DNA of 64,000 nucleotides from an uncultured Acetobacteroides sp. Its GTDB lineage: Bacteria; Bacteroidota; Bacteroidia; Bacteroidales; ZOR0009. Below the pieces are notes generated by a model. It saw only the letters and a program-made list of their open reading frames with translations, made no database searches and had not been told where the DNA came from. The position numbers and the translations under genes are program-made. This document shows positions 1 through 64,000 of the stretch, piece after piece (the stretch's first letter is position 1; each line of letters starts with the position of its first letter). The DNA lies in assembly GCF_963678165.1 (NCBI RefSeq), contig NZ_OY782755.1:3477996-3541995 (forward strand), written 5' to 3'.

Positions 1-402
1 TGCGCAGGGGTAAAGATTAAGCTGATCGTGCGAAGCATGTGCTCGCTAATTCCGGGCATCCCGGGCAAGAGCGAGAACATCGAAATTACCAGCATCGTCG
101 ATCGATTCCTCGAGCACTCGCGCATCTTCATCTTCGGCAACGACGGCGATCCCAAGTACTACATCTCCTCCGCCGACTGGATGACCCGCAACCTCGACTT
201 CCGCGTCGAGGTAGCCGCACCAATCTACGACAAGGATATCCAGCGCGAGCTGCGCAACATCATGGAGTATACGCTAAGAGACAACCAGAAGTCCAGAGTT
301 GTTGATGCCAACCTAAAGAACGAGTACCGAACCGAACCCAACGCGCCCCAGTTTAGGTCGCAAATAGAGCTTTACCGCTACTACAGCCAACTCGAATACT
401 AA
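1..402 (+). CDS. ppk1: Polyphosphate kinase 1, C-terminal part (5' end outside window)
   Basis: The frame is open from the first base and gives the last 133 residues of a polyphosphate kinase. PPK1 builds inorganic polyphosphate from ATP. The visible part is the C-terminal catalytic domain: the SLIPGIPG stretch, SENIEITSIVDRFLEHSRI and the ISSADWMTRNLD motif followed by RVEVAAPI are typical of the family. The gene ends 17 bases before an exopolyphosphatase on the same strand, the classic ppk-ppx pairing of synthesis and breakdown. The N-terminal domains and the autophosphorylated histidine lie outside the window. Identification is secure; only the start is missing. Confidence 0.95.
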   Translation, partial: CAGVKIKLIVRSMCSLIPGIPGKSENIEITSIVDRFLEHSRIFIFGNDGDPKYYISSADWMTRNLDFRVEVAAPIYDKDIQRELRNIMEYTLRDNQKSRVVDANLKNEYRTEPNAPQFRSQIELYRYYSQLEY

Positions 403-419
403 AACAAAGAGCAAAGAGA

Positions 420-1337
420 ATGAATTTACTGAAGTTTGCCGCCATCGACATCGGATCCAACGCCATGCGCCTCCTCATCACCAACGTTATCGAGAACGAT
501 GGCGAGGTTATCTACAAAAAGGCGTCGCTCACCCGAGGCCCTCTCCGGCTCGGCTTCGAAGCGTTCGAGAAGGGTAATATAGGCACAGAGAACGAGCAAA
601 AGCTGGTACACTTGATGAAGGCCTACAAGCACCTGATGATTGTAAACGACGTTATTGGCTACCGAGCCTGCGCAACATCGGCCATGCGCGATGCCAAGAA
701 TGGCGCCGAGATCGTTAGGTTGATAAAGGAAAAGACCAACATCGATATCGAGATCATCGACGGCAGAGAGGAAGCCCAGATCATATACGACAGCCACATT
801 GCCGATATGCTCGAACCCAAAAAGAACTACCTCTACGTAGACCTTGGCGGAGGCAGCACCGAGATGACGCTTCTGGTGAATGGCAAGCTCGAAAAGTCGC
901 GCTCCTTCAACATCGGCACCCTCCGCCTTCTCAACAAGAGTGTCGACAAAAAGGAGTGGGACCAAATGCATTTGTGGCTCGACAGCATGACCGAAAAGTA
1001 CGGAAAGATCGAGATCATCGGGTCGGGAGGCAACATCAACAAGCTCTACAAGCTAGCTGGCACCAAGATCGGTCAGCCGTTAAGCAGGGTTAAGCTCATG
1101 GCGGTAGCTAAACAACTCGCCGAGATTTCTGTTGAAGAGCGAATAATTCAGTTTGGGCTTAACCCCGACAGAGCCGACGTAATAGTCCCCGCCTCCGAGG
1201 TCTTCCTCATGGCCAGCCGGTGGGTCGATGCTAAAAACATCTACGTACCCGTCATTGGCGTTGCCGATGGCATCATCCGCAGCCTTTACGCCGACTACAA
1301 GAAGGGGATGCCCATAAAGAACGTACTAAACAAGTAA
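420..1337 (+). CDS. ppx: Ppx/GppA family exopolyphosphatase
   Basis: A 305-residue protein of the Ppx/GppA phosphatase family, which removes terminal phosphate from polyphosphate or hydrolyses pppGpp. The actin/ASKHA-fold phosphate loops are visible: IDIGSNAMRLL near residues 9-19, the ATSAMRDAKNG segment at 85-95 and DLGGGSTEM at 141-149. It is the short, about 300-residue, form without the C-terminal HD-like extension. It follows ppk1 by 17 bases and is probably cotranscribed with it, which favours polyphosphate as the substrate. Whether it also acts on (p)ppGpp cannot be read from the sequence. Confidence 0.93.
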   Translation: MNLLKFAAIDIGSNAMRLLITNVIENDGEVIYKKASLTRGPLRLGFEAFEKGNIGTENEQKLVHLMKAYKHLMIVNDVIGYRACATSAMRDAKNGAEIVRLIKEKTNIDIEIIDGREEAQIIYDSHIADMLEPKKNYLYVDLGGGSTEMTLLVNGKLEKSRSFNIGTLRLLNKSVDKKEWDQMHLWLDSMTEKYGKIEIIGSGGNINKLYKLAGTKIGQPLSRVKLMAVAKQLAEISVEERIIQFGLNPDRADVIVPASEVFLMASRWVDAKNIYVPVIGVADGIIRSLYADYKKGMPIKNVLNK

Positions 1338-1340
1338 CCC

Positions 1341-1757
1341 ATGGAGCTAACCCTCACCACCCCAGCCCTGCTTTTCCCGGCCATCTCGCTGCTGCTACTG
1401 GCCTACACCAGCCGCTTCCTACACCTGGCGCAGCTCACCCGCAACCTCTACTCCGAGTACCACAACAACCCCGATAAGCTGCTCCTGCTGCAGCTGAAGA
1501 ACCTCCGCAAGCGCATTAACATCATCCGCAACATGCAGGTACTAGGCAGTGCCGGCTTCCTTTGCAGCGTAATCTGCATGTTCTTCCTTTTTCAAAGCTG
1601 GATGATTGCCGCTAAGCTCATCTTCTCGGCGAGCCTTGGCCTTCTGATTATTTCTCTTGCCTTATCGGTATGGGAGCTGTACATATCCGTACACGCCCTC
1701 AACTTCCAGCTGTACGATATGGAGAACTTGTTGGATAAAACCGATGAAAAGGAATGA
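1341..1757 (+). CDS. DUF2721 family membrane protein
   Basis: A 138-residue protein starting three bases after ppx. It opens with TTPALLFPAISLLLLAYTSR, the usual N-terminus of DUF2721 proteins, and has three hydrophobic segments (about residues 8-28, 68-90 and 92-115) separated by a basic, helical stretch. The function of the family is unknown. The tight spacing and a hairpin terminator right after the stop make it the last gene of the ppk1-ppx operon, so a link with polyphosphate metabolism or the envelope is possible but is inference. Confidence 0.8.
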   Translation: MELTLTTPALLFPAISLLLLAYTSRFLHLAQLTRNLYSEYHNNPDKLLLLQLKNLRKRINIIRNMQVLGSAGFLCSVICMFFLFQSWMIAAKLIFSASLGLLIISLALSVWELYISVHALNFQLYDMENLLDKTDEKE

Positions 1758-1790
1758 CCCCCCCGCTACATCCGAATCATTATATAAATA

Positions 1791-1816
1791 AGAGTGGTAT
1801 AATGCCACTCTTTTTA
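1791..1816 (+). terminator. Rho-independent terminator after the ppk1-ppx operon
   Basis: Stem AGAGTGG / CCACTCT followed by a T run, 33 bases after the DUF2721 stop codon. Confidence 0.8.
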
Positions 1817-1904
1817 TTTACGCCTCGCACAAAGCCAGACTCCTACAGTACGGTTTATTAGCTCTCACCAGCTTAGCACCAGCAAGCCATTATTTCAAAA
1901 GCAG

Positions 1905-1913
1905 TATCTTTGC
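1905..1913 (+). promoter_or_regulatory. -7 box upstream of mtaB
   Basis: TATCTTTGC fits the Bacteroidota -7 consensus TAnnTTTG and lies 18 bases before the mtaB start codon. No good TTG box was found at the expected -33 position. Confidence 0.6.
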
Positions 1914-1931
1914 CCCACTTTATTCGAAAAA

Positions 1932-3236
1932 ATGGAGAAAGAGAGTAAGAAAGTTGCGTTCTACACGCTCGGATGTAAGCTGAATTTTTCAGAAACATCC
2001 ACCCTTGCCCGCCAGTTTACCGAAGGCGGATACCAAAAGGTGCAGCACCACGAGGCGGCCGACATCTACGTGATAAATACCTGCTCGGTTACCGAGCACG
2101 CCGATAAGAAATGCCGCCAGGCCATCCGCAAGTTCGTCAAGCAGTCGCCAGGTGCCGTTATTGCCGTTACCGGATGCTACGCGCAGCTGAAGCCCGAAGA
2201 AGTGGCCAACATCGACGGGGTAAAGCTCGTAATGGGCGCCGCCGAAAAGGGCGAACTCTACAAGCGAGTGGTAGAACTTGTGGAGGAAAACAGCACCATC
2301 CCCGAGGTACACTCGTGCGAGATTACGCAGGTGGACAACTTCTTTAAGGCCTACTCCATGGGCGACCGCACCCGCTCGTTCCTAAAGGTGCAGGATGGCT
2401 GCGACTACCGCTGCTCCTACTGCACCATCCCCCTTGCACGGGGCAAAAGCCGAAACATACCAATCGGCGAGTTGGTAACGCAGGCCCATGAGATTGCCGC
2501 CAGCGGCATCAAGGAGGTGGTACTCACCGGCGTCAACATCGGCGACTTTGGCAAAACTACAGGCGAGTCCTTCCTCGACCTCATCCGCCAGCTCGACACC
2601 GTGCAGGGCATCGAGCGCTACCGCATCTCCTCCATCGAGCCCAACCTGCTCACCGACCAGGTAATCGAGTTCTGCGCCCAATCCGCCAAGTTCATGCCCC
2701 ACTTCCACATCCCATTACAGTCGGGTACCGACAAGATACTCGGGCTGATGCGCCGCCGCTACCGCCGCGAGGTCTTCGAAGATCGCCTGGCAAAGGTGCG
2801 CTCCCTCATCCCCAACCCCTTCTTCGGCATCGATGTTATCGTCGGATTCCCCGGCGAAACGGAGGAGGACTTCCAGGACACCTACCAGTTCCTCGAACGG
2901 CTCCAGCCCGCCTTCCTGCACGTATTCCCCTACTCCGAGCGCGCCAACACCCCCACCGTGTTCATGGAGGGTAAGGTGAAGGACAGCGACATCACCGACA
3001 GGGCCCACCGCCTAGGCCTGCTCTGCGACCAGCTGCACCGCCAGTACTACGAGCGATGCGTGGGCACCGAGGGCCTTGTCCTCTTCGAGAGCGCCAACCG
3101 AAAGGGCAAGATGTACGGCTTTAGCGAGCGCTACATCAAGGTCGAAGTACCCTACGACAAGCAGCTGGTCAACCAGCTCGTGCCGGTGCGGTACGCCAGC
3201 CTTTCGCCCGAAGGGCACATGATCGGAAAACTATAA
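1932..3236 (+). CDS. mtaB: tRNA (N6-threonylcarbamoyladenosine(37)-C2)-methylthiotransferase MtaB
   Basis: A 434-residue methylthiotransferase that turns t6A37 into ms2t6A37 in ANN-decoding tRNAs. The N-terminal UPF0004 domain has the three iron-sulfur cysteines at about residues 15, 51 and 82. The radical SAM cluster CDYRCSYC (Cys 157, 161, 164) and a C-terminal TRAM-like region follow. Length and motif spacing fit MtaB better than MiaB or RimO. It has its own -7 box upstream and a strong terminator downstream, so it looks monocistronic. The ATG used is the only one between the -7 box and the conserved YTLGCKLN segment. Confidence 0.93.
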   Translation: MEKESKKVAFYTLGCKLNFSETSTLARQFTEGGYQKVQHHEAADIYVINTCSVTEHADKKCRQAIRKFVKQSPGAVIAVTGCYAQLKPEEVANIDGVKLVMGAAEKGELYKRVVELVEENSTIPEVHSCEITQVDNFFKAYSMGDRTRSFLKVQDGCDYRCSYCTIPLARGKSRNIPIGELVTQAHEIAASGIKEVVLTGVNIGDFGKTTGESFLDLIRQLDTVQGIERYRISSIEPNLLTDQVIEFCAQSAKFMPHFHIPLQSGTDKILGLMRRRYRREVFEDRLAKVRSLIPNPFFGIDVIVGFPGETEEDFQDTYQFLERLQPAFLHVFPYSERANTPTVFMEGKVKDSDITDRAHRLGLLCDQLHRQYYERCVGTEGLVLFESANRKGKMYGFSERYIKVEVPYDKQLVNQLVPVRYASLSPEGHMIGKL

Positions 3237-3262
3237 AAAAAGAGGGACACCCCTCTTTTTTT
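3235..3262 (+). terminator. Terminator after mtaB
   Basis: Stem AGAGGG / CCCTCT with a four-base loop, an A run on the left and a T run on the right. It directly abuts the stop codon. Confidence 0.85.
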
Positions 3263-3365
3263 ACGTTCAATCACAGCCAATACTAACTTTTCAAACATAC
3301 AACCCCTATTATTCGCATATATTATCAATACATTTTACATTATTTCCAACTACACCCCCTCTTTT

Positions 3366-3398
3366 TTGTTTGCTGATTAAATTAAAACCATACTTTTG
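3366..3398 (+). promoter_or_regulatory. -33/-7 promoter of amt
   Basis: TTG at 3370-3372 and TACTTTTG at 3391-3398 with an 18-base spacer, matching the Bacteroidota consensus. The predicted transcription start lies only a few bases before the ATG at 3414, so the in-frame ATG at 3426 (METKTKWF) may be the real start. Confidence 0.7.
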
Positions 3399-3413
3399 CC
3401 ATTGTTCAACTAA

Positions 3414-4748
3414 ATGGTCTTAGCTATGGAAACAAAAACGAAGTGGTTCTTTACCCTGCTCACACTGATCGCCCTAGCCGTACTGGGTTTCTTCATGCCG
3501 TCAACCCCCTTTGGCGAAATCCAAGGCGTTAACCCCGGCGACCTCGCCTGGATGCTCACCTCCACCGCCCTGGTACTCCTTATGACCCCAGGCCTCTCCT
3601 TCTTCTACGGAGGGATGGTCAACCCCAAGAACATCATCTCCACCATCCTGCAAAGCTTCGTGGCCATGGGCATCGTCAGCCTGCTCTGGGTGCTGGTCGG
3701 CTTCAGCCTAGCCTTCGGCGACAGCATCGGCGGAGCGCACACCGGCCTCATCGGCAACCCGGCCACCTTCTTCATGCTCAACAACGTCACCGCGGGCATC
3801 AACAAGGATCTCGCCCCCACCATTCCGCTCGCCCTGTTCGCCATCTTCCAGATGAAGTTCGCCATCATCACCCCGGCCCTCATCACCGGCTCGTTTGCCG
3901 GCAGGGTACGCTTCCGCGCCTACATCCTATTCATCATACTCTTCGTCCTCTTCGTCTACACGCCAATTGCCCACCAAACCTGGCACCCCAACGGGCTGCT
4001 CCGCAACATGGGCGTGCTCGATTTCGCCGGGGGCACCGTCGTGCACATGACCGCCGGGTTCGCCGCCCTAGCCGGCGCCATCTTTCTGGGCAAGCGCAAC
4101 GACTACGACCTCCCCGAAAGGCGCGCCAACATCCCCTTCGTGCTGCTCGGCGCTGGGCTACTCTGGTTCGGCTGGTTCGGTTTTAACGCCGGCTCGGCCC
4201 TCGCCGCCAACGCCCAGGCCATCGCCGCCTTCCTCAACACCAACACCGCCGCCGCGGCCGCCATGCTCGCCTACATCTTCACCGATGGCGCCAAGGGCCA
4301 AAAGCCCTCGGGCATCGGAGCCGCCGTTGGCCTAGTGGTCGGCCTGGTGGCCATCACCCCCTCGGCCGGCTACGTCACCGTTGGCGAGTCCATCCTCATC
4401 GGCGTCATTGCCGGCATCGTCTGCAACTTCGCCGTATCCTTCCGCACCAAAACCTCCATCGACGACACGCTCGACGTATTCCCAGCCCACGGCATGGGCG
4501 GCGTGGTGGGCATGATCCTCACCGGCGTATTCGCCAAGGATGTCGGCCTAACCTCGGGCAACCTCAAAACCTTCGTCGTCCACATGGTTGCCCTGGTAGT
4601 CGTTGCCACCTACTCCTTCGGCATGTCGTACCTGCTCTACTGGCTCACCAACAAGATCGTCCCCATGCGCGTCTCCACGCACTCCGAAGAGGTGGGGCTC
4701 GACCTCAGCCAGCACCACGAAACCTACGGCTTCGCCTACAAGGACTAA
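3414..4748 (+). CDS. amt: Ammonium transporter (Amt family)
   Basis: A 444-residue integral membrane protein with about eleven hydrophobic helices; it conducts ammonium/ammonia inward. The family signature around DLAWMLTSTALVLLMTPGL and FFYGGMVNPKN is present. The conserved pore histidines are VVHMTAGFAAL and FPAHGMGGVVG. An in-frame ATG four codons downstream (3426) may be the true start, because the promoter -7 box lies only 15 bases before the first ATG. No glnK/PII gene follows, unlike in many bacteria, so its regulator is not local. Synonymous sites are strongly GC-rich. The gene stands alone. Confidence 0.95.
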   Translation: MVLAMETKTKWFFTLLTLIALAVLGFFMPSTPFGEIQGVNPGDLAWMLTSTALVLLMTPGLSFFYGGMVNPKNIISTILQSFVAMGIVSLLWVLVGFSLAFGDSIGGAHTGLIGNPATFFMLNNVTAGINKDLAPTIPLALFAIFQMKFAIITPALITGSFAGRVRFRAYILFIILFVLFVYTPIAHQTWHPNGLLRNMGVLDFAGGTVVHMTAGFAALAGAIFLGKRNDYDLPERRANIPFVLLGAGLLWFGWFGFNAGSALAANAQAIAAFLNTNTAAAAAMLAYIFTDGAKGQKPSGIGAAVGLVVGLVAITPSAGYVTVGESILIGVIAGIVCNFAVSFRTKTSIDDTLDVFPAHGMGGVVGMILTGVFAKDVGLTSGNLKTFVVHMVALVVVATYSFGMSYLLYWLTNKIVPMRVSTHSEEVGLDLSQHHETYGFAYKD

Positions 4749-5510
4749 CCCGTTCCTACAAATCTCATTATTCAAGTGTGTTTTATATTTTAGAAGATAG
4801 ATCCGACAAAGCCAAACCGTTGCGACAACGGTGGGGTTTGTCGATCTAACTTAACTCCGCCGCCCACCCAGAACAGCAGCCATCGCTTAGAATTCAGCAC
4901 CCCAGCCCCTCCAATCCCTCGCAAAGCGCCGTAGCATCCGCCGCCTCACCTTCAGCAAAATCGCTTGCATCGTTAACCAACCGCCTTTCGCTGCAAAGTC
5001 GTAGCCTCCTCCGTTGGGATAATAGCCTTATGCATTGAGATAATAGACACCTGCCGTGAGATAATAGGCATAGTCAATGAGATAATGAATACTGGTTGTT
5101 GGATAATAGGTATAGTCCATCAGATAATGGTTAGTAGCCTTGGGATAATAAATACCTGCTTTAAGATAATGATTAGTGGCATTGGGATAATAGACATCTG
5201 CCGTGAGATAATAAGTTTAGTCAATCGGATAATAAACATATGCCATTAGATAATGAATGCCTGCCGTGAGATAATAGATACCTGCACCAGGATAATAGCC
5301 TCCAGCCCCGAGGCATTCCCGAACCGCTTACCGTGCAGCAGCTCCGCCGCACCCTGATCTCTGCAGCCCCCTGCCACCTCATCCGCCAAGGGTATCTCCC
5401 CAGCCCACCTCGCCCAAACATCCACAGCCTCACCCCAAAACCATCGTACCCCAAGCCCAATAAATAGCTTAAAAAAAGCCTCCACCTATCAAACTTTTGC
5501 CCAATGATTT
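4749..5510. other. Gene-free region holding a tandem array
   Basis: No credible gene was seen. The region holds a hairpin-like stretch near 4800-4850 (ATCCGACAAA...GTTTGTCGAT) that could end amt transcription, then the 21-base tandem array at 5018-5311. Long minus-strand frames here are open only because the repeat unit is a multiple of three; they show no protein signature. Confidence 0.6.
5018..5311. repeat. Tandem array A: 14 units of exactly 21 bp
   Basis: Each unit begins with GATAAT. Unit starts at 5018, 5039, 5060, 5081, 5102 and so on to 5291 show no slip in spacing over 14 units. The first six bases are invariant while the remaining 15 vary, with recurring endings such as CTGCCGTGA and AGTCAATGA. 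The invariant core with diverged flanks suggests an old array whose spacing is kept. It lies between amt and the IMPase operon promoter. No spacers of CRISPR type are present. Confidence 0.9.
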
Positions 5511-5518
5511 TACCTTTG
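5511..5518 (+). promoter_or_regulatory. -7 box of the IMPase operon
   Basis: TACCTTTG fits TAnnTTTG and lies 53 bases before the ATG at 5571. No clear -33 TTG was found at the normal distance. Confidence 0.5.
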
Positions 5519-5570
5519 TACCGAAAACTAGGGAAGTCACACCTTTCCAACCACAAGCAGCATACTAAAA

Positions 5571-6377
5571 ATGATAGATTACGAGAAAATCTGCCGCAAA
5601 ACCATCTCCGTTGCCGTAGAGGCAGGGCACTGGATAAAGAACGAAAGAGCCACCTTCCAGAAAGATGCGGTAGAGACCAAGGGCCTTCACGACTTCGTCT
5701 CATACGTCGACAGAGGCTCGGAAGCGCTAATCGTAAAAGAGCTGATGGGGATCATCCCCGACGCTGGTTTCATCACCGAAGAGGGAACCGTAGCCACTGA
5801 AAACAAGAAATTCCGATGGGTGATCGACCCCCTCGACGGAACCACCAACTTCATCCACGGCATCAGCCCCTTCGCCGTTAGCATCGCCCTCATGGAGAAC
5901 GAAGCTGTCGTAGTAGGCGTCGTTTACGAGGTTAGCCTCGACGAATGCTTCTACGCCTGGAAGGGCAGCCAGGCCTTCCTCAACGGAACGCCCATCGCAG
6001 TTTCCACGGCACCCACCATCCACGACAGCCTCGTGGCCACAGGGTTTCCCTACTACGACTTCTCGAGATTTCCCGAATACCTCAAGCTGCTGGAGCACCT
6101 CATGCGCAACACCCACGGCATCCGCAGGCTGGGCTCCGCCGCAACCGACCTCGCCTACGTCGCCGCAGGCCGCTTCGATGCCTTCTACGAGTACAGCCTC
6201 AATCCCTACGACGTGGCAGCAGGCTCCATCATCGTGCAGCAGGCCGGCGGCCATGTCTGCGACTTCGCCGGCGGCTCCAGCTACATCTTCGGCAGAGAAA
6301 TCGTTGCCTGCAACGCCCTGCTAAAGGATGAGTTCACGGCCATCGTCAAAGATCACCTGAATACAACCAACCGCTAG
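5571..6377 (+). CDS. Inositol monophosphatase family protein
   Basis: A 268-residue member of the Mg2+-dependent, Li+-sensitive phosphatase superfamily. The metal-binding residues are visible as EEG near 70-72 and DPLDGTTNFIHG at 86-97, with a second acidic site NPYDVAAG near residue 210. The family hydrolyses inositol-1-phosphate, 3'-phosphoadenosine phosphate or fructose bisphosphate; the exact substrate cannot be told here. It is followed after three bases by a lipid acyltransferase and then a glycosyltransferase, which suggests an operon for an envelope lipid or glycolipid, possibly inositol-containing. That last point is inference. Confidence 0.88.
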   Translation: MIDYEKICRKTISVAVEAGHWIKNERATFQKDAVETKGLHDFVSYVDRGSEALIVKELMGIIPDAGFITEEGTVATENKKFRWVIDPLDGTTNFIHGISPFAVSIALMENEAVVVGVVYEVSLDECFYAWKGSQAFLNGTPIAVSTAPTIHDSLVATGFPYYDFSRFPEYLKLLEHLMRNTHGIRRLGSAATDLAYVAAGRFDAFYEYSLNPYDVAAGSIIVQQAGGHVCDFAGGSSYIFGREIVACNALLKDEFTAIVKDHLNTTNR

Positions 6378-6380
6378 AAA

Positions 6381-7289
6381 ATGATATCGAGAATCGGCTA
6401 CTCCCTATACTACTCGCTAAGCTGGATCATCTGGGCGCTGCCGTTGCACGCCGCCTACGCCATCTCCGACACCTTCTACTTCTTCATGTACCTGGTTGTT
6501 GGGTATCGCAAAAAGGTAGTACGCCAGAACCTAACCACCTCCTTCCCCGAGAAATCGCTACAGGAGATTAAGCAGATCGAGCGAAAGTTCTACCACCACC
6601 TCTGCGACCTGTTCATCGAGTCCATGCAGCTGCTGCACATGCGCGCTGATGAGGCAAAAAAACGATTCCGGTACACCAACCCCGAGGTATATCAGCGCCT
6701 TTACGCCGAGAACAAGAACGCCATTGTCGTGCTGGGCCACTACGGCAACTGGGAGGTAAACGTAACGTTCCCCCTCTGGTCGAAATTCCAAACCCTAGCC
6801 ACCTACAAGCCGCTAAACGATAAGCATTTTAACAAGAAGATGCAGGAAGGCCGCGAACGCTTCGGAATAGAGGCCGTGCCCATGAAGCAAACGATAAAAA
6901 GGATGCTGGAGTGCGCCAAAAACGGGAAGCCAACAGCCCTTGCGCTTATTGCCGACCAGGCTCCCACCCAATCGGAAACCGACTTTTGGGTGAACTTCCT
7001 AAACCACGAAACCGGAGTTTTCCTAGGTCCCGAAAAGATCTCCAAAAAGATTAATGCTCCAGTGCTCTTCCTTCGCGTAGACAAGCCCAAGCGCGGATAC
7101 TACACGCTAACAACAACCGTCATCTGCGAGAACCCCAAGGAGACAAAGCCTGGCGAAATCACCAAAGCGCACGTAAGCATGCTCGAACAGATTATAAAAG
7201 AGCAACCCGAATACTGGCTATGGTCGCATCGACGCTGGAAAAGATCTAGGCCAAGCCAAACCGCACTACACAGCTTAAAACATGAATAG
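6381..7289 (+). CDS. Lipid A biosynthesis / lysophospholipid acyltransferase family (LpxL/HtrB-like)
   Basis: A 302-residue acyltransferase. A hydrophobic N-terminal anchor (residues 8-42) precedes the catalytic H(x4)E motif, HYGNWE at 120-125, and the conserved ADQAPT segment. Members transfer the secondary acyl chain onto lipid A or acylate related glycolipids at the inner membrane. It starts three bases after the IMPase stop and overlaps the next gene by eight bases, so the three genes are almost certainly translated from one mRNA. Confidence 0.88.
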   Translation: MISRIGYSLYYSLSWIIWALPLHAAYAISDTFYFFMYLVVGYRKKVVRQNLTTSFPEKSLQEIKQIERKFYHHLCDLFIESMQLLHMRADEAKKRFRYTNPEVYQRLYAENKNAIVVLGHYGNWEVNVTFPLWSKFQTLATYKPLNDKHFNKKMQEGRERFGIEAVPMKQTIKRMLECAKNGKPTALALIADQAPTQSETDFWVNFLNHETGVFLGPEKISKKINAPVLFLRVDKPKRGYYTLTTTVICENPKETKPGEITKAHVSMLEQIIKEQPEYWLWSHRRWKRSRPSQTALHSLKHE

Positions 7290-8307
7290 AGTTGCCGTTG
7301 TTATCCTCAACTGGAATGGCTGTTCCTTTTTGGAGCAGTTTCTTCCTTCTGTTGTTGAAAATACGCCGACAGATATAGCCGATGTTATTGTTGCCGACAA
7401 CGGATCAACCGACAATAGTTTAGCCTACTTAAAGGATCGCTTTCCCTCAATAAAAACCATCTGTTTCGACAAGAACTATGGCTTTACAGGAGGATATAAT
7501 AGGGCAATAGAAACTCTCACCCACGAGTACACCATCCTCCTAAATTCCGATGTGGAAACACCCAAGGGTTGGCTAGAACCGCTCTACGAACAGATGGAGA
7601 AGAATCCACACGTCGGAGCATGTATGCCCAAAATGCTTGCCTACGCCGACAAGCACTCCTTTGAGTATGCAGGAGCCTCAGGCGGATTCCTCGACAGGTA
7701 CGGCTACCCATTTTGCCGTGGGAGAATCCTATCCACAACAGAAATCGATAGCGAACAGTATAACGACCCCATTCCTGTTTTTTGGGCTTCTGGAGCTTGC
7801 CTTATGGTACGTACCAGCCTCTACAAGAAGTTAGGGGGGCTCGATAGCGATTTCTTTGCTCACATGGAGGAGATTGACTTCTGCTGGAGGCTACAGCATG
7901 CTGGATATAAAGTTATGGTATACCCACAAAGCCATGTGTTCCATGTTGGAGGAGGAACGCTACCCAACAACAATCCCCACAAAATGTACCTGAACTTTAG
8001 GAATAGCCTTTTAATGCTAGTAAAAAACCTTCCAGCCAAGACGCTACTAACAACCCTGTTTGTGCGAATGGTTTTAGATGGTGCAGCAGGAGTGGCATTT
8101 CTAATCCAAGGCAAGTGGGGCTTCTTTGTAGCCGTATTAAAGGCACACAGAGATTTCTATAGAATGCTAAGTAAGTTCCTTGCAAAACGCAAAGAGGTTG
8201 GAAAAAGTAAGCCAAGTGGGTTTTACAAGAAAAGTATAGTCTTTAGCCACCTAGTAAAAGGTAAAAAGACGTACAGCCTACTTGATCCATCAAAGTTCAC
8301 TGCATAA
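7282..8307 (+). CDS. Family 2 glycosyltransferase
   Basis: A 341-residue GT-A fold glycosyltransferase. The nucleotide-binding N-terminus VAVVILNWNG, the ADNGSTDNS loop near 38-46 and the DxD-type NSDVE at 88-92 are present, followed by FWASGACLMVR and EEIDFCWR, typical of rhamnosyltransferase-like GT2 enzymes. A hydrophobic stretch near residues 255-280 suggests membrane association. It overlaps the acyltransferase by eight bases. Base composition is less GC-rich than in the two genes before it. The sugar and acceptor are unknown. Confidence 0.88.
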   Translation: MNRVAVVILNWNGCSFLEQFLPSVVENTPTDIADVIVADNGSTDNSLAYLKDRFPSIKTICFDKNYGFTGGYNRAIETLTHEYTILLNSDVETPKGWLEPLYEQMEKNPHVGACMPKMLAYADKHSFEYAGASGGFLDRYGYPFCRGRILSTTEIDSEQYNDPIPVFWASGACLMVRTSLYKKLGGLDSDFFAHMEEIDFCWRLQHAGYKVMVYPQSHVFHVGGGTLPNNNPHKMYLNFRNSLLMLVKNLPAKTLLTTLFVRMVLDGAAGVAFLIQGKWGFFVAVLKAHRDFYRMLSKFLAKRKEVGKSKPSGFYKKSIVFSHLVKGKKTYSLLDPSKFTA

Positions 8308-8310
8308 AAA

Positions 8311-8330
8311 AAGTCGCCTTATGGCGACTT
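8311..8330. terminator. Bidirectional terminator between the glycosyltransferase and ppa
   Basis: Stem AAGTCGCC / GGCGACTT with loop TTAT between two convergent genes. An A run precedes it, which serves as the T run for the minus strand. Confidence 0.8.
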
Positions 8331-8335
8331 CCCTA

Positions 8336-9001
8336 TTATTTTAGCATGAGCATATCTTCTAAGTTAAATCGGTCGTTGTAATCCTCCATCGATCGTTTAA
8401 TTACCTCATAAGCCTCCTCCCTATCGTACACATGGCTAATTTCCACCCTACGCTTCTCTCCAGGGAGATCTTTGTATGTCAAGAAATAGTGCCTTAGCCT
8501 ATCTATAGCCATTGGAGGGCAATCGGTAATATCTCTATATTCGCCATATACCGCATCATTCTCCAGCACTGCAATAATCTTGTCGTCAGCATCAACTCCA
8601 TCGATCATCCGAAAACCACCAATCGGACGTGCACGAACCAAAATATCACCGTGAGCAATATCCTTTTCTGTAAGAATACAAATATCAATAGGGTCACCGT
8701 CCCCCTTTATGCCATCTCTGCTTACCTTATCAATTGTCATCTGTGCAACCTTTTTTCCCGAATAGGTTTGAGGAATAAAGCCATATAACGCAGGAACAAC
8801 ATTCGAATACTTCTGAGGGCGATCCAATCGCAAGTAACCAGAGATCTTATCAACCTCGTACTTTACGGTATCTGTCGGCACCATCTCAATAAAACATGTT
8901 ACTACCGTAGGTGCCTCTTCTCCTATTGACACGCCATGCCAAGGATGCGACTTATACCGCAATCCCATCAACTTCCCCACAATTGGATCCATAGATTTCA
9001 T
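8336..9001 (-). CDS. ppa: Inorganic pyrophosphatase (family I)
   Basis: A 221-residue soluble pyrophosphatase that splits PPi and so pulls biosynthetic reactions forward. The family I signature GDGDPIDICIL at 100-110 carries the metal-binding aspartates. The protein is longer than the roughly 175-residue E. coli enzyme because of an N-terminal extension, common in this phylum. It is 20 bases downstream of murF on the same strand, and the terminator at 8311-8330 serves as its end. Confidence 0.92.
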   Translation of the reverse strand: MKSMDPIVGKLMGLRYKSHPWHGVSIGEEAPTVVTCFIEMVPTDTVKYEVDKISGYLRLDRPQKYSNVVPALYGFIPQTYSGKKVAQMTIDKVSRDGIKGDGDPIDICILTEKDIAHGDILVRARPIGGFRMIDGVDADDKIIAVLENDAVYGEYRDITDCPPMAIDRLRHYFLTYKDLPGEKRRVEISHVYDREEAYEVIKRSMEDYNDRFNLEDMLMLK

Positions 9002-9021
9002 ATGTTCACAAATTAATCTGC

Positions 9022-10323
9022 TTATAGTAAAGATAAGGCATTTTCCAGCTTAATGCCACGCGACCCTTTTACCAGAACAAGCGAGTTTTCTATTGGATTC
9101 GCTTTTAAGTACTCGATAAGTTCGTTTGAATTTGTAAATAGAATTGCACTTGTACTACCAGCAACTGACACAAATTCAGGACCAACAAGGAGCAAATTCT
9201 CCACCCCCAACTGTTCCGCAAGGTTAACTATTTTTACATGCTCGCTTGCTGAGGCCTCACCCAATTCAAGCATATCGCCTAGAATTGCAATCTTGCTGCC
9301 AACATTAAACTTCGTAAAGTTTGATATTGCGGCTTCCATACTTGTAGGGTTTGCATTGTAGCAATCTACAATAACCAAATTCTTGGAGGTACGCATCAGC
9401 TGCGACCTGTTATTTGTTGGAGTATACTCATTCAAAGCCTTTTTAATATGATCGACAGAGATTCTGAAATGAAGACCAATCGTTACTGCTGCTAGCACAT
9501 TATCGGCATTGTAATCACCTACAAGTTGCGTCTCAAGCGTAATCCCTTCCATTTCTCCTTTATCAACTCGCATTCTAAGAAATGGATGATCAATATCTTT
9601 TGTTAAGATCTCTACCCCCATTTTGCTCATACCATAAGCTACCGTACTAGCAACTTTACGTTCCTGAGCCATTTGAACTAGATAAGAATTGTCGGTGTTT
9701 AAAAAGATCGTGCCATTTACGCTATTTATAAAGTCGTAAAGTTCCCCTTTCGTCCTTTTTACTCCTTCAAAAGAACCGAATCCTTCAAGATGAGCCATTC
9801 CAACGTTAGTAATCAAACCCAAATCAGGCATGGCAATTGATGTCAACTCATCAATATCTAATGGATGATTGGCACCCAATTCAATCACAGCAACTTGAGC
9901 ATCAGAAGGTATTGAGAGAATTGTGAGCGGCACTCCTATCTGATTATTTAAGTTGCCCTTGGTGGCAGCAACCTTATACTTACTGCTTAGCACTGCAACA
10001 ATCAACTCTTTAGTCGTTGTTTTTCCATTAGTGCCAGTTAATCCAATAAAAGGAATCTTAAGCGTACGACGATACATTCTGGCAAGTTCCTGAAGTGCGA
10101 ACAAACCATTTTCAACGTAAACAATTCCGTCACCTTCAATTGATCTGTCATCAACAACTGCTAGAGCAGCTCCCATTTCAAGAGCCTTTTTTGCAAAATT
10201 ATTTCCATCAAAGTTACCGCCCTTTAGGGCAATGAAAATATCGCCAGTCGTTATTTGTCGAGTATCAGTCGTAACTCGTGGATTTTTTTGATACTGCTGA
10301 AAAATTATATCAAGTGCTTCCAT
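9022..10323 (-). CDS. murF: UDP-N-acetylmuramoyl-tripeptide--D-alanyl-D-alanine ligase MurF
   Basis: A 433-residue Mur ligase that adds D-Ala-D-Ala to the UDP-MurNAc tripeptide in the cytoplasm. The ATP-binding loop GLTGTNGKTTTKE is at 94-106; the central ELGANHPLDID segment and the C-terminal VLVKGSRGIKLE segment fit MurF rather than MurC, D or E. It lies between gldJ (upstream, separated by a terminator) and ppa. Linkage of murF with gldJ is, from memory, common in the phylum. Confidence 0.94.
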   Translation of the reverse strand: MEALDIIFQQYQKNPRVTTDTRQITTGDIFIALKGGNFDGNNFAKKALEMGAALAVVDDRSIEGDGIVYVENGLFALQELARMYRRTLKIPFIGLTGTNGKTTTKELIVAVLSSKYKVAATKGNLNNQIGVPLTILSIPSDAQVAVIELGANHPLDIDELTSIAMPDLGLITNVGMAHLEGFGSFEGVKRTKGELYDFINSVNGTIFLNTDNSYLVQMAQERKVASTVAYGMSKMGVEILTKDIDHPFLRMRVDKGEMEGITLETQLVGDYNADNVLAAVTIGLHFRISVDHIKKALNEYTPTNNRSQLMRTSKNLVIVDCYNANPTSMEAAISNFTKFNVGSKIAILGDMLELGEASASEHVKIVNLAEQLGVENLLLVGPEFVSVAGSTSAILFTNSNELIEYLKANPIENSLVLVKGSRGIKLENALSLL

Positions 10324-10336
10324 TGGGTACTATTAT

Positions 10337-10368
10337 AAAAAAAGAAAACCTCAAATTGAGGCTTTCTT
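10337..10368 (-). terminator. Terminator after gldJ
   Basis: Short stem CCTCA / TGAGG within the longer dyad AGAAAACCTC...GAGGCTTTCT; the A run at 10338-10345 reads as a T run on the minus strand. Confidence 0.65.
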
Positions 10369-10390
10369 TATACTATCACGATTTTGTCTA

Positions 10391-11911
10391 TTACTTTTTC
10401 TTGCTTGTAGCCGCAGGAATACGGTCTCCTAAACTTTCCATAGCACAACGGAAACCGATATCGTCTCGTGCTTCATTTTCGTCAAGATAACGACGAGTTC
10501 CAGGAACCATCCAATAGGCTCTATCTCTCCAAGAACCTCCCTTATAAACCCTCGACTTGTCACTAATAAGCGAGGTCATCCCGTCATTAGGTCGAGTCTT
10601 TGCTTTATTATTACCTTGATAGTACATCTTATGAGTAGTACTTACACTATCTGAGCTATTCTCCATCGAATACCCTAGGATAGTTCCAAGATCACCATCC
10701 TTAATGTTACGGTTGTCACCCTTACGATAGTTGTATCGCTTAACTGATTTAAGAGTATCTATCACGAGGTGCTTTAACGAGTCAACCATCACACTTCCAT
10801 CTTCCTTCTTTCTATATTCAGTAAAGACGTTTCCACGGAAAGGACGGAAATCTTCTACATCTTCAGCAGATAGCGGACGATATACATCAAGAACCCATTC
10901 GTTCACGTTACCTGCCATATCATAGAGCCCAAAATCATTAGGCCAGAAAGAGCGAACAGGTGCTGGTTTTGAGAAACCATCATTTGCATTTCCTGCCGTT
11001 CCTTTGTAGTCACCACTTCCGCGTCTCATGTTCGCTGCAAAAACACCTCGATCTTTGGGGTCAGAATTACGCAAGCTGTGACCATTCCATGGATAATTTC
11101 GACGTTCAACTACACGCTCATCGTAAGTGTTTCCAATAAGAGCTAAAGCTGCATATTCCCATTCTGCTTCAGTTGGGAGCCTGTATTGTGGAAGAATAAG
11201 ACCATCCTCAAGAGTTACTCGACGAGTTCCATTCTTCCCATCTTTAGAGTTGCTTAAGCTAGGAAGGTTTTTCTTTACTTTTCCTTCATATTGCCCAGCA
11301 AGATACGCATCTGTATTAAATTGAGAGGCTGGGTCATAATCTAGAACACCATATTCTATAAGGCGAAGTTCATTAACACGGTCGGTACGCCAAGTACAGT
11401 AGTCGTTAGCCTGACGCCACGAAACTCCAACAACTGGATAATCGTTAAATTGAGGAAGACGGAAATAGTTCTTCATCAACGGATCGTTAAATGCAAGTTC
11501 TCTACGCCATACGTTAGTATCGGGAAGCGCCTTACGATATACCTGAATGAAGTTTGGATAAGCCTTACGTAACCAAAACAGATACTCTCTATAGTCCGTA
11601 TTGGTAACTTCGGTTTCATCCATATAGAAGTTATCCACAGTTACCCTTCTAGGAATATTGTTCCAATCATAAAAGATATCCTGCTGAGTTTGTCCCATGG
11701 TAAATGTACCACCTTCAATGAACACCAGATTAGGACCAAGATCCTGTTCTTGTGCATCCTTCACCTCAAAACCTCCTGTTTTGGGATCGTTGTAAGCCCA
11801 ACCTGTTGTTGGCGAATTCCCTTTTCGTGCCGTATTGCTATTCCCCCCACATCCAACAAGCATTAGTGCTGAAATGGCCAATATTGGAAATACCGTACTG
11901 TTAATCTTCAT
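10391..11911 (-). CDS. gldJ: GldJ-like gliding/type IX secretion lipoprotein (SUMF1/FGE fold)
   Basis: A 506-residue lipoprotein: signal peptide with lipobox LMLVGC (Cys 21), then a formylglycine-generating-enzyme-like (SUMF1) domain from about residue 60 to the end. FIEGGTFTMG, FYMDETEVTN, LPTEAEWEYAAL, YDMAGNVNEWVLD, YKGGSWRDRAYW and DIGFRCA are all visible. In gliding Bacteroidota GldJ and GldK are lipoproteins of this type needed for gliding and type IX secretion. TTGWAYNDPKTGGFEV near the N-terminus is closer to GldJ than GldK in my memory of the families. The nearby porV genes support a T9SS role. Confidence 0.85.
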   Translation of the reverse strand: MKINSTVFPILAISALMLVGCGGNSNTARKGNSPTTGWAYNDPKTGGFEVKDAQEQDLGPNLVFIEGGTFTMGQTQQDIFYDWNNIPRRVTVDNFYMDETEVTNTDYREYLFWLRKAYPNFIQVYRKALPDTNVWRRELAFNDPLMKNYFRLPQFNDYPVVGVSWRQANDYCTWRTDRVNELRLIEYGVLDYDPASQFNTDAYLAGQYEGKVKKNLPSLSNSKDGKNGTRRVTLEDGLILPQYRLPTEAEWEYAALALIGNTYDERVVERRNYPWNGHSLRNSDPKDRGVFAANMRRGSGDYKGTAGNANDGFSKPAPVRSFWPNDFGLYDMAGNVNEWVLDVYRPLSAEDVEDFRPFRGNVFTEYRKKEDGSVMVDSLKHLVIDTLKSVKRYNYRKGDNRNIKDGDLGTILGYSMENSSDSVSTTHKMYYQGNNKAKTRPNDGMTSLISDKSRVYKGGSWRDRAYWMVPGTRRYLDENEARDDIGFRCAMESLGDRIPAATSKKK

Positions 11912-11954
11912 AGTAAAATCCTTTGGTCTACGTTATCCCTTCATTTTTACATTC

Positions 11955-11981
11955 CAAATATAAATATTAATACCCTAACAA
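11955..11981 (-). promoter_or_regulatory. Putative gldJ promoter
   Basis: Reading the minus strand, TTG at 11981-11979 and TATATTTG at 11962-11955 with a 16-base spacer, about 44 bases before the gldJ start codon. The spacer is short for the class. Confidence 0.45.
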
Positions 11982-12198
11982 GGTCGGTGGAACAAGATTA
12001 TTTTATGAAAAATAAAAAAAAAGAACCGACTGATGACACAAGAGCTTTCTTGTTCTGTTAAAACAAAATGCCCCATCAATATTTAAAATGCGCAACGAAT
12101 TAATACCAAACTTGTTGAAAACAGGCCAAAAGTAACCCCATTATAAAGCGACTCGAACCTAATTCAAAACGAATGCGTACAGCAATAAAAAAATAGAG

Positions 12199-12206
12199 TA
12201 CTTTTG
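12199..12206 (+). promoter_or_regulatory. -7 box of ispF
   Basis: TACTTTTG, matching TAnnTTTG, 49 bases before the ispF ATG. Confidence 0.5.
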
Positions 12207-12255
12207 AAAATGAAGAAGCCTATTACGAACAAGCAACACTAACACACAATTAGCC

Positions 12256-12735
12256 ATGAATATACGTATTGGGAATGGATACGACGTACACCAACTTGCA
12301 CCAGGACTGGAACTTTGGTTAGGAGGCATTAAAATTGAGCATGAAAAAGGATCGGTAGCACATTCAGATGGAGACGTTCTTATTCATGCTATTTGCGATG
12401 CAATACTAGGAGCCGCAGGGCTCCGCGACATTGGCTATCATTTCCCTGACACCTCATCAGAATTTAAAGGTATAGACAGCAAAATTCTTCTATCTAGAAC
12501 AGCGTCTTTGGCTAGAGAAAAGGGATTTAGCATCAATAATATAGACTGCGTATTATGCCTACAACGTCCTAAAGTAAAAGACTTCATTCCCCAAATGGTT
12601 GAGACTCTTTCTCAAGTTATGGGAATTGACGCAGACCAGGTAAATGTAAAAGCAACCACCACCGAAAAATTGGGCTTCGTTGGTCGCGAAGAAGGCATTG
12701 AAGCTTATGCTGTAGCACTTCTGCAAAAACAATAA
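12256..12735 (+). CDS. ispF: 2-C-methyl-D-erythritol 2,4-cyclodiphosphate synthase
   Basis: A 159-residue IspF of the MEP isoprenoid pathway; it cyclises CDP-ME-2-phosphate to MEcPP with release of CMP. The zinc ligands are seen in GYDVHQL (residues 8-14) and the SDGDVLIHA motif (37-45); GLRDIGYHFPDT and ATTTEKLGFVGREEG are also family hallmarks. Length is normal. It stands alone between divergent gldJ and a long repeat-bearing intergenic region. Confidence 0.95.
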   Translation: MNIRIGNGYDVHQLAPGLELWLGGIKIEHEKGSVAHSDGDVLIHAICDAILGAAGLRDIGYHFPDTSSEFKGIDSKILLSRTASLAREKGFSINNIDCVLCLQRPKVKDFIPQMVETLSQVMGIDADQVNVKATTTEKLGFVGREEGIEAYAVALLQKQ

Positions 12736-12880
12736 GCTACCACCGGAATGTGTTTTTCATAAATAAAAGGAATACCCGCGTTAACAACCCTAGAAATCAA
12801 GAAAAAAGCACATGAAGCCTAACTCTTGAAAAGCAGTGTAAGAACAAGTGAACGGTAACATGCCGAATGATGATCCGGAC

Positions 12881-12950
12881 TTCTCCCATTATTGTTGAGT
12901 TACCCTAAAGTTCCCTTTAAGAGACTTTGGATGAATACAGCATTAACTAA
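12881..12950 (+). repeat. Decayed copy of dispersed element type 2
   Basis: The stretch CCCATTATTGTTGAGTTACC followed by AAAGTTCCCTTTAAGAGACT aligns position by position with CCCATGATGGTTGAGCTGCC and GAAGTCCCCTTTAGGGGATT at 56880-56922, followed in both by GGATGAATACAGCA or GGATTCAATGCA. The similarity is too long for chance, and the palindromic core has lost symmetry here. Confidence 0.6.
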
Positions 12951-13209
12951 ATCGTGAAAGCAATTTTTTTGACTGTCCTCCCTTCGGCTTATTGTAGAAC
13001 TGCCAACAATAACAAATCACCCTCCATTCGTGGCATTTCACCTGCTAGTGCCATGATTCACTAATGATTTAGGCCCTTAAAAAACACATTGAAAGATCGG
13101 TTTGTGCCTTAAAATCTTGTGCAAACATCCGAAGATAAGTTGATTTCTAAAAAAATCTTGTGCGTAGCACGTTTCGGGTGCAAATTAAATTCAACAGATG
13201 GCTGAATTT

Positions 13210-13534
13210 AATTCAGTAACCTACTGCGATAAATTCAGTAGGCGACTAAGCTTAATTCAGCAACTTACTGCGATGAATTCAGTAAGCGACTGAGCTTAAT
13301 TCAGCAACCTACTTCGATGAATTCAGTAAGCTACTAAGCTGAATTCAGTAACCTACTGCGATAAATTCAGTAAGCTACTAAGCTGAATTCAGCAACTTAC
13401 TTCGATGAATTCAGTAAGCTACTAAGCTGAATTCAGTAACTTACTTCGATGAATTCAGTAAGCTACTAAGCTTAATTCAGTAACCTACTGCGATGAATTC
13501 AGTAAGCTACTGAGCTTAATTCAGCAACTTACTG
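13210..13534. repeat. Tandem array B: about 15 units of 22 bp in alternating pairs
   Basis: Units start with AATTCAG at 13210, 13232, 13254, 13276 and every 22 bases to 13518. Two unit types alternate, one continuing TAACCTACTNCGAT and the other TAAGCTACTAAGCT, so the true repeat is 44 bp. The junction between unit types often forms the palindrome CTGAATTCAG. Few substitutions occur, so this array looks younger than array A. Confidence 0.92.
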
Positions 13535-14311
13535 AATTAAATTAGGACACAAACGCCAGCAAATAAACATATAAACAACACATTACACGTAAAAGAACAT
13601 CACGATATGGCCAGCAACAGCCCCGTCGAGCATACTAGTCTCATATAGCCTAAATGCAAGTTGCAAATACCCTAAATTACTCATCCTGCATAATTGTTTT
13701 TGAGCAACCACAGGGCTTCTTATAAAACCATCAGAGTTCTATTGCAAGTTTTCTCCATAACATAACCATATACGAGACATCACCAAGTAAAAACGCATCA
13801 ACACAAATAAAAGAACGTCGTCATCCTATCACACTAACAAATTGGAACATAACGAGCAACCGAAGACTGCACCTGCACGCCCTATAGACATTAATATTTC
13901 TTCGTTTTTAATGTGCTATGCACGAAAACGCCACTATACGTCACAATGCCTCTTTGCTAGCATATAAATGCATTCTGGCATAGCGACCAATAGCGTACGC
14001 AGAAGGGTGGTTTTTATCCTTAAGCATTTACTTCGGGGCTGCAGAAAACCGCTATCGCCCCCCACAGCTCCTATTGGTTGGGCCTATTATGGTATATCAA
14101 AGAGGTGAATATAGCATTTTTATCAGCTATAAAAGCGAAACGAGCATGAATGCAGGAATTCACCAAAGTAGCTGAAAGTTTGCCATACGAGTTGCATGTG
14201 ACCATGAGGAAACAATTTCTTTTACATGAAATCCATAAACAAACAAGGGAGAGGTTTCTAATTCCAATTAATTTGATTTAATTTTACCCCATTAATATAA
14301 AAAAGAAAATA

Positions 14312-15427
14312 ATGCATAAAAAGTTACGGCCTTTTTTTCTATTCGGCTCTTTTTTGATTTCTGCATCGAACCTATTTGGACAAGATAACCAGATAAGCGT
14401 TGGTGCTCCGTTTTTAACCATTACACCAGACGCAAGAGCTGCAGGCTATGGAGATCAAGGTGCCGCAACAAGCCCCGACAACAACTCTCAATACTGGAAT
14501 CCTGCCAAATACGCTTTTGCAAATGGCAAATACGGAGGATCTTACTCGTTCACCCCATGGCTTAAAAACATTACTGACGATATAAGTTTACACTACCTGT
14601 CGGGCTATTATAAAGTAGATGACAAACAAACCGTAAGCGCTTCCTTACGTTATTTTTCTTTAGGGAATATTACATTCACAGGTAATGACGGGAATATCAC
14701 TACCGATTTTAAGCCAAATGAATTTTCTATTGATGTTGCCTATTCGCGAAAACTAGCAGAATCCCTATCTGCCTCTATTGCATTCCGCTACTTACGATCA
14801 GATTTAACGGGAAACAATGCCATTCCAGATTTAAATATTGACACAAAAGCCGCATCTGCATTTGCTGCAGATATTGCTCTTTACTATCAAAAAGTAGTTG
14901 GTCAAAATGAGTACGCTTTAGGCGTTAACATTTCTAACATTGGTCCAAAAGTTTCCTACAGCAACGTAGGAGAAAAATCCTTCATCCCTACAAATTTAAG
15001 AGTTGGGGTTCGCTACACCCGCTGTGTTGGTGAGAAAAGTAAAGTATCAGGCTTGCTTGAAACATCTAAGCTGCTTGTCCCAACCCCAGATATCGAGAAC
15101 GGAGTTGACAAAAACGCCAATAAAGGAGTACTCGATGGCATTTTCTCTTCGTTTGGTGATGCCCCAGGAGGATTTAAGGAAGAACTCAAAGAATTTGTTT
15201 ACTCAATCGGTGCAGAGTATAGCTATGCAAATACTATAGCCCTTCGCGCAGGATACTTTCATGAGGCAGAAACGAAAGGCAATAGAAAGTTCTACACCTT
15301 TGGCTTCGGAATTAACTATAAGATGTTCATTATTGATGCCTCATACCTAGCACCATCTAATGGAGGTCGAAACAACCCTCTTGATAATACTTTCAGATTT
15401 TCATTGGGATTTCAAATACCAAAGTAG
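14312..15427 (+). CDS. porV: PorV (LptO)-type outer membrane beta-barrel, copy 1
   Basis: A 371-residue outer membrane protein with a signal peptide (about residues 1-23, ending LFGQ). It has the PorV signature APFLTITPDARAAGYGDQGA and NNSQYWNPAKYAF, then many amphipathic beta strands. PorV shuttles T9SS substrates from the translocon to the PorU sortase complex at the cell surface. A second, similar gene follows 228 bases downstream. A terminator ends this gene, so the two are separate units. Confidence 0.88.
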   Translation: MHKKLRPFFLFGSFLISASNLFGQDNQISVGAPFLTITPDARAAGYGDQGAATSPDNNSQYWNPAKYAFANGKYGGSYSFTPWLKNITDDISLHYLSGYYKVDDKQTVSASLRYFSLGNITFTGNDGNITTDFKPNEFSIDVAYSRKLAESLSASIAFRYLRSDLTGNNAIPDLNIDTKAASAFAADIALYYQKVVGQNEYALGVNISNIGPKVSYSNVGEKSFIPTNLRVGVRYTRCVGEKSKVSGLLETSKLLVPTPDIENGVDKNANKGVLDGIFSSFGDAPGGFKEELKEFVYSIGAEYSYANTIALRAGYFHEAETKGNRKFYTFGFGINYKMFIIDASYLAPSNGGRNNPLDNTFRFSLGFQIPK

Positions 15428-15495
15428 GATTTAAAATGCCCTATGTAAAATAAAGGTCTAAGAGATCCGCGTGTTTCTTCGAATCAAAGATTATA

Positions 15496-15537
15496 AAAAA
15501 GGCAGAGAATGTAAGATTGTTACTCTCTGCCTTTTTC
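15496..15537 (+). terminator. Terminator after porV copy 1
   Basis: Stem AAAAAGGCAGAGA / TCTCTGCCTTTTT with a short inner stem; strong T run. Confidence 0.85.
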
Positions 15538-15655
15538 TTGTAATTCAACAACGTAGGCAATCGGTATTACTTTTTTACTAACTAGTTATGCAAAAAAGAC
15601 ATTGTTAATTAAAAGAAAAAACTATTTTTATGGTTTATAAATATGGTTTAAGGGG

Positions 15656-16861
15656 ATGTTAAGGAAGTTTGCTGTTGGCGTGTGTGTTATCGGGGGAATT
15701 TTATTAACAAACATGGGGTTTTCTCAATCGGATATAATTGGACGAGAGTTCAATCCGATTAGAGTTGCTGCACCGTTTTTGACCATAACGCCAGACTCCA
15801 GAGCGGCAGGTTGTGGGGATCAGGGAGTAGCAAGTGGTGCCGACAATAACTCGCAGTACTGGAATCCTGCAAAGTACATTTTTGCGGATCCTAAGATGGG
15901 GGTGTCTTTTTCGTACACCCCGTGGCTCAGAAATATCATAAGTGGAATAAGCCTAAGCAACCTTGCCGGCTACTACAAAATTGACAACAACCAATCAGTA
16001 AGCGCCTCTCTAAGGTACTTCTCGCTTGGTGAAGTAGAGTTCACCGATAATTCGAATACCTTACAGAAACAGTTTAAGCCAAACGAATTTGCACTTGACG
16101 CTGCTTATACCCGTCGGTTAAATGACATTCTATCATCGGCAATTGGCTTTAGATATATTAGTTCCAACCTTACAGGAGGCTACGCCGAGAATGCTGTGGA
16201 AACAAAAAAAGCGAGTTCCTTTGCTGCAGACATATCTCTTTACCTGGAAAAATCGGTACGAATGGGGTATAACGATGCTGAAGTTGCATTCGGGATGTCG
16301 ATATCTAACATTGGCTCAAAAATTTCATACAGCGACAACGAAAATGCCAAGTCGTTTTTACCAACAACCTTACGCATAGGGGGCCGATACTCAATAATCG
16401 CCAACCGGACGCATAAAATATCAGGCCTCGTTGAAACTTCGAAGTTACTTGTTCCTACACCCAAATACGATGCACAAGGGAATAATCTAAATGCGAATAA
16501 AAGCGTTGTGAGCAGCATTTTCAGCTCGTTTGGAGATGCTCCTGGTGGAATGAAAGAGGAGTTGAACGAGTTTTCCTTCTCGCTAGGGGCCGAATACACC
16601 TTCAACAACACGTTTAGCCTACGAGTTGGCACATTCAACGAATCAAAAAACAAGGGAAACCGAAAGTTCTTTACAGTTGGCGGAGGGCTAAAGTATAACC
16701 TTTTCGTATTGGATGTTGCCTACCTAGTGGCAACATCCAATAGCGCAAACAACCCTCTAGCAAACACCTTTAGAATAACAATTGGAACTGAACTGGGACA
16801 AGACAAATACAGTAGCTCCCGCGGAAGAGGTCGATCACGAGGAGGAAGAAGGCATCGCTAG
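15656..16861 (+). CDS. PorV-type outer membrane beta-barrel, copy 2
   Basis: A 401-residue paralogue of the preceding protein, sharing APFLTITPDSRAAGCGDQG, NNSQYWNPAKYIF, the SVSASLRYFSLG strand, FSSFGDAPGG and the final strands. It differs by an N-terminal insertion after the signal peptide, an insertion near residue 200 and a C-terminal tail SRGRGRSRGGRRHR that the first copy lacks. Both keep the PorV signature, so both could serve the type IX system, perhaps for different substrates. Whether the Arg-rich tail is periplasmic or surface-exposed is unknown. Confidence 0.85.
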   Translation: MLRKFAVGVCVIGGILLTNMGFSQSDIIGREFNPIRVAAPFLTITPDSRAAGCGDQGVASGADNNSQYWNPAKYIFADPKMGVSFSYTPWLRNIISGISLSNLAGYYKIDNNQSVSASLRYFSLGEVEFTDNSNTLQKQFKPNEFALDAAYTRRLNDILSSAIGFRYISSNLTGGYAENAVETKKASSFAADISLYLEKSVRMGYNDAEVAFGMSISNIGSKISYSDNENAKSFLPTTLRIGGRYSIIANRTHKISGLVETSKLLVPTPKYDAQGNNLNANKSVVSSIFSSFGDAPGGMKEELNEFSFSLGAEYTFNNTFSLRVGTFNESKNKGNRKFFTVGGGLKYNLFVLDVAYLVATSNSANNPLANTFRITIGTELGQDKYSSSRGRGRSRGGRRHR

Positions 16862-16876
16862 AATTAAAGCATAGGA

Positions 16877-16909
16877 AGAAAGCCCGGCAATAATATGCCG
16901 GGCTTTCTT
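16877..16909 (+). terminator. Terminator after porV copy 2
   Basis: Stem AAGAAAGCCCGGCA / TGCCGGGCTTTCTT with a short loop; 14-bp perfect stem. Confidence 0.9.
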
Positions 16910-17226
16910 TATTATTACATGGCATTTAAATCTGTTTTTCAATCGGATTACCATCAGTAATGGAGGGAAAGAACTTATATACGAACGTTACAGCACATGG
17001 AAACAACCGCTAGCTTATTGAGCAGCATCTCTGCCAAAATGGCGTGCTGCCTTACTACGAATAGGACTAATTCCCCTTAAAAGCAAGATTGATCACCCTG
17101 AGGAGAATGCTCCTTCCATCGAAATACACACTTGAAAAATATTTTGCCGGCAAAACCTAGAATGTTGAAATGTTGCACGCATTTTGCTTATCTTTTCCCC
17201 TGTTAACGCAAAATAAAAACGACAAA
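16910..17226. other. Gene-free region before lemA
   Basis: 317 bases with no gene. The palindrome TTTTGCCGGCAAAA at 17142-17155 lies 70 bases before the chosen lemA start and could be an operator; no protein is known for it. The longer open frame from 17170 has no support for its first 19 codons. Confidence 0.5.
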
Positions 17227-17817
17227 ATGAAAAAGACGTGGATAGTGTTAGCTGCAATTGCAGTGCTTGTTCTTATCATCTTCTTATGGTTTAAAAATTC
17301 GTACAACGGGCTCGTAGTTTTAGACGAGAATGTTAAGGGACAATGGTCGAAGGTAGAAGCCCAGTACCAAAGAAGAGCGGACCTTATACCAAACTTGGTG
17401 AATACTGTTAAGGGGTATGCCGATTTCGAAAAATCGACGCTAACTCAAGTTATGGAAGCAAGGGCAAGTGCAACTCAAGTAAAGGTTAGCCCAGAAAACC
17501 TCGATGCTAAGAGTATTCAGCAATTCCAAGCCGCCCAAAATCAGGTTTCATCGGCATTAGGAAGATTGTTGGCTGTTGCCGAGAATTACCCAAACCTAAA
17601 GGCTAACCAAAACTTTCTCGATCTTCAATCTCAACTTGAAGGGACTGAAAACAGGATTACGGTTGCCCGTAACGACTTCAATGAGGAGGTGAAAATCTAC
17701 AATAAAACCATCCGCAAATTTCCTCAAATGATATTTGCATCGATGTTTGGCTTCGAGAAGGCTGCCTACTTCGAAGCCGACAAGGGTGCCGAGAAAGCGC
17801 CACAAGTTAAGTTCTAA
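17227..17817 (+). CDS. lemA: LemA family protein
   Basis: A 196-residue LemA protein: one N-terminal membrane helix (about residues 4-22) and a long helical domain with the family segments DENVKGQWSKVEAQYQRRADLIPNL (shown here across 25-49 in two parts: VKGQWSKVEAQYQRR and ADLIPNLVNTVKGYA), then NLKANQNFLDLQ. The ATG at 17227 is chosen over 17170 because MKKTWIVL gives a normal N-terminal anchor. LemA proteins have an unclear role in the envelope. The two downstream TPM-domain genes form with it a widely seen lemA-TPM cluster. Confidence 0.9.
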   Translation: MKKTWIVLAAIAVLVLIIFLWFKNSYNGLVVLDENVKGQWSKVEAQYQRRADLIPNLVNTVKGYADFEKSTLTQVMEARASATQVKVSPENLDAKSIQQFQAAQNQVSSALGRLLAVAENYPNLKANQNFLDLQSQLEGTENRITVARNDFNEEVKIYNKTIRKFPQMIFASMFGFEKAAYFEADKGAEKAPQVKF

Positions 17818-17830
17818 CAGCATAACAACA

Positions 17831-17860
17831 AGCAACCTCTTTTCGTGGGGTTGCTCTTTC
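17831..17860 (+). terminator. Hairpin between lemA and the first TPM gene
   Basis: Stem AGCAACC / GGTTGCT followed by a short pyrimidine run, 13 bases after the lemA stop. It may be a leaky terminator that lowers expression of the downstream genes. Confidence 0.5.
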
Positions 17861-17871
17861 AACATCTTACA

Positions 17872-18321
17872 ATGAAAAGCCAGCAGCTATTCAGCGAAAA
17901 GGAGAAAGAAGCGATTGTCGGCGCCATCAAGGCGGCAGAGCTTAACACTTCTGGCGAAATTCGGGTTCATATCGAGTCGCACTGCAAAGAGAAAAGCGTG
18001 CTAGATAGAGCCGCAAAGGTTTTTGCAGAGCTTGGCATGCACAAAACAGCGCTTCGGAACGGGGTGCTCGTCTACCTTGCCACCGCCGACCGCAAGTTTG
18101 CCATTATTGGCGACGCGGGAATCAACCAAAAAGTTCCCGCGATTTTTTGGGAGTGCATTAAGGAGAAGATGGCAGGCAACTTCAGGGAGGGACGGCTTAC
18201 CGAGGGGCTTACCGAAGGGCTACTCCTTGCCGGAGAGCAGCTCAAGAAGCATTTTCCCAGAGCAAGTGACGATGTCAACGAGCTTTCCGATGAAATATCC
18301 TTTGGCGATTCGATGGAATAG
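17872..18321 (+). CDS. TPM domain protein (no signal peptide)
   Basis: A 149-residue TPM-fold protein: FSEKEKEAIVGAIKAAELNT then SGEIRVHIE, the NGVLVYLATADRKFAIIGD core and EGLTEGLLLAGEQLKKHF. It has no signal peptide or membrane helix, so it is probably cytosolic. The ATG at 17872 (MKSQQLFSEK) is preferred over an in-frame ATG at 17845 that lies inside a hairpin. It sits 18 bases before a second, secreted TPM gene. TPM proteins have been linked to photosystem repair in plants and to envelope processes in bacteria; the role here is unknown. Confidence 0.85.
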   Translation: MKSQQLFSEKEKEAIVGAIKAAELNTSGEIRVHIESHCKEKSVLDRAAKVFAELGMHKTALRNGVLVYLATADRKFAIIGDAGINQKVPAIFWECIKEKMAGNFREGRLTEGLTEGLLLAGEQLKKHFPRASDDVNELSDEISFGDSME

Positions 18322-18339
18322 CAACTAAATCTAAACAAA

Positions 18340-19149
18340 ATGAGAGTACTACATACGCTGCTATTCGTCTTGGTTTCGGCATTTTCGGCGTTGGGGCAAA
18401 ACCTACCCGAGAAGCCAAATCCACCTAGGATGGTAAACGACTTTGCCAACATGCTTACCCCTCAGGAGCAGCAGCAGCTGGAGCAGAAGTTCCGGGCCTA
18501 CAACGACACGACATCTACCCAAATTGCCATTGTAACCGTACCTACCCTTGATGGCTACGACATCAGCGAGTACGCTTTTGCCCTAGGGCGCAAGTGGGGA
18601 ATCGGACAAAAAGGCAAGAACAACGGCATCCTTATCCTGGTAAAGCCCAAAGCGGGCAGCGAAAAAGGGAAAGTCTTTATTGCTACCGGCTACGGGATGG
18701 AAGGTGCAATTACCGATGCCCGAAGCAACAGGCTAATCGACGAGGTGATCATCCCTGCATTTCAGAAGAAGCAGTACTACCAGGGGCTAGACGAAGCCAC
18801 AACGGCCCTGATCCAGATGGCGAGAGGCGAGTACAAAGCCGACAAGAAGGGGGCAGGAAAAGAGGTTTCGCCATTGTCCTCCCTGCTGGTGTTCCTGATA
18901 ATCGCCATCGTATTTGGCGCTATTGCGGCGCTGGGGCGTGCCCGAAGAAATGCAGGATCGGTGTACAGCTCGGCGGGGCACCACGCGAGCAGCCTCCCTT
19001 GGTGGCTCCTCTTGATGGGCATGGGCAGCGGCTTTGGTGGTGGGCGCAGCTCGGGCGGATGGAACGACTTCAGCGGAGGCGGAGGAAGCGACTTCGGCGG
19101 ATTTGGCGGCGGCGACTTCGGCGGCGGCGGTGCTGGCGGCGACTGGTAG
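18340..19149 (+). CDS. TPM domain protein, YgcG-like, membrane anchored
   Basis: A 269-residue protein with a signal peptide (residues 1-19, ending SALGQ), a periplasmic TPM domain (about 25-160, with MVNDFANMLTPQEQQQLEQ and NNGILILVKP), one transmembrane helix near 178-198 and a Gly/Ser-rich C-terminal tail ending in repeated GGGDFGG-type motifs. This architecture is that of YgcG-like proteins often found next to lemA, as here. The low-complexity tail is typical for the family. Confidence 0.88.
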   Translation: MRVLHTLLFVLVSAFSALGQNLPEKPNPPRMVNDFANMLTPQEQQQLEQKFRAYNDTTSTQIAIVTVPTLDGYDISEYAFALGRKWGIGQKGKNNGILILVKPKAGSEKGKVFIATGYGMEGAITDARSNRLIDEVIIPAFQKKQYYQGLDEATTALIQMARGEYKADKKGAGKEVSPLSSLLVFLIIAIVFGAIAALGRARRNAGSVYSSAGHHASSLPWWLLLMGMGSGFGGGRSSGGWNDFSGGGGSDFGGFGGGDFGGGGAGGDW

Positions 19150-19192
19150 CTGAATGCTAATTGCACAAGTAAGCTTACAGCATAAAAGTGCA

Positions 19193-19252
19193 CGTCCGCA
19201 GCTAACGGCAATCCATTACAACGATGCAATGGATTTCCGCTGGCTGCGGATT
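19193..19252. repeat. Long imperfect hairpin 3' of the TPM genes
   Basis: TCCGCAGC...GCTGCGGA and ATCCATT / AATGGAT form a 60-base two-part stem. A second, smaller inverted repeat (GAAATGAGCTTCCGCT / AGCGGAAACCTGTTTC) follows to 19303. There is no T run, so it may be a dispersed element rather than a terminator. Confidence 0.5.
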
Positions 19253-19385
19253 TCTATTTCAAGGATGAAATGAGCTTCCGCTACCAGCGGAAACCTGTTT
19301 CATTGTTGGAATGGAACTATGCCCAGCAAAAGCAGCCCCCAAGGCACTTCATCCTAAAAAGCATAGCGATTGCTACCCAACAACA

Positions 19386-19411
19386 AAGGCTGCCCTTGAA
19401 GGAGCAGCCTT
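19386..19411 (-). terminator. Terminator of the minus-strand zinc-ribbon gene
   Basis: Stem AAGGCTGC / GCAGCCTT; on the minus strand it is followed by a T-rich run (TTTGTTGTTG). Confidence 0.65.
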
Positions 19412-19434
19412 GGCCTATATCATGCTGGATTGGG

Positions 19435-20208
19435 CTATTCAACCTCCTCGCCAGATAGCGAGGTGTCAACCAAGATACGCCCGCAGTACTCGCAAACGAT
19501 AACCTTCTTGCTGAGCTTAATGTCGAGCTGGCGCTGTGGTGGAATACGGTTAAAGCACCCCCCGCAGGCATCACGCTTTACGGTGGCCACGGCCAAGCCG
19601 TTGCGGGCGTTCGAGCGGATACGCTTGTAGGCGTAAAGCAAACGGGGCTCGATAAGCTGCTGAAGCTGCTCCGAACGATCGCGGAGGTCGTTCTCCTCCT
19701 TCTGGGTTTCCGAGGTGATTTCGTCAAGCTCGTGGCGCTTATTTTCCAGGTCAACGGCACGCTCTTGCATGTGCGTCTTAGCGTCTTCGATAAGGCGACG
19801 CTTTTCTTTAACCTGAATGGTAAACTCCCGAATACGCTTGTCGGCAAGCTCTATTTCGAGTGTTTGAAACTCGATTTCCTTTGCTAGGGATTCGAACTCG
19901 CGGTTGTTGCGAACGTTATCTTGCTGCTCGCCGTACTTTGCGATTAACCCTTTCGAGATTTCAATGTCTGATTTCTTTTTGGCAATCTGACTTTCGAGGT
20001 TCAGAATTTCGGTTTCGAGATTTCGTACGCGCGTATCTAAACCTTCAATTTCGTCTTCGAGGTCTTGAACTTCAAGAGGAAGTTCCCCCCTAAGAGTTAT
20101 GATTTTGTCAATTTCAGAATCTACAACCTGAAGCTCATAAAGCGTTCTGAGTCTTTCCTCAATCGAAAGCTCGTTGGCATCTAGGGCTTTGTTTTTTTCT
20201 GTTGCCAT
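19435..20208 (-). CDS. Coiled-coil protein with C4 zinc ribbon
   Basis: A 257-residue protein: a long coiled coil (about residues 15-200, rich in heptads with E, L, K and R) followed by a C-terminal zinc ribbon, CGGC at 215-218 and CEYC at 239-242. This is the layout of the widespread CT398/CdsZ-like family, for which a nucleic-acid role has been proposed. It directly follows a Nif3 gene (two bases apart), an old and common pairing. It ends at the hairpin at 19386-19411. Confidence 0.87.
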   Translation of the reverse strand: MATEKNKALDANELSIEERLRTLYELQVVDSEIDKIITLRGELPLEVQDLEDEIEGLDTRVRNLETEILNLESQIAKKKSDIEISKGLIAKYGEQQDNVRNNREFESLAKEIEFQTLEIELADKRIREFTIQVKEKRRLIEDAKTHMQERAVDLENKRHELDEITSETQKEENDLRDRSEQLQQLIEPRLLYAYKRIRSNARNGLAVATVKRDACGGCFNRIPPQRQLDIKLSKKVIVCEYCGRILVDTSLSGEEVE

Positions 20209-20210
20209 AT

Positions 20211-21311
20211 TCAGCGATATAAGTATTTTACTGGGTTATCAACTAGTTCGGTCTTGTAAACCGCGAAATTAGCTATTTTTTCTCGAATAAAGTCATAAAA
20301 AACACCAATAGCAAATTGCTCTGTTTCAAAATGACCGGCATCGACTAGCAAAAGCGTTTTCTGGTAGTCGAGAAAGCTATGGTATTTCACATCGCCAGTC
20401 ACCAGTGCATCGGCTCCTTTGGCGATGGCTAAGCTGGCGAATGAGGCACCGCTACCACCGCACACTGCCACCTTTTTGATGTGAGATTTATGGGGATTCG
20501 AGAAGCGCAGCACCGAGCAACCAAGCTTTTCCTTAACCATTTCGAGGAAATCAGAGACGTCAACGGGCGCTTCTAGCTCGCCAACCATTCCTAAGCCAAC
20601 TTTCGGGTAGTCATTTTCAAGAGGGATGATGTCGTACGCCACCTCCTCGTATGGATGAGCCTCAACCATTGCTGCTACAACTCCATTTATACGGATTCGA
20701 GGACAGACAACCTCAATGCGAGCCTCAGGTTCGACGTGTAGCTGCCCTATCTCGCCAACAAAAGGGTTGGCCCCTTCGGATGCCCTAAACGATCCGCTCC
20801 CATCGGAGCTGAAGCTGCAGCAATCGTAGCGGCCAATACCTCCGGCTCCAGCAGCAAACATCGCCTCGCGAACTGTTGACGCTTGCTCGTGAGGTACAAA
20901 GGTTACCACCTTTACCAGCTGCCCCTTTAGCGGACTAAGCACCTGACGCTTTTTAAGCCCCAAGATATCGCATAGCTTATCGTTTATGCCCCCAGGAACG
21001 CTGTCGAGGTTGGTGTGGGCTGCGTAAAGCGCTATATTGTGCTGGATTGCCTTGAGCACGATGCGCTCAACTGCGCTACGTCCAGTAATGCTCTTCAACC
21101 CCGAAAAGATAACAGGATGATGCGAGATGATAAGATTAGCGCCTAACGCTATGGCTTCATCCACCACCGTTTCGGTAACATCGAAGCAAAGAAGGATGCA
21201 GGAAACCTCCATAGAAGGAGAACCAACGCTCAATCCAGAGTTGTCGTAGTTCTCCTGGTAGCCAAGAGGCGCCAGCTGCTCTACAATTCGGGCAACATCA
21301 TTTACTGTCAT
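20211..21311 (-). CDS. Nif3-like dinuclear metal centre protein
   Basis: A 366-residue Nif3/YqfO-type protein, long form with a PII-like insertion in the middle (about residues 125-230, HPYEEVAYDIIPL). Metal ligands appear in LIISHHPVIFSG and DAGHFETEQ. Some members are annotated as GTP cyclohydrolase I type 2, but the role is unsettled. The gene sits directly upstream of the zinc-ribbon coiled-coil gene and is probably cotranscribed with it. Confidence 0.9.
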   Translation of the reverse strand: MTVNDVARIVEQLAPLGYQENYDNSGLSVGSPSMEVSCILLCFDVTETVVDEAIALGANLIISHHPVIFSGLKSITGRSAVERIVLKAIQHNIALYAAHTNLDSVPGGINDKLCDILGLKKRQVLSPLKGQLVKVVTFVPHEQASTVREAMFAAGAGGIGRYDCCSFSSDGSGSFRASEGANPFVGEIGQLHVEPEARIEVVCPRIRINGVVAAMVEAHPYEEVAYDIIPLENDYPKVGLGMVGELEAPVDVSDFLEMVKEKLGCSVLRFSNPHKSHIKKVAVCGGSGASFASLAIAKGADALVTGDVKYHSFLDYQKTLLLVDAGHFETEQFAIGVFYDFIREKIANFAVYKTELVDNPVKYLYR

Positions 21312-21401
21312 CTTTTAATAGATTTTATTTGCTGGAATGATGCAACAAGACGCACCTCGGCATGCAGGCGTGCATCATCATTGACAGAATCAACGTGAAT
21401 T

Positions 21402-21740
21402 TTAGGGAAGCCTGCTGCTAACATCGAGCAGCATTTCCTTGATTTTTGTAAGGCGATCGATTACCTCGAAGCTGCGATCCTCGCCTTCCTTGTTATCCTT
21501 TAGCCGTTTTTGAGCCCCTTCGAGGGTCATCCCCTTTTCCTTTACCAGATGGTAGATGAGCTTTAGGGTTTCTATATCCTTTACGGTAAATAGCCTATTC
21601 CCCTTCTTGTTTTTCTGAGGTTTAATAATGGTGAAATTCTTCTCCCAGAAACGGATAAGCGAAGGGTTAACTCCCAGCATCTCGGATACCTCTCCGATGC
21701 TGTAGAACAACTTTTCAACTTTTTTTTCCTTGTAAGGCAT
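21402..21740 (-). CDS. MerR family transcriptional regulator
   Basis: A 112-residue protein with an N-terminal winged helix-turn-helix of MerR type: YSIGEVSEMLGVNPSLIRFW, then EKNFTIIKPQKNKKGNRLFT and a helical region with MTLEGAQKRLK. There is no effector domain beyond a short helical tail, as in the small Bacteroidota MerR proteins found next to M23 peptidases. It lies ten bases after the second peptidase gene and is likely in the same operon. The target is unknown. Confidence 0.87.
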   Translation of the reverse strand: MPYKEKKVEKLFYSIGEVSEMLGVNPSLIRFWEKNFTIIKPQKNKKGNRLFTVKDIETLKLIYHLVKEKGMTLEGAQKRLKDNKEGEDRSFEVIDRLTKIKEMLLDVSSRLP

Positions 21741-21750
21741 CGCGTATAAT

Positions 21751-22722
21751 TTAGTCTAAACTTTGCCCACTCTGACTTACCTTTTGGATAAGCTTGTGGT
21801 AATCGGTTGGACTAATATCGGCAAAAAAGAAATGCACTGGATTAACTGGACGATTATTTTTTAAAACTTCGTAGTGAAGATGAGGTGCAACGCTCATTCC
21901 AGAGCTGCCAACCGTGCCAATTACCATCCCTTTCTTTATGCGTTGTCCATTTCGAACTCCGATTTTTCCAAGATGGGCATAGAAGGTGCTATACCCGTTG
22001 GTGTGGTTGATCAGTATTGAGTTCCCACTAGAACGTCGGCTGTCGGTTTTAGCAACAACCCCATCAGCAGCTGCCAAAACTGGCGATCCTGCAGGCGATG
22101 CAAAATCGACACCATCGTGAGGCTTTAGCGTTTTGTAGAAGGGGTGTATGCGAATTCCCATTGGTGCTGCTAGCTGCCGTATATCCTTTTGCTCAAGAGG
22201 AATTATCGAGGGAATAAACCGAATAGCGTCGGATTTGGCATGCGAGATTGCCTCTACGCGCTTTAATAGCGCCAGATCAATAGGTACCTGTTTTGCATTT
22301 ACCGACGCTAACGTGGCTTGACTTTGCTCGATTAGCTCGTTATTGTCCTTACCCTCTATTTCCTCTATCCTTAGGGCATAGTTTCCTCCTGCCAAAAAGA
22401 CGCTGTCCTTGTAGGGCTCGGCTTCAAAAATAACCCGGTAGATGTTTTGGTCGCGAGTTTGCAAGTCGCCCAGCACTCTTTGCAACTTATCGAAGCGCTT
22501 GTCGAGCTCGCGGTACTGCTTGCTGAGCAGCTTATTTTCGTGCTTTAGCTTCTTCTCGACAGGCGTATCGAAAAAGAACGAGTATACCGTATAGTAGATG
22601 GTCGAAATAACGGCTGCCGTGACAAGAATTACAGCAGCACGAACAATCCGCTTCTTTAGCGTTGTCCCCACCTTTTGGTAGTTCAACGACTCGGGGTTGA
22701 ATAGGTACTTGTGCTTGCTCAT
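21751..22722 (-). CDS. M23 family metallopeptidase (membrane anchored), copy 2
   Basis: A 323-residue peptidoglycan peptidase or cell-wall protein: a cytoplasmic start, one membrane helix (about residues 25-50), a coiled coil (55-95) and a C-terminal LytM/M23 domain with HDGVDFASPAG and the HLHYEV metal motif, so zinc binding looks intact. The start codon overlaps the stop of the upstream paralogue (ATGA), showing translational coupling. The two proteins share YLFNPESL / YRFNPETL at their N-termini. Confidence 0.9.
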   Translation of the reverse strand: MSKHKYLFNPESLNYQKVGTTLKKRIVRAAVILVTAAVISTIYYTVYSFFFDTPVEKKLKHENKLLSKQYRELDKRFDKLQRVLGDLQTRDQNIYRVIFEAEPYKDSVFLAGGNYALRIEEIEGKDNNELIEQSQATLASVNAKQVPIDLALLKRVEAISHAKSDAIRFIPSIIPLEQKDIRQLAAPMGIRIHPFYKTLKPHDGVDFASPAGSPVLAAADGVVAKTDSRRSSGNSILINHTNGYSTFYAHLGKIGVRNGQRIKKGMVIGTVGSSGMSVAPHLHYEVLKNNRPVNPVHFFFADISPTDYHKLIQKVSQSGQSLD

Positions 22723-23720
22723 CTTCTTCTCCTTTTCGTTTTAGAAAGATCCTTTCCGGCACTTTTCGCCTTTGGGGCATTGTCGACGATGCTTTCGTAT
22801 TCATCTAGGTCCATGTCGCGGCTAAGGTAGTTTAGCGGATTCACAGGACGCCCACGTACTATGACTTCGTAGTGTAGGTGTGTTCCTGTAGATTTTCCCG
22901 TGCTTCCCATTAGCCCAATCCTCTCGCCACGCTTAACACGTTGACCGGGAGCAACCAACACCTTTGTAAGGTGAGCATAGCGCGTGTGGTATCCGAATCC
23001 GTGGCTGATAAGGATTTGATTACCGTATCCTCTAAACGAATATTCGGTTGATTCTACAACTCCGTCTCCGGTAGCATATATCGGAGTACCCATTGGTCCT
23101 GATATATCAATTCCCTCGTGGTAGGCCCAGCGGTGGTAAACAGGGTCGATACGTCCACCAAAGTTTTCCATTAACCTAAGCCTTCCTTTTAGCGCAACCG
23201 GATTGATGGCGGGTACGCAGAGCATCATCTTCTCCTTGCTCTTAGCGAGCATGGCAACCTGATCGAACGATTTAGACTGAAGGTAAACCTTGCGGGTTAG
23301 CATATCCAACTTTTCTGCCGTACCTATTAATATGTCCGAATTCTCGTATCCCGCAAGCTTCGCATACTTCTCGGACGAAGTTGCGCCAGCCTCACGAACC
23401 TGCTCGGGGATGATATCCAGCTCAAAGATGGAGCGGTAAACGGTGTTATCGCGCTCCTGCAAGTCGGTGAGGATGCGGTCTGCCTCGTCGAATCGCTTGT
23501 TGAGCAGATCGTACTTCACCCGTAGCTCGGCGTTCTGACGGCGTAGGTTATGCGATTTTGGCGTATCGAAGAAGAGCCCGTAAAACACCATAAAAACAGA
23601 TGCGATGGCAAATCCCACCAGAAAGGTGACCAATCCTTTGGCAAAACGGGTCTTTAACGGGATGGCTACGATATCGAATGTGAGCGTCTCGGGATTAAAT
23701 CGATATTGTATTTTAGCCAT
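22719..23720 (-). CDS. M23 family metallopeptidase (membrane anchored), copy 1
   Basis: A 333-residue paralogue of the next gene: IQYRFNPETL start, membrane helix (about residues 28-52), coiled coil (58-100) and M23 domain with HEGIDISGP and HLHYEV. A basic tail (LSKTKRRRR) ends the protein. It is the first gene of a minus-strand operon that goes on to a second M23 gene and a MerR regulator, divergent from alaS. The set is likely to act in cell-wall remodelling or division. Confidence 0.9.
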   Translation of the reverse strand: MAKIQYRFNPETLTFDIVAIPLKTRFAKGLVTFLVGFAIASVFMVFYGLFFDTPKSHNLRRQNAELRVKYDLLNKRFDEADRILTDLQERDNTVYRSIFELDIIPEQVREAGATSSEKYAKLAGYENSDILIGTAEKLDMLTRKVYLQSKSFDQVAMLAKSKEKMMLCVPAINPVALKGRLRLMENFGGRIDPVYHRWAYHEGIDISGPMGTPIYATGDGVVESTEYSFRGYGNQILISHGFGYHTRYAHLTKVLVAPGQRVKRGERIGLMGSTGKSTGTHLHYEVIVRGRPVNPLNYLSRDMDLDEYESIVDNAPKAKSAGKDLSKTKRRRR

Positions 23721-23763
23721 TATACCGTGGTTTGGTTGGTGAACAAATTGGTTGGATGGGCGA

Positions 23764-23794
23764 CAAATCTAGCGGAAATAAACTAATTTTACAA
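23764..23794 (-). promoter_or_regulatory. -33/-7 promoter of the M23 operon
   Basis: On the minus strand, TTG (23794-23792) and TAGATTTG (23771-23764) with a 20-base spacer, an almost ideal fit to the phylum consensus; 43 bases before the start codon. Confidence 0.75.
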
Positions 23795-23957
23795 CCTCGT
23801 TTTAGGATCCATCTCCTGCAAATATGGCAGCGTTGAGATGCCCCTTATACAGTGGTTCGCCTACCTATTTTGCAGCGGCTCTGCTAAAAGGTAACTTGCG
23901 AAACTCTTGATTATCTGTTCTTGAATTGAAGTAAAATTGAAATAAAGTCGATTCTGT

Positions 23958-26576
23958 ATGAATTCGAATGACATTAGAAAAACATTCTTTGATTTCTTCC
24001 GCTCGAAGCAGCACGAAATTGTGCCTTCGGCTCCTATGGTGGTAAAAAACGACCCCACCCTGATGTTCACCAACGCTGGAATGAACCAGTTTAAGGACAT
24101 CTTTTTGGGCAACCAACCCGCTAAGTTCCCTCGCGTAGCCGACTCGCAGAAGTGCCTTCGCGTATCGGGTAAGCACAACGACCTCGAAGAGGTAGGCCAC
24201 GACACCTACCACCACACCATGTTCGAGATGCTGGGCAACTGGTCGTTTGGCGACTACTTTAAGGAGGAGGCCATTGCCTGGGCTTGGGAGCTGCTAACCG
24301 ACGTGTACAAGCTGCCTAAGGATAGGCTCTACGCTTCGTACTTTGGTGGCAGCAAGGACGACAACATGGATGCCGACACCGAGGCCCTCGACATATGGAA
24401 GAAGTACCTTCCGGAAGCACAAATCCTACCCGGATCTAAGAAGGACAACTTTTGGGAGATGGGAGAAACCGGCCCCTGCGGCCCTTGCTCAGAGATTCAC
24501 ATCGACCTAAGAGATGACGACGAGCGGGCTAAAGTAGCCGGTCGTGATCTTGTTAATAAGGATAATCCGCTGGTAATCGAGATATGGAATAACGTGTTCA
24601 TGCAGTTTAACCGCAAGGCAAACGGCGACCTAGAGCTGCTACCTGCCAAGCATGTTGACACCGGCATGGGATTCGAGCGCCTCTGCATGGCCCTACAGGG
24701 CAAGAAGAGCAACTACGATACCGACGTATTCCAGCCAATGATTATGAAGCTTGCCGAGATGTCGGGCAAGAAGTACGGCGAAAACAAGGAGGCCGACATC
24801 GCCATGCGCGTTATTGCCGACCACCTCAGAGCCATCGCCTTCTCGATTGCCGACGGCCAGCTGCCATCGAACGTTAAGGCCGGATACGTTATCCGCCGTA
24901 TCCTTCGCCGTGCCGTTCGCTACGGGTACACCTTCCTTGGCTTCAACGAGCCATTCATCAACAAGCTGCTGCCAACGCTGGTTGGGCAGATGGGCGAACA
25001 GTTCCCTGAGCTGAAGTCGCAGCAAGCGCTTATTGAGAAGGTAATCACAGAGGAGGAGGCCGCCTTCCTGCGCACCCTCGAAACGGGTATTCGCCATCTT
25101 GACACCATCATCGAAAAGGTAAAAACTGAAGGCAAAAAACAGATTGACGGCAAAACAGCCTTCATCCTCAACGACACCTTCGGATTCCCCTACGACCTTA
25201 CCGAGCTAATTGCCCGCGAGAAGGGATTCACCGTAGATAAGGCAGGCTTCGAGAAGGAGCTGCTGGAGCAGAAGAACCGCTCGCGCAACGCCGCTGCCGT
25301 TGAAACCGACGACTGGGTGGAGCTGCGCAAGTTCGACTCCGAGGAGTTTATCGGCTACGACAACAATACAGCCGACGTGGTGATTGCCCGCTACCGCGCC
25401 GTGAAGAGCAAGAATAAGATCCAGTACCAGCTGGTGTTCGACCGCACCCCATTCTACGGCGAGAGCGGCGGCCAAGTTGGCGACTCGGGCTACATCGAGT
25501 CGGAAAACGAGAAGATCGCCATCATCGATACCGTTAAGGAGAATAACCTTATTGTACATATCACCGATAAGCTTCCGCAGGATGCATCGGCCAACTTCCA
25601 CGCCGTGGTAAACATGGAGGCCCGCACGGCCACCGCCAACAACCACTCGGCAACCCACCTGCTCCACTTCGCGCTTCGCCAGGTGCTTGGAACCCACGTT
25701 GAACAAAAGGGATCGCTGGTTCGACCAGAGGGGCTTCGCTTCGACTTCTCGCACTTCCAGAAGGTAACCGACGAGGAGATGATGCAGGTGGAGCGCATCG
25801 TAAACGAGCTCATCCGCAGAAATACCCCGCTAAAGGAGCACCGCGATACACCAATTGAGGAAGCCAAGAAGCTAGGCGCCATGGCGCTATTCGGCGAGAA
25901 GTACGGCGATAAGGTGCGCGTGATCCAGTTTGGAGAGTCGGTTGAGCTGTGCGGCGGAACCCACGTTCCTGCAACTGGACAGATCGGTCTCTTCAAGATA
26001 ACGGGCGAGAGTGCCATCGCTGCAGGCGTACGCCGCATCGAGGCGGTTACCGCAAGGGGTGCCGAGGAACTCATCTACAGCCAGGAAGAATCGCTAAAGG
26101 AGGTAAAAGCTCTGCTGAATAACCCCGCCAACCTATCGGCAGGGCTAAAGAAGCTGATCGACGAGGCCACCGAGCTCCGCAAAACCATCGATGCGCTGAT
26201 GCGCGAAAAGGTGGTGGCGCTGAAGAGCGAGCTTAAGGCGAAGATCTCCGAGGTAAACGGCACAAAGGTGCTTGCCCAGGAGGTTGCCCTTAGCCCCGAT
26301 GCCATCAAGGATCTTGCCTTCCAGCTAAAGGGTGAACATGCCGATCTACTTATAGTAATAGGTGCGGTGAACGACGGCAAGCCCAGCCTTACCGTTGCTG
26401 CCGGCGATGCCCTAATCAAGGATAAGGGGGTAAATGCCGGACAGATCATCCGCGAGGCCGCCAAGGAAATCCAAGGTGGCGGCGGCGGCCAGCCCTTCTT
26501 TGCCCAAGCAGGCGGAAAGAACGCCCAAGGCATCGCCAAGGCCATTGCCAAGGCGGTGGAGCTAGGAACAAAATAA
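23958..26576 (+). CDS. alaS: Alanine--tRNA ligase
   Basis: An 872-residue AlaRS of full length. The class II catalytic core carries [16 protein letters not shown]; the editing domain has HSATH (His 563 and 567) and CGGTH (Cys 665, His 669), the zinc ligands that clear mischarged Ser and Gly. The C-terminal C-Ala domain ends with [16 protein letters not shown]. The gene charges tRNA-Ala in the cytosol. It is monocistronic: divergent from the M23 operon and closed by a strong terminator at 26639-26675. Confidence 0.96.
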
Positions 26577-26600
26577 TTTGTAGACGCGAAATAAAACGTT

Positions 26601-26634
26601 AATGTAGGGGCGAAAGATTTTTCGCCCCTACATT
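26601..26634. repeat. Palindromic dispersed repeat, copy 1
   Basis: A 34-base near-perfect palindrome built on TGTAGGGGCGAAA / TTTCGCCCCTACA. A second copy lies at 27274-27303 on the other side of the toxin-antitoxin pair. Confidence 0.8.
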
Positions 26635-26638
26635 AGAT

Positions 26639-26675
26639 AAAATCCCGCCCCAGCAATGGAGGCGGGATTTTTTTC
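26639..26675 (+). terminator. Terminator after alaS
   Basis: Stem AAAATCCCGCC / GGCGGGATTTT followed by a T run. Confidence 0.9.
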
Positions 26676-26723
26676 GTACCCGCTCAGCCTCAACCTGCCA
26701 ACATGCATTTAGCAGAATTATTC

Positions 26724-26737
26724 GCTACTTTTGTAGC
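26724..26737 (+). promoter_or_regulatory. -7 box and overlapping dyad of the toxin-antitoxin operon
   Basis: TACTTTTG (26726-26733) fits the -7 consensus and is embedded in the dyad GCTAC-TTTT-GTAGC, 15 bases before the antitoxin start. A dyad over the promoter suggests autoregulation. Confidence 0.55.
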
Positions 26738-26752
26738 TCAAAACTAGAAACA

Positions 26753-26959
26753 ATGAAACTCCTGATCGAAATAAAGGATAGCAAGGTTGACTTCATCCTC
26801 GAACTCCTAAAAAACTTTTCGTTCGTAAAGGTTAGCCCGCTGACAAAAGAAAAGGCGGAGCAAATGGAAGACCTCAAGGATTCGGTAGACTACGTGAACG
26901 AGGCCAAGGCAGGCTACAAGAAAAGCCGAAGCGCCAAAGATTTTCTCGATGAGCTATAG
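26753..26959 (+). CDS. Putative antitoxin of a type II toxin-antitoxin pair
   Basis: A 68-residue acidic-basic protein with a short beta/helical N-terminus (MKLLIEIKDSKVDFILELL) and a C-terminal tail AKAGYKKSRSAKDFLDEL of the kind that wraps around RelE-type toxins. No helix-turn-helix domain was recognised. It overlaps the toxin gene by 11 bases, the usual coupling in such pairs. The identification rests mainly on the neighbour. Confidence 0.75.
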   Translation: MKLLIEIKDSKVDFILELLKNFSFVKVSPLTKEKAEQMEDLKDSVDYVNEAKAGYKKSRSAKDFLDEL

Positions 26960-27278
26960 CATTTCGACAACTCCTACATTCGAAAAGCAGGCAAAGAAGC
27001 TTGCCAAAAAGTACCCATCACTCAAATCCGACCTCCTCTCGCTTATTGAAAAACTAGAGGAAAACCCGACTCAGGGAGTTGAGCTAATCCCCAATTGCTA
27101 TAAGGTAAGAATCGCAATTGCCTCTAAGCATAAAGGAAAATCGGGAGGTGCCCGAGTTATCACCTACGTACATATCGAAAACCAGCAAGTCTACCTTCTT
27201 TCGATATTCGACAAATCGGAAAAAGAAGCAATTTCTGATGCAGAAATTAGGGATATCCTAGGTTGCATTGAATTGTAG
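26949..27278 (+). CDS. RelE/ParE-type toxin
   Basis: A 109-residue RelE-superfamily protein: FEKQAKKLAKKYPSLKSDL, the ENPTQG loop, CYKVRIAIASKHKGKSGGAR and a final YLLSIFDKSEKE strand. RelE toxins cut mRNA at the ribosome, ParE toxins poison gyrase; the KSGGARVI core is nearer the RelE/HigB side, but this is not decisive. Its stop codon TAG lies within the dispersed palindrome at 27274-27303, so the repeat provides the end of the gene. Confidence 0.82.
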   Translation: MSYSISTTPTFEKQAKKLAKKYPSLKSDLLSLIEKLEENPTQGVELIPNCYKVRIAIASKHKGKSGGARVITYVHIENQQVYLLSIFDKSEKEAISDAEIRDILGCIEL

Positions 27279-27303
27279 GGGCGAAAAATATTTCGCCCCT
27301 ACG
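27274..27303. repeat. Palindromic dispersed repeat, copy 2
   Basis: TGTAGGGGCGAAAAATATTT followed by CGCCCCTACG; same arms as the copy at 26601-26634. It holds the toxin stop codon and may act as its terminator. Confidence 0.8.
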
Positions 27304-27360
27304 CCGTTTATTCCCGACCATTTTCACACATCCCCCGAACATTTAAAGGCAGCTTTCGCA

Positions 27361-27549
27361 ATTATGCATGCATAATTGGCCGCTGCAGATTTGCGACAAC
27401 GAATTATGCATGCATAATAGGGCGCTGCAGCTCTGCGGCAACGAAATATGTATGCATATTGGGCTGCTGCAAACCTGCGGCAGCCCAATATGTACGCATA
27501 CAGGGCTGCCGGCGATGGCGCGCAGGGTTGTATGTGCGCATGCTGGGCC
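27361..27549. repeat. Tandem array C: four and a half units of 42 bp
   Basis: Units start at 27361, 27403, 27445, 27487 and (partial) 27529. The first two units carry the perfect palindrome ATTATGCATGCATAAT followed by a CGCTGCAG segment; units drift progressively toward GC-rich versions. It lies between the toxin gene and the SDR gene. The surrounding 340 bases hold nothing else of note. Confidence 0.85.
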
Positions 27550-27619
27550 ATTCCTTTAAAAAGAGTAAAAAAACATCCCCAATTCTTGCTATACTTGCAC
27601 CGACATCATCCCCGAAAAT

Positions 27620-28285
27620 ATGAAGAAGAAAGCGTTGGTGGTAGGTGCAGGCTCGGATATGGGCCGCTGCATCATCGAGCGGCTCGGCGGCGAGTACGAC
27701 ATCTGCTACACCTACCGGTCGAAAAGGGATAACCTGCCTGCCGGAACATCATTCCAGCTCGATATCACCTGCATTGAGGCGATAGAGGCGGTATTCGCCC
27801 AGGCTGGGCCGCTGGACCTCATCGTAACGGCCTCGTTCCCGTACATCAACACCAGCCTCGACTCGCTGGACGACTACGCCATGATGGAGCGCTACCTGCG
27901 CGGCTACGTGGCCATCTTCACGCTGGCCAAAAGGCACCTCAACAAAGGTGGGCTGCTGGTGAACCTGCTGGGGCAGAGCGCCGACTTCGGGCTGCCCTCG
28001 GCCCCGCACTACGGCGCCAGCTTCGCCTACATCGACAACCTGGCCAAGAGCTACAATGCCCGCTACGGCCGCCAGGGGCTGATGAACGTCTTCAACCTGC
28101 AGCTGGGCCCGGTGGAAACCGCCCTCTGGGCTGGCGTGAGCGCCGACGAGCGCAGGTACTTCGAGGAGCGGGTGCAGGCCTTTATCGACCCCAACGAGGT
28201 GGCCGAGCTCGTCTACAACGTTTCGAAGATGAAGGTGATCCCCACCAAGCTGGTGCTCGACGGCTACTTTAGCTTACCCATCTAA
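27620..28285 (+). CDS. Short-chain dehydrogenase/reductase-like protein
   Basis: A 221-residue Rossmann-fold protein of the SDR superfamily: ALVVGAGSDMGRCIIERLGG is a variant of the TGxxxGxG cofactor motif, with a GAGSDMG core. The catalytic region reads APHYGASFAYIDNLAKS; it has Y (AsnGluSerTyrLys-type Tyr) but the lysine of the YxxxK motif is not clear, since Tyr is followed by GASF. It may therefore be a divergent or inactive SDR. It is six bases upstream of an EamA transporter and likely cotranscribed. Confidence 0.78.
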   Translation: MKKKALVVGAGSDMGRCIIERLGGEYDICYTYRSKRDNLPAGTSFQLDITCIEAIEAVFAQAGPLDLIVTASFPYINTSLDSLDDYAMMERYLRGYVAIFTLAKRHLNKGGLLVNLLGQSADFGLPSAPHYGASFAYIDNLAKSYNARYGRQGLMNVFNLQLGPVETALWAGVSADERRYFEERVQAFIDPNEVAELVYNVSKMKVIPTKLVLDGYFSLPI

Positions 28286-28291
28286 AAGGCC

Positions 28292-29233
28292 ATGAGCAAC
28301 AGCAAAGGAGCCACGCTGCTCTTCATCGGATGCCTTTTGATGGGCTCCATGGGCACCTTCGCCAACTTCGTGCAGGGCACCCATCCGCTAAACATCCTGC
28401 TGATGCGCTACGGATTTGCCCTAGCCGGGCTGCTGGCTATCCTGCTGCTGCAGCTCATCATCAAAAAGAATGAAGCCAAGCAGTACGTTAGCCGCAACTG
28501 GAGCGCCATAAAGGCATCGCCCAAGGTGTACCTGCTCACGGGGCTGGTGTCGGCGCTGGTGATGGCCACCTACGTCATGGGCACGCTCCGCTTCTCGGTT
28601 GGCCTCAGCGTGGTGATGCTCTACACCGCCACCATCTACCTGCCGTTTATCGAAAAGATGATACGCCGATATTTCATGCCCAGCCTCCACCGCTCGAAGT
28701 TTGGCAGGCGATACTACATCTCGTCGTCCATCAACCTGCTGGGGCTGCTGCTGGTGGTAGCCTCCACCCTGTCGGACGCCAAGCTGAACCTCATCGGGCT
28801 GATTTCGGCGGTAGCCTCCGGCTTCCTCTTCAGCATCCTGATGGTGCAGGTGAGAGCCATGAAGGGCAGCGGCATCGATGCCGAGCACACCCTCGTTAGC
28901 GGAGCGCTGGTTGGCTTTACGCTCCTCTTCCCGGCGGCATTCCTGCTCCCCATCTCGTTTACCCCCCACAACCTTGCCGCAGCAACCGGGCTTGGCGTAC
29001 TGGCAACCGCCATTGGGGGCATCTTCTACTTTAAGGGATTTAGCGCCGTGCGCCCCGATCTGGCCCCGCTCCTCGCCTACTTCGAGCCCATCTTTGGGTC
29101 GATGCTGGCGCTCATTTTCCTTGGCGAACGCTACAGCCTGCTGGCCGTAGTGGGAGTCATCCTCATTATTGGCACCAGCATTGCCTACACCTACCTCACC
29201 CGAAGGGGAAACAGCCGGCAAGGCACCCGCTAA
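28292..29233 (+). CDS. EamA/DMT family transporter
   Basis: A 313-residue membrane protein with ten hydrophobic helices arranged as two EamA repeats. LFIGCLLMGSMGTFANFV opens repeat one; APLLAYFEPIFGSMLALIFLGE is the typical end of repeat two. Members export amino acids, nucleobases or other metabolites. With the SDR gene just upstream, it may export or import a product of that enzyme; this is inference. Confidence 0.87.
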   Translation: MSNSKGATLLFIGCLLMGSMGTFANFVQGTHPLNILLMRYGFALAGLLAILLLQLIIKKNEAKQYVSRNWSAIKASPKVYLLTGLVSALVMATYVMGTLRFSVGLSVVMLYTATIYLPFIEKMIRRYFMPSLHRSKFGRRYYISSSINLLGLLLVVASTLSDAKLNLIGLISAVASGFLFSILMVQVRAMKGSGIDAEHTLVSGALVGFTLLFPAAFLLPISFTPHNLAAATGLGVLATAIGGIFYFKGFSAVRPDLAPLLAYFEPIFGSMLALIFLGERYSLLAVVGVILIIGTSIAYTYLTRRGNSRQGTR

Positions 29234-29327
29234 AATTCCGCCGACAAGAACACGCACGCCCCCATTCACCCCATTTCGGGGTGCAGCATCACTATTTTCA
29301 TAAAAGAACTAGCGCTACCGTATTATT

Positions 29328-29371
29328 ACTATAAAAATAGTTGCAATTACTATTTTTATAGTATACATTTG
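29328..29371 (+). promoter_or_regulatory. BlaI-type operators and promoter
   Basis: Two dyads, ACTATAAAAATAGT (29328-29341) and ACTATTTTTATAGT (29349-29362), are 21 bases apart centre to centre. The promoter is interleaved: TTG at 29341-29343 and TACATTTG at 29364-29371 with a 20-base spacer. A weaker half-site (ACTATTTTCATA) lies at 29291. The arrangement predicts repression of the BlaI operon by its own product. Confidence 0.75.
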
Positions 29372-29396
29372 TTCCATCGAATAATTAGAATCAACA

Positions 29397-29768
29397 ATGG
29401 AAAAGCTAACACGACAAGAAGAAAAGGTAATGCAGGCCATCTGGAAAACGGGCGAAGGCGCCATTAAGGACATCATGGAAAACTACCCCGACAAAAAGAA
29501 GCCGCACTACAACACCCTTGCTACCGTGATTAAGATTTTAGAACCAAAGGGCTATGTAGACCATAAAACCTTTGGCAACGTAAACGTATACTTCCCCATT
29601 ATAAAAGAGGAAGAGTACACCGCCCAGTTCCTTTCGGGATTTGTGAGCAGCTACTTCGGCAACTCGTATAAAAACGTGGTGTCGTTCTTTGCCCGCAACG
29701 AAAACCTCAGCGAGGAAGACCTTAAGGATATTCTCGACATGATTCAGAAAAACAGGGAAAAGCCATGA
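29397..29768 (+). CDS. blaI: BlaI/MecI/CopY family repressor
   Basis: A 123-residue winged-helix repressor: LTRQEEKVMQAIWKTGEGAI, then HYNTLATVIKILEPKGYVDH and a C-terminal dimerisation part. BlaI proteins are cleaved or released when the partner M56 sensor is activated, usually by cell-wall antibiotics. It overlaps the M56 gene by four bases. Two dyads just upstream, over the promoter, are probably its operators. Confidence 0.93.
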   Translation: MEKLTRQEEKVMQAIWKTGEGAIKDIMENYPDKKKPHYNTLATVIKILEPKGYVDHKTFGNVNVYFPIIKEEEYTAQFLSGFVSSYFGNSYKNVVSFFARNENLSEEDLKDILDMIQKNREKP

Positions 29769-31066
29769 CCACCGAATTCCTAATCTACCTAGCCAAAGTT
29801 GCGCTCAGCATCCTGCTGCTGATGGGGCTATTTAAGGCAGCCCTCGCAGCCGACCATTCCTTTGCCCGCAACCGTTTCTATTTAATGGGAGCTGTACTCT
29901 GGAGTATCTGTGTTCCCCTACTAACCACGCAGTGGAGCAGCAATCCGGTAGCCGTTATCGCACCAACCTATACCATAAACCTACCCGAACTGGTGGTCAC
30001 GGCCCCAGGCACAGCAACTGCCAGCAACGCTTGGGGCAACCCAACCACCATCATCCTCACCATTTACCTTACCGGTGTTGCTATCTTTCTTTTGCGGATG
30101 ATGGGATCGTACGCCCGCGTACTCTACATCATCGCCACTTCCAATGATTATACTATCGATAGCTATAATATCAAGGTGACCCGTGCGGCCATCGCCCCAT
30201 TTGCCTTCTTCGGGTGGATTGTCTTCCCCGAGAAGCTAATCGACCATCGCGACCTTACCAAGATGCTGCTCCACGAGCGCGTGCATAGCCGGCAGCTGCA
30301 CTCCATCGACCTCCTCTTGGGCGAGCTATTCGCGGTGTTCCAGTGGTTTAATCCGGCATCCTGGATGCTCAAGAAACTTATTACCGAGAACCACGAGTAC
30401 ACGGCCGACCGTGCAGTGATAGACCTCGGGGTGAGCACCTACGAGTATCAGGCATCGCTGGTAAACGCCACCGTTGGGCGCGAGGTTGTTCCGGTAAGCC
30501 ACTTTAGCCTAATTCTTATTAAAAAACGCATTAAGATGATGAACAAGAATCGTAATTCGGCATGGCTCCGAGTAAAGAGCCTGCTCGTTCCTGTGGCATT
30601 TGTGGCTGCAGTAGTGCTAACATCGTTTACCGTTGATATGGGAGTAAAACGCTCCAACAACAGCAACGAGACCTCATCGGAAGCAGCGGTAAAAAAGCAA
30701 CAATCAAAGGTTAAGGTTACTCCACCAGCCAATAAAAAAGAGAACAACAACCGAACATACCGAGCCGTAGAGCAAATGCCTTCCTTCCCAGGAGGAACAA
30801 AAGCTATGATGGAATTCTTATCAAAGAATACCCAATACCCTGAAGAGGCTGCTAAGAAAGGCATACAAGGAACTGTTTTCGTTCAGTTTGTTGTAGAAAA
30901 GGATGGTTCTATCAAGGATGTTAAAGTTATAAGAGGAAAACATCCATTGCTCGATGCGGAGGCTGTTAGAGTTGCTAAGCTAATGCCTAAATGGACTCCA
31001 GGTAAACAAGATGGTAAAGCGGTTAGAGTAGAATTTACCATGCCTGTTAAGTTTAAGCTTCAATAA
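29765..31066 (+). CDS. M56 (BlaR1-like) metallopeptidase with TonB C-terminal domain
   Basis: A 433-residue membrane protein: four hydrophobic helices (within residues 5-120 and near 280), the M56 protease motif HERVH (His 170, Glu 171, His 174) with distal ENHEYTADRAV, and from about residue 335 a TonB C-terminal domain (YPEEAAKKGIQGTVFVQFVV). In BlaR1 the C-terminus is a penicillin sensor; here that sensor is replaced by a TonB-type domain, a design common in this phylum whose signal is unknown. A second copy follows. Confidence 0.9.
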   Translation: MTTEFLIYLAKVALSILLLMGLFKAALAADHSFARNRFYLMGAVLWSICVPLLTTQWSSNPVAVIAPTYTINLPELVVTAPGTATASNAWGNPTTIILTIYLTGVAIFLLRMMGSYARVLYIIATSNDYTIDSYNIKVTRAAIAPFAFFGWIVFPEKLIDHRDLTKMLLHERVHSRQLHSIDLLLGELFAVFQWFNPASWMLKKLITENHEYTADRAVIDLGVSTYEYQASLVNATVGREVVPVSHFSLILIKKRIKMMNKNRNSAWLRVKSLLVPVAFVAAVVLTSFTVDMGVKRSNNSNETSSEAAVKKQQSKVKVTPPANKKENNNRTYRAVEQMPSFPGGTKAMMEFLSKNTQYPEEAAKKGIQGTVFVQFVVEKDGSIKDVKVIRGKHPLLDAEAVRVAKLMPKWTPGKQDGKAVRVEFTMPVKFKLQ

Positions 31067-31086
31067 AACAAATTGCTAATACAGGC

Positions 31087-31113
31087 AAGCCGCCAGCAGC
31101 ATTCTGGCGGCTT
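31087..31113 (+). terminator. Terminator between the two M56 genes
   Basis: Stem AAGCCGCCAG / CTGGCGGCTT, 20 bases after the first M56 gene. Confidence 0.75.
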
Positions 31114-31172
31114 CTTACTTCTTGCGATTCTCGATATACACTCGACATACACATGTAACGCTAAACCAGACC

Positions 31173-32768
31173 ATGACCACCGAATTTCTAATCTACCTAG
31201 CCAAGGTTGCGCTCAGCATCCTGCTGCTAATGGGGCTCTTTAAGGCAGCCCTCGCCGCCGACCATTCGTTTGCCCGCAACCGTTTCTACCTAATGGGCGC
31301 CGTACTCTGGAGCATCTTTGTTCCCCTACTCACCACGCAGTGGAGCAGCGAGCCTGTAGCCGTTATCGCTCCAACCTACACCATAAGCCTACCCGAGCTG
31401 GTGGTCACGGCCAAAGGCACAGCAACCGCCAGCAGCGGATGGGGAGATCCCACCACCATCATCCTTACCATTTACCTTACCGGTGCTGCCATCTTTCTTT
31501 TGCGGATGATGGGGGCCTACGCCCGCGTACTCTACATCATCGCCACTTCCAACGATTATACTATCGATAGCTATAATATCAAGGTGACCCGTGCGGCCAT
31601 CGCCCCATTTGCCTTCTTCGGGTGGATTGTCTTCCCCGAAAATCTAATCGACCATCGCGACCTTACCAAGATGCTGCTCCACGAGCGCGTGCATAGCCGG
31701 CAGCTGCACTCCATCGACCTTCTCTTGGGCGAGCTATTCACGGTGTTCCAGTGGTTTAACCCGGCATCCTGGATGCTCAAGAAACTTATTACCGAGAATC
31801 ACGAGTACACGGCCGACCGCGCCGTGATAGACCTCGGGGTGAGCACCTACGAGTACCAAGCATCGCTGGTAAACGCCACCGTTGGGCGCGAGGTTGTTCC
31901 AGTAAACCACTTCAGTTTGATCCTTATTAAAAAACGCATTAAAATGATGAACAAGAATCGTAATTCAACATGGCTCCGCGTAAAGAGCCTGCTCGTTCCT
32001 GCTGCCTTTGTGGCTGCGCTTTCGCTAACCTCCTTTACCGTTGAGATGGGAGTGAACCGCTCCATCAACAGCAACGAGACCTCATCGGAAGCATCGGTAC
32101 AAAAGCAACCATCAAAGGCTAAAGCTACCCCATCCACCGTCAAAAAAGAGGACAAAACTCAGGAATTCCAAGTCGTAGAACAAATGCCCTACTTCGGAAA
32201 GCAAAAGTCATCAAGCAAAAGCGAGATGATGCGGTTCTTAGCAATGAACACCCAGTATCCGAAAGAAGCTGCAGAAAAGGATATACAGGGAACCGTATAT
32301 GTTCAGTTTGTTGTTACCAAAAAAGGGAAGATTACTAAAACTAAAGTTATCCACGAAGCGCATCCATTGCTCAACGAAGAAGCCATACGCGTTACCAAGC
32401 TAATGCCCGACTGGACACCTGGTAAGCAAAAAGGAAAAAAGGTAAACGTAGTGTTTGTTTTGCCTGTTAAATTTGTTTTAGAAGGTAAAAAAGTTAGCAC
32501 AAGCACAACCATAACTATACCCTCCGAAAACACGGTAAACATAGACAGTAAAAACAAACCCATGTATACCATAAATGGGATAGAGTATGCAGGAGATGTT
32601 AACACAATAGACACTCACTACATTAAGTCAATATCCATCTATAAGGATGCTGCTTCGTGCGCCAAATATGGAGATAAATCAAAAAACGGAATAGTTAACA
32701 TCAAACTGAAGAATGGGGTAACTACTCCAACAACTCTTGATGGCCCTACAGTTACCGGCTACAAGTAA
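31173..32768 (+). CDS. M56-TonB protein, duplicated copy with TonB-receptor plug-like extension
   Basis: A 531-residue near-copy of the preceding protein; the first 290 residues are almost identical at both protein and DNA level, with the same HERVH at 170-174. The TonB-type domain is more diverged. After it comes an extra region (about residues 445-531) with TINGIEYAGDVNTI and ISIYKDAASCAKYGDKSKNG followed by GIVNIKLKNG, which resembles the plug of SusC/TonB-dependent receptors. The ATG at 31173 matches the start of the first copy; the 17 extra codons upstream are not conserved. No BlaI gene of its own. Confidence 0.88.
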   Translation: MTTEFLIYLAKVALSILLLMGLFKAALAADHSFARNRFYLMGAVLWSIFVPLLTTQWSSEPVAVIAPTYTISLPELVVTAKGTATASSGWGDPTTIILTIYLTGAAIFLLRMMGAYARVLYIIATSNDYTIDSYNIKVTRAAIAPFAFFGWIVFPENLIDHRDLTKMLLHERVHSRQLHSIDLLLGELFTVFQWFNPASWMLKKLITENHEYTADRAVIDLGVSTYEYQASLVNATVGREVVPVNHFSLILIKKRIKMMNKNRNSTWLRVKSLLVPAAFVAALSLTSFTVEMGVNRSINSNETSSEASVQKQPSKAKATPSTVKKEDKTQEFQVVEQMPYFGKQKSSSKSEMMRFLAMNTQYPKEAAEKDIQGTVYVQFVVTKKGKITKTKVIHEAHPLLNEEAIRVTKLMPDWTPGKQKGKKVNVVFVLPVKFVLEGKKVSTSTTITIPSENTVNIDSKNKPMYTINGIEYAGDVNTIDTHYIKSISIYKDAASCAKYGDKSKNGIVNIKLKNGVTTPTTLDGPTVTGYK

Positions 32769-32852
32769 CCTTTTACAAGTCACCAGCATTTCCCGCTGGC
32801 GGCTCTTATCCCCGCTAATCGTTCGAAATCCCCCCTCAAAACAATAACGACC

Positions 32853-34151
32853 ATGAAAACTTACTTCCTACTTTTAGCGGGGATACTGCTAAGCAGCACC
32901 TCCCTTTTTGCCCAGCGCGAGGAGTTTAACCGCGCCATCATCAACGACGACAGGGAGGCCATTATTCGGTATGGAGAGCAGCTATTGTTGAGCAATCATC
33001 AGTCGAAGGAGGTGTACCGCAAGCTGGCGCAGGCGTACAAGGAGAAAAGCAGCTACAGTAAAAGCATCGACTGCCTCAATAAAGCCTATCTGCTCGACAG
33101 TACCGATATCAAAACAACCATCTCCCTTGGCGAAATCTACCTTGCCAACGGCGATGAGGATAAGGCGCTGGAATACTTCAACCGTACCTCCGACATCGAC
33201 CCCTCAAATACGTATGCCCTTTCGCTTCAGCTTAAGATATTCCTGAACAAGGGAAACCTTACCAGCGCACAGAAGCGTGCTACCATGCTCTGCCAAATAG
33301 ACAGCAGCAACTTTGCCCATTTCAGAAACCTCGGGATCGTTAACCTTCGCTTGGGGCAGAACAAAGATGCCGCCGAAGCATTCGAGCATGCCATGCTTCT
33401 TAATCCCAAGGATATCCTTAGCCGCAGCAAGCTGTGCAGCTACCTTATCACCTCGGCGCAATACAAAAAAGGAACAAAAGTTGCCACAGATGGTCTTGCG
33501 CTGATGAGCGATCTCAAATCGCAAAACGCCATCGTTCTACGACGTAACCTTGCCCTTATTCAGTACAACCAAAAGAATGCGGATTCCTGCATCAACCTTG
33601 TAAAGCAGCTAAGAGCCGATGGCGATTCTATAGATGTATACACCTACAAGCTGGCAGGCTACAGCTACTTTATGAAAGGCTTCTACGACGATGCCGCAGC
33701 CAACCTCGAAGTGCTCTACCAAAAGAGCCCCGAAGCCGACAGCCTCCAATTCCAGCTGCCCTTTACCATCGCCCAAGCCTACTTCAACATGTACCAGCTA
33801 AAGGAGGCCAAAAAGTACGCCGATATTGCCATCCGCAATATTACGCCTTCGCCCCAACTCCTATACAGCGGCAACCTGCTTAAGGGACAATGCAGCGTGG
33901 AGGCAAAGAATTACAAGGAAGGTATTGCAGCATTCGAGGAAGCCATCCAGGTTAGCCCAACCGAACCCGTAGCCTACACAGCGCTAAAGAACTGCTACCT
34001 AAAGATGAAGAATCGGCAAAAGGCAATCGAATCGCTCAACCGCTACATCGCCGTTATCGACAGGCAAAAGGAAAGCGGCCTAGAAATCAGCAAGGAAACA
34101 ATGGAAGATTACCGCGCTGTGAAGAAGCATATCGAAGAAATGAAGCAATGA
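32853..34151 (+). CDS. Secreted TPR protein, copy 1
   Basis: A 432-residue protein with a signal peptide (residues 1-20, ending SLFAQ) and a run of tetratricopeptide repeats through the whole chain, e.g. DKALEYFNRTSDIDPSNTYA and EGIAAFEEAIQVSPTEPVAY. TPR solenoids bind partner proteins. A longer paralogue follows. The location right after the BlaI/M56 genes suggests one stress-response unit in which the TPR proteins act in the periplasm; this is inference. Confidence 0.88.
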   Translation: MKTYFLLLAGILLSSTSLFAQREEFNRAIINDDREAIIRYGEQLLLSNHQSKEVYRKLAQAYKEKSSYSKSIDCLNKAYLLDSTDIKTTISLGEIYLANGDEDKALEYFNRTSDIDPSNTYALSLQLKIFLNKGNLTSAQKRATMLCQIDSSNFAHFRNLGIVNLRLGQNKDAAEAFEHAMLLNPKDILSRSKLCSYLITSAQYKKGTKVATDGLALMSDLKSQNAIVLRRNLALIQYNQKNADSCINLVKQLRADGDSIDVYTYKLAGYSYFMKGFYDDAAANLEVLYQKSPEADSLQFQLPFTIAQAYFNMYQLKEAKKYADIAIRNITPSPQLLYSGNLLKGQCSVEAKNYKEGIAAFEEAIQVSPTEPVAYTALKNCYLKMKNRQKAIESLNRYIAVIDRQKESGLEISKETMEDYRAVKKHIEEMKQ

Positions 34152-34282
34152 TCGCCAAAAAATCAGGAGCAAAGTCTCCCACGAAATAACGTATAAAGGG
34201 TAATGCTTGCTACAATCATTTTTCTATATTTAACGCATCTAGTTAAAGAAAAACAAACAAATACTTTTAAACAATCTGCAGC

Positions 34283-35686
34283 ATGAAACGATCCGTTTTG
34301 TTCCTAATTGGGTTACTACTGACCTCTTCCCTTTTTGCACAACGCGAGGATTACAACCGAGCGATTATCAACGACGACAACGAGGGCATCATTAAGTACG
34401 GCGAGATGCTTCTCTACAGCGGAAAATCATCAAAAGAACTCTACCGGAAGCTCGCGCAGGCCTACAAGGAGAAAAATAGCTACAGCAGGTGCATCGATTA
34501 CCTCAACAGGGCCTACCAGCTCGACTCCAACGACGTAAAAACATCGTTTGCTTTAGGAGAAGCCTATCTTGTTAAGGGCGACGAAGAGCAGGCAATGCAA
34601 TCTTTACTAAAGGTGATGGATCGCGACAGCAAAAATACCCAAGCCCTAAGCCTTATCCTTAAGATGAACCTAAGCAGCGGAAGAAAAGATCTTGCCGAGA
34701 TAAACGGGCTTGAACTATGCTCGATAGACAGCACCAACTCTGCCTATTTCCTTACCCTAGGTAGAATTTACGAATCGAGACAAAAGGACAAGCAGTCGCT
34801 TAAGGCCTACCTCAAGGCATGGGAGCTTAATCCGAACAACCCTACCACAAACCTGCTGCTGAGCAACGCCCAAATCCAGAACGATCAACCCGACAGCGCA
34901 ATTCGAACCGCCAATCATGGGCTACGCATTGCAGGAAACGACAAGTCGCGTACCGCAATTCTTCTTCGCCGAAACATTGCGAAGGCGTTTTATAGATCGG
35001 TGCAATACGATTCGTGCCTGGCATACTGCGCCAAGCTAAAAGCCGATGGCGATACTATTGAAGATGCTACCTACAAGCAGGCTGGATACGCCTACTTAAG
35101 CCTTCGTGACTACCTAGGCGCTTCGGAGGAGCTGCAAAAGGTGTGGGATAAGAACAGTAACAACGTTCAGCTCACATTCGAAATCCCCTACTACCTCGGA
35201 AAATCCTATCACGAAATAAACGATCCTCAGAAGGCTATTAAATACCTAACAAAGGCATTAGAATCTTTACAACCCAACGAGGTAAAGCTCTACAAAGCGT
35301 ACATTGCCAATGCCGAATGCTATTGCAAGATTAAAAAATACGACAAGGCCATCGAACAGCTAAACAACGCCCAATGGTATCAACCTGAGAATACCGAGAC
35401 ATACATTAAAATCGCAGATATCTACGAGACAGACCTTAAAGATTTCGCAAAGAGAAACGAGGAGCTGAAAAGCTACCTCGCATACATAGATAGCATCCGC
35501 AAAAAGAAGGGAAGCATACCTCAAAATATGGAAGAAAGCTACAATAGTATGAAGGATATGCTTGAAAGAAACATCATAACCATCACAGTTGAAAAGGGAT
35601 CTGACGGTAAGATGAGATCGGTTTACACAAAAAAAGATGCAAATGGCAAAATCCTTGAACAAAAGGAGATCGGACGCCAAAAGTAG
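34283..35686 (+). CDS. Secreted TPR protein, copy 2
   Basis: A 467-residue paralogue of the preceding gene with the same opening, LFAQREDYNRAIINDDNEG against LFAQREEFNRAIINDDREA, and the same TPR layout. It carries an extra C-terminal tail (about residues 425-467) with EKGSDGKMRSVYTKKDANGK. Codon use is less GC-rich than in copy 1. A 131-base gap separates the copies; a terminator follows at 35715. Confidence 0.88.
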   Translation: MKRSVLFLIGLLLTSSLFAQREDYNRAIINDDNEGIIKYGEMLLYSGKSSKELYRKLAQAYKEKNSYSRCIDYLNRAYQLDSNDVKTSFALGEAYLVKGDEEQAMQSLLKVMDRDSKNTQALSLILKMNLSSGRKDLAEINGLELCSIDSTNSAYFLTLGRIYESRQKDKQSLKAYLKAWELNPNNPTTNLLLSNAQIQNDQPDSAIRTANHGLRIAGNDKSRTAILLRRNIAKAFYRSVQYDSCLAYCAKLKADGDTIEDATYKQAGYAYLSLRDYLGASEELQKVWDKNSNNVQLTFEIPYYLGKSYHEINDPQKAIKYLTKALESLQPNEVKLYKAYIANAECYCKIKKYDKAIEQLNNAQWYQPENTETYIKIADIYETDLKDFAKRNEELKSYLAYIDSIRKKKGSIPQNMEESYNSMKDMLERNIITITVEKGSDGKMRSVYTKKDANGKILEQKEIGRQK

Positions 35687-35714
35687 CTATCAGTGAAAAG
35701 AAATTGAGTACAGC

Positions 35715-35734
35715 AAGAGCCCTTCGGGGCTCTT
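35715..35734. terminator. Terminator between TPR copy 2 and the DUF2062 gene
   Basis: Stem AAGAGCCC / GGGCTCTT with a TTCG loop; serves convergent genes. Confidence 0.8.
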
Positions 35735-35739
35735 CGTCG

Positions 35740-36228
35740 TTAACGCCTACGCACCTTTAGCAGCAGCGACGTTGCTAAACCAAAGGTAGAGGCCACCACA
35801 ACCGCCAACGCCACACTGCCCACCACGTACTGAAAGAGCGCCGCCTGCAAAACATCAAGGTTAATGGAGGAGAGGCTAAACGCAACGGGCTTACTCACAA
35901 ATAAGCCCCCGAAAATCACGCTAAAGTAGAGCACAAAGGGGGTCATTGGAGGTACGCTGAAGTAGCTGGCCGCAATTACCAGCGGCTTGTTAAGCTTTAG
36001 GAGAAACGAGGTGGCAACGGCAACAATGGTTTGGAAGCCCCACAACGGAATGATAGAGATAAATACCCCAACCGCAACCGAGATGCTCTTGGTGAGGTCG
36101 CTCTCGTTGGGATCGACGATAAGCAGCTTCAGCTTTACAAGGTACTGCTTCAGCTTCGCCTTAAAAGTAGTGGGTACGGCCTCCTCCTGGCTCTTTGGTT
36201 GTGGTTGGTTATCGCTCATGCTCTCCAT
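35740..36228 (-). CDS. DUF2062 family membrane protein
   Basis: A 162-residue protein (start at 36228) with a charged N-terminus and three hydrophobic segments; the DUF2062 core VAVGVFISIIPLWGFQTIVA and NKPLVIAASYFSVPPMTPFV is clear. The function is unknown; members are often next to or fused with glycosyltransferases. The ATG at 36249 was rejected because a -7 box (36247-36254) overlaps it; the ATG at 36219 is also possible. Confidence 0.82.
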   Translation of the reverse strand: MESMSDNQPQPKSQEEAVPTTFKAKLKQYLVKLKLLIVDPNESDLTKSISVAVGVFISIIPLWGFQTIVAVATSFLLKLNKPLVIAASYFSVPPMTPFVLYFSVIFGGLFVSKPVAFSLSSINLDVLQAALFQYVVGSVALAVVVASTFGLATSLLLKVRRR

Positions 36229-36246
36229 TTGAGGAGGCGAAAGTAG

Positions 36247-36254
36247 CAAAAATA
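36247..36254 (-). promoter_or_regulatory. -7 box of the DUF2062 gene
   Basis: TATTTTTG on the minus strand, 18 bases upstream of the ATG at 36228. Confidence 0.5.
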
Positions 36255-36351
36255 AACAAACCCCTTTCGCCGGTGTAGCTTTGCTACATCGGCACCTAAA
36301 TCAGCCATAGCTTTTAGCGTTCGTTAGCAAGCACCCTGTATCCAAAGATGA

Positions 36352-36359
36352 TATCTTTG
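36352..36359 (+). promoter_or_regulatory. -7 box of the Dabb gene
   Basis: TATCTTTG matches TAnnTTTG and lies 19 bases before the start codon at 36379. Confidence 0.6.
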
Positions 36360-36378
36360 CGCTAAATACATACGATTT

Positions 36379-36684
36379 ATGGTAAAACATGTAGTTTGCT
36401 GGAAGCTTAAAGACGAAGCCGAAGGCAACACCAAGCTGCAAAATGCGCTTATCGCAAAAGAGAAGCTCGAAGATCTCCGCGAGGTGATCGACGAGATCAG
36501 AAGTATCAGGGTTGGCATCAACGCACCCGGAACGCCCGAGGGGAACTGGGATTTGATCCTGGAAAGCGAGTTTACCACCCTCCGCGATCTGGATACCTAC
36601 GCCAACCACCCCGATCACCTTAAAGTTGTCGAATTTATCAAGAAGGTTGTTGAAGGACGTATTTGCGTGGACTACGCAATTTAA
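36379..36684 (+). CDS. Dabb family protein (stress-responsive alpha/beta barrel)
   Basis: A 101-residue protein of the Dabb fold: VKHVVCWKLKDEAEG at the N-terminus, a helical middle and TTLRDLDTYANHPDHLKVVE near the end. Dabb proteins are small dimeric alpha-beta barrels; the role in bacteria is unknown. It has its own promoter and terminator. Confidence 0.87.
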   Translation: MVKHVVCWKLKDEAEGNTKLQNALIAKEKLEDLREVIDEIRSIRVGINAPGTPEGNWDLILESEFTTLRDLDTYANHPDHLKVVEFIKKVVEGRICVDYAI

Positions 36685-36702
36685 GCTATAGACGTAACCT
36701 AC

Positions 36703-36744
36703 TAGAAGAGGCCCCGCATAAAGCGTAGGGCCTCTTCTATTTTT
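36703..36744. terminator. Terminator between Dabb gene and msrB
   Basis: Stem TAGAAGAGGCCC / GGGCCTCTTCTA followed by a T run; the genes converge. Confidence 0.85.
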
Positions 36745-36798
36745 AAGGTGGTAGATCATGTCTGTAGGAGCAGGTTAGGCCTCTCCTTCACGCTACCG

Positions 36799-37179
36799 CT
36801 ACGTCCGCTCGTCGGGAATGAAGTTCAGCGACACCGAGTTTACGCAGTGACGGGTATTGGTTGGGGTAAACCCCTCGCCCTCGAAAACATGCCCCAAGTG
36901 CCCGCCACATTTGGCGCACGAAATCTCAACCCTTCGCCCATCAGGATCTGGCGTACGCCTCACGGCATCTTCAATCTCATTATCGAAGGCAGGCCATCCA
37001 CAGCCCGAGTTAAACTTGCTATCGGAGCGGTAGAGCGGCGCCTTGCACTGCCGGCAAACGTAGATTCCCCTCTCGAAATGATCGTCGTACTTTCCACTAA
37101 AGGGGCGCTCGGTCCCCTTCTTGACAAGGACATACTCCTCATCGCGCGTAAGCCTTCTGAATTCCACTCTTTTCATCAT
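36799..37179 (-). CDS. msrB: Peptide-methionine (R)-S-oxide reductase MsrB
   Basis: A 126-residue MsrB that repairs methionine-R-sulfoxide. The structural zinc ligands are the CxxC pairs at 42/45 and 88/91, the SGCGWPAF motif is at 58-65, and the catalytic Cys is 112 in RHCVNSVSL. There is no signal peptide, so it is cytosolic, and it is not fused to MsrA. It stands alone. Confidence 0.95.
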   Translation of the reverse strand: MMKRVEFRRLTRDEEYVLVKKGTERPFSGKYDDHFERGIYVCRQCKAPLYRSDSKFNSGCGWPAFDNEIEDAVRRTPDPDGRRVEISCAKCGGHLGHVFEGEGFTPTNTRHCVNSVSLNFIPDERT

Positions 37180-37563
37180 CTTCTGTTTTTCCGATTTAGG
37201 CTATCCCCCTACTCCAGCGCAGCGCTAGCATCACCAGCGGTGACCTCTCTAGCGGTTTTTTCTACGGAAGAAAGAGCTAAAGGTTCACTAACCTCTGCTA
37301 AGCAATGCCTACTAACAAAAATTGCAGGGTATATCTTCCGCTATGGACAGCCAAGTAAATGTAAAGGGTAAACTAAAACGGTTGTAGACTTCAGCACCAC
37401 CTACAGGAGGAACCGTGTCTCAAACCGATACATTTAATGCTGTAACGAATGGTAAATTTGTTAATTTTACCCAGTCCTACACATTTCCGCAACCACCATC
37501 AGAATATTGGTAGGTTGCTCAGGACTGGAATAGGCTAACCAATCTGTAAAACATATCGAATAA
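37180..37563. other. Gene-free region before the secreted cluster
   Basis: 384 bases with no gene seen on either strand. It probably holds the msrB promoter and the promoter of the three-gene cluster that starts at 37564, but no clear -33/-7 pair was found. Confidence 0.4.
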
Positions 37564-39600
37564 ATGGCAAAGTACTTATTAACCTTCGCAGCAGCAATCT
37601 TACTTTTCGCGGCATGCCAAAAAGAGAAAGAGGGGATTGACAGCTTCCCCATTCTTGCAACCAATCCCATGGTGGATGTAGACTCTTCAGGCATAACATT
37701 AAACATGACCTTTACAAGTAAAGGATCCTGCAAAATTCAAGAAGCCGGTTTTTGTATTGATTCAACCAGTATTAAATCGTTTACAGCCGAAAAATCTACA
37801 ACTATAGAAGATTTAGCCAATGAAAGTTCCTATAGTAAAAGGATAAAGAGGCTATTCTTGCTGGGAAAAGAATACTACGTCCGCTCCTACGTAAAGGTGA
37901 AGGATGCCATAATCCTCGGTAACGAAATCAGCTTCACCGGCCAACGCGACATAACTCCAATAATTACAGAATGTACACCAAACGAAGGGTTACATCCTAT
38001 TGATACGATATACATAAAGGGGGAGAACTTCGAGTTTTACAAGAATAAAATGAAAGTCCTTAGGATTGACTATGATGGTTGGACTACCCACCCTATGGGC
38101 TTCTCTTACATGGATAAAAACACGATTAAGGTATATGGTTCATTTTGGCATTTAAACCGACTAAAGATTCAATTTGACAACATAGGACTAAGTCCCAATT
38201 TGAATTTAAAATTGAATGAATTAAAAAACATTAGGATTGACAAGCAAAATGCTTATCCAGGCGATACCATTACATTTAACTGGGATAATGTGCTAGACAA
38301 AAGAGACAGTCTGGATGTTAGTATTAACACCTATAACAAAGCTCAGGTTATTGAGAGAACTGAAAAACACATCAAAATTAAACTTCCTAAATGGGGTTGG
38401 TACTCTTGGCAAGTTTCTTTTAGCTGCAACTACCATTACACTTCGAATTCAATCAACGTATTAAGTGTTTTTGATGATTACAATGTGGGAACGATAAATG
38501 CAGGAGAGAGTTTTAGAATACGCACAAAGTTTCCAATAGACGAGGAAGATGTAAATGGCCTAAAGATTTACAACTTAAACTATAATATACTGGACAATTC
38601 GTATGTCAGTTTAGAACCCAAATATGTTGATAGTCGAACTATCGAATTTACACCATCTGAAATCGCTGCTGACAATGCCAAACCTAACGAAGATTTGTCA
38701 TCAACTTTTGCTATTTACAACAAAGGCGACTACCATTCTAGTATAAAATTGGGGACCATAACTTTTAAGTATAACTTTCGCACAGGGACTAGAATGGGGG
38801 TAATTCCGAACCAAACACCACCATCTGTAGTTGTTACTGATAATGGTTTTTGTAACTATAGCAATGGTCTTAGTGTGGGATCTATTCCTTTGGAGAATCA
38901 ATTGCATGTGAAACCTAACATCCTAAATATCCCATCATGTATTAATAATTTTGGATTAACGAAAGATCCTATAAACCACAAAACCTACTTCTATACTTGT
39001 TATTACTATGATTATGGCTATATCTATGTTACAGATGAAAAATTCAACCATATAGAAACCATCGAATTCAAGCCAACACCATATGTAGTCAACTATTGTT
39101 CATCGTTTATATACAACAGCAAAATCTTTTTCTTAGGGCATACAGGTTACCAATCTAATAATACACGCGATGTATTTTCCATAGATTTAACCACCAAGGA
39201 ATACAAAAAAGAAGATATTACTTTACCTTGGAGCAATGTGGGCAAAGAGGGGTACTACGATTACTTCATGGAAGCAATAAAATCGCACAACATTGGTGGA
39301 GACATTTATATCGATGCCCTATCTAAAGGCGTAAATTCGATTTATAAGCTCAACAAAAACACCATGCAGTTCGAATACTTTGCCGACTTCCCACATAACC
39401 CTAACAACAGCCCGTTAATCACCTATGAATTTAACGACAAATGGTGCGTAATAGCGAACGATAAGGTATGGGTATTTAACGGAAGCACATGGAACGAATG
39501 GGCAAATGCACCTAAGGATTGTACAATGTACTTTGAGTACAATGGCAAGATGTACTTTACTCAAAAGGGGTACTTCAGCTTATACATGCGCCCTTTATAG
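37564..39600 (+). CDS. Large lipoprotein with IPT/TIG-like and kelch-like parts
   Basis: A 678-residue lipoprotein with signal peptide and lipobox LLFAAC (Cys 19). Residues about 30-135 look like a beta-sandwich; around 135-230 an IPT/TIG-like segment begins (ITECTPNEGLHPIDTIYIKG). From about residue 430 to the end there are kelch-like blades, with recurring aromatic/Gly positions (KTYFYTCYY, IFFLGHTGY, WCVIANDKVWVFNGSTW, KMYFTQKGYF). Function is unknown. It is AT-richer than its surroundings and is followed at 34 bases by an outer membrane barrel. Confidence 0.8.
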   Translation: MAKYLLTFAAAILLFAACQKEKEGIDSFPILATNPMVDVDSSGITLNMTFTSKGSCKIQEAGFCIDSTSIKSFTAEKSTTIEDLANESSYSKRIKRLFLLGKEYYVRSYVKVKDAIILGNEISFTGQRDITPIITECTPNEGLHPIDTIYIKGENFEFYKNKMKVLRIDYDGWTTHPMGFSYMDKNTIKVYGSFWHLNRLKIQFDNIGLSPNLNLKLNELKNIRIDKQNAYPGDTITFNWDNVLDKRDSLDVSINTYNKAQVIERTEKHIKIKLPKWGWYSWQVSFSCNYHYTSNSINVLSVFDDYNVGTINAGESFRIRTKFPIDEEDVNGLKIYNLNYNILDNSYVSLEPKYVDSRTIEFTPSEIAADNAKPNEDLSSTFAIYNKGDYHSSIKLGTITFKYNFRTGTRMGVIPNQTPPSVVVTDNGFCNYSNGLSVGSIPLENQLHVKPNILNIPSCINNFGLTKDPINHKTYFYTCYYYDYGYIYVTDEKFNHIETIEFKPTPYVVNYCSSFIYNSKIFFLGHTGYQSNNTRDVFSIDLTTKEYKKEDITLPWSNVGKEGYYDYFMEAIKSHNIGGDIYIDALSKGVNSIYKLNKNTMQFEYFADFPHNPNNSPLITYEFNDKWCVIANDKVWVFNGSTWNEWANAPKDCTMYFEYNGKMYFTQKGYFSLYMRPL

Positions 39601-39634
39601 AGATCAAATATATTTCTTCTTAATCAATCCAATA

Positions 39635-40339
39635 ATGAAAAGGTTTTCAACAATAATAGCATTAGTAATCATTTGTATGCCTGCATTCAGCTCTGGCTAC
39701 AAGTACCTCAAGGTAGAGGTAAACCGATTAAGCGGTAGTCCTACAGGCGATAAGATGGTTAGCACATCGGCCATTACAAGCGAATCGCTTTACAACAACT
39801 ACTCGAAAATGAGCGGTTTTTCGGTAGGAGCTAGCTACCTATTGGGCTACCATATAGAAGTGGGGGCTGCCTTTTCTCATTCGAACATGAAAGATTGGAG
39901 AGGTTCTTCCAACAGCTACTTTCCGGGAGCATCCTCTCAGATTAATATGCTACAGGTATTCGGAAACATCAACCTTCCTATTTTTCGGTACAACGTTTTA
40001 AACACGATAAGCCTCTACTTAGGAGGAAGCCTCAGCTACGGTAGTGTGGCAAATAGCGTATACGCATCGTTTGTAAAAACGGAGAACGCTTACGAGTTTA
40101 TGAAGACCAGCTCAGCTTACCTCTATAAGCGAAACGCTGGCGGTGCCGGACTGCGATTTGGTGCAAACATCGACATACCCTACTACAATCTTGGAGTAAA
40201 CATTGGTAAATCGTTCAACATAAACAAGGTTGAAAAGAAGGGATTTATTTACGATGATGCTTTTAGCACCTCCCTTTGGGAAGTTGGTGTCTATTTCAAA
40301 CTCCCTAAACAATCACGTAGAATTATCAAATCAAACTAA
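39635..40339 (+). CDS. Putative outer membrane beta-barrel protein
   Basis: A 234-residue protein with a signal peptide (residues 1-20, MKRFSTIIALVIICMPAFSS) and alternating polar/hydrophobic strands with many aromatic ends, as in small OmpW/OmpX-like barrels. The ATG at 39635 is chosen; the longer frame from 39506 runs through the end of the upstream gene. It is three bases upstream of a WD40-like gene, so the three form an operon. The function is unknown. Confidence 0.72.
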   Translation: MKRFSTIIALVIICMPAFSSGYKYLKVEVNRLSGSPTGDKMVSTSAITSESLYNNYSKMSGFSVGASYLLGYHIEVGAAFSHSNMKDWRGSSNSYFPGASSQINMLQVFGNINLPIFRYNVLNTISLYLGGSLSYGSVANSVYASFVKTENAYEFMKTSSAYLYKRNAGGAGLRFGANIDIPYYNLGVNIGKSFNINKVEKKGFIYDDAFSTSLWEVGVYFKLPKQSRRIIKSN

Positions 40340-40342
40340 TTA

Positions 40343-41320
40343 ATGAAAGCAATACTTATAGCTGCATTTTCACTTGCGTTCGCCTCCAGCTGCTTTTCGC
40401 AAAAAAACAGCATCAACGATATTGTAAGATTAAATAAGGGCAAGACGATCTACGATTTGGATGTATCAAAGGGTAGAACTATGCTTGCCTATGGTGTGGG
40501 TAACCGAGTGGTAATCCTGAATCCAGACAACATCGATGACTCGACCGGAATTGCCGTACCCGACAAGGTTACAAGTATTGATATTTCGGAAGACTCTTCG
40601 AAAGTTACTTTCGGTACAATGACGGGAAAGGTTGGCATTATCGATATTAAATCGAAGACAATAGAAGGCGTATTCACGCCGCATAAGGAGGTTGTTACGT
40701 CAGCGAGATTGATAAATGGGAATAAGGGCATTGTAAGCAGCTCGTACGATAGCAACCTCTGCTACACCGACACCGAATCGAAGGCAACCACCATCATTCA
40801 AAAATTTGAGAAGGAAATAAACTCTATTGCCGTACAAGACAGCCTCCTCCAGTTTATCACCATTGGTGGTGATGGGATGCTTAACGTATGGAACTCGAAA
40901 AATCTCCAAAGCATCGGTAAGATGAAGGTTGACAACAGCTGGGGAAGAGATCTCGTTTACTGGAGCAATAAGCGCATTTCGACCTGTGGCGATGCTGGCA
41001 CCATTCGCACCATAAATATAGGAAACCCATCAATGCCATACGAAGAAGAAAAGGAGAAGCATGTCCTCTCCAGAATTTATTCTATAGACATACTTTCTTC
41101 TAGATATGGCAACATTTCAGCATCAACTGATAACTATGGCAAAGTAAAGGTTAAATGCAATATTGCATTTAATGAATCCGTATATGGCCATAACATAAAC
41201 GACCTAACCTACAAAATTCGTTTTATTGGAAATTCGGAATCTCTTATTGTTGCGGTTGCAACACAAAAAAATGGACTTTATATCATTCCAGTATCAAAGA
41301 TGTCTACGCTCAAGCTATAA
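40343..41320 (+). CDS. Secreted WD40-like beta-propeller protein
   Basis: A 325-residue protein with a signal peptide (about residues 1-19, ASSCFSQ) and WD40/YVTN-like repeats: KGRTMLAYGVGNRVVILNPD, SEDSSKVTFGTMTGKVGIID, then a blade ending GGDGMLNVWNSKN. Such propellers bind other proteins. With the lipoprotein and barrel upstream it makes a three-gene envelope cluster of unknown purpose. A terminator follows at 41351. Confidence 0.75.
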   Translation: MKAILIAAFSLAFASSCFSQKNSINDIVRLNKGKTIYDLDVSKGRTMLAYGVGNRVVILNPDNIDDSTGIAVPDKVTSIDISEDSSKVTFGTMTGKVGIIDIKSKTIEGVFTPHKEVVTSARLINGNKGIVSSSYDSNLCYTDTESKATTIIQKFEKEINSIAVQDSLLQFITIGGDGMLNVWNSKNLQSIGKMKVDNSWGRDLVYWSNKRISTCGDAGTIRTINIGNPSMPYEEEKEKHVLSRIYSIDILSSRYGNISASTDNYGKVKVKCNIAFNESVYGHNINDLTYKIRFIGNSESLIVAVATQKNGLYIIPVSKMSTLKL

Positions 41321-41350
41321 GATACCTCCCAAAAGGAGTTTGGGGAAAAT

Positions 41351-41385
41351 AAAAAGGCTGTCTCGTTTTCGAAACAGCCTTTTTG
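41351..41385. terminator. Terminator between the WD40-like gene and the ABC-F gene
   Basis: Stem AAAAAGGCTGT / ACAGCCTTTTT; convergent genes on either side. Confidence 0.88.
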
Positions 41386-41434
41386 GTATTCGATAATTCT
41401 ATTATTCATTTCGTACGAAATACGAGACACCCCC

Positions 41435-43381
<1,947 letters not shown>

Positions 43382-43772
43382 TGTACGCTAAAATTATTGG
43401 CGGCAAAAGTACGAAAACTTGGGCGATATTCTTTCGCCGTCCATATAGGCATAGCCGTCAAACTAACAGCTATGTATAACTATATTTTTGAAGGGAAAAC
43501 ATTAATAGTAAGCATAAACGCATAATTGAATATGCTTATCCCCTCCTAGGGAGGGGCAAGGGGTGGGTAAATAAGTAAAACCATACATTCCGTCTATTTG
43601 AAGTAACCATAACCCACCCCTACCCCTCCGGAGGAGGGGATAACCAGTTTCAATTATGCGGTAGTGCTTACTTTCAGTACATTTCCTTAAAATAAATATT
43701 CTACACTCTAGCCCTTAAAGCGAAATCCATGGCACGCTGGCGCAGAAAGGTAGAAATCCATATATTTTGTGC
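43382..43772. other. Intergenic region with two-armed element
   Basis: No gene. It holds the inverted-repeat element at 43509-43670 and the -7 box for the gene at 43802. Confidence 0.6.
43509..43670. repeat. Two-armed dispersed element type 1, complete copy
   Basis: Outer inverted arms TAAGCATAAACGCATAATTG (43509-43528) and its near-complement ending at 43670, both reading GCATAATTGAA inward. Inside, each arm has a short palindrome CCCCTCCTAGGGAGGGG or CCCCTCCGGAGGAGGGG and the segment AGGGGTGGGT / ACCCACCCCT. The total of 162 bp with no frame resembles a MITE-like or REP-like unit. Relatives are at 61194-61355 and, as solo arms, elsewhere. Confidence 0.82.
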
Positions 43773-43780
43773 TACTTTTG
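43773..43780 (+). promoter_or_regulatory. -7 box of the LytM-like gene
   Basis: TACTTTTG, 21 bases before the ATG at 43802; it excludes the upstream in-frame ATG at 43769. Confidence 0.6.
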
Positions 43781-43801
43781 CCCAAAATAACACTTACCTA
43801 T

Positions 43802-44725
43802 ATGAAAAAGCTATCAGCGCTTATCCTTTTCACAGGGATTACCCTGTGCACTTTTGCCCAGAACGACGAGGTAAAGGTCGATTACACCTACGTTGAGAAC
43901 GGAGTTGAAATCAACGCCACCAACCAAAGCAGCACCCCTAAGATCATAAACCTTAAGCTCACGGTTTTAGACAACTACTCTACGTTTGACGACAACCCAA
44001 CCACCAAAACGGTAATGCCCAACAACACCTCGAGCATCTGCAAGCTTACCATCATAAATAAAGACAGAAGAGCAGATTTCAACTATCGGTATCAGTACGT
44101 ATCGGGGACGAGCGATGTTCGCTACAATCCCCAGATGGTATACCTGCTACCCGTAAGGGAGGGAAAAAGTACGAGAATTGGAAGCGGAACATCTATCGGA
44201 AGCTACCTCAAGAAGGACCTCGAAGACAAGGCGATGGGCTACGTCTTCGAAGCTGAACCCAACGACACCATTTATGCCACCCGCAAGGGCGTTGTGTACG
44301 ACATCGTGGATGGTAACGAGGATTATTCCATCGAGTTCTATAAGCGCGAGCAAAACAGGCTATCGATTTACCATAAAGACGGAACAATATCCCAGTACTT
44401 TAGAATAAAGAAGGGATCGGCGCTGGTCAAGAATGGCGATGAGGTAGAGGCAGGCCAACCGTTGGCATTAGCTGCAGGCAAAATGGGGGGAAAGGCCAAC
44501 TTCCTTATATCCTTCTACTACTTCGACGAGAGAAAAGCTAGGCTGCAAAAAAAGCCTTTCGAGCTTACCCGCTACCTTCCTAAGTTTGCTACGGCAGAAA
44601 GCCAGCCAACCGAGCTTGCCTTCAACCAAACGTACACCTCAACGCATCCCGTTGATATAGTTACGCTCGAAATGACGAAAAAGGAGAAGAAAAAGTACCT
44701 AGAAAAGAAGGGGATTAAGAAGTAG
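43802..44725 (+). CDS. Secreted protein with degenerate M23/LytM-like domain
   Basis: A 307-residue protein with a signal peptide (residues 1-19, CTFAQ). Residues about 140-250 show the LytM beta fold (TIYATRKGVVYDIV, RLSIYHKDGTISQYFRIKKG, VKNGDEVEAGQPLALA) but the zinc ligands HxxxD and HxH are absent: the usual HLHYEV position reads NFLISFYY. It is therefore likely a non-catalytic LytM-type protein, perhaps an activator or scaffold. The long ATG at 43769 lies before the -7 box and was rejected. Confidence 0.8.
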   Translation: MKKLSALILFTGITLCTFAQNDEVKVDYTYVENGVEINATNQSSTPKIINLKLTVLDNYSTFDDNPTTKTVMPNNTSSICKLTIINKDRRADFNYRYQYVSGTSDVRYNPQMVYLLPVREGKSTRIGSGTSIGSYLKKDLEDKAMGYVFEAEPNDTIYATRKGVVYDIVDGNEDYSIEFYKREQNRLSIYHKDGTISQYFRIKKGSALVKNGDEVEAGQPLALAAGKMGGKANFLISFYYFDERKARLQKKPFELTRYLPKFATAESQPTELAFNQTYTSTHPVDIVTLEMTKKEKKKYLEKKGIKK

Positions 44726-45385
44726 GGGGCCAATACAAACAAATTTACCTTGCTAAGCACGGACAGTAGCCCCATAGCAGGCAAGCAAGGGATGGTAGGC
44801 AGCAAGCTGGCCCCATAATGCTGCCTTCGCATCGGTTATACTCACCCAACGGATGGCAAAAGGCACTCTTATCGCACGACGACCCTCCCTTTTCACGAGC
44901 TGACCCTCCCTCAGCACGTGAAATACCACACATTTCACGCGCTGACCCTCCCCCTGTACGTGAAATGCCACCCTTCTCACGCGCTGACCCTCCCTCTGCA
45001 CGTAAAATACCACACATTTCACGCGCTGACCCTCCCTCTGCACGTGAAATACCACCCTTTTCATGCGCTGACCCTCCCTCCTCGCATAAAATACCACACA
45101 TTTCACGCGCTGACCCTCCCCCAACACGCAAAATACCACACATTTCACGCGCTGACCCTCCCTCGGCACATAATTCCCCTCCCCCTACGCATAAAACACC
45201 ACCCCTTTTTCTCAATTCATGTTATGCATCGCGCTGCATGAGGGATGCTTCTAGCGCTCTACAGGCACGCAGAAAAAAAACATACAGCTATTCTGAACCT
45301 TTTTGGCAGGCATAGCGTTCTATACTTAAACAAGCCATCAAGAGTTAATTAACGACAGTATTAACCATTTAGAAAATTAGTAGTA
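44726..45385. other. Gene-free region holding tandem array D
   Basis: 660 bases; the array at 44881-45195 takes up about half. Long frames on both strands (for example 44818-45315 plus and 44753-45169 minus) exist only because 42 is a multiple of three. No terminator was seen right after 44725. Confidence 0.6.
44881..45195. repeat. Tandem array D: 42-bp units with one 21-bp half unit
   Basis: GACCCTCCC recurs at 44881, 44902, 44944, 44986, 45028, 45070, 45112 and 45154: one interval of 21 then six of 42. Units carry the inverted pair GTGAAAT / ATTTCAC. In the first five full units a CACATTTC form alternates with a CCCTTYTC form, giving an 84-bp higher order. Confidence 0.88.
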
Positions 45386-45793
45386 ATGGCCAACAATTCT
45401 AAGATCTCGTTCGGCAACAATGCTTCGGAGAACCTAGATGTTGCGTCCAAACTAGTTGGAAAGCATAAGCTAGAAGGTGCTGCTTCACCGCTACATACGC
45501 TTCCCGATGTAAATTGGACGGAAATCGAGGCTGCCGTTCCGAAGGCAATGGCAAAGCAGCGCGAGGCAGAAGAGTACCGCATGAAATCGGACATGCTGTA
45601 CCGCGAGCGCGACAATTTGCTAGCGCCGATCGTAGAAGCTGTACGTCTTAGCAAGAATTTGCTTAAGACAATCCACTCGAAGAACCCAAAGGCGCTTTCG
45701 GAGTGGGGTTTCGAAGTAACCTACAGCGCTCCTACGAAGCCTAGTAAGACCAACCCTAAGAAATCCTCTAATTCCGATAAAAAGGAGGAGTAG
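45386..45793 (+). CDS. Hypothetical protein, 135 residues
   Basis: A small protein with no signal peptide: an ordered middle (ALPDVNWTEIEAAVPKAM is not exact; the stretch reads LPDVNWTEIEAAVPKAMAKQ), a helical REAEEYRMKSDMLYRERDNL segment, then GFEVTYSAPTKPSKTNPKK and a Lys/Ser-rich tail ending DKKEE. Codon use is like that of other real genes here and a terminator follows at 45816, so it is probably expressed. No family was recognised. Confidence 0.65.
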   Translation: MANNSKISFGNNASENLDVASKLVGKHKLEGAASPLHTLPDVNWTEIEAAVPKAMAKQREAEEYRMKSDMLYRERDNLLAPIVEAVRLSKNLLKTIHSKNPKALSEWGFEVTYSAPTKPSKTNPKKSSNSDKKEE

Positions 45794-45815
45794 CGGAACC
45801 GCTCTTAGGTAAACA

Positions 45816-45858
45816 AAAAGCGGACGGAGGGGAAACCTTCTGCCCGCTTTTGTCTTTT
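45816..45858 (+). terminator. Terminator after the 135-residue gene
   Basis: Outer stem AAAAGCGG / CCGCTTTT, inner GAGG / CCTT, followed by a T-rich run. Confidence 0.75.
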
Positions 45859-45993
45859 TGCTGGTAGACGAGGCACCTTTAGCAAAAATGCTGGCAGAAG
45901 TCGGCAGCATGCCCATACGCAGCGCATCTGAAACCCAATGTAGCTCAGCCGAAGAGGGGAATTGTACGTAACATTACAATTTATGCGCAAAAA

Positions 45994-46027
45994 AAAAAGA
46001 GTCTTATCGTACGATAAGACTCTTTTT
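45994..46027 (-). terminator. Terminator of tRNA-Trp
   Basis: A perfect 34-base palindrome (17-bp arms, AAAAAGAGTCTTATCGT and its complement) just 3' of the tRNA on the minus strand, ending in a T run. Confidence 0.85.
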
Positions 46028-46031
46028 GTAG

Positions 46032-46104
46032 CACGGGAGGAGCGACTCGAACGCCCGACACTCGGTTTTGGAGACCGATGCTCTACCAACTGAGCTACAC
46101 CCGT
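46032..46104 (-). tRNA. trnW: tRNA-Trp (CCA)
   Basis: A 73-base cloverleaf: D arm GCTC/GAGC, anticodon stem TCGGT / ACCGA with loop CTCCAAA (anticodon CCA), T arm GGGCG-TTCGAGT-CGCTC. The 3' CCA is not encoded. Acceptor pairs 1-72 to 5-68 and 7-66 form, but position 6-67 is a T-T mismatch. It is isolated from other tRNAs. Confidence 0.9.
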
Positions 46105-46208
46105 GTTTCTCTCAGAAGTGGCGCAAAGATGTGCCATTTTTTTCGATCTTGCAAGCCCTACAGCCGTATTAGGGCTACATTTTCGCCATCTCACTAAGCG
46201 TCAGCGGC

Positions 46209-46421
46209 AATATTTCTAGCAGCTGCCGGGTAAATAAAGCGACGAATTACCAATGATTACGCAGTATGGTTTAATAAAAGCACGTTTTCCCCTCCTTAGG
46301 AGGGGATAAAGAGCCTTGATTCAGGCATTGATTAAAATAGATAGAACGCCCTTTGATTGTTATGCGAAATCACATACACATTGCAAAGGAACCAATGTAA
46401 ATATTTCTAGCAGCTGCCGGG
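46209..46421. repeat. 22-base direct repeat around a solo repeat arm
   Basis: AATATTTCTAGCAGCTGCCG plus GG occurs at 46209-46230 and again at 46400-46421. The second copy is the 3' end (last codons and stop) of the S24 repressor gene. The 169 bases between hold the solo arm of dispersed element type 1 (46287-46330: CCCCTCCTTAGGAGGGG then ATAAAGAGCCTTGATTCAGG). This looks like an insertion with local duplication. Confidence 0.6.
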
Positions 46422-47222
46422 CAGGTTGCTCTTCAGCTGCTCCACATCGGCGGTAAGCCTAGCAATTTGAGCCTTCAGGCTGTTCATCTCCTCGCTAATG
46501 GCGTTGTCTATGGCGAACGAAAGTACCCCTTTTGCCTTCCATACCTCTAGAATGTCCTGCGGCCCTACCCGGTAGGGGTCGTAAAGAGGGTTATCGGAGA
46601 CGAAAAGGAAGGTTCCGTCGCTATCAACATTATTGTAGAGGCGCTTAAATACAACGCCCTCGCTCTCGGTAAGCACCACGTAGGCCTGCCCATCCTTGAT
46701 GCTCATCCAATTCTCCACATACTCGCACACGATGTACGATCCCGAAGCAATTGGCAGCATGCTGTCGCCCTTAATCTGAAACATGCGGTAGGTACGCTCA
46801 GCGCTCATCTCGGCAAGCGGCATTTCGAACGCCGGCAGCTGCTCTACGAACTCCACATCGCCATATCCATCGAGGTATCCGGCCGATGCCTGAACGGGAA
46901 CAACGGTAACCTGCTCGCGGTTGCTGGCGTTGACAACGGTGGTAAGCACCCGGAGCTCCGTCCCCTGCATTTTAGGGCGGAACGACTTAAGCTGCTCCTC
47001 TGGGGTGATGCTCAGATCGACAGAAATAAGCTCGTCAATACGTATTTTAAAGATGCATGATATCTGCATAAGAGCTCCCAGCTTAGGGGTAGCCCTTCCC
47101 TCCTCGTACGATCCGATTACCGAACGATTGGCGCCGATTTTGCCGGCAAGCTCCTCCTGCGTAAGCCCAAACTTCTTGCGCAGGTACTTTAGGTTAGAAG
47201 CAAAGCACTCTTCTATCTTCAT
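46407..47222 (-). CDS. LexA-like repressor: XRE helix-turn-helix plus S24 autoprotease
   Basis: A 271-residue repressor. The N-terminal HTH is LRKKFGLTQEELAGKIGANR and VIGSYEEGRA (residues 14-44). The C-terminal S24 domain has catalytic Ser 154 in KGDSMLP and Lys 193 in VVFKRL, and an Ala-Gly bond at 114-115 (QASAGYLDG) as the likely self-cleavage site. It ends with a coiled-coil tail (about 240-268). Such repressors are inactivated by RecA filaments after DNA damage. It is divergent from a radical SAM/DUF4130 repair pair, with two matching dyads between them. Confidence 0.9.
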   Translation of the reverse strand: MKIEECFASNLKYLRKKFGLTQEELAGKIGANRSVIGSYEEGRATPKLGALMQISCIFKIRIDELISVDLSITPEEQLKSFRPKMQGTELRVLTTVVNASNREQVTVVPVQASAGYLDGYGDVEFVEQLPAFEMPLAEMSAERTYRMFQIKGDSMLPIASGSYIVCEYVENWMSIKDGQAYVVLTESEGVVFKRLYNNVDSDGTFLFVSDNPLYDPYRVGPQDILEVWKAKGVLSFAIDNAISEEMNSLKAQIARLTADVEQLKSNLPGSC

Positions 47223-47270
47223 ATTATGGTGGTTTTAACTCATTACGCCTTAATATTTCAGAACCGCTAC

Positions 47271-47304
47271 GCTCCAATATTCCTGCAAGGGAATAGAATT
47301 GGAG
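47271..47304. repeat. Inverted repeat in the repressor leader
   Basis: CTCCAATATTCC and GGGAATAGAATTGGAG form an imperfect 34-base hairpin upstream of the repressor gene; it may be an operator or an mRNA hairpin. A solo repeat-like segment (CCTCCCTTCATAGGAGG) follows at 47328. Confidence 0.45.
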
Positions 47305-47462
47305 AATTCTTTCTTAATAGCAGCACAACCTCCCTTCATAGGAGGAACAGGGGTAGGAAAAAGAGACGTGAATTGCATCTTTGGCGCCCTTTCCCAATCC
47401 TTTTACCATTCTGCTGCTGAAACTTCAATAAAACAAGCCCAATTAACAACTTTTTTAGCCAT

Positions 47463-47534
47463 TTGCCAAATATTTTAGCAAGTAATTTGCATAACGTCCC
47501 ATAAATATTATACATTTGCCAATACTATTAGCAA
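47463..47534 (+). promoter_or_regulatory. Twin 19-bp operators around the promoter of the repair pair
   Basis: Operator 1 TTGCCAAATATTTTAGCAA (47463-47481) and operator 2 TTGCCAATACTATTAGCAA (47516-47534) are near-identical dyads of the form TTGCYAA...TTRGCAA. Their centres are 53 bases apart, about five helical turns. The promoter lies between and under them: TTG at 47487-47489, TACATTTG at 47511-47518 with a 21-base spacer. A third partial dyad GCAAGTAATTTGC is at 47478-47490. Bound S24 repressor would cover both ends. Confidence 0.75.
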
Positions 47535-47551
47535 TCAAAACAGCAATCGCT

Positions 47552-48796
47552 ATGGATTTGGCTAAAAAAATAGGCATTTTGGCCAACGCGGCCAAGTATG
47601 ATGTATCGTGCGCTACCAGCGGAAGCAAGCGCAAGAACACATCCGGAGGATTGGGTAACGCCCTATCGGCAGGGATTTGCCACAGCTTTGCCGACGACGG
47701 CCGATGCATTTCGCTTTTAAAGGTGCTCTTCACCAACCAGTGCATCTACGACTGCGCCTACTGCATCAACCGCCGCTCGAACGATGTTCCCCGCGCCGCA
47801 TTTACTGTCGACGAGCTGGTAGATCTCACCATAAGCTTCTACCGCCGCAACTATATCGAGGGGCTATTCCTTAGTTCCGGCATTGTCGTGTCTGCCGATC
47901 ATACGATGGAGAGGCTGGTTAACATAGCCAAGAAATTACGTAACGAGCATGGCTTTAACGGCTACATACATATCAAAGCTATCCCTGGAGCATCGCAGGA
48001 GCTGCTCAACGAGGCGGGATTGTACGCCGACCGTATGAGCGTAAACATCGAAATCCCTACCGATAGCGGGCTAAAGTATCTCGCCCCCGAAAAGGATCAT
48101 GCCAGCATCATCCATCCCATGCTATACATAAAGGATAGGATAGTTTCCAACAAGGAGGAGCGCCGCGTGTTCCGAAAAGCGCCACTCTACACGCCCGGAG
48201 GGCAAAGTACGCAGATGATTGTTGGAGCAACCAACGAGAGCGACTCAGACATTCTGCATCTAGCCTCAGGCCTATATAAAGGAGCCAACCTGAAGCGCGT
48301 ATACTACTCAGGATACCTACCAACCAACGCCTACGACAAGCGGCTGCCGGCAGTTTCGGCGCCACCCCTCAAGCGCGAGAACCGACTTTACCAAGCCGAC
48401 TGGCTACTGCGCTTCTACCATTTCAATGTTGATGAATTGGTGGATACGCTTAACCCCAACCTCGACCTAGAACTCGACCCTAAGGCCGCCTACGCCATCC
48501 GCCACCCCGAAATCTTCCCTATCGACGTTAATCGGGCAGATTACGAGATGCTGCTTCGTGTTCCCGGCATTGGGGTTCGCTCGGCTAAGCTAATAGTGGA
48601 GGCACGGCGCTACCGCCGCCTCGACAGCGACAACCTTCGTCGAATTGGCGTCGTAATGCGCAGGGCGAAATACTTCCTAACCTGCAACGAGCTGCCAAGT
48701 AAGGCAATCCTCAGCGACTACCAGCCTGGCACGCTAAAGTCGCTCATCATCCGCGACGCAGCAATTGCAAAACCACAGCAGCTATCACTCTTTTAG
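47552..48796 (+). CDS. Putative DNA modification/repair radical SAM protein with helix-hairpin-helix
   Basis: A 414-residue protein starting at 47552 (MDLAKKIGILANAAKYD). The radical SAM cluster is CIYDCAYC (Cys 64, 68, 71); conserved SSGI and IPTDSGLKYLAPEK follow. Near residues 322-350 it has a DNA-binding helix-hairpin-helix (LLRVPGIGVRSAKLIV). This is the family annotated as putative DNA modification/repair radical SAM protein. It is four bases upstream of a DUF4130 gene, its usual partner. The frame from 47516 starts inside operator 2 and was rejected. Confidence 0.9.
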   Translation: MDLAKKIGILANAAKYDVSCATSGSKRKNTSGGLGNALSAGICHSFADDGRCISLLKVLFTNQCIYDCAYCINRRSNDVPRAAFTVDELVDLTISFYRRNYIEGLFLSSGIVVSADHTMERLVNIAKKLRNEHGFNGYIHIKAIPGASQELLNEAGLYADRMSVNIEIPTDSGLKYLAPEKDHASIIHPMLYIKDRIVSNKEERRVFRKAPLYTPGGQSTQMIVGATNESDSDILHLASGLYKGANLKRVYYSGYLPTNAYDKRLPAVSAPPLKRENRLYQADWLLRFYHFNVDELVDTLNPNLDLELDPKAAYAIRHPEIFPIDVNRADYEMLLRVPGIGVRSAKLIVEARRYRRLDSDNLRRIGVVMRRAKYFLTCNELPSKAILSDYQPGTLKSLIIRDAAIAKPQQLSLF

Positions 48797-48799
48797 CCC

Positions 48800-49588
48800 A
48801 TGCTACCTGCAACCTCCGATAAAAATAACGTCGCTGTAATCTACGATGGCACCTTCGAAGGCTTCCTATCTGCCGTTTTCGACATCTACGAGCAGAAGCT
48901 ATCGCCAGTAACCATCACCACCGACACGCAATCGATGCTTTTCGGTCGTCAGGTTGTATTAGCAAAGGACGAATACAAGGGTGAACGCGTATTTAACGGC
49001 ATCTGCAGGTACGGAGGCATGCCCACCTGCGACATGCTCTACCATGCCTTCACCTCAAACGCACCAATGATGGAGATGGATCTGTTTCGTTACCTGCAGC
49101 TGCTATTCAGGCTTAAGCGCGATGTCTCGGGGATGATGGGCGAGAGCTACATCCTCCGCGTGAGGCAGCTGCAGCGCAAGGTAACCCGCGAGGCCCATCG
49201 CATGCTGATGTTTATCCGCTTCGAACAATCGAAGGATGGCACCTACTTTGCCCCCATTGCTCCACAGTACGACGTTCTCAAGATAATAGTTTCCCACTTT
49301 AAGAACCGCTTCACCGACCAGACCTGGGTAATCTACGATACAGCCAGAAGCTATGGGGTACATTTTAACGGCAAGGATGTTGCGCTTATCACCATCGACG
49401 AGCCAACCTTCAACATCGAAAACGGCAGGCTAGCACCATCAATGGTCTCCGAAAGCGAGATGGAGTACCAGCGCCTATGGCAGGTTTTCTTCAAGGAGAT
49501 TGCCATAAAGGAGCGAAAGAACATGAAGCTACAGCAAAACTTCATGCCCAAGCGATTTTGGAAGTACCTCACCGAGAAGAGACAGTAA
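48800..49588 (+). CDS. DUF4130 DNA-metabolism protein, partner of the radical SAM gene
   Basis: A 262-residue protein: IYDGTFEGFLSAVFDIYEQK start, REAHRMLMFIRFEQSKDGTY and APQYDVLKIIVSHFKNRFTD in the middle, WVIYDTARSYGVHFNGKDV after. DUF4130 is found either fused to UdgX-type uracil-DNA glycosylases or, as here, as a stand-alone gene next to the radical SAM/HhH protein. The pair is believed to act in DNA repair; the reaction is not known to me. Its operon is probably controlled by the S24 repressor. Confidence 0.88.
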   Translation: MLPATSDKNNVAVIYDGTFEGFLSAVFDIYEQKLSPVTITTDTQSMLFGRQVVLAKDEYKGERVFNGICRYGGMPTCDMLYHAFTSNAPMMEMDLFRYLQLLFRLKRDVSGMMGESYILRVRQLQRKVTREAHRMLMFIRFEQSKDGTYFAPIAPQYDVLKIIVSHFKNRFTDQTWVIYDTARSYGVHFNGKDVALITIDEPTFNIENGRLAPSMVSESEMEYQRLWQVFFKEIAIKERKNMKLQQNFMPKRFWKYLTEKRQ

Positions 49589-49726
49589 ACCAAGGTTAAT
49601 CTATACTTAGATACCTGAAAAGATAGGCAGGTACCGCAACGCACACCGCCACACACGCCACTAAATTTCAATCCATTAGAAATTAATCCAACCGGTACGC
49701 CGACAAAATTAATCCATAAATGGGGC

Positions 49727-49734
49727 TATATTTG
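49727..49734 (+). promoter_or_regulatory. -7 box of the TRIC-family gene
   Basis: TATATTTG, 19 bases before the ATG at 49753 and downstream of the alternative ATG at 49720. Confidence 0.6.
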
Positions 49735-49752
49735 CGCTTCAAATCATCGGAC

Positions 49753-50367
49753 ATGAACTTTTTTAGCCTACTCGACCTTATTGGAACATTCGTATTTGCC
49801 ATAAGTGGAACCATTGCTGCCGGAGAAAAGCGCCTCGATCTTTTTGGCGCCGCATTCATTGGTTTTGCCACAGCAATAGGGGGCGGAACGCTACGTGACA
49901 TGATGATTGGCATTACTCCTGTAAGCTGGACCTCGTCAATGGCATACGTATACGCCATAGTGCTTGCCGTTGCCCTCACATTCGTGCTAAAAGAGCAAAT
50001 ATTCCGCTTCCGCAGAACCATTTTTCTATTCGACACCATAGGAATTGGCGTTTTCACCATTATTGGAGTTGAAAAAGCTTTAGAAAACGGCATCAACACA
50101 ACTGTAGCCATCATTATGGGAATCCTAACGGCGGTTGCCGGTGGAGTTATTCGCGATACGCTTAACAACGAGGTTCCTCAGATCTTTAAGAAGGAGATTT
50201 ACGCCACAGCCTGCTTTATTGGCGCCATTGTATACATACTTTTAAAGCGAATTGGCGTTCAAGCAGAGACCAACCAGATTACCACTATCCTTATAATTAT
50301 TGGAATACGAGTTATATCCGTTAAGCAGCAGTTTGGTCTGCCAAGAATCGACTTCAAAGCCCAGTAA
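49753..50367 (+). CDS. Trimeric intracellular cation channel family (YicG/UPF0126) protein
   Basis: A 204-residue membrane protein with about seven helices in two UPF0126 repeats: FSLLDLIGTFVFAISGTIAA and GFATAIGGGTLRDMMIG in the first, DTIGIGVFTIIGVEKAL and TAVAGGVIRDTLNNEVP in the second. Prokaryotic homologues form cation channels or, in some reports, glycine-related transporters. The ATG at 49753 is chosen because a -7 box at 49727-49734 lies downstream of the ATG at 49720. Confidence 0.87.
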   Translation: MNFFSLLDLIGTFVFAISGTIAAGEKRLDLFGAAFIGFATAIGGGTLRDMMIGITPVSWTSSMAYVYAIVLAVALTFVLKEQIFRFRRTIFLFDTIGIGVFTIIGVEKALENGINTTVAIIMGILTAVAGGVIRDTLNNEVPQIFKKEIYATACFIGAIVYILLKRIGVQAETNQITTILIIIGIRVISVKQQFGLPRIDFKAQ

Positions 50368-50466
50368 ACCAGCGATTGTAACCCTCTATTTATATTAAAA
50401 GCGTATAAACAATACGCATTTTTATTCCCTGCATAGGCTGACAGGCAGCTTTACAGCCTTAGTTGT

Positions 50467-50866
50467 TTATTGTTGGATAAAAGAATGCAACATTCCGAAG
50501 CCATAATAGCTGCAATGCTCAACATATTCAACGACTACACCGCCACAATGCTTTACAGTCATATTAAAACAAACTGGCACCGGCTGGATGTCTCGTAGAA
50601 TGGTTGCACTATTACCAATCAAAAAGTCCCGATATTCAACAATGGAATCAACAAGAGCTGTTGCTGTAGTGTTTTTGAATGGTGCCAACGCGTTATCGGC
50701 ACCTGCGATTATAAGAAGATTACCTATCCGCGCTATTTCTGGTTCTGCCTGCTCATACTCGAATCTAGAGTCACACTTTTCATCGATCAGCTTTTCGTAG
50801 AAACCAATGGCAGTATCAATATCATTAACATATACCCTTGTTAGGGATCTTCCTAACCTTCATCAT
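50467..50866 (-). pseudogene. VOC (glyoxalase/bleomycin resistance) family gene with a frameshift near its start
   Basis: Reading the minus strand from about 50850 gives a good VOC-fold chain: LTRVYVNDIDTAIGFYEKL, IARIGNLLIIAG, PVPVCFNMTVKHCGG and VVVEYVEH. No ATG, GTG or TTG starts this frame close enough: the codon before it is a stop (TGA). One frame over, ATGATGAAGGTTAGG (from 50866) encodes MMKVR, the natural VOC start, and runs into stop after eight more codons. Removing one base near 50848-50851 joins the two into a protein of about 132 residues. It is either a fresh pseudogene or a sequencing error. Confidence 0.7.
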
Positions 50867-51048
50867 TCAAAACTTTGAAGCCATAGCGTCATCTCTGTGC
50901 TATTAGCAGGTTTTTGATGAAAGATTTTGCGAACACCTGCGCATTTACACTAAACCCAACCATTACAAGTACGGTTGGGTATAAATAAAAAAAAGCGCGT
51001 AGGATCACCCTAGGCGCTTCTAAAGTATTAAAACCACTCTTAAGTATA

Positions 51049-51081
51049 AACAAAAAAACCTCTTAAAGAACAGAGGCTTTC
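51049..51081 (-). terminator. Terminator of the tRNA-Ser/Pro cluster
   Basis: On the minus strand GCCTCTG / AAGAGGT form a stem followed by a T run; it lies directly 3' of the second tRNA-Pro. Confidence 0.75.
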
Positions 51082-51082
51082 G

Positions 51083-51157
51083 TCGGGGTGGCAGGATTCG
51101 AACCTGCGACCTCCTGCTCCCAAAGCAGGCGCGATGACCGGACTACGCTACACCCCG
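51083..51157 (-). tRNA. trnP: tRNA-Pro (TGG), distal copy
   Basis: A 75-base cloverleaf with acceptor CGGGGTG / CACCCCG, anticodon stem CCTGC / GCAGG and loop TTTGGGA (anticodon TGG), T loop TTCGAAT. CCA is not encoded. Identical to the copy at 51200-51274. Confidence 0.95.
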
Positions 51158-51199
51158 TTGTTCTTATTTATAGACAAGCAACGACTTGTCTCCGGTTTG

Positions 51200-51274
51200 T
51201 CGGGGTGGCAGGATTCGAACCTGCGACCTCCTGCTCCCAAAGCAGGCGCGATGACCGGACTACGCTACACCCCG
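51200..51274 (-). tRNA. trnP: tRNA-Pro (TGG), proximal copy
   Basis: Identical in sequence to the copy 117 bases downstream; the 42 bases between contain the hairpin GACAAG / CTTGTC, a possible processing signal. Confidence 0.95.
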
Positions 51275-51283
51275 TTGCACTTG

Positions 51284-51370
51284 CGGTGAGGGGGGGATTC
51301 GAACCCCCGGTACGGTAACCCGTACGTCAGTTTAGCAAACTGGTGGTTTCAGCCACTCACCCACCTCACC
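51284..51370 (-). tRNA. trnS: tRNA-Ser (GCT)
   Basis: An 87-base class II tRNA: acceptor GGTGAGG / CCTCACC, anticodon loop TTGCTAA (anticodon GCT) and a long variable arm GTACGG / CCGTAC. CCA is not encoded. It is the first of three tRNAs on the minus strand. Confidence 0.93.
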
Positions 51371-51490
51371 GTGATTGCGATGCAAATATAAGGATAATTG
51401 CTAAGTTGCCAAACATTATTCTAACATTTTCCCAATGAAATCAAGGTCTCGCAAGGGATATACAACCCTTTCTAGCCCTATACACCCTGA

Positions 51491-51534
51491 AAATTAAAGG
51501 GGTTATTGCTCCAGCAACAACCCCTTTAATTTTT
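51491..51534 (-). terminator. Terminator after clpS
   Basis: Long stem AAATTAAAGGGGTT / AACCCCTTTAATTT with inner TTGCT / AGCAA; T runs on both strands. Confidence 0.9.
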
Positions 51535-51547
51535 ATGAATTCAAATA

Positions 51548-51829
51548 TTAGGCATCAATAGTGGCGCTAAGCCCCCGTGTTGCCAAGCCTGACTGCATTG
51601 CTTCGAGGTACGAGTACTCGCCATGCTTAATATCGCACTTGCCTTTTAGGTGAGCAATAAGCGCACATTGCTCAGCCTGCTCGGCGGTATGCTCGCACAC
51701 ATCTACCAACGACTCTATGACGTGCTCAAACAGGTTAACATCATCATTAAAGAGGATGAGCGAATAGCTTGCCGATTCCAACTCTTCAATGTCACCACCT
51801 AAATCTGGTAAAATCTTCTCTAAACTCAT
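51548..51829 (-). CDS. clpS: ClpS-like adaptor protein
   Basis: A 93-residue protein of the ClpS family: YSLILFNDDVNLFEHVIESL, then EQAEQCALIAHLKGKCDI and a final RGLSATID. ClpS delivers N-degron substrates to ClpAP. The NDDVN and the EQAE-CALIAH segments match those that bind the N-degron and the Clp ATPase. The gene lies nine bases after a large TPR/SPOR gene on the same strand, so the two are likely cotranscribed. Confidence 0.88.
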   Translation of the reverse strand: MSLEKILPDLGGDIEELESASYSLILFNDDVNLFEHVIESLVDVCEHTAEQAEQCALIAHLKGKCDIKHGEYSYLEAMQSGLATRGLSATIDA

Positions 51830-51837
51830 TGCTGCTA

Positions 51838-54570
51838 CTATTGCCCGTTAGGGTTTAACTCAATCTTTGTAACAAAAGCCTCGACAACCCCCTCCGAAAC
51901 TAGCTTGTTCTTTAATGGAATTGCCTGCTCAAATGTATTAAAATTTCCGATGCTGTAGCTGACAAGCCCATCAGCCATTGGCGATTTTATCACTTCTTTA
52001 TCAGACAATAACTTTTCTACTATATCCCTGATATTCTTTGGCATCTCACCAGCAAAAGTCCCAACGACTACCCTAAACATTGCAGTTGGAGCTACCGAAA
52101 CGCCCTTTGTATCCGTTACCTTTCGTGCCTCGATGGTTTTAGCCTTCGCTAATGGAATTACCTTTTTATCGGCAAAGGCAACGATAAAGGCATCCTTAAA
52201 GCCATTCTCCTTTACCTGGATGATTCGACTCTGAGCGCTGGCGTAGCTGTTGAAGATGCCTGCAAACACCCGTTTTCCTCCGCCTACCACCTCGTAGAAC
52301 ATTGGTGAGAACTTGAAGAGCGAATAGTTGAGCTCCTGCGAAAACAATCCTAGCTGAAAGGAGTACACCACGCCAAGTGGAAGTGATTTAATTGCAGGCA
52401 TTGGATTTTGCTGGCTATACGATGCGGTGGTATTTACGGCAAACTCCCCGCTATTGGTTGGTGCCGAAAAGACGATATCCTGAATCTCCACGTTGTCGCG
52501 CTTTACGTTACCGAAGTTCGAGGTTGCATTTCCTGCTGGAACAACATCCGATGGCACAACCTCCTTAGATGGATTTAGCGCAGCAAGCAACGAATCGGAT
52601 ATAACCTTCTCGTTGGCAACGTGGGCGAGGTATAGGCTAAGCTGGTTGAGCGACTTCTGCTCATCTATAAATGCCGTAGCCACCTTTTGGTAGTCGCTAT
52701 AGGTATCGCCACCTGCAGCTGCTTTGCTTCGAAAATCCTTTGCATGCAGGTACAATCGCTGTGCGCCTTGCAGCAAGGAGGAGTCTTCGGCGACAGCACC
52801 TTGTACTGCTTTGGCCACCTCGCTCATTACATCGAAGTAGGCTGTATAAAACGGAGACCAGCTGCTGTTCAACCTCTTTACAGCAGGGGCAGCGCTTTGC
52901 TCAAACTCGCTTATCTTTTCCTTAACCTTTGCCTTCTCCGTTGAATCGGACGCTGCCGCTAGTATTTGCTGCAGATCCTGAATCTGCACTCCAATGGACG
53001 ATAGGCTGTCGACGAGCAGCATTGCTGGCCTCATTCTTAACGGCGAAGCAGCTAACTTTTCGAGCAAAGGGGTTGTGAAGTAATCGGCAAGCTTACCGTT
53101 CTGAGCAAACCACTCGTTTACAACAACAGGCTGCTTTTCGGGCACCTCAACATCCGGCTTCACCTTTCCATTTAGGTAGTCCTTCTCCAAAGCGCTTGCC
53201 TGGTTGAGCAGCTGCTCGTGAATGGTTCCCAACTCCAGCAGCTTATTCTCGTTGAAGACAATCAGCCGCTCTACGTCCTTACGGGTTGAATCGGGCATAT
53301 CAGCCCAAACAGCCCTTAGACGCTCCATCTTCTTTGAGGTAGAATCGGTAAGCGCCTCGTTGTTTGCCAGCGCAGACCTAATCTTTCGGTACTCGGGAAG
53401 CGATGCCACACCTTCGGTAGCACCTGCAGCTGCATCTTTCTGCTGCTTAACGGCAGCAGTATCCGCTGCGGGCTCAGCCTTCTTCTCCAGCGCCTGCATG
53501 GCGTAGGCGGTTTCCGAAGAGACCTCTACCCGAATGGTGTTATCGACCCCATCAACCTTAAAAACTGCCACCTCGTTCTCGTTCTTCACCCCTCGCTTAG
53601 ATGCAAAGCAGGCGGTTTTGCCATCCTGACTTGGCACAAAGAGGTAGTCGTCGTAGGGGCTGTTGATGGGGAAGCCCATGTTTTCGGGAGTGCTCCACTC
53701 CTTCTTATCCGCATTGTAGGTTGCTCGGTATATGTCGTACCCGCCGAGGCTGTAGAGCCCCTTCGAGGCGAAGTAAAGCGTGCTGTTATCGGGGCACATG
53801 TAGGCGTAGTCCTCGTCGAAGGGCGAGTTGATGGTGCTAGGAAGCCGTTGTGGCCGGCTCCACGTCCGCTCGTCGACCTTTTGTATGAAGTAGAGATCCT
53901 TGCTGCCTGTCTCGTTCTGTCCGTAGCTGGCGTACACCGAGATATCGCCAACCGCTCCTCCCTCGACATGCGAGAACATGAGCGAGTTCAGCCCCTTTTT
54001 CCCATCAGCAACCGTTTTTAGATCGGCAGGTATTTCGCCAAAGCCTGAGTTCAGGGGGTAGGTGTCGTAAGTTTTGTAGAAGTCGGCAGCGCCAACCAGA
54101 GCCTTGGCAACGGGCGACACCTTGGCGCTGTAGCGGAGCAGGTTTTGTCCGTTGGATGCCGCGCTTGCCGCCAGCTCGAGCGCTATGGTAGAGACATCGG
54201 GCGATCCGCCATTTACCATAAAGCGCTTGTAGTAGCTCAGCGACTCGTCGAACCGGTACAGGTAGCGGCACACCTCGCCGAGGTAGTAGTACACCTTGTT
54301 GGGCACCTCCTTGGTTGACGCCACCTTCAGGTACCTATACGCCGCATTCAGGTCCTCTTCGGAAAGGAAGTAGCAAACCCCAAGGCGGTAGTTGTAGGTG
54401 GGATCCTCGCTGTAGCGCTCGAGCAGCTGGGTGTACGCAGGGATGGCCTCGCGGTACTTCCCCGCCACAAAAAGCTGGTTGGCGGCATCCGAGGAGACCT
54501 GCTGCGCCGAGGCGCTGGCGAAGCTCATCAGCAGAATTGACACCGTAAGTAGTAATCGATGGGTGCGCAT
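51838..54570 (-). CDS. Large secreted TPR-PD40-SPOR-like protein
   Basis: A 910-residue protein. The start at 54570 (MRTHRLLLTVSILLMSFASA) gives a proper signal peptide ending SASAQ. TPR-like repeats span about residues 25-130, a WD40-like PD40 propeller about 200-350 (EDYAYMCPDNSTLYFASKG, DDYLFVPSQDGKTACFASK), a long helical part 380-690 and two SPOR-like segments near the end (LGVVYSFQLGLFSQ, FRVVVGTFAGE). SPOR domains bind denuded peptidoglycan. The TPR-PD40 start recalls the T9SS protein PorE, but the OmpA domain is absent. Role unknown; likely cell wall or periplasm. Confidence 0.85.
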   Translation of the reverse strand: MRTHRLLLTVSILLMSFASASAQQVSSDAANQLFVAGKYREAIPAYTQLLERYSEDPTYNYRLGVCYFLSEEDLNAAYRYLKVASTKEVPNKVYYYLGEVCRYLYRFDESLSYYKRFMVNGGSPDVSTIALELAASAASNGQNLLRYSAKVSPVAKALVGAADFYKTYDTYPLNSGFGEIPADLKTVADGKKGLNSLMFSHVEGGAVGDISVYASYGQNETGSKDLYFIQKVDERTWSRPQRLPSTINSPFDEDYAYMCPDNSTLYFASKGLYSLGGYDIYRATYNADKKEWSTPENMGFPINSPYDDYLFVPSQDGKTACFASKRGVKNENEVAVFKVDGVDNTIRVEVSSETAYAMQALEKKAEPAADTAAVKQQKDAAAGATEGVASLPEYRKIRSALANNEALTDSTSKKMERLRAVWADMPDSTRKDVERLIVFNENKLLELGTIHEQLLNQASALEKDYLNGKVKPDVEVPEKQPVVVNEWFAQNGKLADYFTTPLLEKLAASPLRMRPAMLLVDSLSSIGVQIQDLQQILAAASDSTEKAKVKEKISEFEQSAAPAVKRLNSSWSPFYTAYFDVMSEVAKAVQGAVAEDSSLLQGAQRLYLHAKDFRSKAAAGGDTYSDYQKVATAFIDEQKSLNQLSLYLAHVANEKVISDSLLAALNPSKEVVPSDVVPAGNATSNFGNVKRDNVEIQDIVFSAPTNSGEFAVNTTASYSQQNPMPAIKSLPLGVVYSFQLGLFSQELNYSLFKFSPMFYEVVGGGKRVFAGIFNSYASAQSRIIQVKENGFKDAFIVAFADKKVIPLAKAKTIEARKVTDTKGVSVAPTAMFRVVVGTFAGEMPKNIRDIVEKLLSDKEVIKSPMADGLVSYSIGNFNTFEQAIPLKNKLVSEGVVEAFVTKIELNPNGQ

Positions 54571-54941
54571 GGCTTTAACTAATTTGATATTGCTAAGGTA
54601 ACGAATCAATTGGTTTTAACAATTTGATGGGTGCTGGATTTTACCTGTTTTACCCTTAGAGATGCCATCGTAACCTTTAGGCTAAGGATAGTTTTACGTT
54701 TGATGCTGACAGAAAACCCACCCCTGCCCTCCCGCCTAAGCGGGAGGATAAACAGATTCAATCATGCACAGGTACTTGCTATTAATCCGTTTCTTTCGAA
54801 ATAGTTTTTGGTACAATTCTTAGCCTCGGCGATGAGAGATGCCCTTGCAGCATTCGCCAGCGCCATCATGCCAAACAAAATTATGAACACCCCTCGATAT
54901 CTCAGATTTTTTAGTAGCTTTATTGTAAAATTGAACTGATT
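54571..54941. other. Intergenic region with a solo repeat arm
   Basis: 371 bases between divergent genes. It holds a solo arm of dispersed element type 1 at 54714-54770 (ACCCACCCCTGCCCTCCCGC, AGCGGGAGG, ATTCAATCATGCAC). A weak -7 box (TAGCTTTA, 54914-54921) precedes bcp. Nothing else was recognised. Confidence 0.5.
54714..54770. repeat. Solo arm of dispersed element type 1
   Basis: ACCCACCCCTGCCCTCCCGC followed by CTAAGCGGGAGGATAA and GATTCAATCATGCAC matches the right arm of the elements at 43509-43670 and 61194-61355. Confidence 0.65.
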
Positions 54942-55406
54942 ATGGCAACGTTACAGATTGGCGATAAAGCCCCTGATTTTAAGGGCATCGATCAAAACGG
55001 CAAGGCGGTTACCCTTGCCGACTTTGCCGGAAAGCGGCTAATCCTCTACTTCTACCCCAAGGACAGCACCCCCGGCTGCACCGACGAGGCCTGCAGCCTC
55101 CGCGATGGATGGGGCGAGCTCAGGGCGCAGGGATTCGAGGTGCTGGGCGTAAGCGCCGACTCGGAGGCTTCGCACGTCAAGTTCATCGAAAAGCATAGCC
55201 TGCCCTTCAACCTGATTGCCGACACCGAAAAATCGATCCTCGAGGCCTACAACGCCTGGGGCGAAAAGAGCCTATACGGCAAGAAGTACATGGGCATCAT
55301 CCGTAAAACCTACGTGATCGGCGCCAGCGGCATCATCGAAAACATCTTCGAAAAGGTGAAGGTGAAGAGCCATGCCCAGCAAATCTTGGACGCATATAAA
55401 AAATAA
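54942..55406 (+). CDS. bcp: Thioredoxin-dependent thiol peroxidase (BCP/PrxQ)
   Basis: A 154-residue peroxiredoxin. The peroxidatic Cys 46 and resolving Cys 51 are in STPGCTDEACSLR, the C(x4)C spacing of BCP/PrxQ. It reduces hydroperoxides using thioredoxin in the cytosol. It starts well after a divergent gene and is followed after 12 bases by recA, so oxidative defence and DNA repair may share a transcript. Confidence 0.95.
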   Translation: MATLQIGDKAPDFKGIDQNGKAVTLADFAGKRLILYFYPKDSTPGCTDEACSLRDGWGELRAQGFEVLGVSADSEASHVKFIEKHSLPFNLIADTEKSILEAYNAWGEKSLYGKKYMGIIRKTYVIGASGIIENIFEKVKVKSHAQQILDAYKK

Positions 55407-55418
55407 CAAACAGATAGA

Positions 55419-56429
55419 ATGGCCACAGCAAAAGCAGAAATCAACAAGGACAAGCTAAAGGCGCTACAGGCAACGCTCGACAAGATCGAGAAGGACTTTG
55501 GCAAAGGTGCAATTATGAAGATGGGCGACAAGCCTACCATGGACGTGCCCACCATCTCGTCGGGCTCCATCAGCCTAGATGTTGCCCTGGGCATCGGCGG
55601 GTACCCACGCGGCAGGGTTATCGAGATCTACGGCCCAGAATCGTCGGGTAAGACCACGCTGGCCATCCACGCCATTGCCGAGGCGCAAAAGACGGGAGGC
55701 ATTGCCGCCATCATCGATGCCGAGCACGCCTTCGACCGCTTCTACGCCGAGAAACTGGGCGTTGATGTGGAGACGCTGCTGATCTCGCAGCCCGACAACG
55801 GCGAGCAGGCGCTCGAAATTGCCGACCACCTGATCCGCTCGGGTGCCATCGACATCGTGGTGATCGACTCGGTTGCCGCGCTTACCCCCAAGGCCGAAAT
55901 CGAGGGCGACATGGGCGAGAACAAGGTTGGCCTTCAGGCCCGCCTGATGTCGCAGGCGCTGCGCAAGCTCACCGCCACCATCAGCAAGACCAACACCACC
56001 TGCATCTTCATCAACCAGCTGCGCGAGAAGATCGGCGTGATGTTCGGCAACCCCGAAACCACCACCGGCGGTAACGCGCTGAAGTTCTACGCTTCGGTGC
56101 GCATCGATATCCGCAAGAGCACGCAGATTAAGGACGGCGAGGAGGCCACCGGCACCCGCGCCAAGGTGAAGATCATCAAAAATAAGATGGCGCCACCGTT
56201 CCGCAAGGCCGAGTTCGACATCATGTACGGCGAGGGGATCTCGAAGATTGGCGAGATCATCGACCTAGGCGTGGAGTACGAGATCGTGAAAAAGAGCGGC
56301 TCGTGGTTCAGCTACGGCGACACCAAGCTAGGCCAGGGGCGCGATGCCGTGAAGCAGCTGCTGCAGGACAACCCTGAGCTGGCCGAGGAGCTAGAGGGCA
56401 AGATCCGCGAGGCGCTGGCCGCCAAGTAG
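55419..56429 (+). CDS. recA: Recombinase RecA
   Basis: A 336-residue RecA: Walker [12 protein letters not shown], Walker [11 protein letters not shown], the DNA-binding loops [20 protein letters not shown] and [20 protein letters not shown]. RecA pairs homologous DNA and triggers LexA/S24 self-cleavage. It lies 12 bases after bcp. No copy of the 19-bp dyad seen near 47.5 kb was found upstream, so it may not belong to that regulon. The S24 repressor and its target pair are about 6-8 kb away. Confidence 0.97.
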
Positions 56430-56482
56430 GGTCACGGATTGAACGGATTTACGCTGATCTTTTAAAGATCGGAATTGCATAA

Positions 56483-56520
56483 GGGGAGGCTACCTGACAA
56501 CGGGTGGCCTCCCTTCGTTT
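56483..56520 (+). terminator. Terminator after recA
   Basis: Stem GGGAGGCTACC / GGGTGGCCTCCC with T-rich tail. Confidence 0.8.
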
Positions 56521-56608
56521 TTGATCACAGATTTTGAGGATTACTCGGATTGCACGGAAGCTCTTTCTAGGAGCGTTGCGGGTTTCCTTAAGGCCTATTT
56601 AAGGCGAC

Positions 56609-56635
56609 TGCTCCCGCCTTAGCGGGAGGAATACG
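56609..56635. repeat. Short solo repeat arm
   Basis: CTCCCGCCTTAGCGGGAG palindrome, like the core of the arm at 54714-54770. Confidence 0.45.
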
Positions 56636-56786
56636 CTCGGTGCAGCCTTTGCGTATGAGAGATTTCATGTGAAAGTAATTGTCTTTTTAATGGTCACATG
56701 CTGCTCGCATCACAGTCTTTCATCAACGTTGGTGAATACTGCATTCATGGTCGTTTCGCTTTTAGAATTAATGCTTAGGAACGGAT

Positions 56787-56946
56787 GGAAAGCTAAGCCG
56801 TATTCACCCCCACCCCCCCTAAAGGGGGCTACGGCGCAGCCCGTATCGCAACCAGAAGCCGAATAGGAGTTCGAGATTCCCCATGATGGTTGAGCTGCCG
56901 CGAAGTCCCCTTTAGGGGATTTAGGGGTGGATTCAATGCATTGCAT
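56787..56946. repeat. Two-armed dispersed element type 2
   Basis: Left arm CACCCCCACCCCCCCTAAAG and GGGGGC, right arm GTCCCCTTTAGGGGATTTAG and GGGTGGATTCAATGCA, inverted relative to each other; about 160 bp with no open frame. A decayed copy of its right part is at 12881-12950. Confidence 0.65.
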
Positions 56947-57037
56947 ATCCTAAAAGCTATACCCCTGCTTTGCGTATAGCATCATCATCGGTAATACCAT
57001 CTTCCAAATTGCCAATCGCCCACCCCAAAACAAACAA

Positions 57038-57066
57038 ATGGCGCAACCCTTGCCGAGCTGCGCCAT
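57038..57066 (-). terminator. Terminator of the DUF6261 gene
   Basis: Stem ATGGCGCA / TGCGCCAT; on the minus strand it is followed by TTTGTTTGTTTTG. Confidence 0.7.
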
Positions 57067-57107
57067 CGTGTGCCGTACATGTTAACCTCCAAAGCCGATC
57101 GCCTTGG

Positions 57108-57863
57108 CTACTTCTTATCCTTATCCTTGTTTTTCTCCTCCTCTTCCTTCTTCTTGTTCTCGCGGATGGTGGCGCGGCTCTTTAGGGTCTCGGCGTAGGG
57201 TTCGATCACCGCGTTGATCTGCTCGATGGCGGCGGCCACCTCGGGCTCGTAGTCCGAAACCGAGTCGAGATACTGGAACACCTGGCTCAGCGAGGCGCTC
57301 AGCCTGCGGGTACCCTCGACGCTGGTGAGGTTGCCGGTAACCGTGCTGGCCTGTATCTTATCCCAGCAGCGCTTAACCTCGGCCGCCTCGGGCACTAGCC
57401 TTGCCACCACCTCGGTTGCCCCAATGGTGGCGATGTCGGCCGTTAGCTCGGGCGATGCCTTAATGTCGCCAACGAGTAGGGTGATGGCCTCGACCTCAAC
57501 CGGAATCCGAAAATTCTGCATGTTGAAGCCCCTCCGGCGGATAGCGGTAAGCACCCGTTCGCCAGCACCGCTCACCTTCTCGTCGCGCCGAAGCGTTGCC
57601 GTGGTGGCCACCCCTTTAAGCTCCTGCACCGAGCTGTCGCAGATGTCGTCCTTGTCGTGCAGTTCCTGGGTATCTTCGGGTTTAGCCTTAGAGCCAATGG
57701 CCGCATCGAACTCCACCTTCGACACCTTTACCGTATCCACCATTTTTTGGGGAACGCGCTTACCGGTGACAAGCACCTCTAGCCGTTCGATTACCGATAC
57801 TGCCAGCGAACCGAGTTCCTTAACCAGCAGCTTCTTCAAATTAATAGACTTAATTCTAACCAT
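57108..57863 (-). CDS. DUF6261-like protein
   Basis: A 251-residue, mostly helical protein with no signal peptide: RIKSINLKKLLVKELGSLAV at the start, EVEAITLLVGDIKASPELTA in the middle, and a very charged C-terminal tail of alternating Lys and Glu (NKKKEEEEKNKDKDKK). It resembles the Bacteroidota family DUF6261, in which I know no function. The assignment is from memory of family style and is moderate. It is isolated: a terminator on one side and an array on the other. Confidence 0.65.
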   Translation of the reverse strand: MVRIKSINLKKLLVKELGSLAVSVIERLEVLVTGKRVPQKMVDTVKVSKVEFDAAIGSKAKPEDTQELHDKDDICDSSVQELKGVATTATLRRDEKVSGAGERVLTAIRRRGFNMQNFRIPVEVEAITLLVGDIKASPELTADIATIGATEVVARLVPEAAEVKRCWDKIQASTVTGNLTSVEGTRRLSASLSQVFQYLDSVSDYEPEVAAAIEQINAVIEPYAETLKSRATIRENKKKEEEEKNKDKDKK

Positions 57864-58655
57864 AACAAAATGTTTTTAGATGTTTATAAATACCGCACGG
57901 TGGCTGAATTGGCTGTTGACATGCCCCGCGTACGGATGCGTTGTGTTGGCTTTGGAGGCCTGCCCTAAAGTTGGTAATTATATTTTAAATTAACAATTCA
58001 CCATCAGTGCAAATCTCATTAATCGCTACATACCTTTGAATTATGACATATGAAGTTTTGTTTTATTAATAAAGTAACGCTACAGAACACTAACAAACAT
58101 GCCACACAAGCGCTCCCTACCCCTACCGAAAGCCCCCCAAACCTCCATAAGCAGGGGAAAGGGGGTGGATGACCACCTAAACGCTCTGAAAAATGGAAAG
58201 GAAGCGAGGGGTGACCACTTAAGCGCTCTAAGAAATGGAAAGGAAGCGGGGGATGACCACTCAATCGCTCCAAAAAATGGAAAGGAAGCGGGGGGTGACC
58301 ACTTAAGCGCTCTGAAAAATGCAAAGGAAGCGAGGGGTGACCACTCAAACGCTCCGAAAAATGCAAAGGAAGCGGGGGGTGACCACTTAAGCGCTCTGAA
58401 AAATGGAAAGGAAGCGGGGGGTGACCACTCAATCGCTCTAAAAATGCCCAACCGCTGGTTATCGAGGATGCTCCACCAACATTTTTCTATAACGCTGCTT
58501 AACGGTGGCCGTTTATTGCTACTTTAGAAGCCTATTTATAATCGTATATCTACCTGTAAGAATAGCAAACGTGATTCCCCTTTCGATGTGGGATGGTAGG
58601 TTACGGTTATCGAAGAATCGTCGGACATATTTAAACATGTAAAAGAAAAAGAATT
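57864..58655. other. Gene-free region holding tandem array E
   Basis: 792 bases between divergent genes, with the array at 58171-58445. Frames of 120-140 codons on both strands across the array have repeating 14-residue units but substitutions between units are mostly amino-acid changing, which argues against a protein. Confidence 0.6.
58171..58445. repeat. Tandem array E: seven units of 42 bp, alternating
   Basis: GACCAC recurs at 58171, 58213, 58255, 58297, 58339, 58381 and 58423, always 42 bases. From the second unit on, two forms alternate, one with CTTAAGCGCTCT, one with CTCAAWCGCTCY, giving an 84-bp order. The last unit is broken after about 23 bases. Confidence 0.9.
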
Positions 58656-59852
58656 ATGGAAAAACAGAAAAAAACTGATGCAAAGAAAACAATGCTACCA
58701 CACTCGAAGGCTAAATTAGAGTATTATCAATTCTATCTTAAACGTTATCTAACAATTCTACGATTAGCGGATTTTACCAACTGTATTAACATATTTGATG
58801 TCTTTTGTGGAACAGGAATCTATGAAGATGGGACAAAAGGAAGCCCCATCTTAGCATTTGAAGCCATTGAGGAGAGTTCTGAAAAGAATAATGGGAAAAA
58901 ATTAGCACCTGTCAGTCTTATTGTAAATGACATTGAATCGGTCAAAATTGATGGTATTCAGAAATATTTGACCAAGAAAAACAATGACATCTGCAAAATA
59001 ATTTATCACAACGAAGATGCAGACTCATTTTTGTCAAACATTGAAAATACAATAGGACAACAACAAACGAATGAGCGCAATCTGATATTAATAGATCCTT
59101 ATGGGTACAAAAAAGTTCGAAAAGAGAATATTAAAAACCTTTTGCTAAAAAAAAGGAATACAGAAATAATGCTTTTTTTACCTATATCTCAAATATACCG
59201 GTTTACAGGAGCAGTAATTAATGATGAAGACACTAAAGTTAAGGCCTTGAAAGACTTTATTGACAGTTTCTTCCCAGACAAAACTCATTCAATTTACAAC
59301 AACTGTCTAACTCATGAAAAAGAACTAATCGAATATATCAGACAAGCATTAATGTTTGAAGGTAAATTCTATGCAACATCCTATTATATTCAACGAGATA
59401 CAAGAGAGCATTACTATGCCTTGTTTTCTATAACTCCAAACATATACGGACTCGAAAAAAACCTAGAGGTTAAGTGGAAATTAAATGAGGAGTCAGGGGA
59501 AGGATTTGAGCAACCCAAAGCAATGTTGGGTCTGTTTGATAATCAGTTTAAAGAAGAAGCCCAAAGAGAGCAATATGACAGGCTTAAAGATATATTGTTA
59601 ACCATTATCGAAGAAAAAGGCTCTATAGACAACAATCAATTGTATGAGATTACTTTAAAGAACATGTTTTTGCCTAAACACTCAAAGCAAGTACTTATAC
59701 AATTGCAAGAAGACAATATAATAGAGGTCATAGATGTTAAAACCATGAAAGATGCAAGGCATGGTGCTTTTTACCAATGCTACAATAACTACAGTAATAG
59801 AATCGTAAAAATTAGAATCAAGAAAAAAGAGAATCATGTCATCAAAAATTGA
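58656..59852 (+). CDS. tcmP: Three-Cys-motif partner protein TcmP
   Basis: A 398-residue protein of the TcmP family: SKAKLEYYQFYLKRYLTI near the start, then FDVFCGTGIYEDGTKGSP (47-64). This and later motifs look like a class I methyltransferase: FDVFCGTG as motif I, IVND (89-92) as the acidic end of strand 2, EDAD (120-123), and LILIDPYGYKKV (143-154) as a DPPY-like motif IV. Residues about 305-365 look like a winged helix. It overlaps the three-Cys-motif gene by 17 bases. Both are much more AT-rich than their neighbours, a sign of transfer. The reaction is unknown; the methyltransferase reading is mine. Confidence 0.85.
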   Translation: MEKQKKTDAKKTMLPHSKAKLEYYQFYLKRYLTILRLADFTNCINIFDVFCGTGIYEDGTKGSPILAFEAIEESSEKNNGKKLAPVSLIVNDIESVKIDGIQKYLTKKNNDICKIIYHNEDADSFLSNIENTIGQQQTNERNLILIDPYGYKKVRKENIKNLLLKKRNTEIMLFLPISQIYRFTGAVINDEDTKVKALKDFIDSFFPDKTHSIYNNCLTHEKELIEYIRQALMFEGKFYATSYYIQRDTREHYYALFSITPNIYGLEKNLEVKWKLNEESGEGFEQPKAMLGLFDNQFKEEAQREQYDRLKDILLTIIEEKGSIDNNQLYEITLKNMFLPKHSKQVLIQLQEDNIIEVIDVKTMKDARHGAFYQCYNNYSNRIVKIRIKKKENHVIKN

Positions 59853-60588
59853 ATGGACAGAAGCCACTTGGAATCCCTCGTCAGGATGTAGCAAAATATC
59901 ATCAGGTTGCAAAAATTGTTATGCGGAAGTAATGGCAAAACGATTAAAAGCGATGGGAACTGTAGGTTATGAAAACGGCTTTCATTTTTGTACCGTACCA
60001 TCTCGCCTAAATGTTCCACTGAAGAAAAAAAAGCCAACTGTGTTTTTTGTAAACTCAATGAGTGATCTTTTTCACGAAGAAATGCCAATCAGTTATCTAG
60101 ATCAAATATTTTCTATTATTGACCAAACACCTCATCACACCTATCAAATACTAACCAAAAGAGCTGAGAAGATGTATGATTATCTCTCACAAAGGAGAAT
60201 TCCTAAGAATGTATGGCTAGGTGTAACAGTTGAAAACAAAAAAGAAGGTCTTCCTAGGATAGATAAGTTAAGAATGCTAAATGCGAGTGTTTTGTTTCTT
60301 TCCATAGAGCCCCTCCTCGAAGATTTAGAACAAATTGATTTAACTAATATCAATTGGGTTATAGTTGGAGGTGAAAGCGGGAGTAACGCTAGGCCAATGG
60401 ATAAACAGTGGGTCGAAAACATAAAAACACAGTGCAACAACAATAACGTTGCTTTCTTCTTCAAACAATGGGGCACATGGGGTGCTGATAAGGTAAAACG
60501 AAGTAAAAAAGAAAACGGTAAAGAACTAAATGGCAAGGTGTGGCATGAATACCCAGCTTCGATAAAAAAACAGTATAACAAGTTGTAA
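59836..60588 (+). CDS. Three-Cys-motif protein, phage Gp37/Gp68 family (DUF5131)
   Basis: A 250-residue protein with the three-Cys motif GCSKISSGCKNCYAE (Cys 18, 25, 28; C-x6-C-x2-C). It then shows TIM-barrel-like strands FFVNSMSDLFHEE, YQILTKRAEKM, VWLGVTVEN, LFLSIEPLLEDL and WVIVGGESG, which recall radical SAM enzymes such as spore photoproduct lyase, with a longer first Cys spacing. I infer a 4Fe-4S cluster; whether it cleaves SAM is unknown. Homologues occur in phages and next to tcmP, as here, where the genes overlap. AT-rich like tcmP. Confidence 0.88.
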   Translation: MSSKIEWTEATWNPSSGCSKISSGCKNCYAEVMAKRLKAMGTVGYENGFHFCTVPSRLNVPLKKKKPTVFFVNSMSDLFHEEMPISYLDQIFSIIDQTPHHTYQILTKRAEKMYDYLSQRRIPKNVWLGVTVENKKEGLPRIDKLRMLNASVLFLSIEPLLEDLEQIDLTNINWVIVGGESGSNARPMDKQWVENIKTQCNNNNVAFFFKQWGTWGADKVKRSKKENGKELNGKVWHEYPASIKKQYNKL

Positions 60589-60603
60589 TAAATCATACGC
60601 CCT

Positions 60604-61137
60604 ATGCAATTCTCCGAACTCATAAAGCATCGCCAAAGCGATAGGAAGTACGCCGACCGCCCCGTTGAGCGGGAGAAGCTGCTGCAGTGCCTGGAGGCGG
60701 CGCGGCTGTCGCCCTCGGCCGACAACGCGCAGCCCTGGAAGCTGGTGGTGGTCGACGACCCCGCGCTAAAGGAGCAGGTGGCCAGCTGCGCAACCGAGCT
60801 TGGCATGAACAGATTTGTCCATCAGGCACCCGTAATCGTTGCGGTAGTGCTGGAGCGGATGAACGTTATGGCCACCATTGCCAGCGCCATCAAGCGCAAG
60901 GACTTCTCGCTGCTCGACGTGGGCATGGCCGTCAACCAGCTGTGCCTACAGGCCGCCGACATCGGGCTTGGCACCTGCATCATCGGCTGGTTCGACGAGA
61001 AGCGGGTTAAGCAGCTGCTACAGGTAGACAGGGGCCGACGCGTTCCGCTGCTGGTTACCATCGGCTACTCCGAGGCCCAAACGCGCGATAAGGTGCGCAA
61101 GTCCATCGAGCAGATGAGCAGCTGGAATAGGTACTAG
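60604..61137 (+). CDS. Nitroreductase family protein
   Basis: A 177-residue FMN-dependent oxidoreductase: FSELIKHRQSDRKYADRPVE with the R-x-S-x-R/K FMN-phosphate site, LSPSADNAQPWKLVVVDD, DVGMAVNQLCLQAADIGLGT and a C-terminal VTIGYSEAQ. It is GC-rich again, marking the end of the AT-rich TcmP pair. It starts 15 bases after that pair but is probably native. The substrate is unknown. Confidence 0.9.
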   Translation: MQFSELIKHRQSDRKYADRPVEREKLLQCLEAARLSPSADNAQPWKLVVVDDPALKEQVASCATELGMNRFVHQAPVIVAVVLERMNVMATIASAIKRKDFSLLDVGMAVNQLCLQAADIGLGTCIIGWFDEKRVKQLLQVDRGRRVPLLVTIGYSEAQTRDKVRKSIEQMSSWNRY

Positions 61138-61193
61138 ACGCATTCGTTAAACATCCCTGACAGTCATAGCCATCAAGCCAGGCCATTTTTTCA

Positions 61194-61355
61194 AAGCCTA
61201 AAGGCATAATCATGGTAGGTTATCCCCTCCTTGGAGGGGGCAGGGGGTGGGTTTACTCGTTAAAATCAACATTTCCACTCCCACTTAGCGTTCTTAACCC
61301 ACCCCTACCCCTCCAGAGGAGGGGATAAAGAGTATCAATCATGCACTGGGGCTTA
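61194..61355. repeat. Two-armed dispersed element type 1, second complete copy
   Basis: Left TATCCCCTCCTTGGAGGGGG then CAGGGGGTGGGT; right ACCCACCCCTACCCCTCCAG then AGGAGGGGATAA, plus weaker outer arms around GCATAATCATG / CAATCATGCA. Same length (162 bp) as the copy at 43509-43670. Confidence 0.8.
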
Positions 61356-61437
61356 ATAACGACTCCTCCATTTCAAAAACATAATTCTATGCATCCGCTT
61401 AGCTTATGCCTGAAAGGTGGGTACTAGGCACCGACGC

Positions 61438-61472
61438 TATCCCTGACAGGGTTTAGAACCCTGTCAGGGATA
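61438..61472. repeat. 35-base palindrome
   Basis: TATCCCTGACAGGGTT-TAG-AACCCTGTCAGGGATA, a perfect 16-bp inverted repeat with a three-base loop. No T run. It could be a dispersed REP-like element. Confidence 0.7.
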
Positions 61473-61495
61473 ACCACCCATAAGCATACCCCATT

Positions 61496-61525
61496 AAAAA
61501 AGCCGACCTCAGCAGTCGGCTTTTG
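61496..61525 (+). terminator. Terminator-like hairpin upstream of the fucosidase gene
   Basis: AAAAGCCGAC / GTCGGCTTTT with a seven-base loop; about 360 bases after the nitroreductase stop, so it would end a long trailer. Confidence 0.7.
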
Positions 61526-61616
61526 CCACATCTAGGAGCTGCACCCGCTCGGCCAAACACCTCCCCTCCCCCATATTTTAACCATCAAACTGATGGCTAA
61601 AATTGATTCCATCGTA

Positions 61617-61624
61617 TATCTTTA
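61617..61624 (+). promoter_or_regulatory. -7 box of the fucosidase gene
   Basis: TATCTTTA, one mismatch from TAnnTTTG, 48 bases before the ATG at 61673. Confidence 0.4.
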
Positions 61625-61672
61625 GCCCGCTAACACTAACTTATTTGAGACGCAATTGTAATCATCACCAAA

Positions 61673-63298
61673 ATGAATAAAGGACGAATAGCAAGAGCGG
61701 CGCTGCTAGCGGCAGCCTGCTGCTACGGCGGCACCTCGTACGCGCAGAAGGCCGAGGTGCCCATGCAAACGGGGAAGTTCGAGGCCAGCTGGGAGTCGCT
61801 GAAGCAGTACCAGGCCCCCGAATGGTTTAAGAATGCCAAGTTTGGGATATGGGCGCACTGGGGCCCCCAATGCCAACCCGAGCAGGGCGACTGGTATGGT
61901 CGCGGCATGTACGAGGAGGGTAGCAACCAGTACAAGTGGCATAAGGAGCACTACGGGCCGCAGTCGGAGGCGGGCTTTAAGGAGGTAATTAACGACTGGA
62001 AGGCCGAGAAGTGGGATCCAGAGGCCATCGTCAAGCTGTACAAGCGCTGCGGCGCCCAGTACTTCTTCGCCATGGCCAACCACCACGACAACTTCGACCT
62101 CTGGAACAGCAAGTACCAGCCCTGGAACTCGGTGAACCTAGGCCCTAAGAAGGATATCATTGCCGGCTGGGCCAAGGCGGCCAAGCACAACGGCCTGAAG
62201 TTTGGCCTCAGCGTGCATGCCGCCCATGCCTGGACGTGGTACGAAACCGCGCAGGGAGCCGACAAGCAAGGCCCCTACGCCGGAAAGCCCTACGACGGTA
62301 AGCTAACCAAGGCCGACGGCAAGGGCAAGTGGTGGGACGGCTACGACCCCCAAGAGCTGTACGCCCAAAACCATCCCCTCAGCCAAAAGGGCAACTGGGA
62401 CAAGCAGTGGGACTGGGGCGATGGAGCATCGGTACCATCCGAGGCGTACTGCACCAAGTTCTACAACCGCACCATCGACCTCATCAACCAGTTTCACCCC
62501 GACCTGGTTTACTTTGATGATACGGCCCTCCCCCTTTGGCCCATCAGCAACGTGGGGCTGAAAATCGCCGCGCACTACTACAACCAAAACATGCAGCTCC
62601 ATAAGGGGAAGCTCGAGGGGGTGATTTTCGGTAAGGTTCTTACCGCCGAGCAAAAGCAGTGCATGGTATGGGATGTCGAAAAGGGCGCGCCCGACCAGAT
62701 GCAGCCCCTACCCTGGCAAACCTGCACCTGCATCGGCGGCTGGCACTACGAGCAGTGGCGATACGAGCAGGGCAAGTACAAGCCAGCCTGGGTGGTTATC
62801 CGCACCCTCGCCGACGTGGTGAGCAAGAACGGCAACCTGCTGCTCAACATCCCCGTAAAGGGCAATGGCTCCATCGACGATAAGGAGATAGCCGTCCTAA
62901 ACCAGATAGCCCAGTGGATGGATGTCAACAAGGAGTCTATCTTCGATACGCACCCCTGGAAAATCTTTGGCGAAGGCCCGGTAACCGAAAAGGGAAACCC
63001 CATAAAGGTGCAGGGATTTAACGAGGGAGCCATCACCCAGCTCACCGCGCAAGATATCCGCTTCACCCAAAAGGGCGATGCCATCTACGCCATTGTAATG
63101 GCTTGGCCCGAGAATGGCGAGGTGCTGGTTAAGTCGCTGGGTACCGCCAATCCCTACGACGTAAAGAGCATTCGTAAGGTAGAATTGCTCGGCCACGGGA
63201 AGCTGGCCTACACCACCGATGCCTCGGGGCTAAAGGTGAAGCTGCCAGAGGTTAAGAAATCGGACATGGCGCTGGTGCTCAAGATTAGAACAAAGTAG
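61673..63298 (+). CDS. Alpha-L-fucosidase (GH29)
   Basis: A 541-residue secreted glycosidase with a signal peptide (residues 1-24, ending TSYAQ). The GH29 barrel shows WFKNAKFGIWAHWGPQC near the start, FAMANHHDNFDLW with the conserved His pair, HAAHAWTWYET, and LVYFDDTALPLWP with the likely nucleophile Asp. DVVSKNGNLLLNIPVKGNG is the typical end of the catalytic domain, then a beta-sandwich. It removes fucose from glycans; export suggests host, algal or plant glycans. No SusCD partner or regulator is next to it. Confidence 0.94.
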   Translation: MNKGRIARAALLAAACCYGGTSYAQKAEVPMQTGKFEASWESLKQYQAPEWFKNAKFGIWAHWGPQCQPEQGDWYGRGMYEEGSNQYKWHKEHYGPQSEAGFKEVINDWKAEKWDPEAIVKLYKRCGAQYFFAMANHHDNFDLWNSKYQPWNSVNLGPKKDIIAGWAKAAKHNGLKFGLSVHAAHAWTWYETAQGADKQGPYAGKPYDGKLTKADGKGKWWDGYDPQELYAQNHPLSQKGNWDKQWDWGDGASVPSEAYCTKFYNRTIDLINQFHPDLVYFDDTALPLWPISNVGLKIAAHYYNQNMQLHKGKLEGVIFGKVLTAEQKQCMVWDVEKGAPDQMQPLPWQTCTCIGGWHYEQWRYEQGKYKPAWVVIRTLADVVSKNGNLLLNIPVKGNGSIDDKEIAVLNQIAQWMDVNKESIFDTHPWKIFGEGPVTEKGNPIKVQGFNEGAITQLTAQDIRFTQKGDAIYAIVMAWPENGEVLVKSLGTANPYDVKSIRKVELLGHGKLAYTTDASGLKVKLPEVKKSDMALVLKIRTK

Positions 63299-63324
63299 CA
63301 CTGCATCATACTGAGGGTAGTAAT

Positions 63325-63357
63325 AAAAAAACGCCGACTTTGCAGTCGGCGTTTTTT
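63325..63357 (+). terminator. Terminator after the fucosidase gene
   Basis: Stem AAAAAACGCCGACT / AGTCGGCGTTTTTT; the same stem occurs again at the window end (63971-64000). Confidence 0.9.
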
Positions 63358-63584
63358 ATATCTTCATGTGGCGATCCATCTCGCGCTTGGCGTACACCCT
63401 CTTGCCTCAAACTAATGCGAACTTGACGCAGGTTATCGTTAGAGAGCTAGAGTTCCCTTCCACCTATACCACTTAAGAGATTCTTTTTATCAACAGATCA
63501 TTGGCATAATTTTTGTCAACAACAAACAATGATTACTAATTATTTTATTTTGGAAAGCAAACCTGATTTAAAACAAAAAAGCGC

Positions 63585-63947
63585 ATGAAAAAGTTCTTAG
63601 TCTTATTTATTCTAGCCTTCTTATTTATGGGGTGTGCTAAGAATGCAATAGTAACAACGAATGCCTGTAATTCTGCAAATCCAATCGAAGAGGTTGATTG
63701 GCTAAAAGCCATGAAGAACTCCCTAACAAATTGCAGCTGCGAGATGTCTATCATTCAGGGGACATACAACAACCAAACGGTGTTCTTTACTATGATTACC
63801 GACCCTCTATGCAACAGCGTTAACATGCCCACCCTGTACAGCTGCGAAGGGAAGGTCGTTCGGGTTTTTAATGAAACCGACTATCGCGAATTCAATGATA
63901 AAGTAACTACGGTGAAAGTGCTTTACCGATGTAAAACCACAAAATAA
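63585..63947 (+). CDS. Small lipoprotein, hypothetical
   Basis: A 120-residue lipoprotein: signal peptide with lipobox LFMGC (Cys 17), then a small domain with six further cysteines (NACN, NCSCEM, PLCN, YSCEG, YRCK) that may form disulfides in the periplasm or at the surface. EEVDWLKAMKNSLTNCSCE and IIQGTYNNQTVFFTMITDP are the most ordered parts. No family was recognised by me. It has its own terminator at the window end. Confidence 0.75.
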   Translation: MKKFLVLFILAFLFMGCAKNAIVTTNACNSANPIEEVDWLKAMKNSLTNCSCEMSIIQGTYNNQTVFFTMITDPLCNSVNMPTLYSCEGKVVRVFNETDYREFNDKVTTVKVLYRCKTTK

Positions 63948-63970
63948 CAGCCACAACCTTTCTATATGCA

Positions 63971-64000
63971 ACAAAAACGCCGACTGTACAGTCGGCGTTT
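63971..64000 (+). terminator. Terminator after the small lipoprotein (cut by window end)
   Basis: AAAAACGCCGACT / AGTCGGCGTTT, the same stem as at 63325-63357; the T run is cut off. Confidence 0.8.

What the first reader, a model, noticed from the sequence alone, without database searches (positions are those of the whole stretch)
5018..58445. Five unrelated intergenic arrays share a 21/22/42-bp unit length
Arrays at 5018-5311 (14 x 21), 13210-13534 (15 x 22, alternating to 44), 27361-27549 (4.5 x 42), 44881-45195 (42, with one 21-bp half unit) and 58171-58445 (7 x 42) have no sequence in common but the same length quantum, about two or four turns of B-DNA. I counted the unit starts directly and found no slip within any array. 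Several have alternating unit types, so expansion seems to go by pairs. All five lie 5' of a plus-strand gene. A shared length with no shared sequence points to a mechanism or binding protein that measures helical distance, not sequence. I know of no described element of this kind.
Basis: partly seen in the sequence, partly recalled or inferred. Interest (0 to 1): 0.78.

Follow-up and report, generated by a model that had tools for sequence, protein, structure and literature searches.

The report
Bacterial repeats sharing length, not sequence
This bacterium and its two closest held relatives carry many repeat arrays between their genes that differ in sequence but are mostly built from steps of about 21 base pairs (two turns of the double helix); a similar puzzle has been described in other bacteria, and its cause is still unknown.

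Summary
In 59 evenly spaced 20-kb stretches of the 4.3-Mb chromosome, 77 of 89 tandem arrays have a fundamental lag of 20-22 or 41-43 bp. In three congeneric genomes 117 of 131 well-periodic arrays lie on this ladder, none at 31/32 or 51-53 bp. Thin samples of 18 order-level relatives and 40 named Bacteroidota loci show almost nothing like it. The arrays lie between genes, show no coding signature and change length far less than sequence. Matching gaps can hold unrelated arrays of the same unit length, and one array appears to have been copied to a new gap without its flanks. Units of 42 bp without a 21-bp sequence repeat still tend to carry dyads 21 bp apart. 'No described element' is wrong: Subirana and Messeguer reported constant-size, variable-sequence bacterial repeats (20-21 and 52 nt) and noted the two helical turns (PMC8161180). 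Best guess: a geometry-reading DNA-binding factor, not identified; a mutational ruler is nearly as likely. Even spacing along the chromosome and a 5'-of-gene rule were tested and failed.

The parts
5018..5311 (.). Array 1: 14 units of 21 bp, GATAAT constant, rest highly variable, between amt and an inositol monophosphatase gene
   Evidence: GATAAT at 5018-5291, 13 of 13 steps = 21; TRF 5002-5285, period 42/21; flanking genes; matching gap in G002 is 97 bp without an array; no dyad excess (z +1.0, +1.5)
13208..13534 (.). Array 2: 15 units of 22 bp alternating to 44, between ygbB and porV
   Evidence: AATTCAG 14 of 14 steps = 22; TRF period 44; relatives at G000:C1:2534588 and 1399944; no array in the matching gap of G002 and G001
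27360..27509 (.). Array 3: 42-bp units (palindromic half plus second dyad half), decaying towards about 27549, between a relE-like gene and a short-chain dehydrogenase gene
   Evidence: TRF; self-reverse-complement identity 0.76, p 0.005; related array in G002 with a swapped half module
44874..45195 (.). Array 4: 42-bp units with one 21-bp half step, after an M23 peptidase gene
   Evidence: GACCCTCCC steps 21 then 42 x 6; TRF 44874-45173; ORFs through it have no Pfam match; no tight synteny with G002
58170..58446 (.). Array 5: 42-bp units, 7 copies, in a divergent gap (DUF6261 gene on -, wHTH gene on +)
   Evidence: GACCAC 6 of 6 steps = 42; TRF; matching gap in G002 holds a 42-bp array of another sequence (z 2.2, 9 of 200 shuffles as high)

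Best explanation
The five arrays are samples of a population of non-coding, dispersing minisatellites of this genus, built from a module of about 21 bp (two helical turns), laid head-to-tail (21, 42, 63, 84) or in alternating orientation (42 = module plus inverted module). SHOWN in the sampled sequence: the length ladder, its presence in three congeners and near absence in thin samples of other Bacteroidota, intergenic location, no coding signature, a deficit of length changes, replacement of the sequence at matching places, and one case best read as dispersal of an array without flanks. INFERRED: what is kept is a geometry (similar or dyad features recurring every two turns on one face of the helix), because a low-specificity, probably dimeric DNA-binding or nucleoid-associated protein assembles cooperatively on it. 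Mutations that change the letters are tolerated and spread within an array; mutations that break the two-turn step are lost. No such protein was identified.
For: Ladder: 77 of 89, 117 of 131. Two congeners have it; 18 order relatives gave 2 arrays in 262 kb, both 23 bp. Length changes per substitution 0.037 in 113 arrays against 0.144 in orthologous non-coding DNA. Half-unit dyad correlation 0.093 (null -0.014, sd 0.020; 0 of 200) in 58 arrays without 21-bp sequence periodicity, only at 20.5-21.5 bp; 12 further arrays 0.137 (null -0.009, sd 0.04; 0 of 200). Halves of 94 units of 40-44 bp: direct 26, inverted 20, both 15, neither 33. Palindromic half replaced by another palindrome in exact 42-bp phase in G002. 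One gap with unrelated arrays of 42, 42 and 44 bp in the three species.
Against: No protein found and no binding data. Dyad excess at p<=0.05 only in 20% of 113 arrays and 8 of 23 further ones; window arrays 1 and 5 show none; 33 of 94 units show no relation of halves. The dyad-position and inverted-half results are two views of one symmetry, not independent. Units of 41, 43, 22 and 44 bp are off strict 10.5-bp phase. No 10.5-bp-specific signal. No short motif shared by the arrays. Even spacing, which a nucleoid role might suggest, failed.
Confidence: 0.38

Rival explanations
1. Mutational ruler: a quirk of replication or repair in this genus makes and expands tandem duplications in steps of about 21 bp (for example slippage over a two-turn polymerase or clamp footprint). 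The arrays have no function; the length is the signature of the machine.
For: Outside strong arrays, repeated 9-mers in non-coding DNA peak at 21 bp (41) and 42 bp (30) against a mean of 4.7 per lag (decayed arrays would do the same). Arrays change by whole units; edges are more diverged than cores, 68 of 96. The trait was seen in this genus only.
Against: Does not predict dyads 21 bp apart in units without 21-bp sequence repeats or palindrome-for-palindrome replacement. The same lag spectrum has a larger peak at 14 bp (67), which no 21-bp step explains.
Confidence: 0.3
2. Inheritance: the arrays descend by copying and drift from one or a few ancestral 21-bp arrays. Unit length is kept passively because expansion copies it, and sequence is lost by drift.
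For: Relatedness grades off: 42 of 82 sampled G000 arrays have a relative at score >=24 (35 pairs seen; 4 and 6 expected under two nulls, of 3321). Array 2 dispersed without flanks; 14 pairs in 7 further families share no flank hit outside the array.
Against: At the local rate of 0.144 length changes per substitution, a 42-bp unit would gain about six length changes while being saturated with substitutions (my arithmetic), yet units cluster at 41-43. It does not explain the shortage of length changes inside arrays.
Confidence: 0.14
3. RNA function: the arrays are transcribed and act as chains of about 21-nt hairpins (small RNAs or a protein sponge).
For: Dyads are enriched. Subirana and Messeguer report that 52-nt arrays of B. 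coagulans are transcribed (PMC8161180).
Against: No strand bias relative to transcription in 45 arrays in tandem gaps (GC skew p 0.09, AT skew p 0.20). No Rfam match on the arrays. In one gap the arrays of two species lie between two hairpins that look like terminators of convergent genes (by eye).
Confidence: 0.12
4. REP/BIME-like elements moved by a RAYT (Y1) transposase.
For: Intergenic, dispersed, partly palindromic; G000 has 7 and G002 3 Y1_Tnp matches.
Against: G001, 99% complete, has arrays (9 in 186 kb) but no Y1_Tnp match at E <= 0.001. No common sequence among the arrays.
Confidence: 0.04
5. Coding repeats of 7 or 14 amino acids.
For: 21 and 42 are multiples of three, and ORFs run through arrays 4 and 5.
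Against: Units of 41, 43, 22 and 44 bp and 20/21 mixtures. No codon-position bias: 32 arrays, largest class 0.49 against 0.47 expected, 1 of 32 at p<=0.05. 8 ORFs through arrays have no Pfam match above cut-off. Sequence replaced between congeners.
Confidence: 0.02

Closest known systems
Constant-size, variable-sequence tandem repeats of bacteria (Subirana and Messeguer; J Bacteriol 2020 not held; Int J Mol Sci 2021, PMC8161180, parts 1-4 of 5 read)
   Same: Many non-coding arrays per genome, one size class (20-21 nt), several families of different sequence, several members per family, partial conservation between related genomes, two helical turns remarked, function unknown.
   Different: Here most units are composites of 41-44 bp (direct or inverted doubles of about 21), no short motif is shared by the arrays of the genome, and matching gaps of congeners hold unrelated arrays of the same size. 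The parts I read give 20-21 and 52 nt and no 42-bp class.
Transposed satellite families of Leptospira interrogans and Methanocella conradii (PMC6749651, passages read)
   Same: Non-coding tandem arrays of one family at several places in a genome.
   Different: No common unit length across unrelated families is reported in the passages seen.
REP/BIME elements with RAYT transposases (recalled; PMC3733652 seen as search listing only)
   Same: Intergenic, palindromic, dispersed, 20-40 bp.
   Different: Unrelated sequences in fixed 21-bp register; no Y1 transposase match in G001.
CRISPR arrays (recalled)
   Same: Constant part plus variable part per unit; regular spacing.
   Different: Variable parts recur within an array and are not unique spacers; unit 21/42 bp; scores of arrays in the sample.

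Membership tests
Subirana-Messeguer constant-size tandem repeats | One repeat size per genome with variable sequence | tested here: met
   77 of 89 and 117 of 131 arrays on the 21-bp ladder; 85 units give 12 families of 2-4 and 58 singletons at the threshold used
Subirana-Messeguer constant-size tandem repeats | Size class 20-23 nt (or 52 nt) | tested here: inconclusive
   Fundamental 21-22 in 56 of 131 arrays; 41-43 in 58 of 131, a size not in the parts read of PMC8161180
[quoted passage not shown]
   82 of 85 in gaps, 1 in an ORF, 2 at stretch edges, after ORFs lying mainly in arrays were set aside; no codon-position bias
Subirana-Messeguer constant-size tandem repeats | Short characteristic sequence shared by most arrays of a species (reported for several species) | tested here: not met
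   Best 6-mer in 9 of 82 arrays, equal to the largest value in 100 shuffles
Subirana-Messeguer constant-size tandem repeats | Copy number and presence vary between strains | not testable with these tools
   Only one genome per species is held; between species presence and sequence vary
REP/BIME with RAYT | RAYT (Y1_Tnp) gene in the genome | tested here: not met
   No PF01797 match in G001 at E <= 0.001, which has the arrays; present in G000 and G002
REP/BIME with RAYT | Common palindromic sequence | tested here: not met
   No shared motif; 58 of 85 units unrelated to any other in the sample at the threshold used
CRISPR | Unique spacers between identical repeats, with cas genes | tested here: not met
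   Spacer: variable parts recur within arrays. The cas part was not searched.

The most novel reading that the evidence does not exclude
A sequence-blind genomic element: what is inherited is a geometry (a similar or dyad-symmetric feature every two helical turns, in phase over roughly 100-450 bp), kept by a factor of this genus that measures length, while the letters are replaced in place and arrays copy themselves into new gaps. The palindrome-for-palindrome swap in exact phase in G002 and dyads 21 bp apart in units without a 21-bp sequence repeat would be its signature.
Probability: 0.28. Interest if true: 0.85.

Novelty: new variant of a known kind. Interest (0 to 1): 0.6.

Why it matters
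Why some bacteria keep repeat length but not repeat sequence was called enigmatic by those who described it (PMC8161180). This genus is a strong case, about 65 ladder arrays per Mb in the sample, with three species in which presence, absence, replacement and dispersal can be read gap by gap, and a structural clue that can be tested (dyads at two-turn spacing). If a length-reading protein exists, it would be a nucleoid or mobility factor that recognises geometry; if not, the ladder records a step size of replication or repair.

Tried and rejected
Even spacing along the chromosome: counts per 20-kb stretch looked underdispersed (mean 1.32, variance 0.73), and interval CVs in the 244-kb G000 and 256-kb G002 regions were low (p 0.0008-0.0065). 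The test written down before fetching gave, in 400 kb of G000, CV 0.895 against 0.93, p 0.47; G001 0.997, p 0.7. Dropped.

Orientation or 5'-of-gene rule: 45 tandem, 20 convergent, 17 divergent against 272/64/88 background gaps; convergent excess p 0.05 only. Dropped.

Terminator role: terminator-like sites in 7 of 20 convergent array gaps against 14 of 68 others; tandem 5 of 41 against 43 of 266; divergent 1 of 16 against 5 of 82. No clear pattern.

Intrinsic curvature: the 10.5-bp harmonic is not specifically raised (W 1.14 but 7-bp 1.31; AA/TT 1.36 but 7-bp 1.52; purine 1.56 but 7-bp 1.48).

Coding, RAYT/REP and Rfam families: see rivals. A first count of length changes with TRF consensus units (0.085 per substitution) was inflated by consensus errors and replaced. 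The expectation that nearly all units are hairpins (notebook) was not borne out.

Limits: TRF rows with score below 100 (80) were dropped, as were arrays off the ladder in the 'ladder array' sets (85 of 94 kept; 113 kept). The order relatives were sampled by 20 loci on contigs 1-2 of 18 genomes (262 kb, some loci under 6 kb). The background for length changes is one species pair.
Full report
OBSERVATION. The five arrays are real and in register. GATAAT in array 1 recurs 13 of 13 times at 21 bp although the rest of the unit is highly variable; AATTCAG in array 2 recurs 14 of 14 times at 22; arrays 3-5 are at 42, array 4 with one 21-bp half step. TRF finds them with periods 42/21, 44, 42, 42 and 42. 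The window lies in a single-contig genome of 4.30 Mb (G000; window = C1:3477996-3541995). The host is a Bacteroidota member by its genes: porV lies next to array 2, and the 40 named loci with a PorV relative match at 41-51% identity in their best segment. I did not identify the genus.

GENOME-WIDE TEST. In 59 evenly spaced 20-kb stretches (1.18 Mb) TRF gave 89 arrays outside the window (score >=100, period 10-300). The fundamental lag by autocorrelation was 20-22 bp in 41 and 41-43 bp in 36, together 77 of 89; a few of these rest on weak autocorrelation. One six-base-block shuffle gave 0 arrays. Over three congeneric genomes (1.85 Mb, score >=80, autocorrelation >=0.55) there are 131 arrays: 21:50, 22:6, 41:18, 42:37, 43:3, 82/83:3, so 117 of 131; the rest are 9, 11, 12, 14, 54, 87, 96 and 98. 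None lie at 31/32 or 51-53. The 96- and 98-bp ones are tandem tRNA genes, and the one 54-bp array I checked lies inside a pseudouridine synthase gene. By extrapolation G000 holds roughly 280 ladder arrays. Arrays of all kinds number 17 in 200 kb of G002 and 9 in 186 kb of G001; 18 order relatives gave 2 in 262 kb (both 23 bp, G020), and 40 named Bacteroidota loci 2 in 485 kb (TRF periods 33 and 81; the 33-bp one has its first autocorrelation lag at 21). Those outside samples are thin.

NON-CODING, NO PLACE RULE. Of 85 ladder arrays, 82 lay in gaps between predicted ORFs, 1 in an ORF and 2 at stretch edges; ORFs lying mainly in arrays had been set aside first. The 82 were 45 tandem, 20 convergent and 17 divergent; background gaps of at least 100 bp were 272/64/88. 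So the 5'-of-gene position in the window is not general. Substitutions between units show no codon-position bias (32 arrays), 8 ORFs through arrays have no Pfam match above cut-off, and Rfam finds only four tRNAs in the window.

LENGTH IS KEPT MORE THAN SEQUENCE. Aligning 113 arrays of the three genomes cyclically to their own consensus gave 3342 substitutions and 125 length-change events (0.037 each); non-coding DNA aligned between G000 and G002 by blastn gave 1330 and 192 (0.144), about four times as many. 70 of 113 arrays had no length change. Array edges are more diverged than cores (0.143 against 0.107; 68 of 96), a pattern expected of turnover in place.

GAP BY GAP. I compared 244 kb of G000 with contigs of G002 and G001. 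Of 14 ladder arrays there, against G002: 4 have a related array in the matching interval (consensus similarity z 17, 14, 7 and 3.7; two of these intervals are tight, two are loosely bounded at 3.8-5.9 kb); 2 face an array of the same 42-bp size that is unrelated or barely related (z 0.7 and 2.2); 6 have no array by TRF (G002 interval 15, 97, 114, 220, 510 and 1098 bp); 2 have no tight synteny. One gap holds unrelated arrays in the three species (42, 42 and 44 bp; z 0.7, -0.8, -1.2). At another, G000 and G002 share a family while G001 has an unrelated 42-bp array. In the 114-bp interval two degenerate copies of the G000 unit can be seen by eye, so 'no array' can mean contraction as well as absence.

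DISPERSAL. Array 2 has two relatives in G000 (84%, 82%) and one in G002, none in G001; among 18 order relatives there is one 32-bp match, in G020. The G002 copy is orthologous to the G000 copy at C1:2534588: sequence on both sides aligns at 72-79%. The gap beside porV, where array 2 sits, has no array in G002 or G001; in G002 it holds a thioredoxin gene instead, so it is not a clean empty site. The simplest reading is that the array, without flanks, was copied into the porV gap after the species split; loss in both relatives is the alternative. In 14 pairs from seven other families no match lies outside the array within 1.5 kb, although in one pair the match runs 162 bp beyond the TRF boundary. 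How arrays move is unknown; Y1 transposases are not needed, since G001 has none at E <= 0.001.

STRUCTURE. Units contain more dyad symmetry than shuffled units: tiled folding, mean z -1.17 over 214 strands of 107 arrays; best stem 4.91 against 3.87, 23 of 113 at p<=0.05 against 4 of 113 flank controls; 8 of 23 arrays not in that first set, some of them seen earlier in the synteny work. Window arrays 1 and 5 show none. The informative result is position. In 58 arrays whose 42-bp unit has no 21-bp sequence periodicity (half-unit identity 0.26, chance level), the dyad profile correlates with itself at half a unit: 0.093, null -0.014, sd 0.020, 0 of 200, and only at lags of 20.5-21.5 bp; 12 further arrays repeat it: 0.137, null -0.009, sd 0.04, 0 of 200. 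Arms were kept short so that the same base pairs are not counted at both axes. A cyclic unit that matches its own reverse complement has two axes half a unit apart, so this is another view of 'the second 21 bp is the inverted first': among 94 units of 40-44 bp the halves are directly similar in 26, inverted in 20, both in 15, neither in 33. Of the 58 units, 18 are inverted at p<=0.05, against 7 of 58 flank controls, which is itself above the expected 5%. Array 3 shows it plainly: in its G002 counterpart the half ATTATGCATACATAA gives way, in 42-bp phase, to AATCCTCATAGGGATT, another palindrome.

MECHANISM. Three readings fit the ladder: a factor that reads geometry, a mutational ruler, and inheritance from a few ancestors. 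Inheritance alone conflicts with the local rate of length change. The ruler explains the 21/42 excess outside arrays but not dyads at 21 bp in units without 21-bp sequence repeats, nor palindrome-for-palindrome replacement. I therefore favour, at 0.38, a low-specificity dimeric DNA-binding factor assembling on a two-turn lattice, with the ruler at 0.30. The factor is pure inference. Strict helical phase is not the rule: 41, 43, 22 and 44 bp are tolerated, while 31/32 and 52/53, no worse in phase, are absent; the module itself must be about 21 bp.

KNOWN? Subirana and Messeguer (PMC8161180; I read parts 1-4 of 5; their 2020 paper is not held) describe bacterial arrays of constant size (20-21 or 52 nt; 20-23 nt in many groups) and variable sequence, note that 20-21 nt is two turns of the helix, and propose nucleoid proteins or small RNAs. 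In outline this is the same phenomenon. It differs in the composite 41-44-bp units and in lacking a short motif common to the genome's arrays (best 6-mer in 9 of 82, no more than shuffles reach). Because that feature was tested and not met, I call it a variant and not a plain member. Eight literature searches listed no report that I recognised as describing this group or a 42-bp class; most subscription papers are not in that library.

NEGATIVES. Even spacing failed a test written down in advance, half of which could be run; curvature, terminator, strand-skew and orientation tests were negative.

Noticed in passing
window 14312-15427 and 15656-16861: Two adjacent porV-like genes; both congeners also have two PorV matches side by side.
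   Followed up: partly
L152 8231-8298 and 9647-9736 (G020): An order-level relative has two related 23-bp arrays 1.3 kb apart: a possible third size step outside the genus. Its genome also holds the only match, 32 bp, to array 2 among the 18 order relatives.
   Followed up: no
non-coding sequence of the G000 sample: Repeated 9-mers at 14-bp spacing (67) exceed even the 21-bp peak (41) outside strong arrays; a second, shorter repeat class.
   Followed up: no
L097 8625-10390: A 1.77-kb array of 87-bp units (436-bp higher order), off the ladder.
   Followed up: no
L081 16472-17541: A 493-bp tandem duplication, each copy holding its own 42-bp array.
   Followed up: no
G000:C1 about 3561846-3562415 and the matching G002 gap: An array lies between two terminator-like hairpins of convergent genes; same layout and another array sequence in G002 (by eye).
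   Followed up: partly
window 12736-14311 against L117 1347-1679 (G002): Where the window has 1.5 kb without an ORF of 100 aa or more, G002 has a thioredoxin gene between ygbB and porV.
   Followed up: partly
L089 11652-11922; L115 7395-7666; L161 967-2461: Tandem tRNA genes: three tRNA-Lys, three tRNA-Val, and three tRNA-Leu followed by three tRNA-Val.
   Followed up: yes
window 26949-27278: A RelE-like toxin gene directly before array 3.
   Followed up: no
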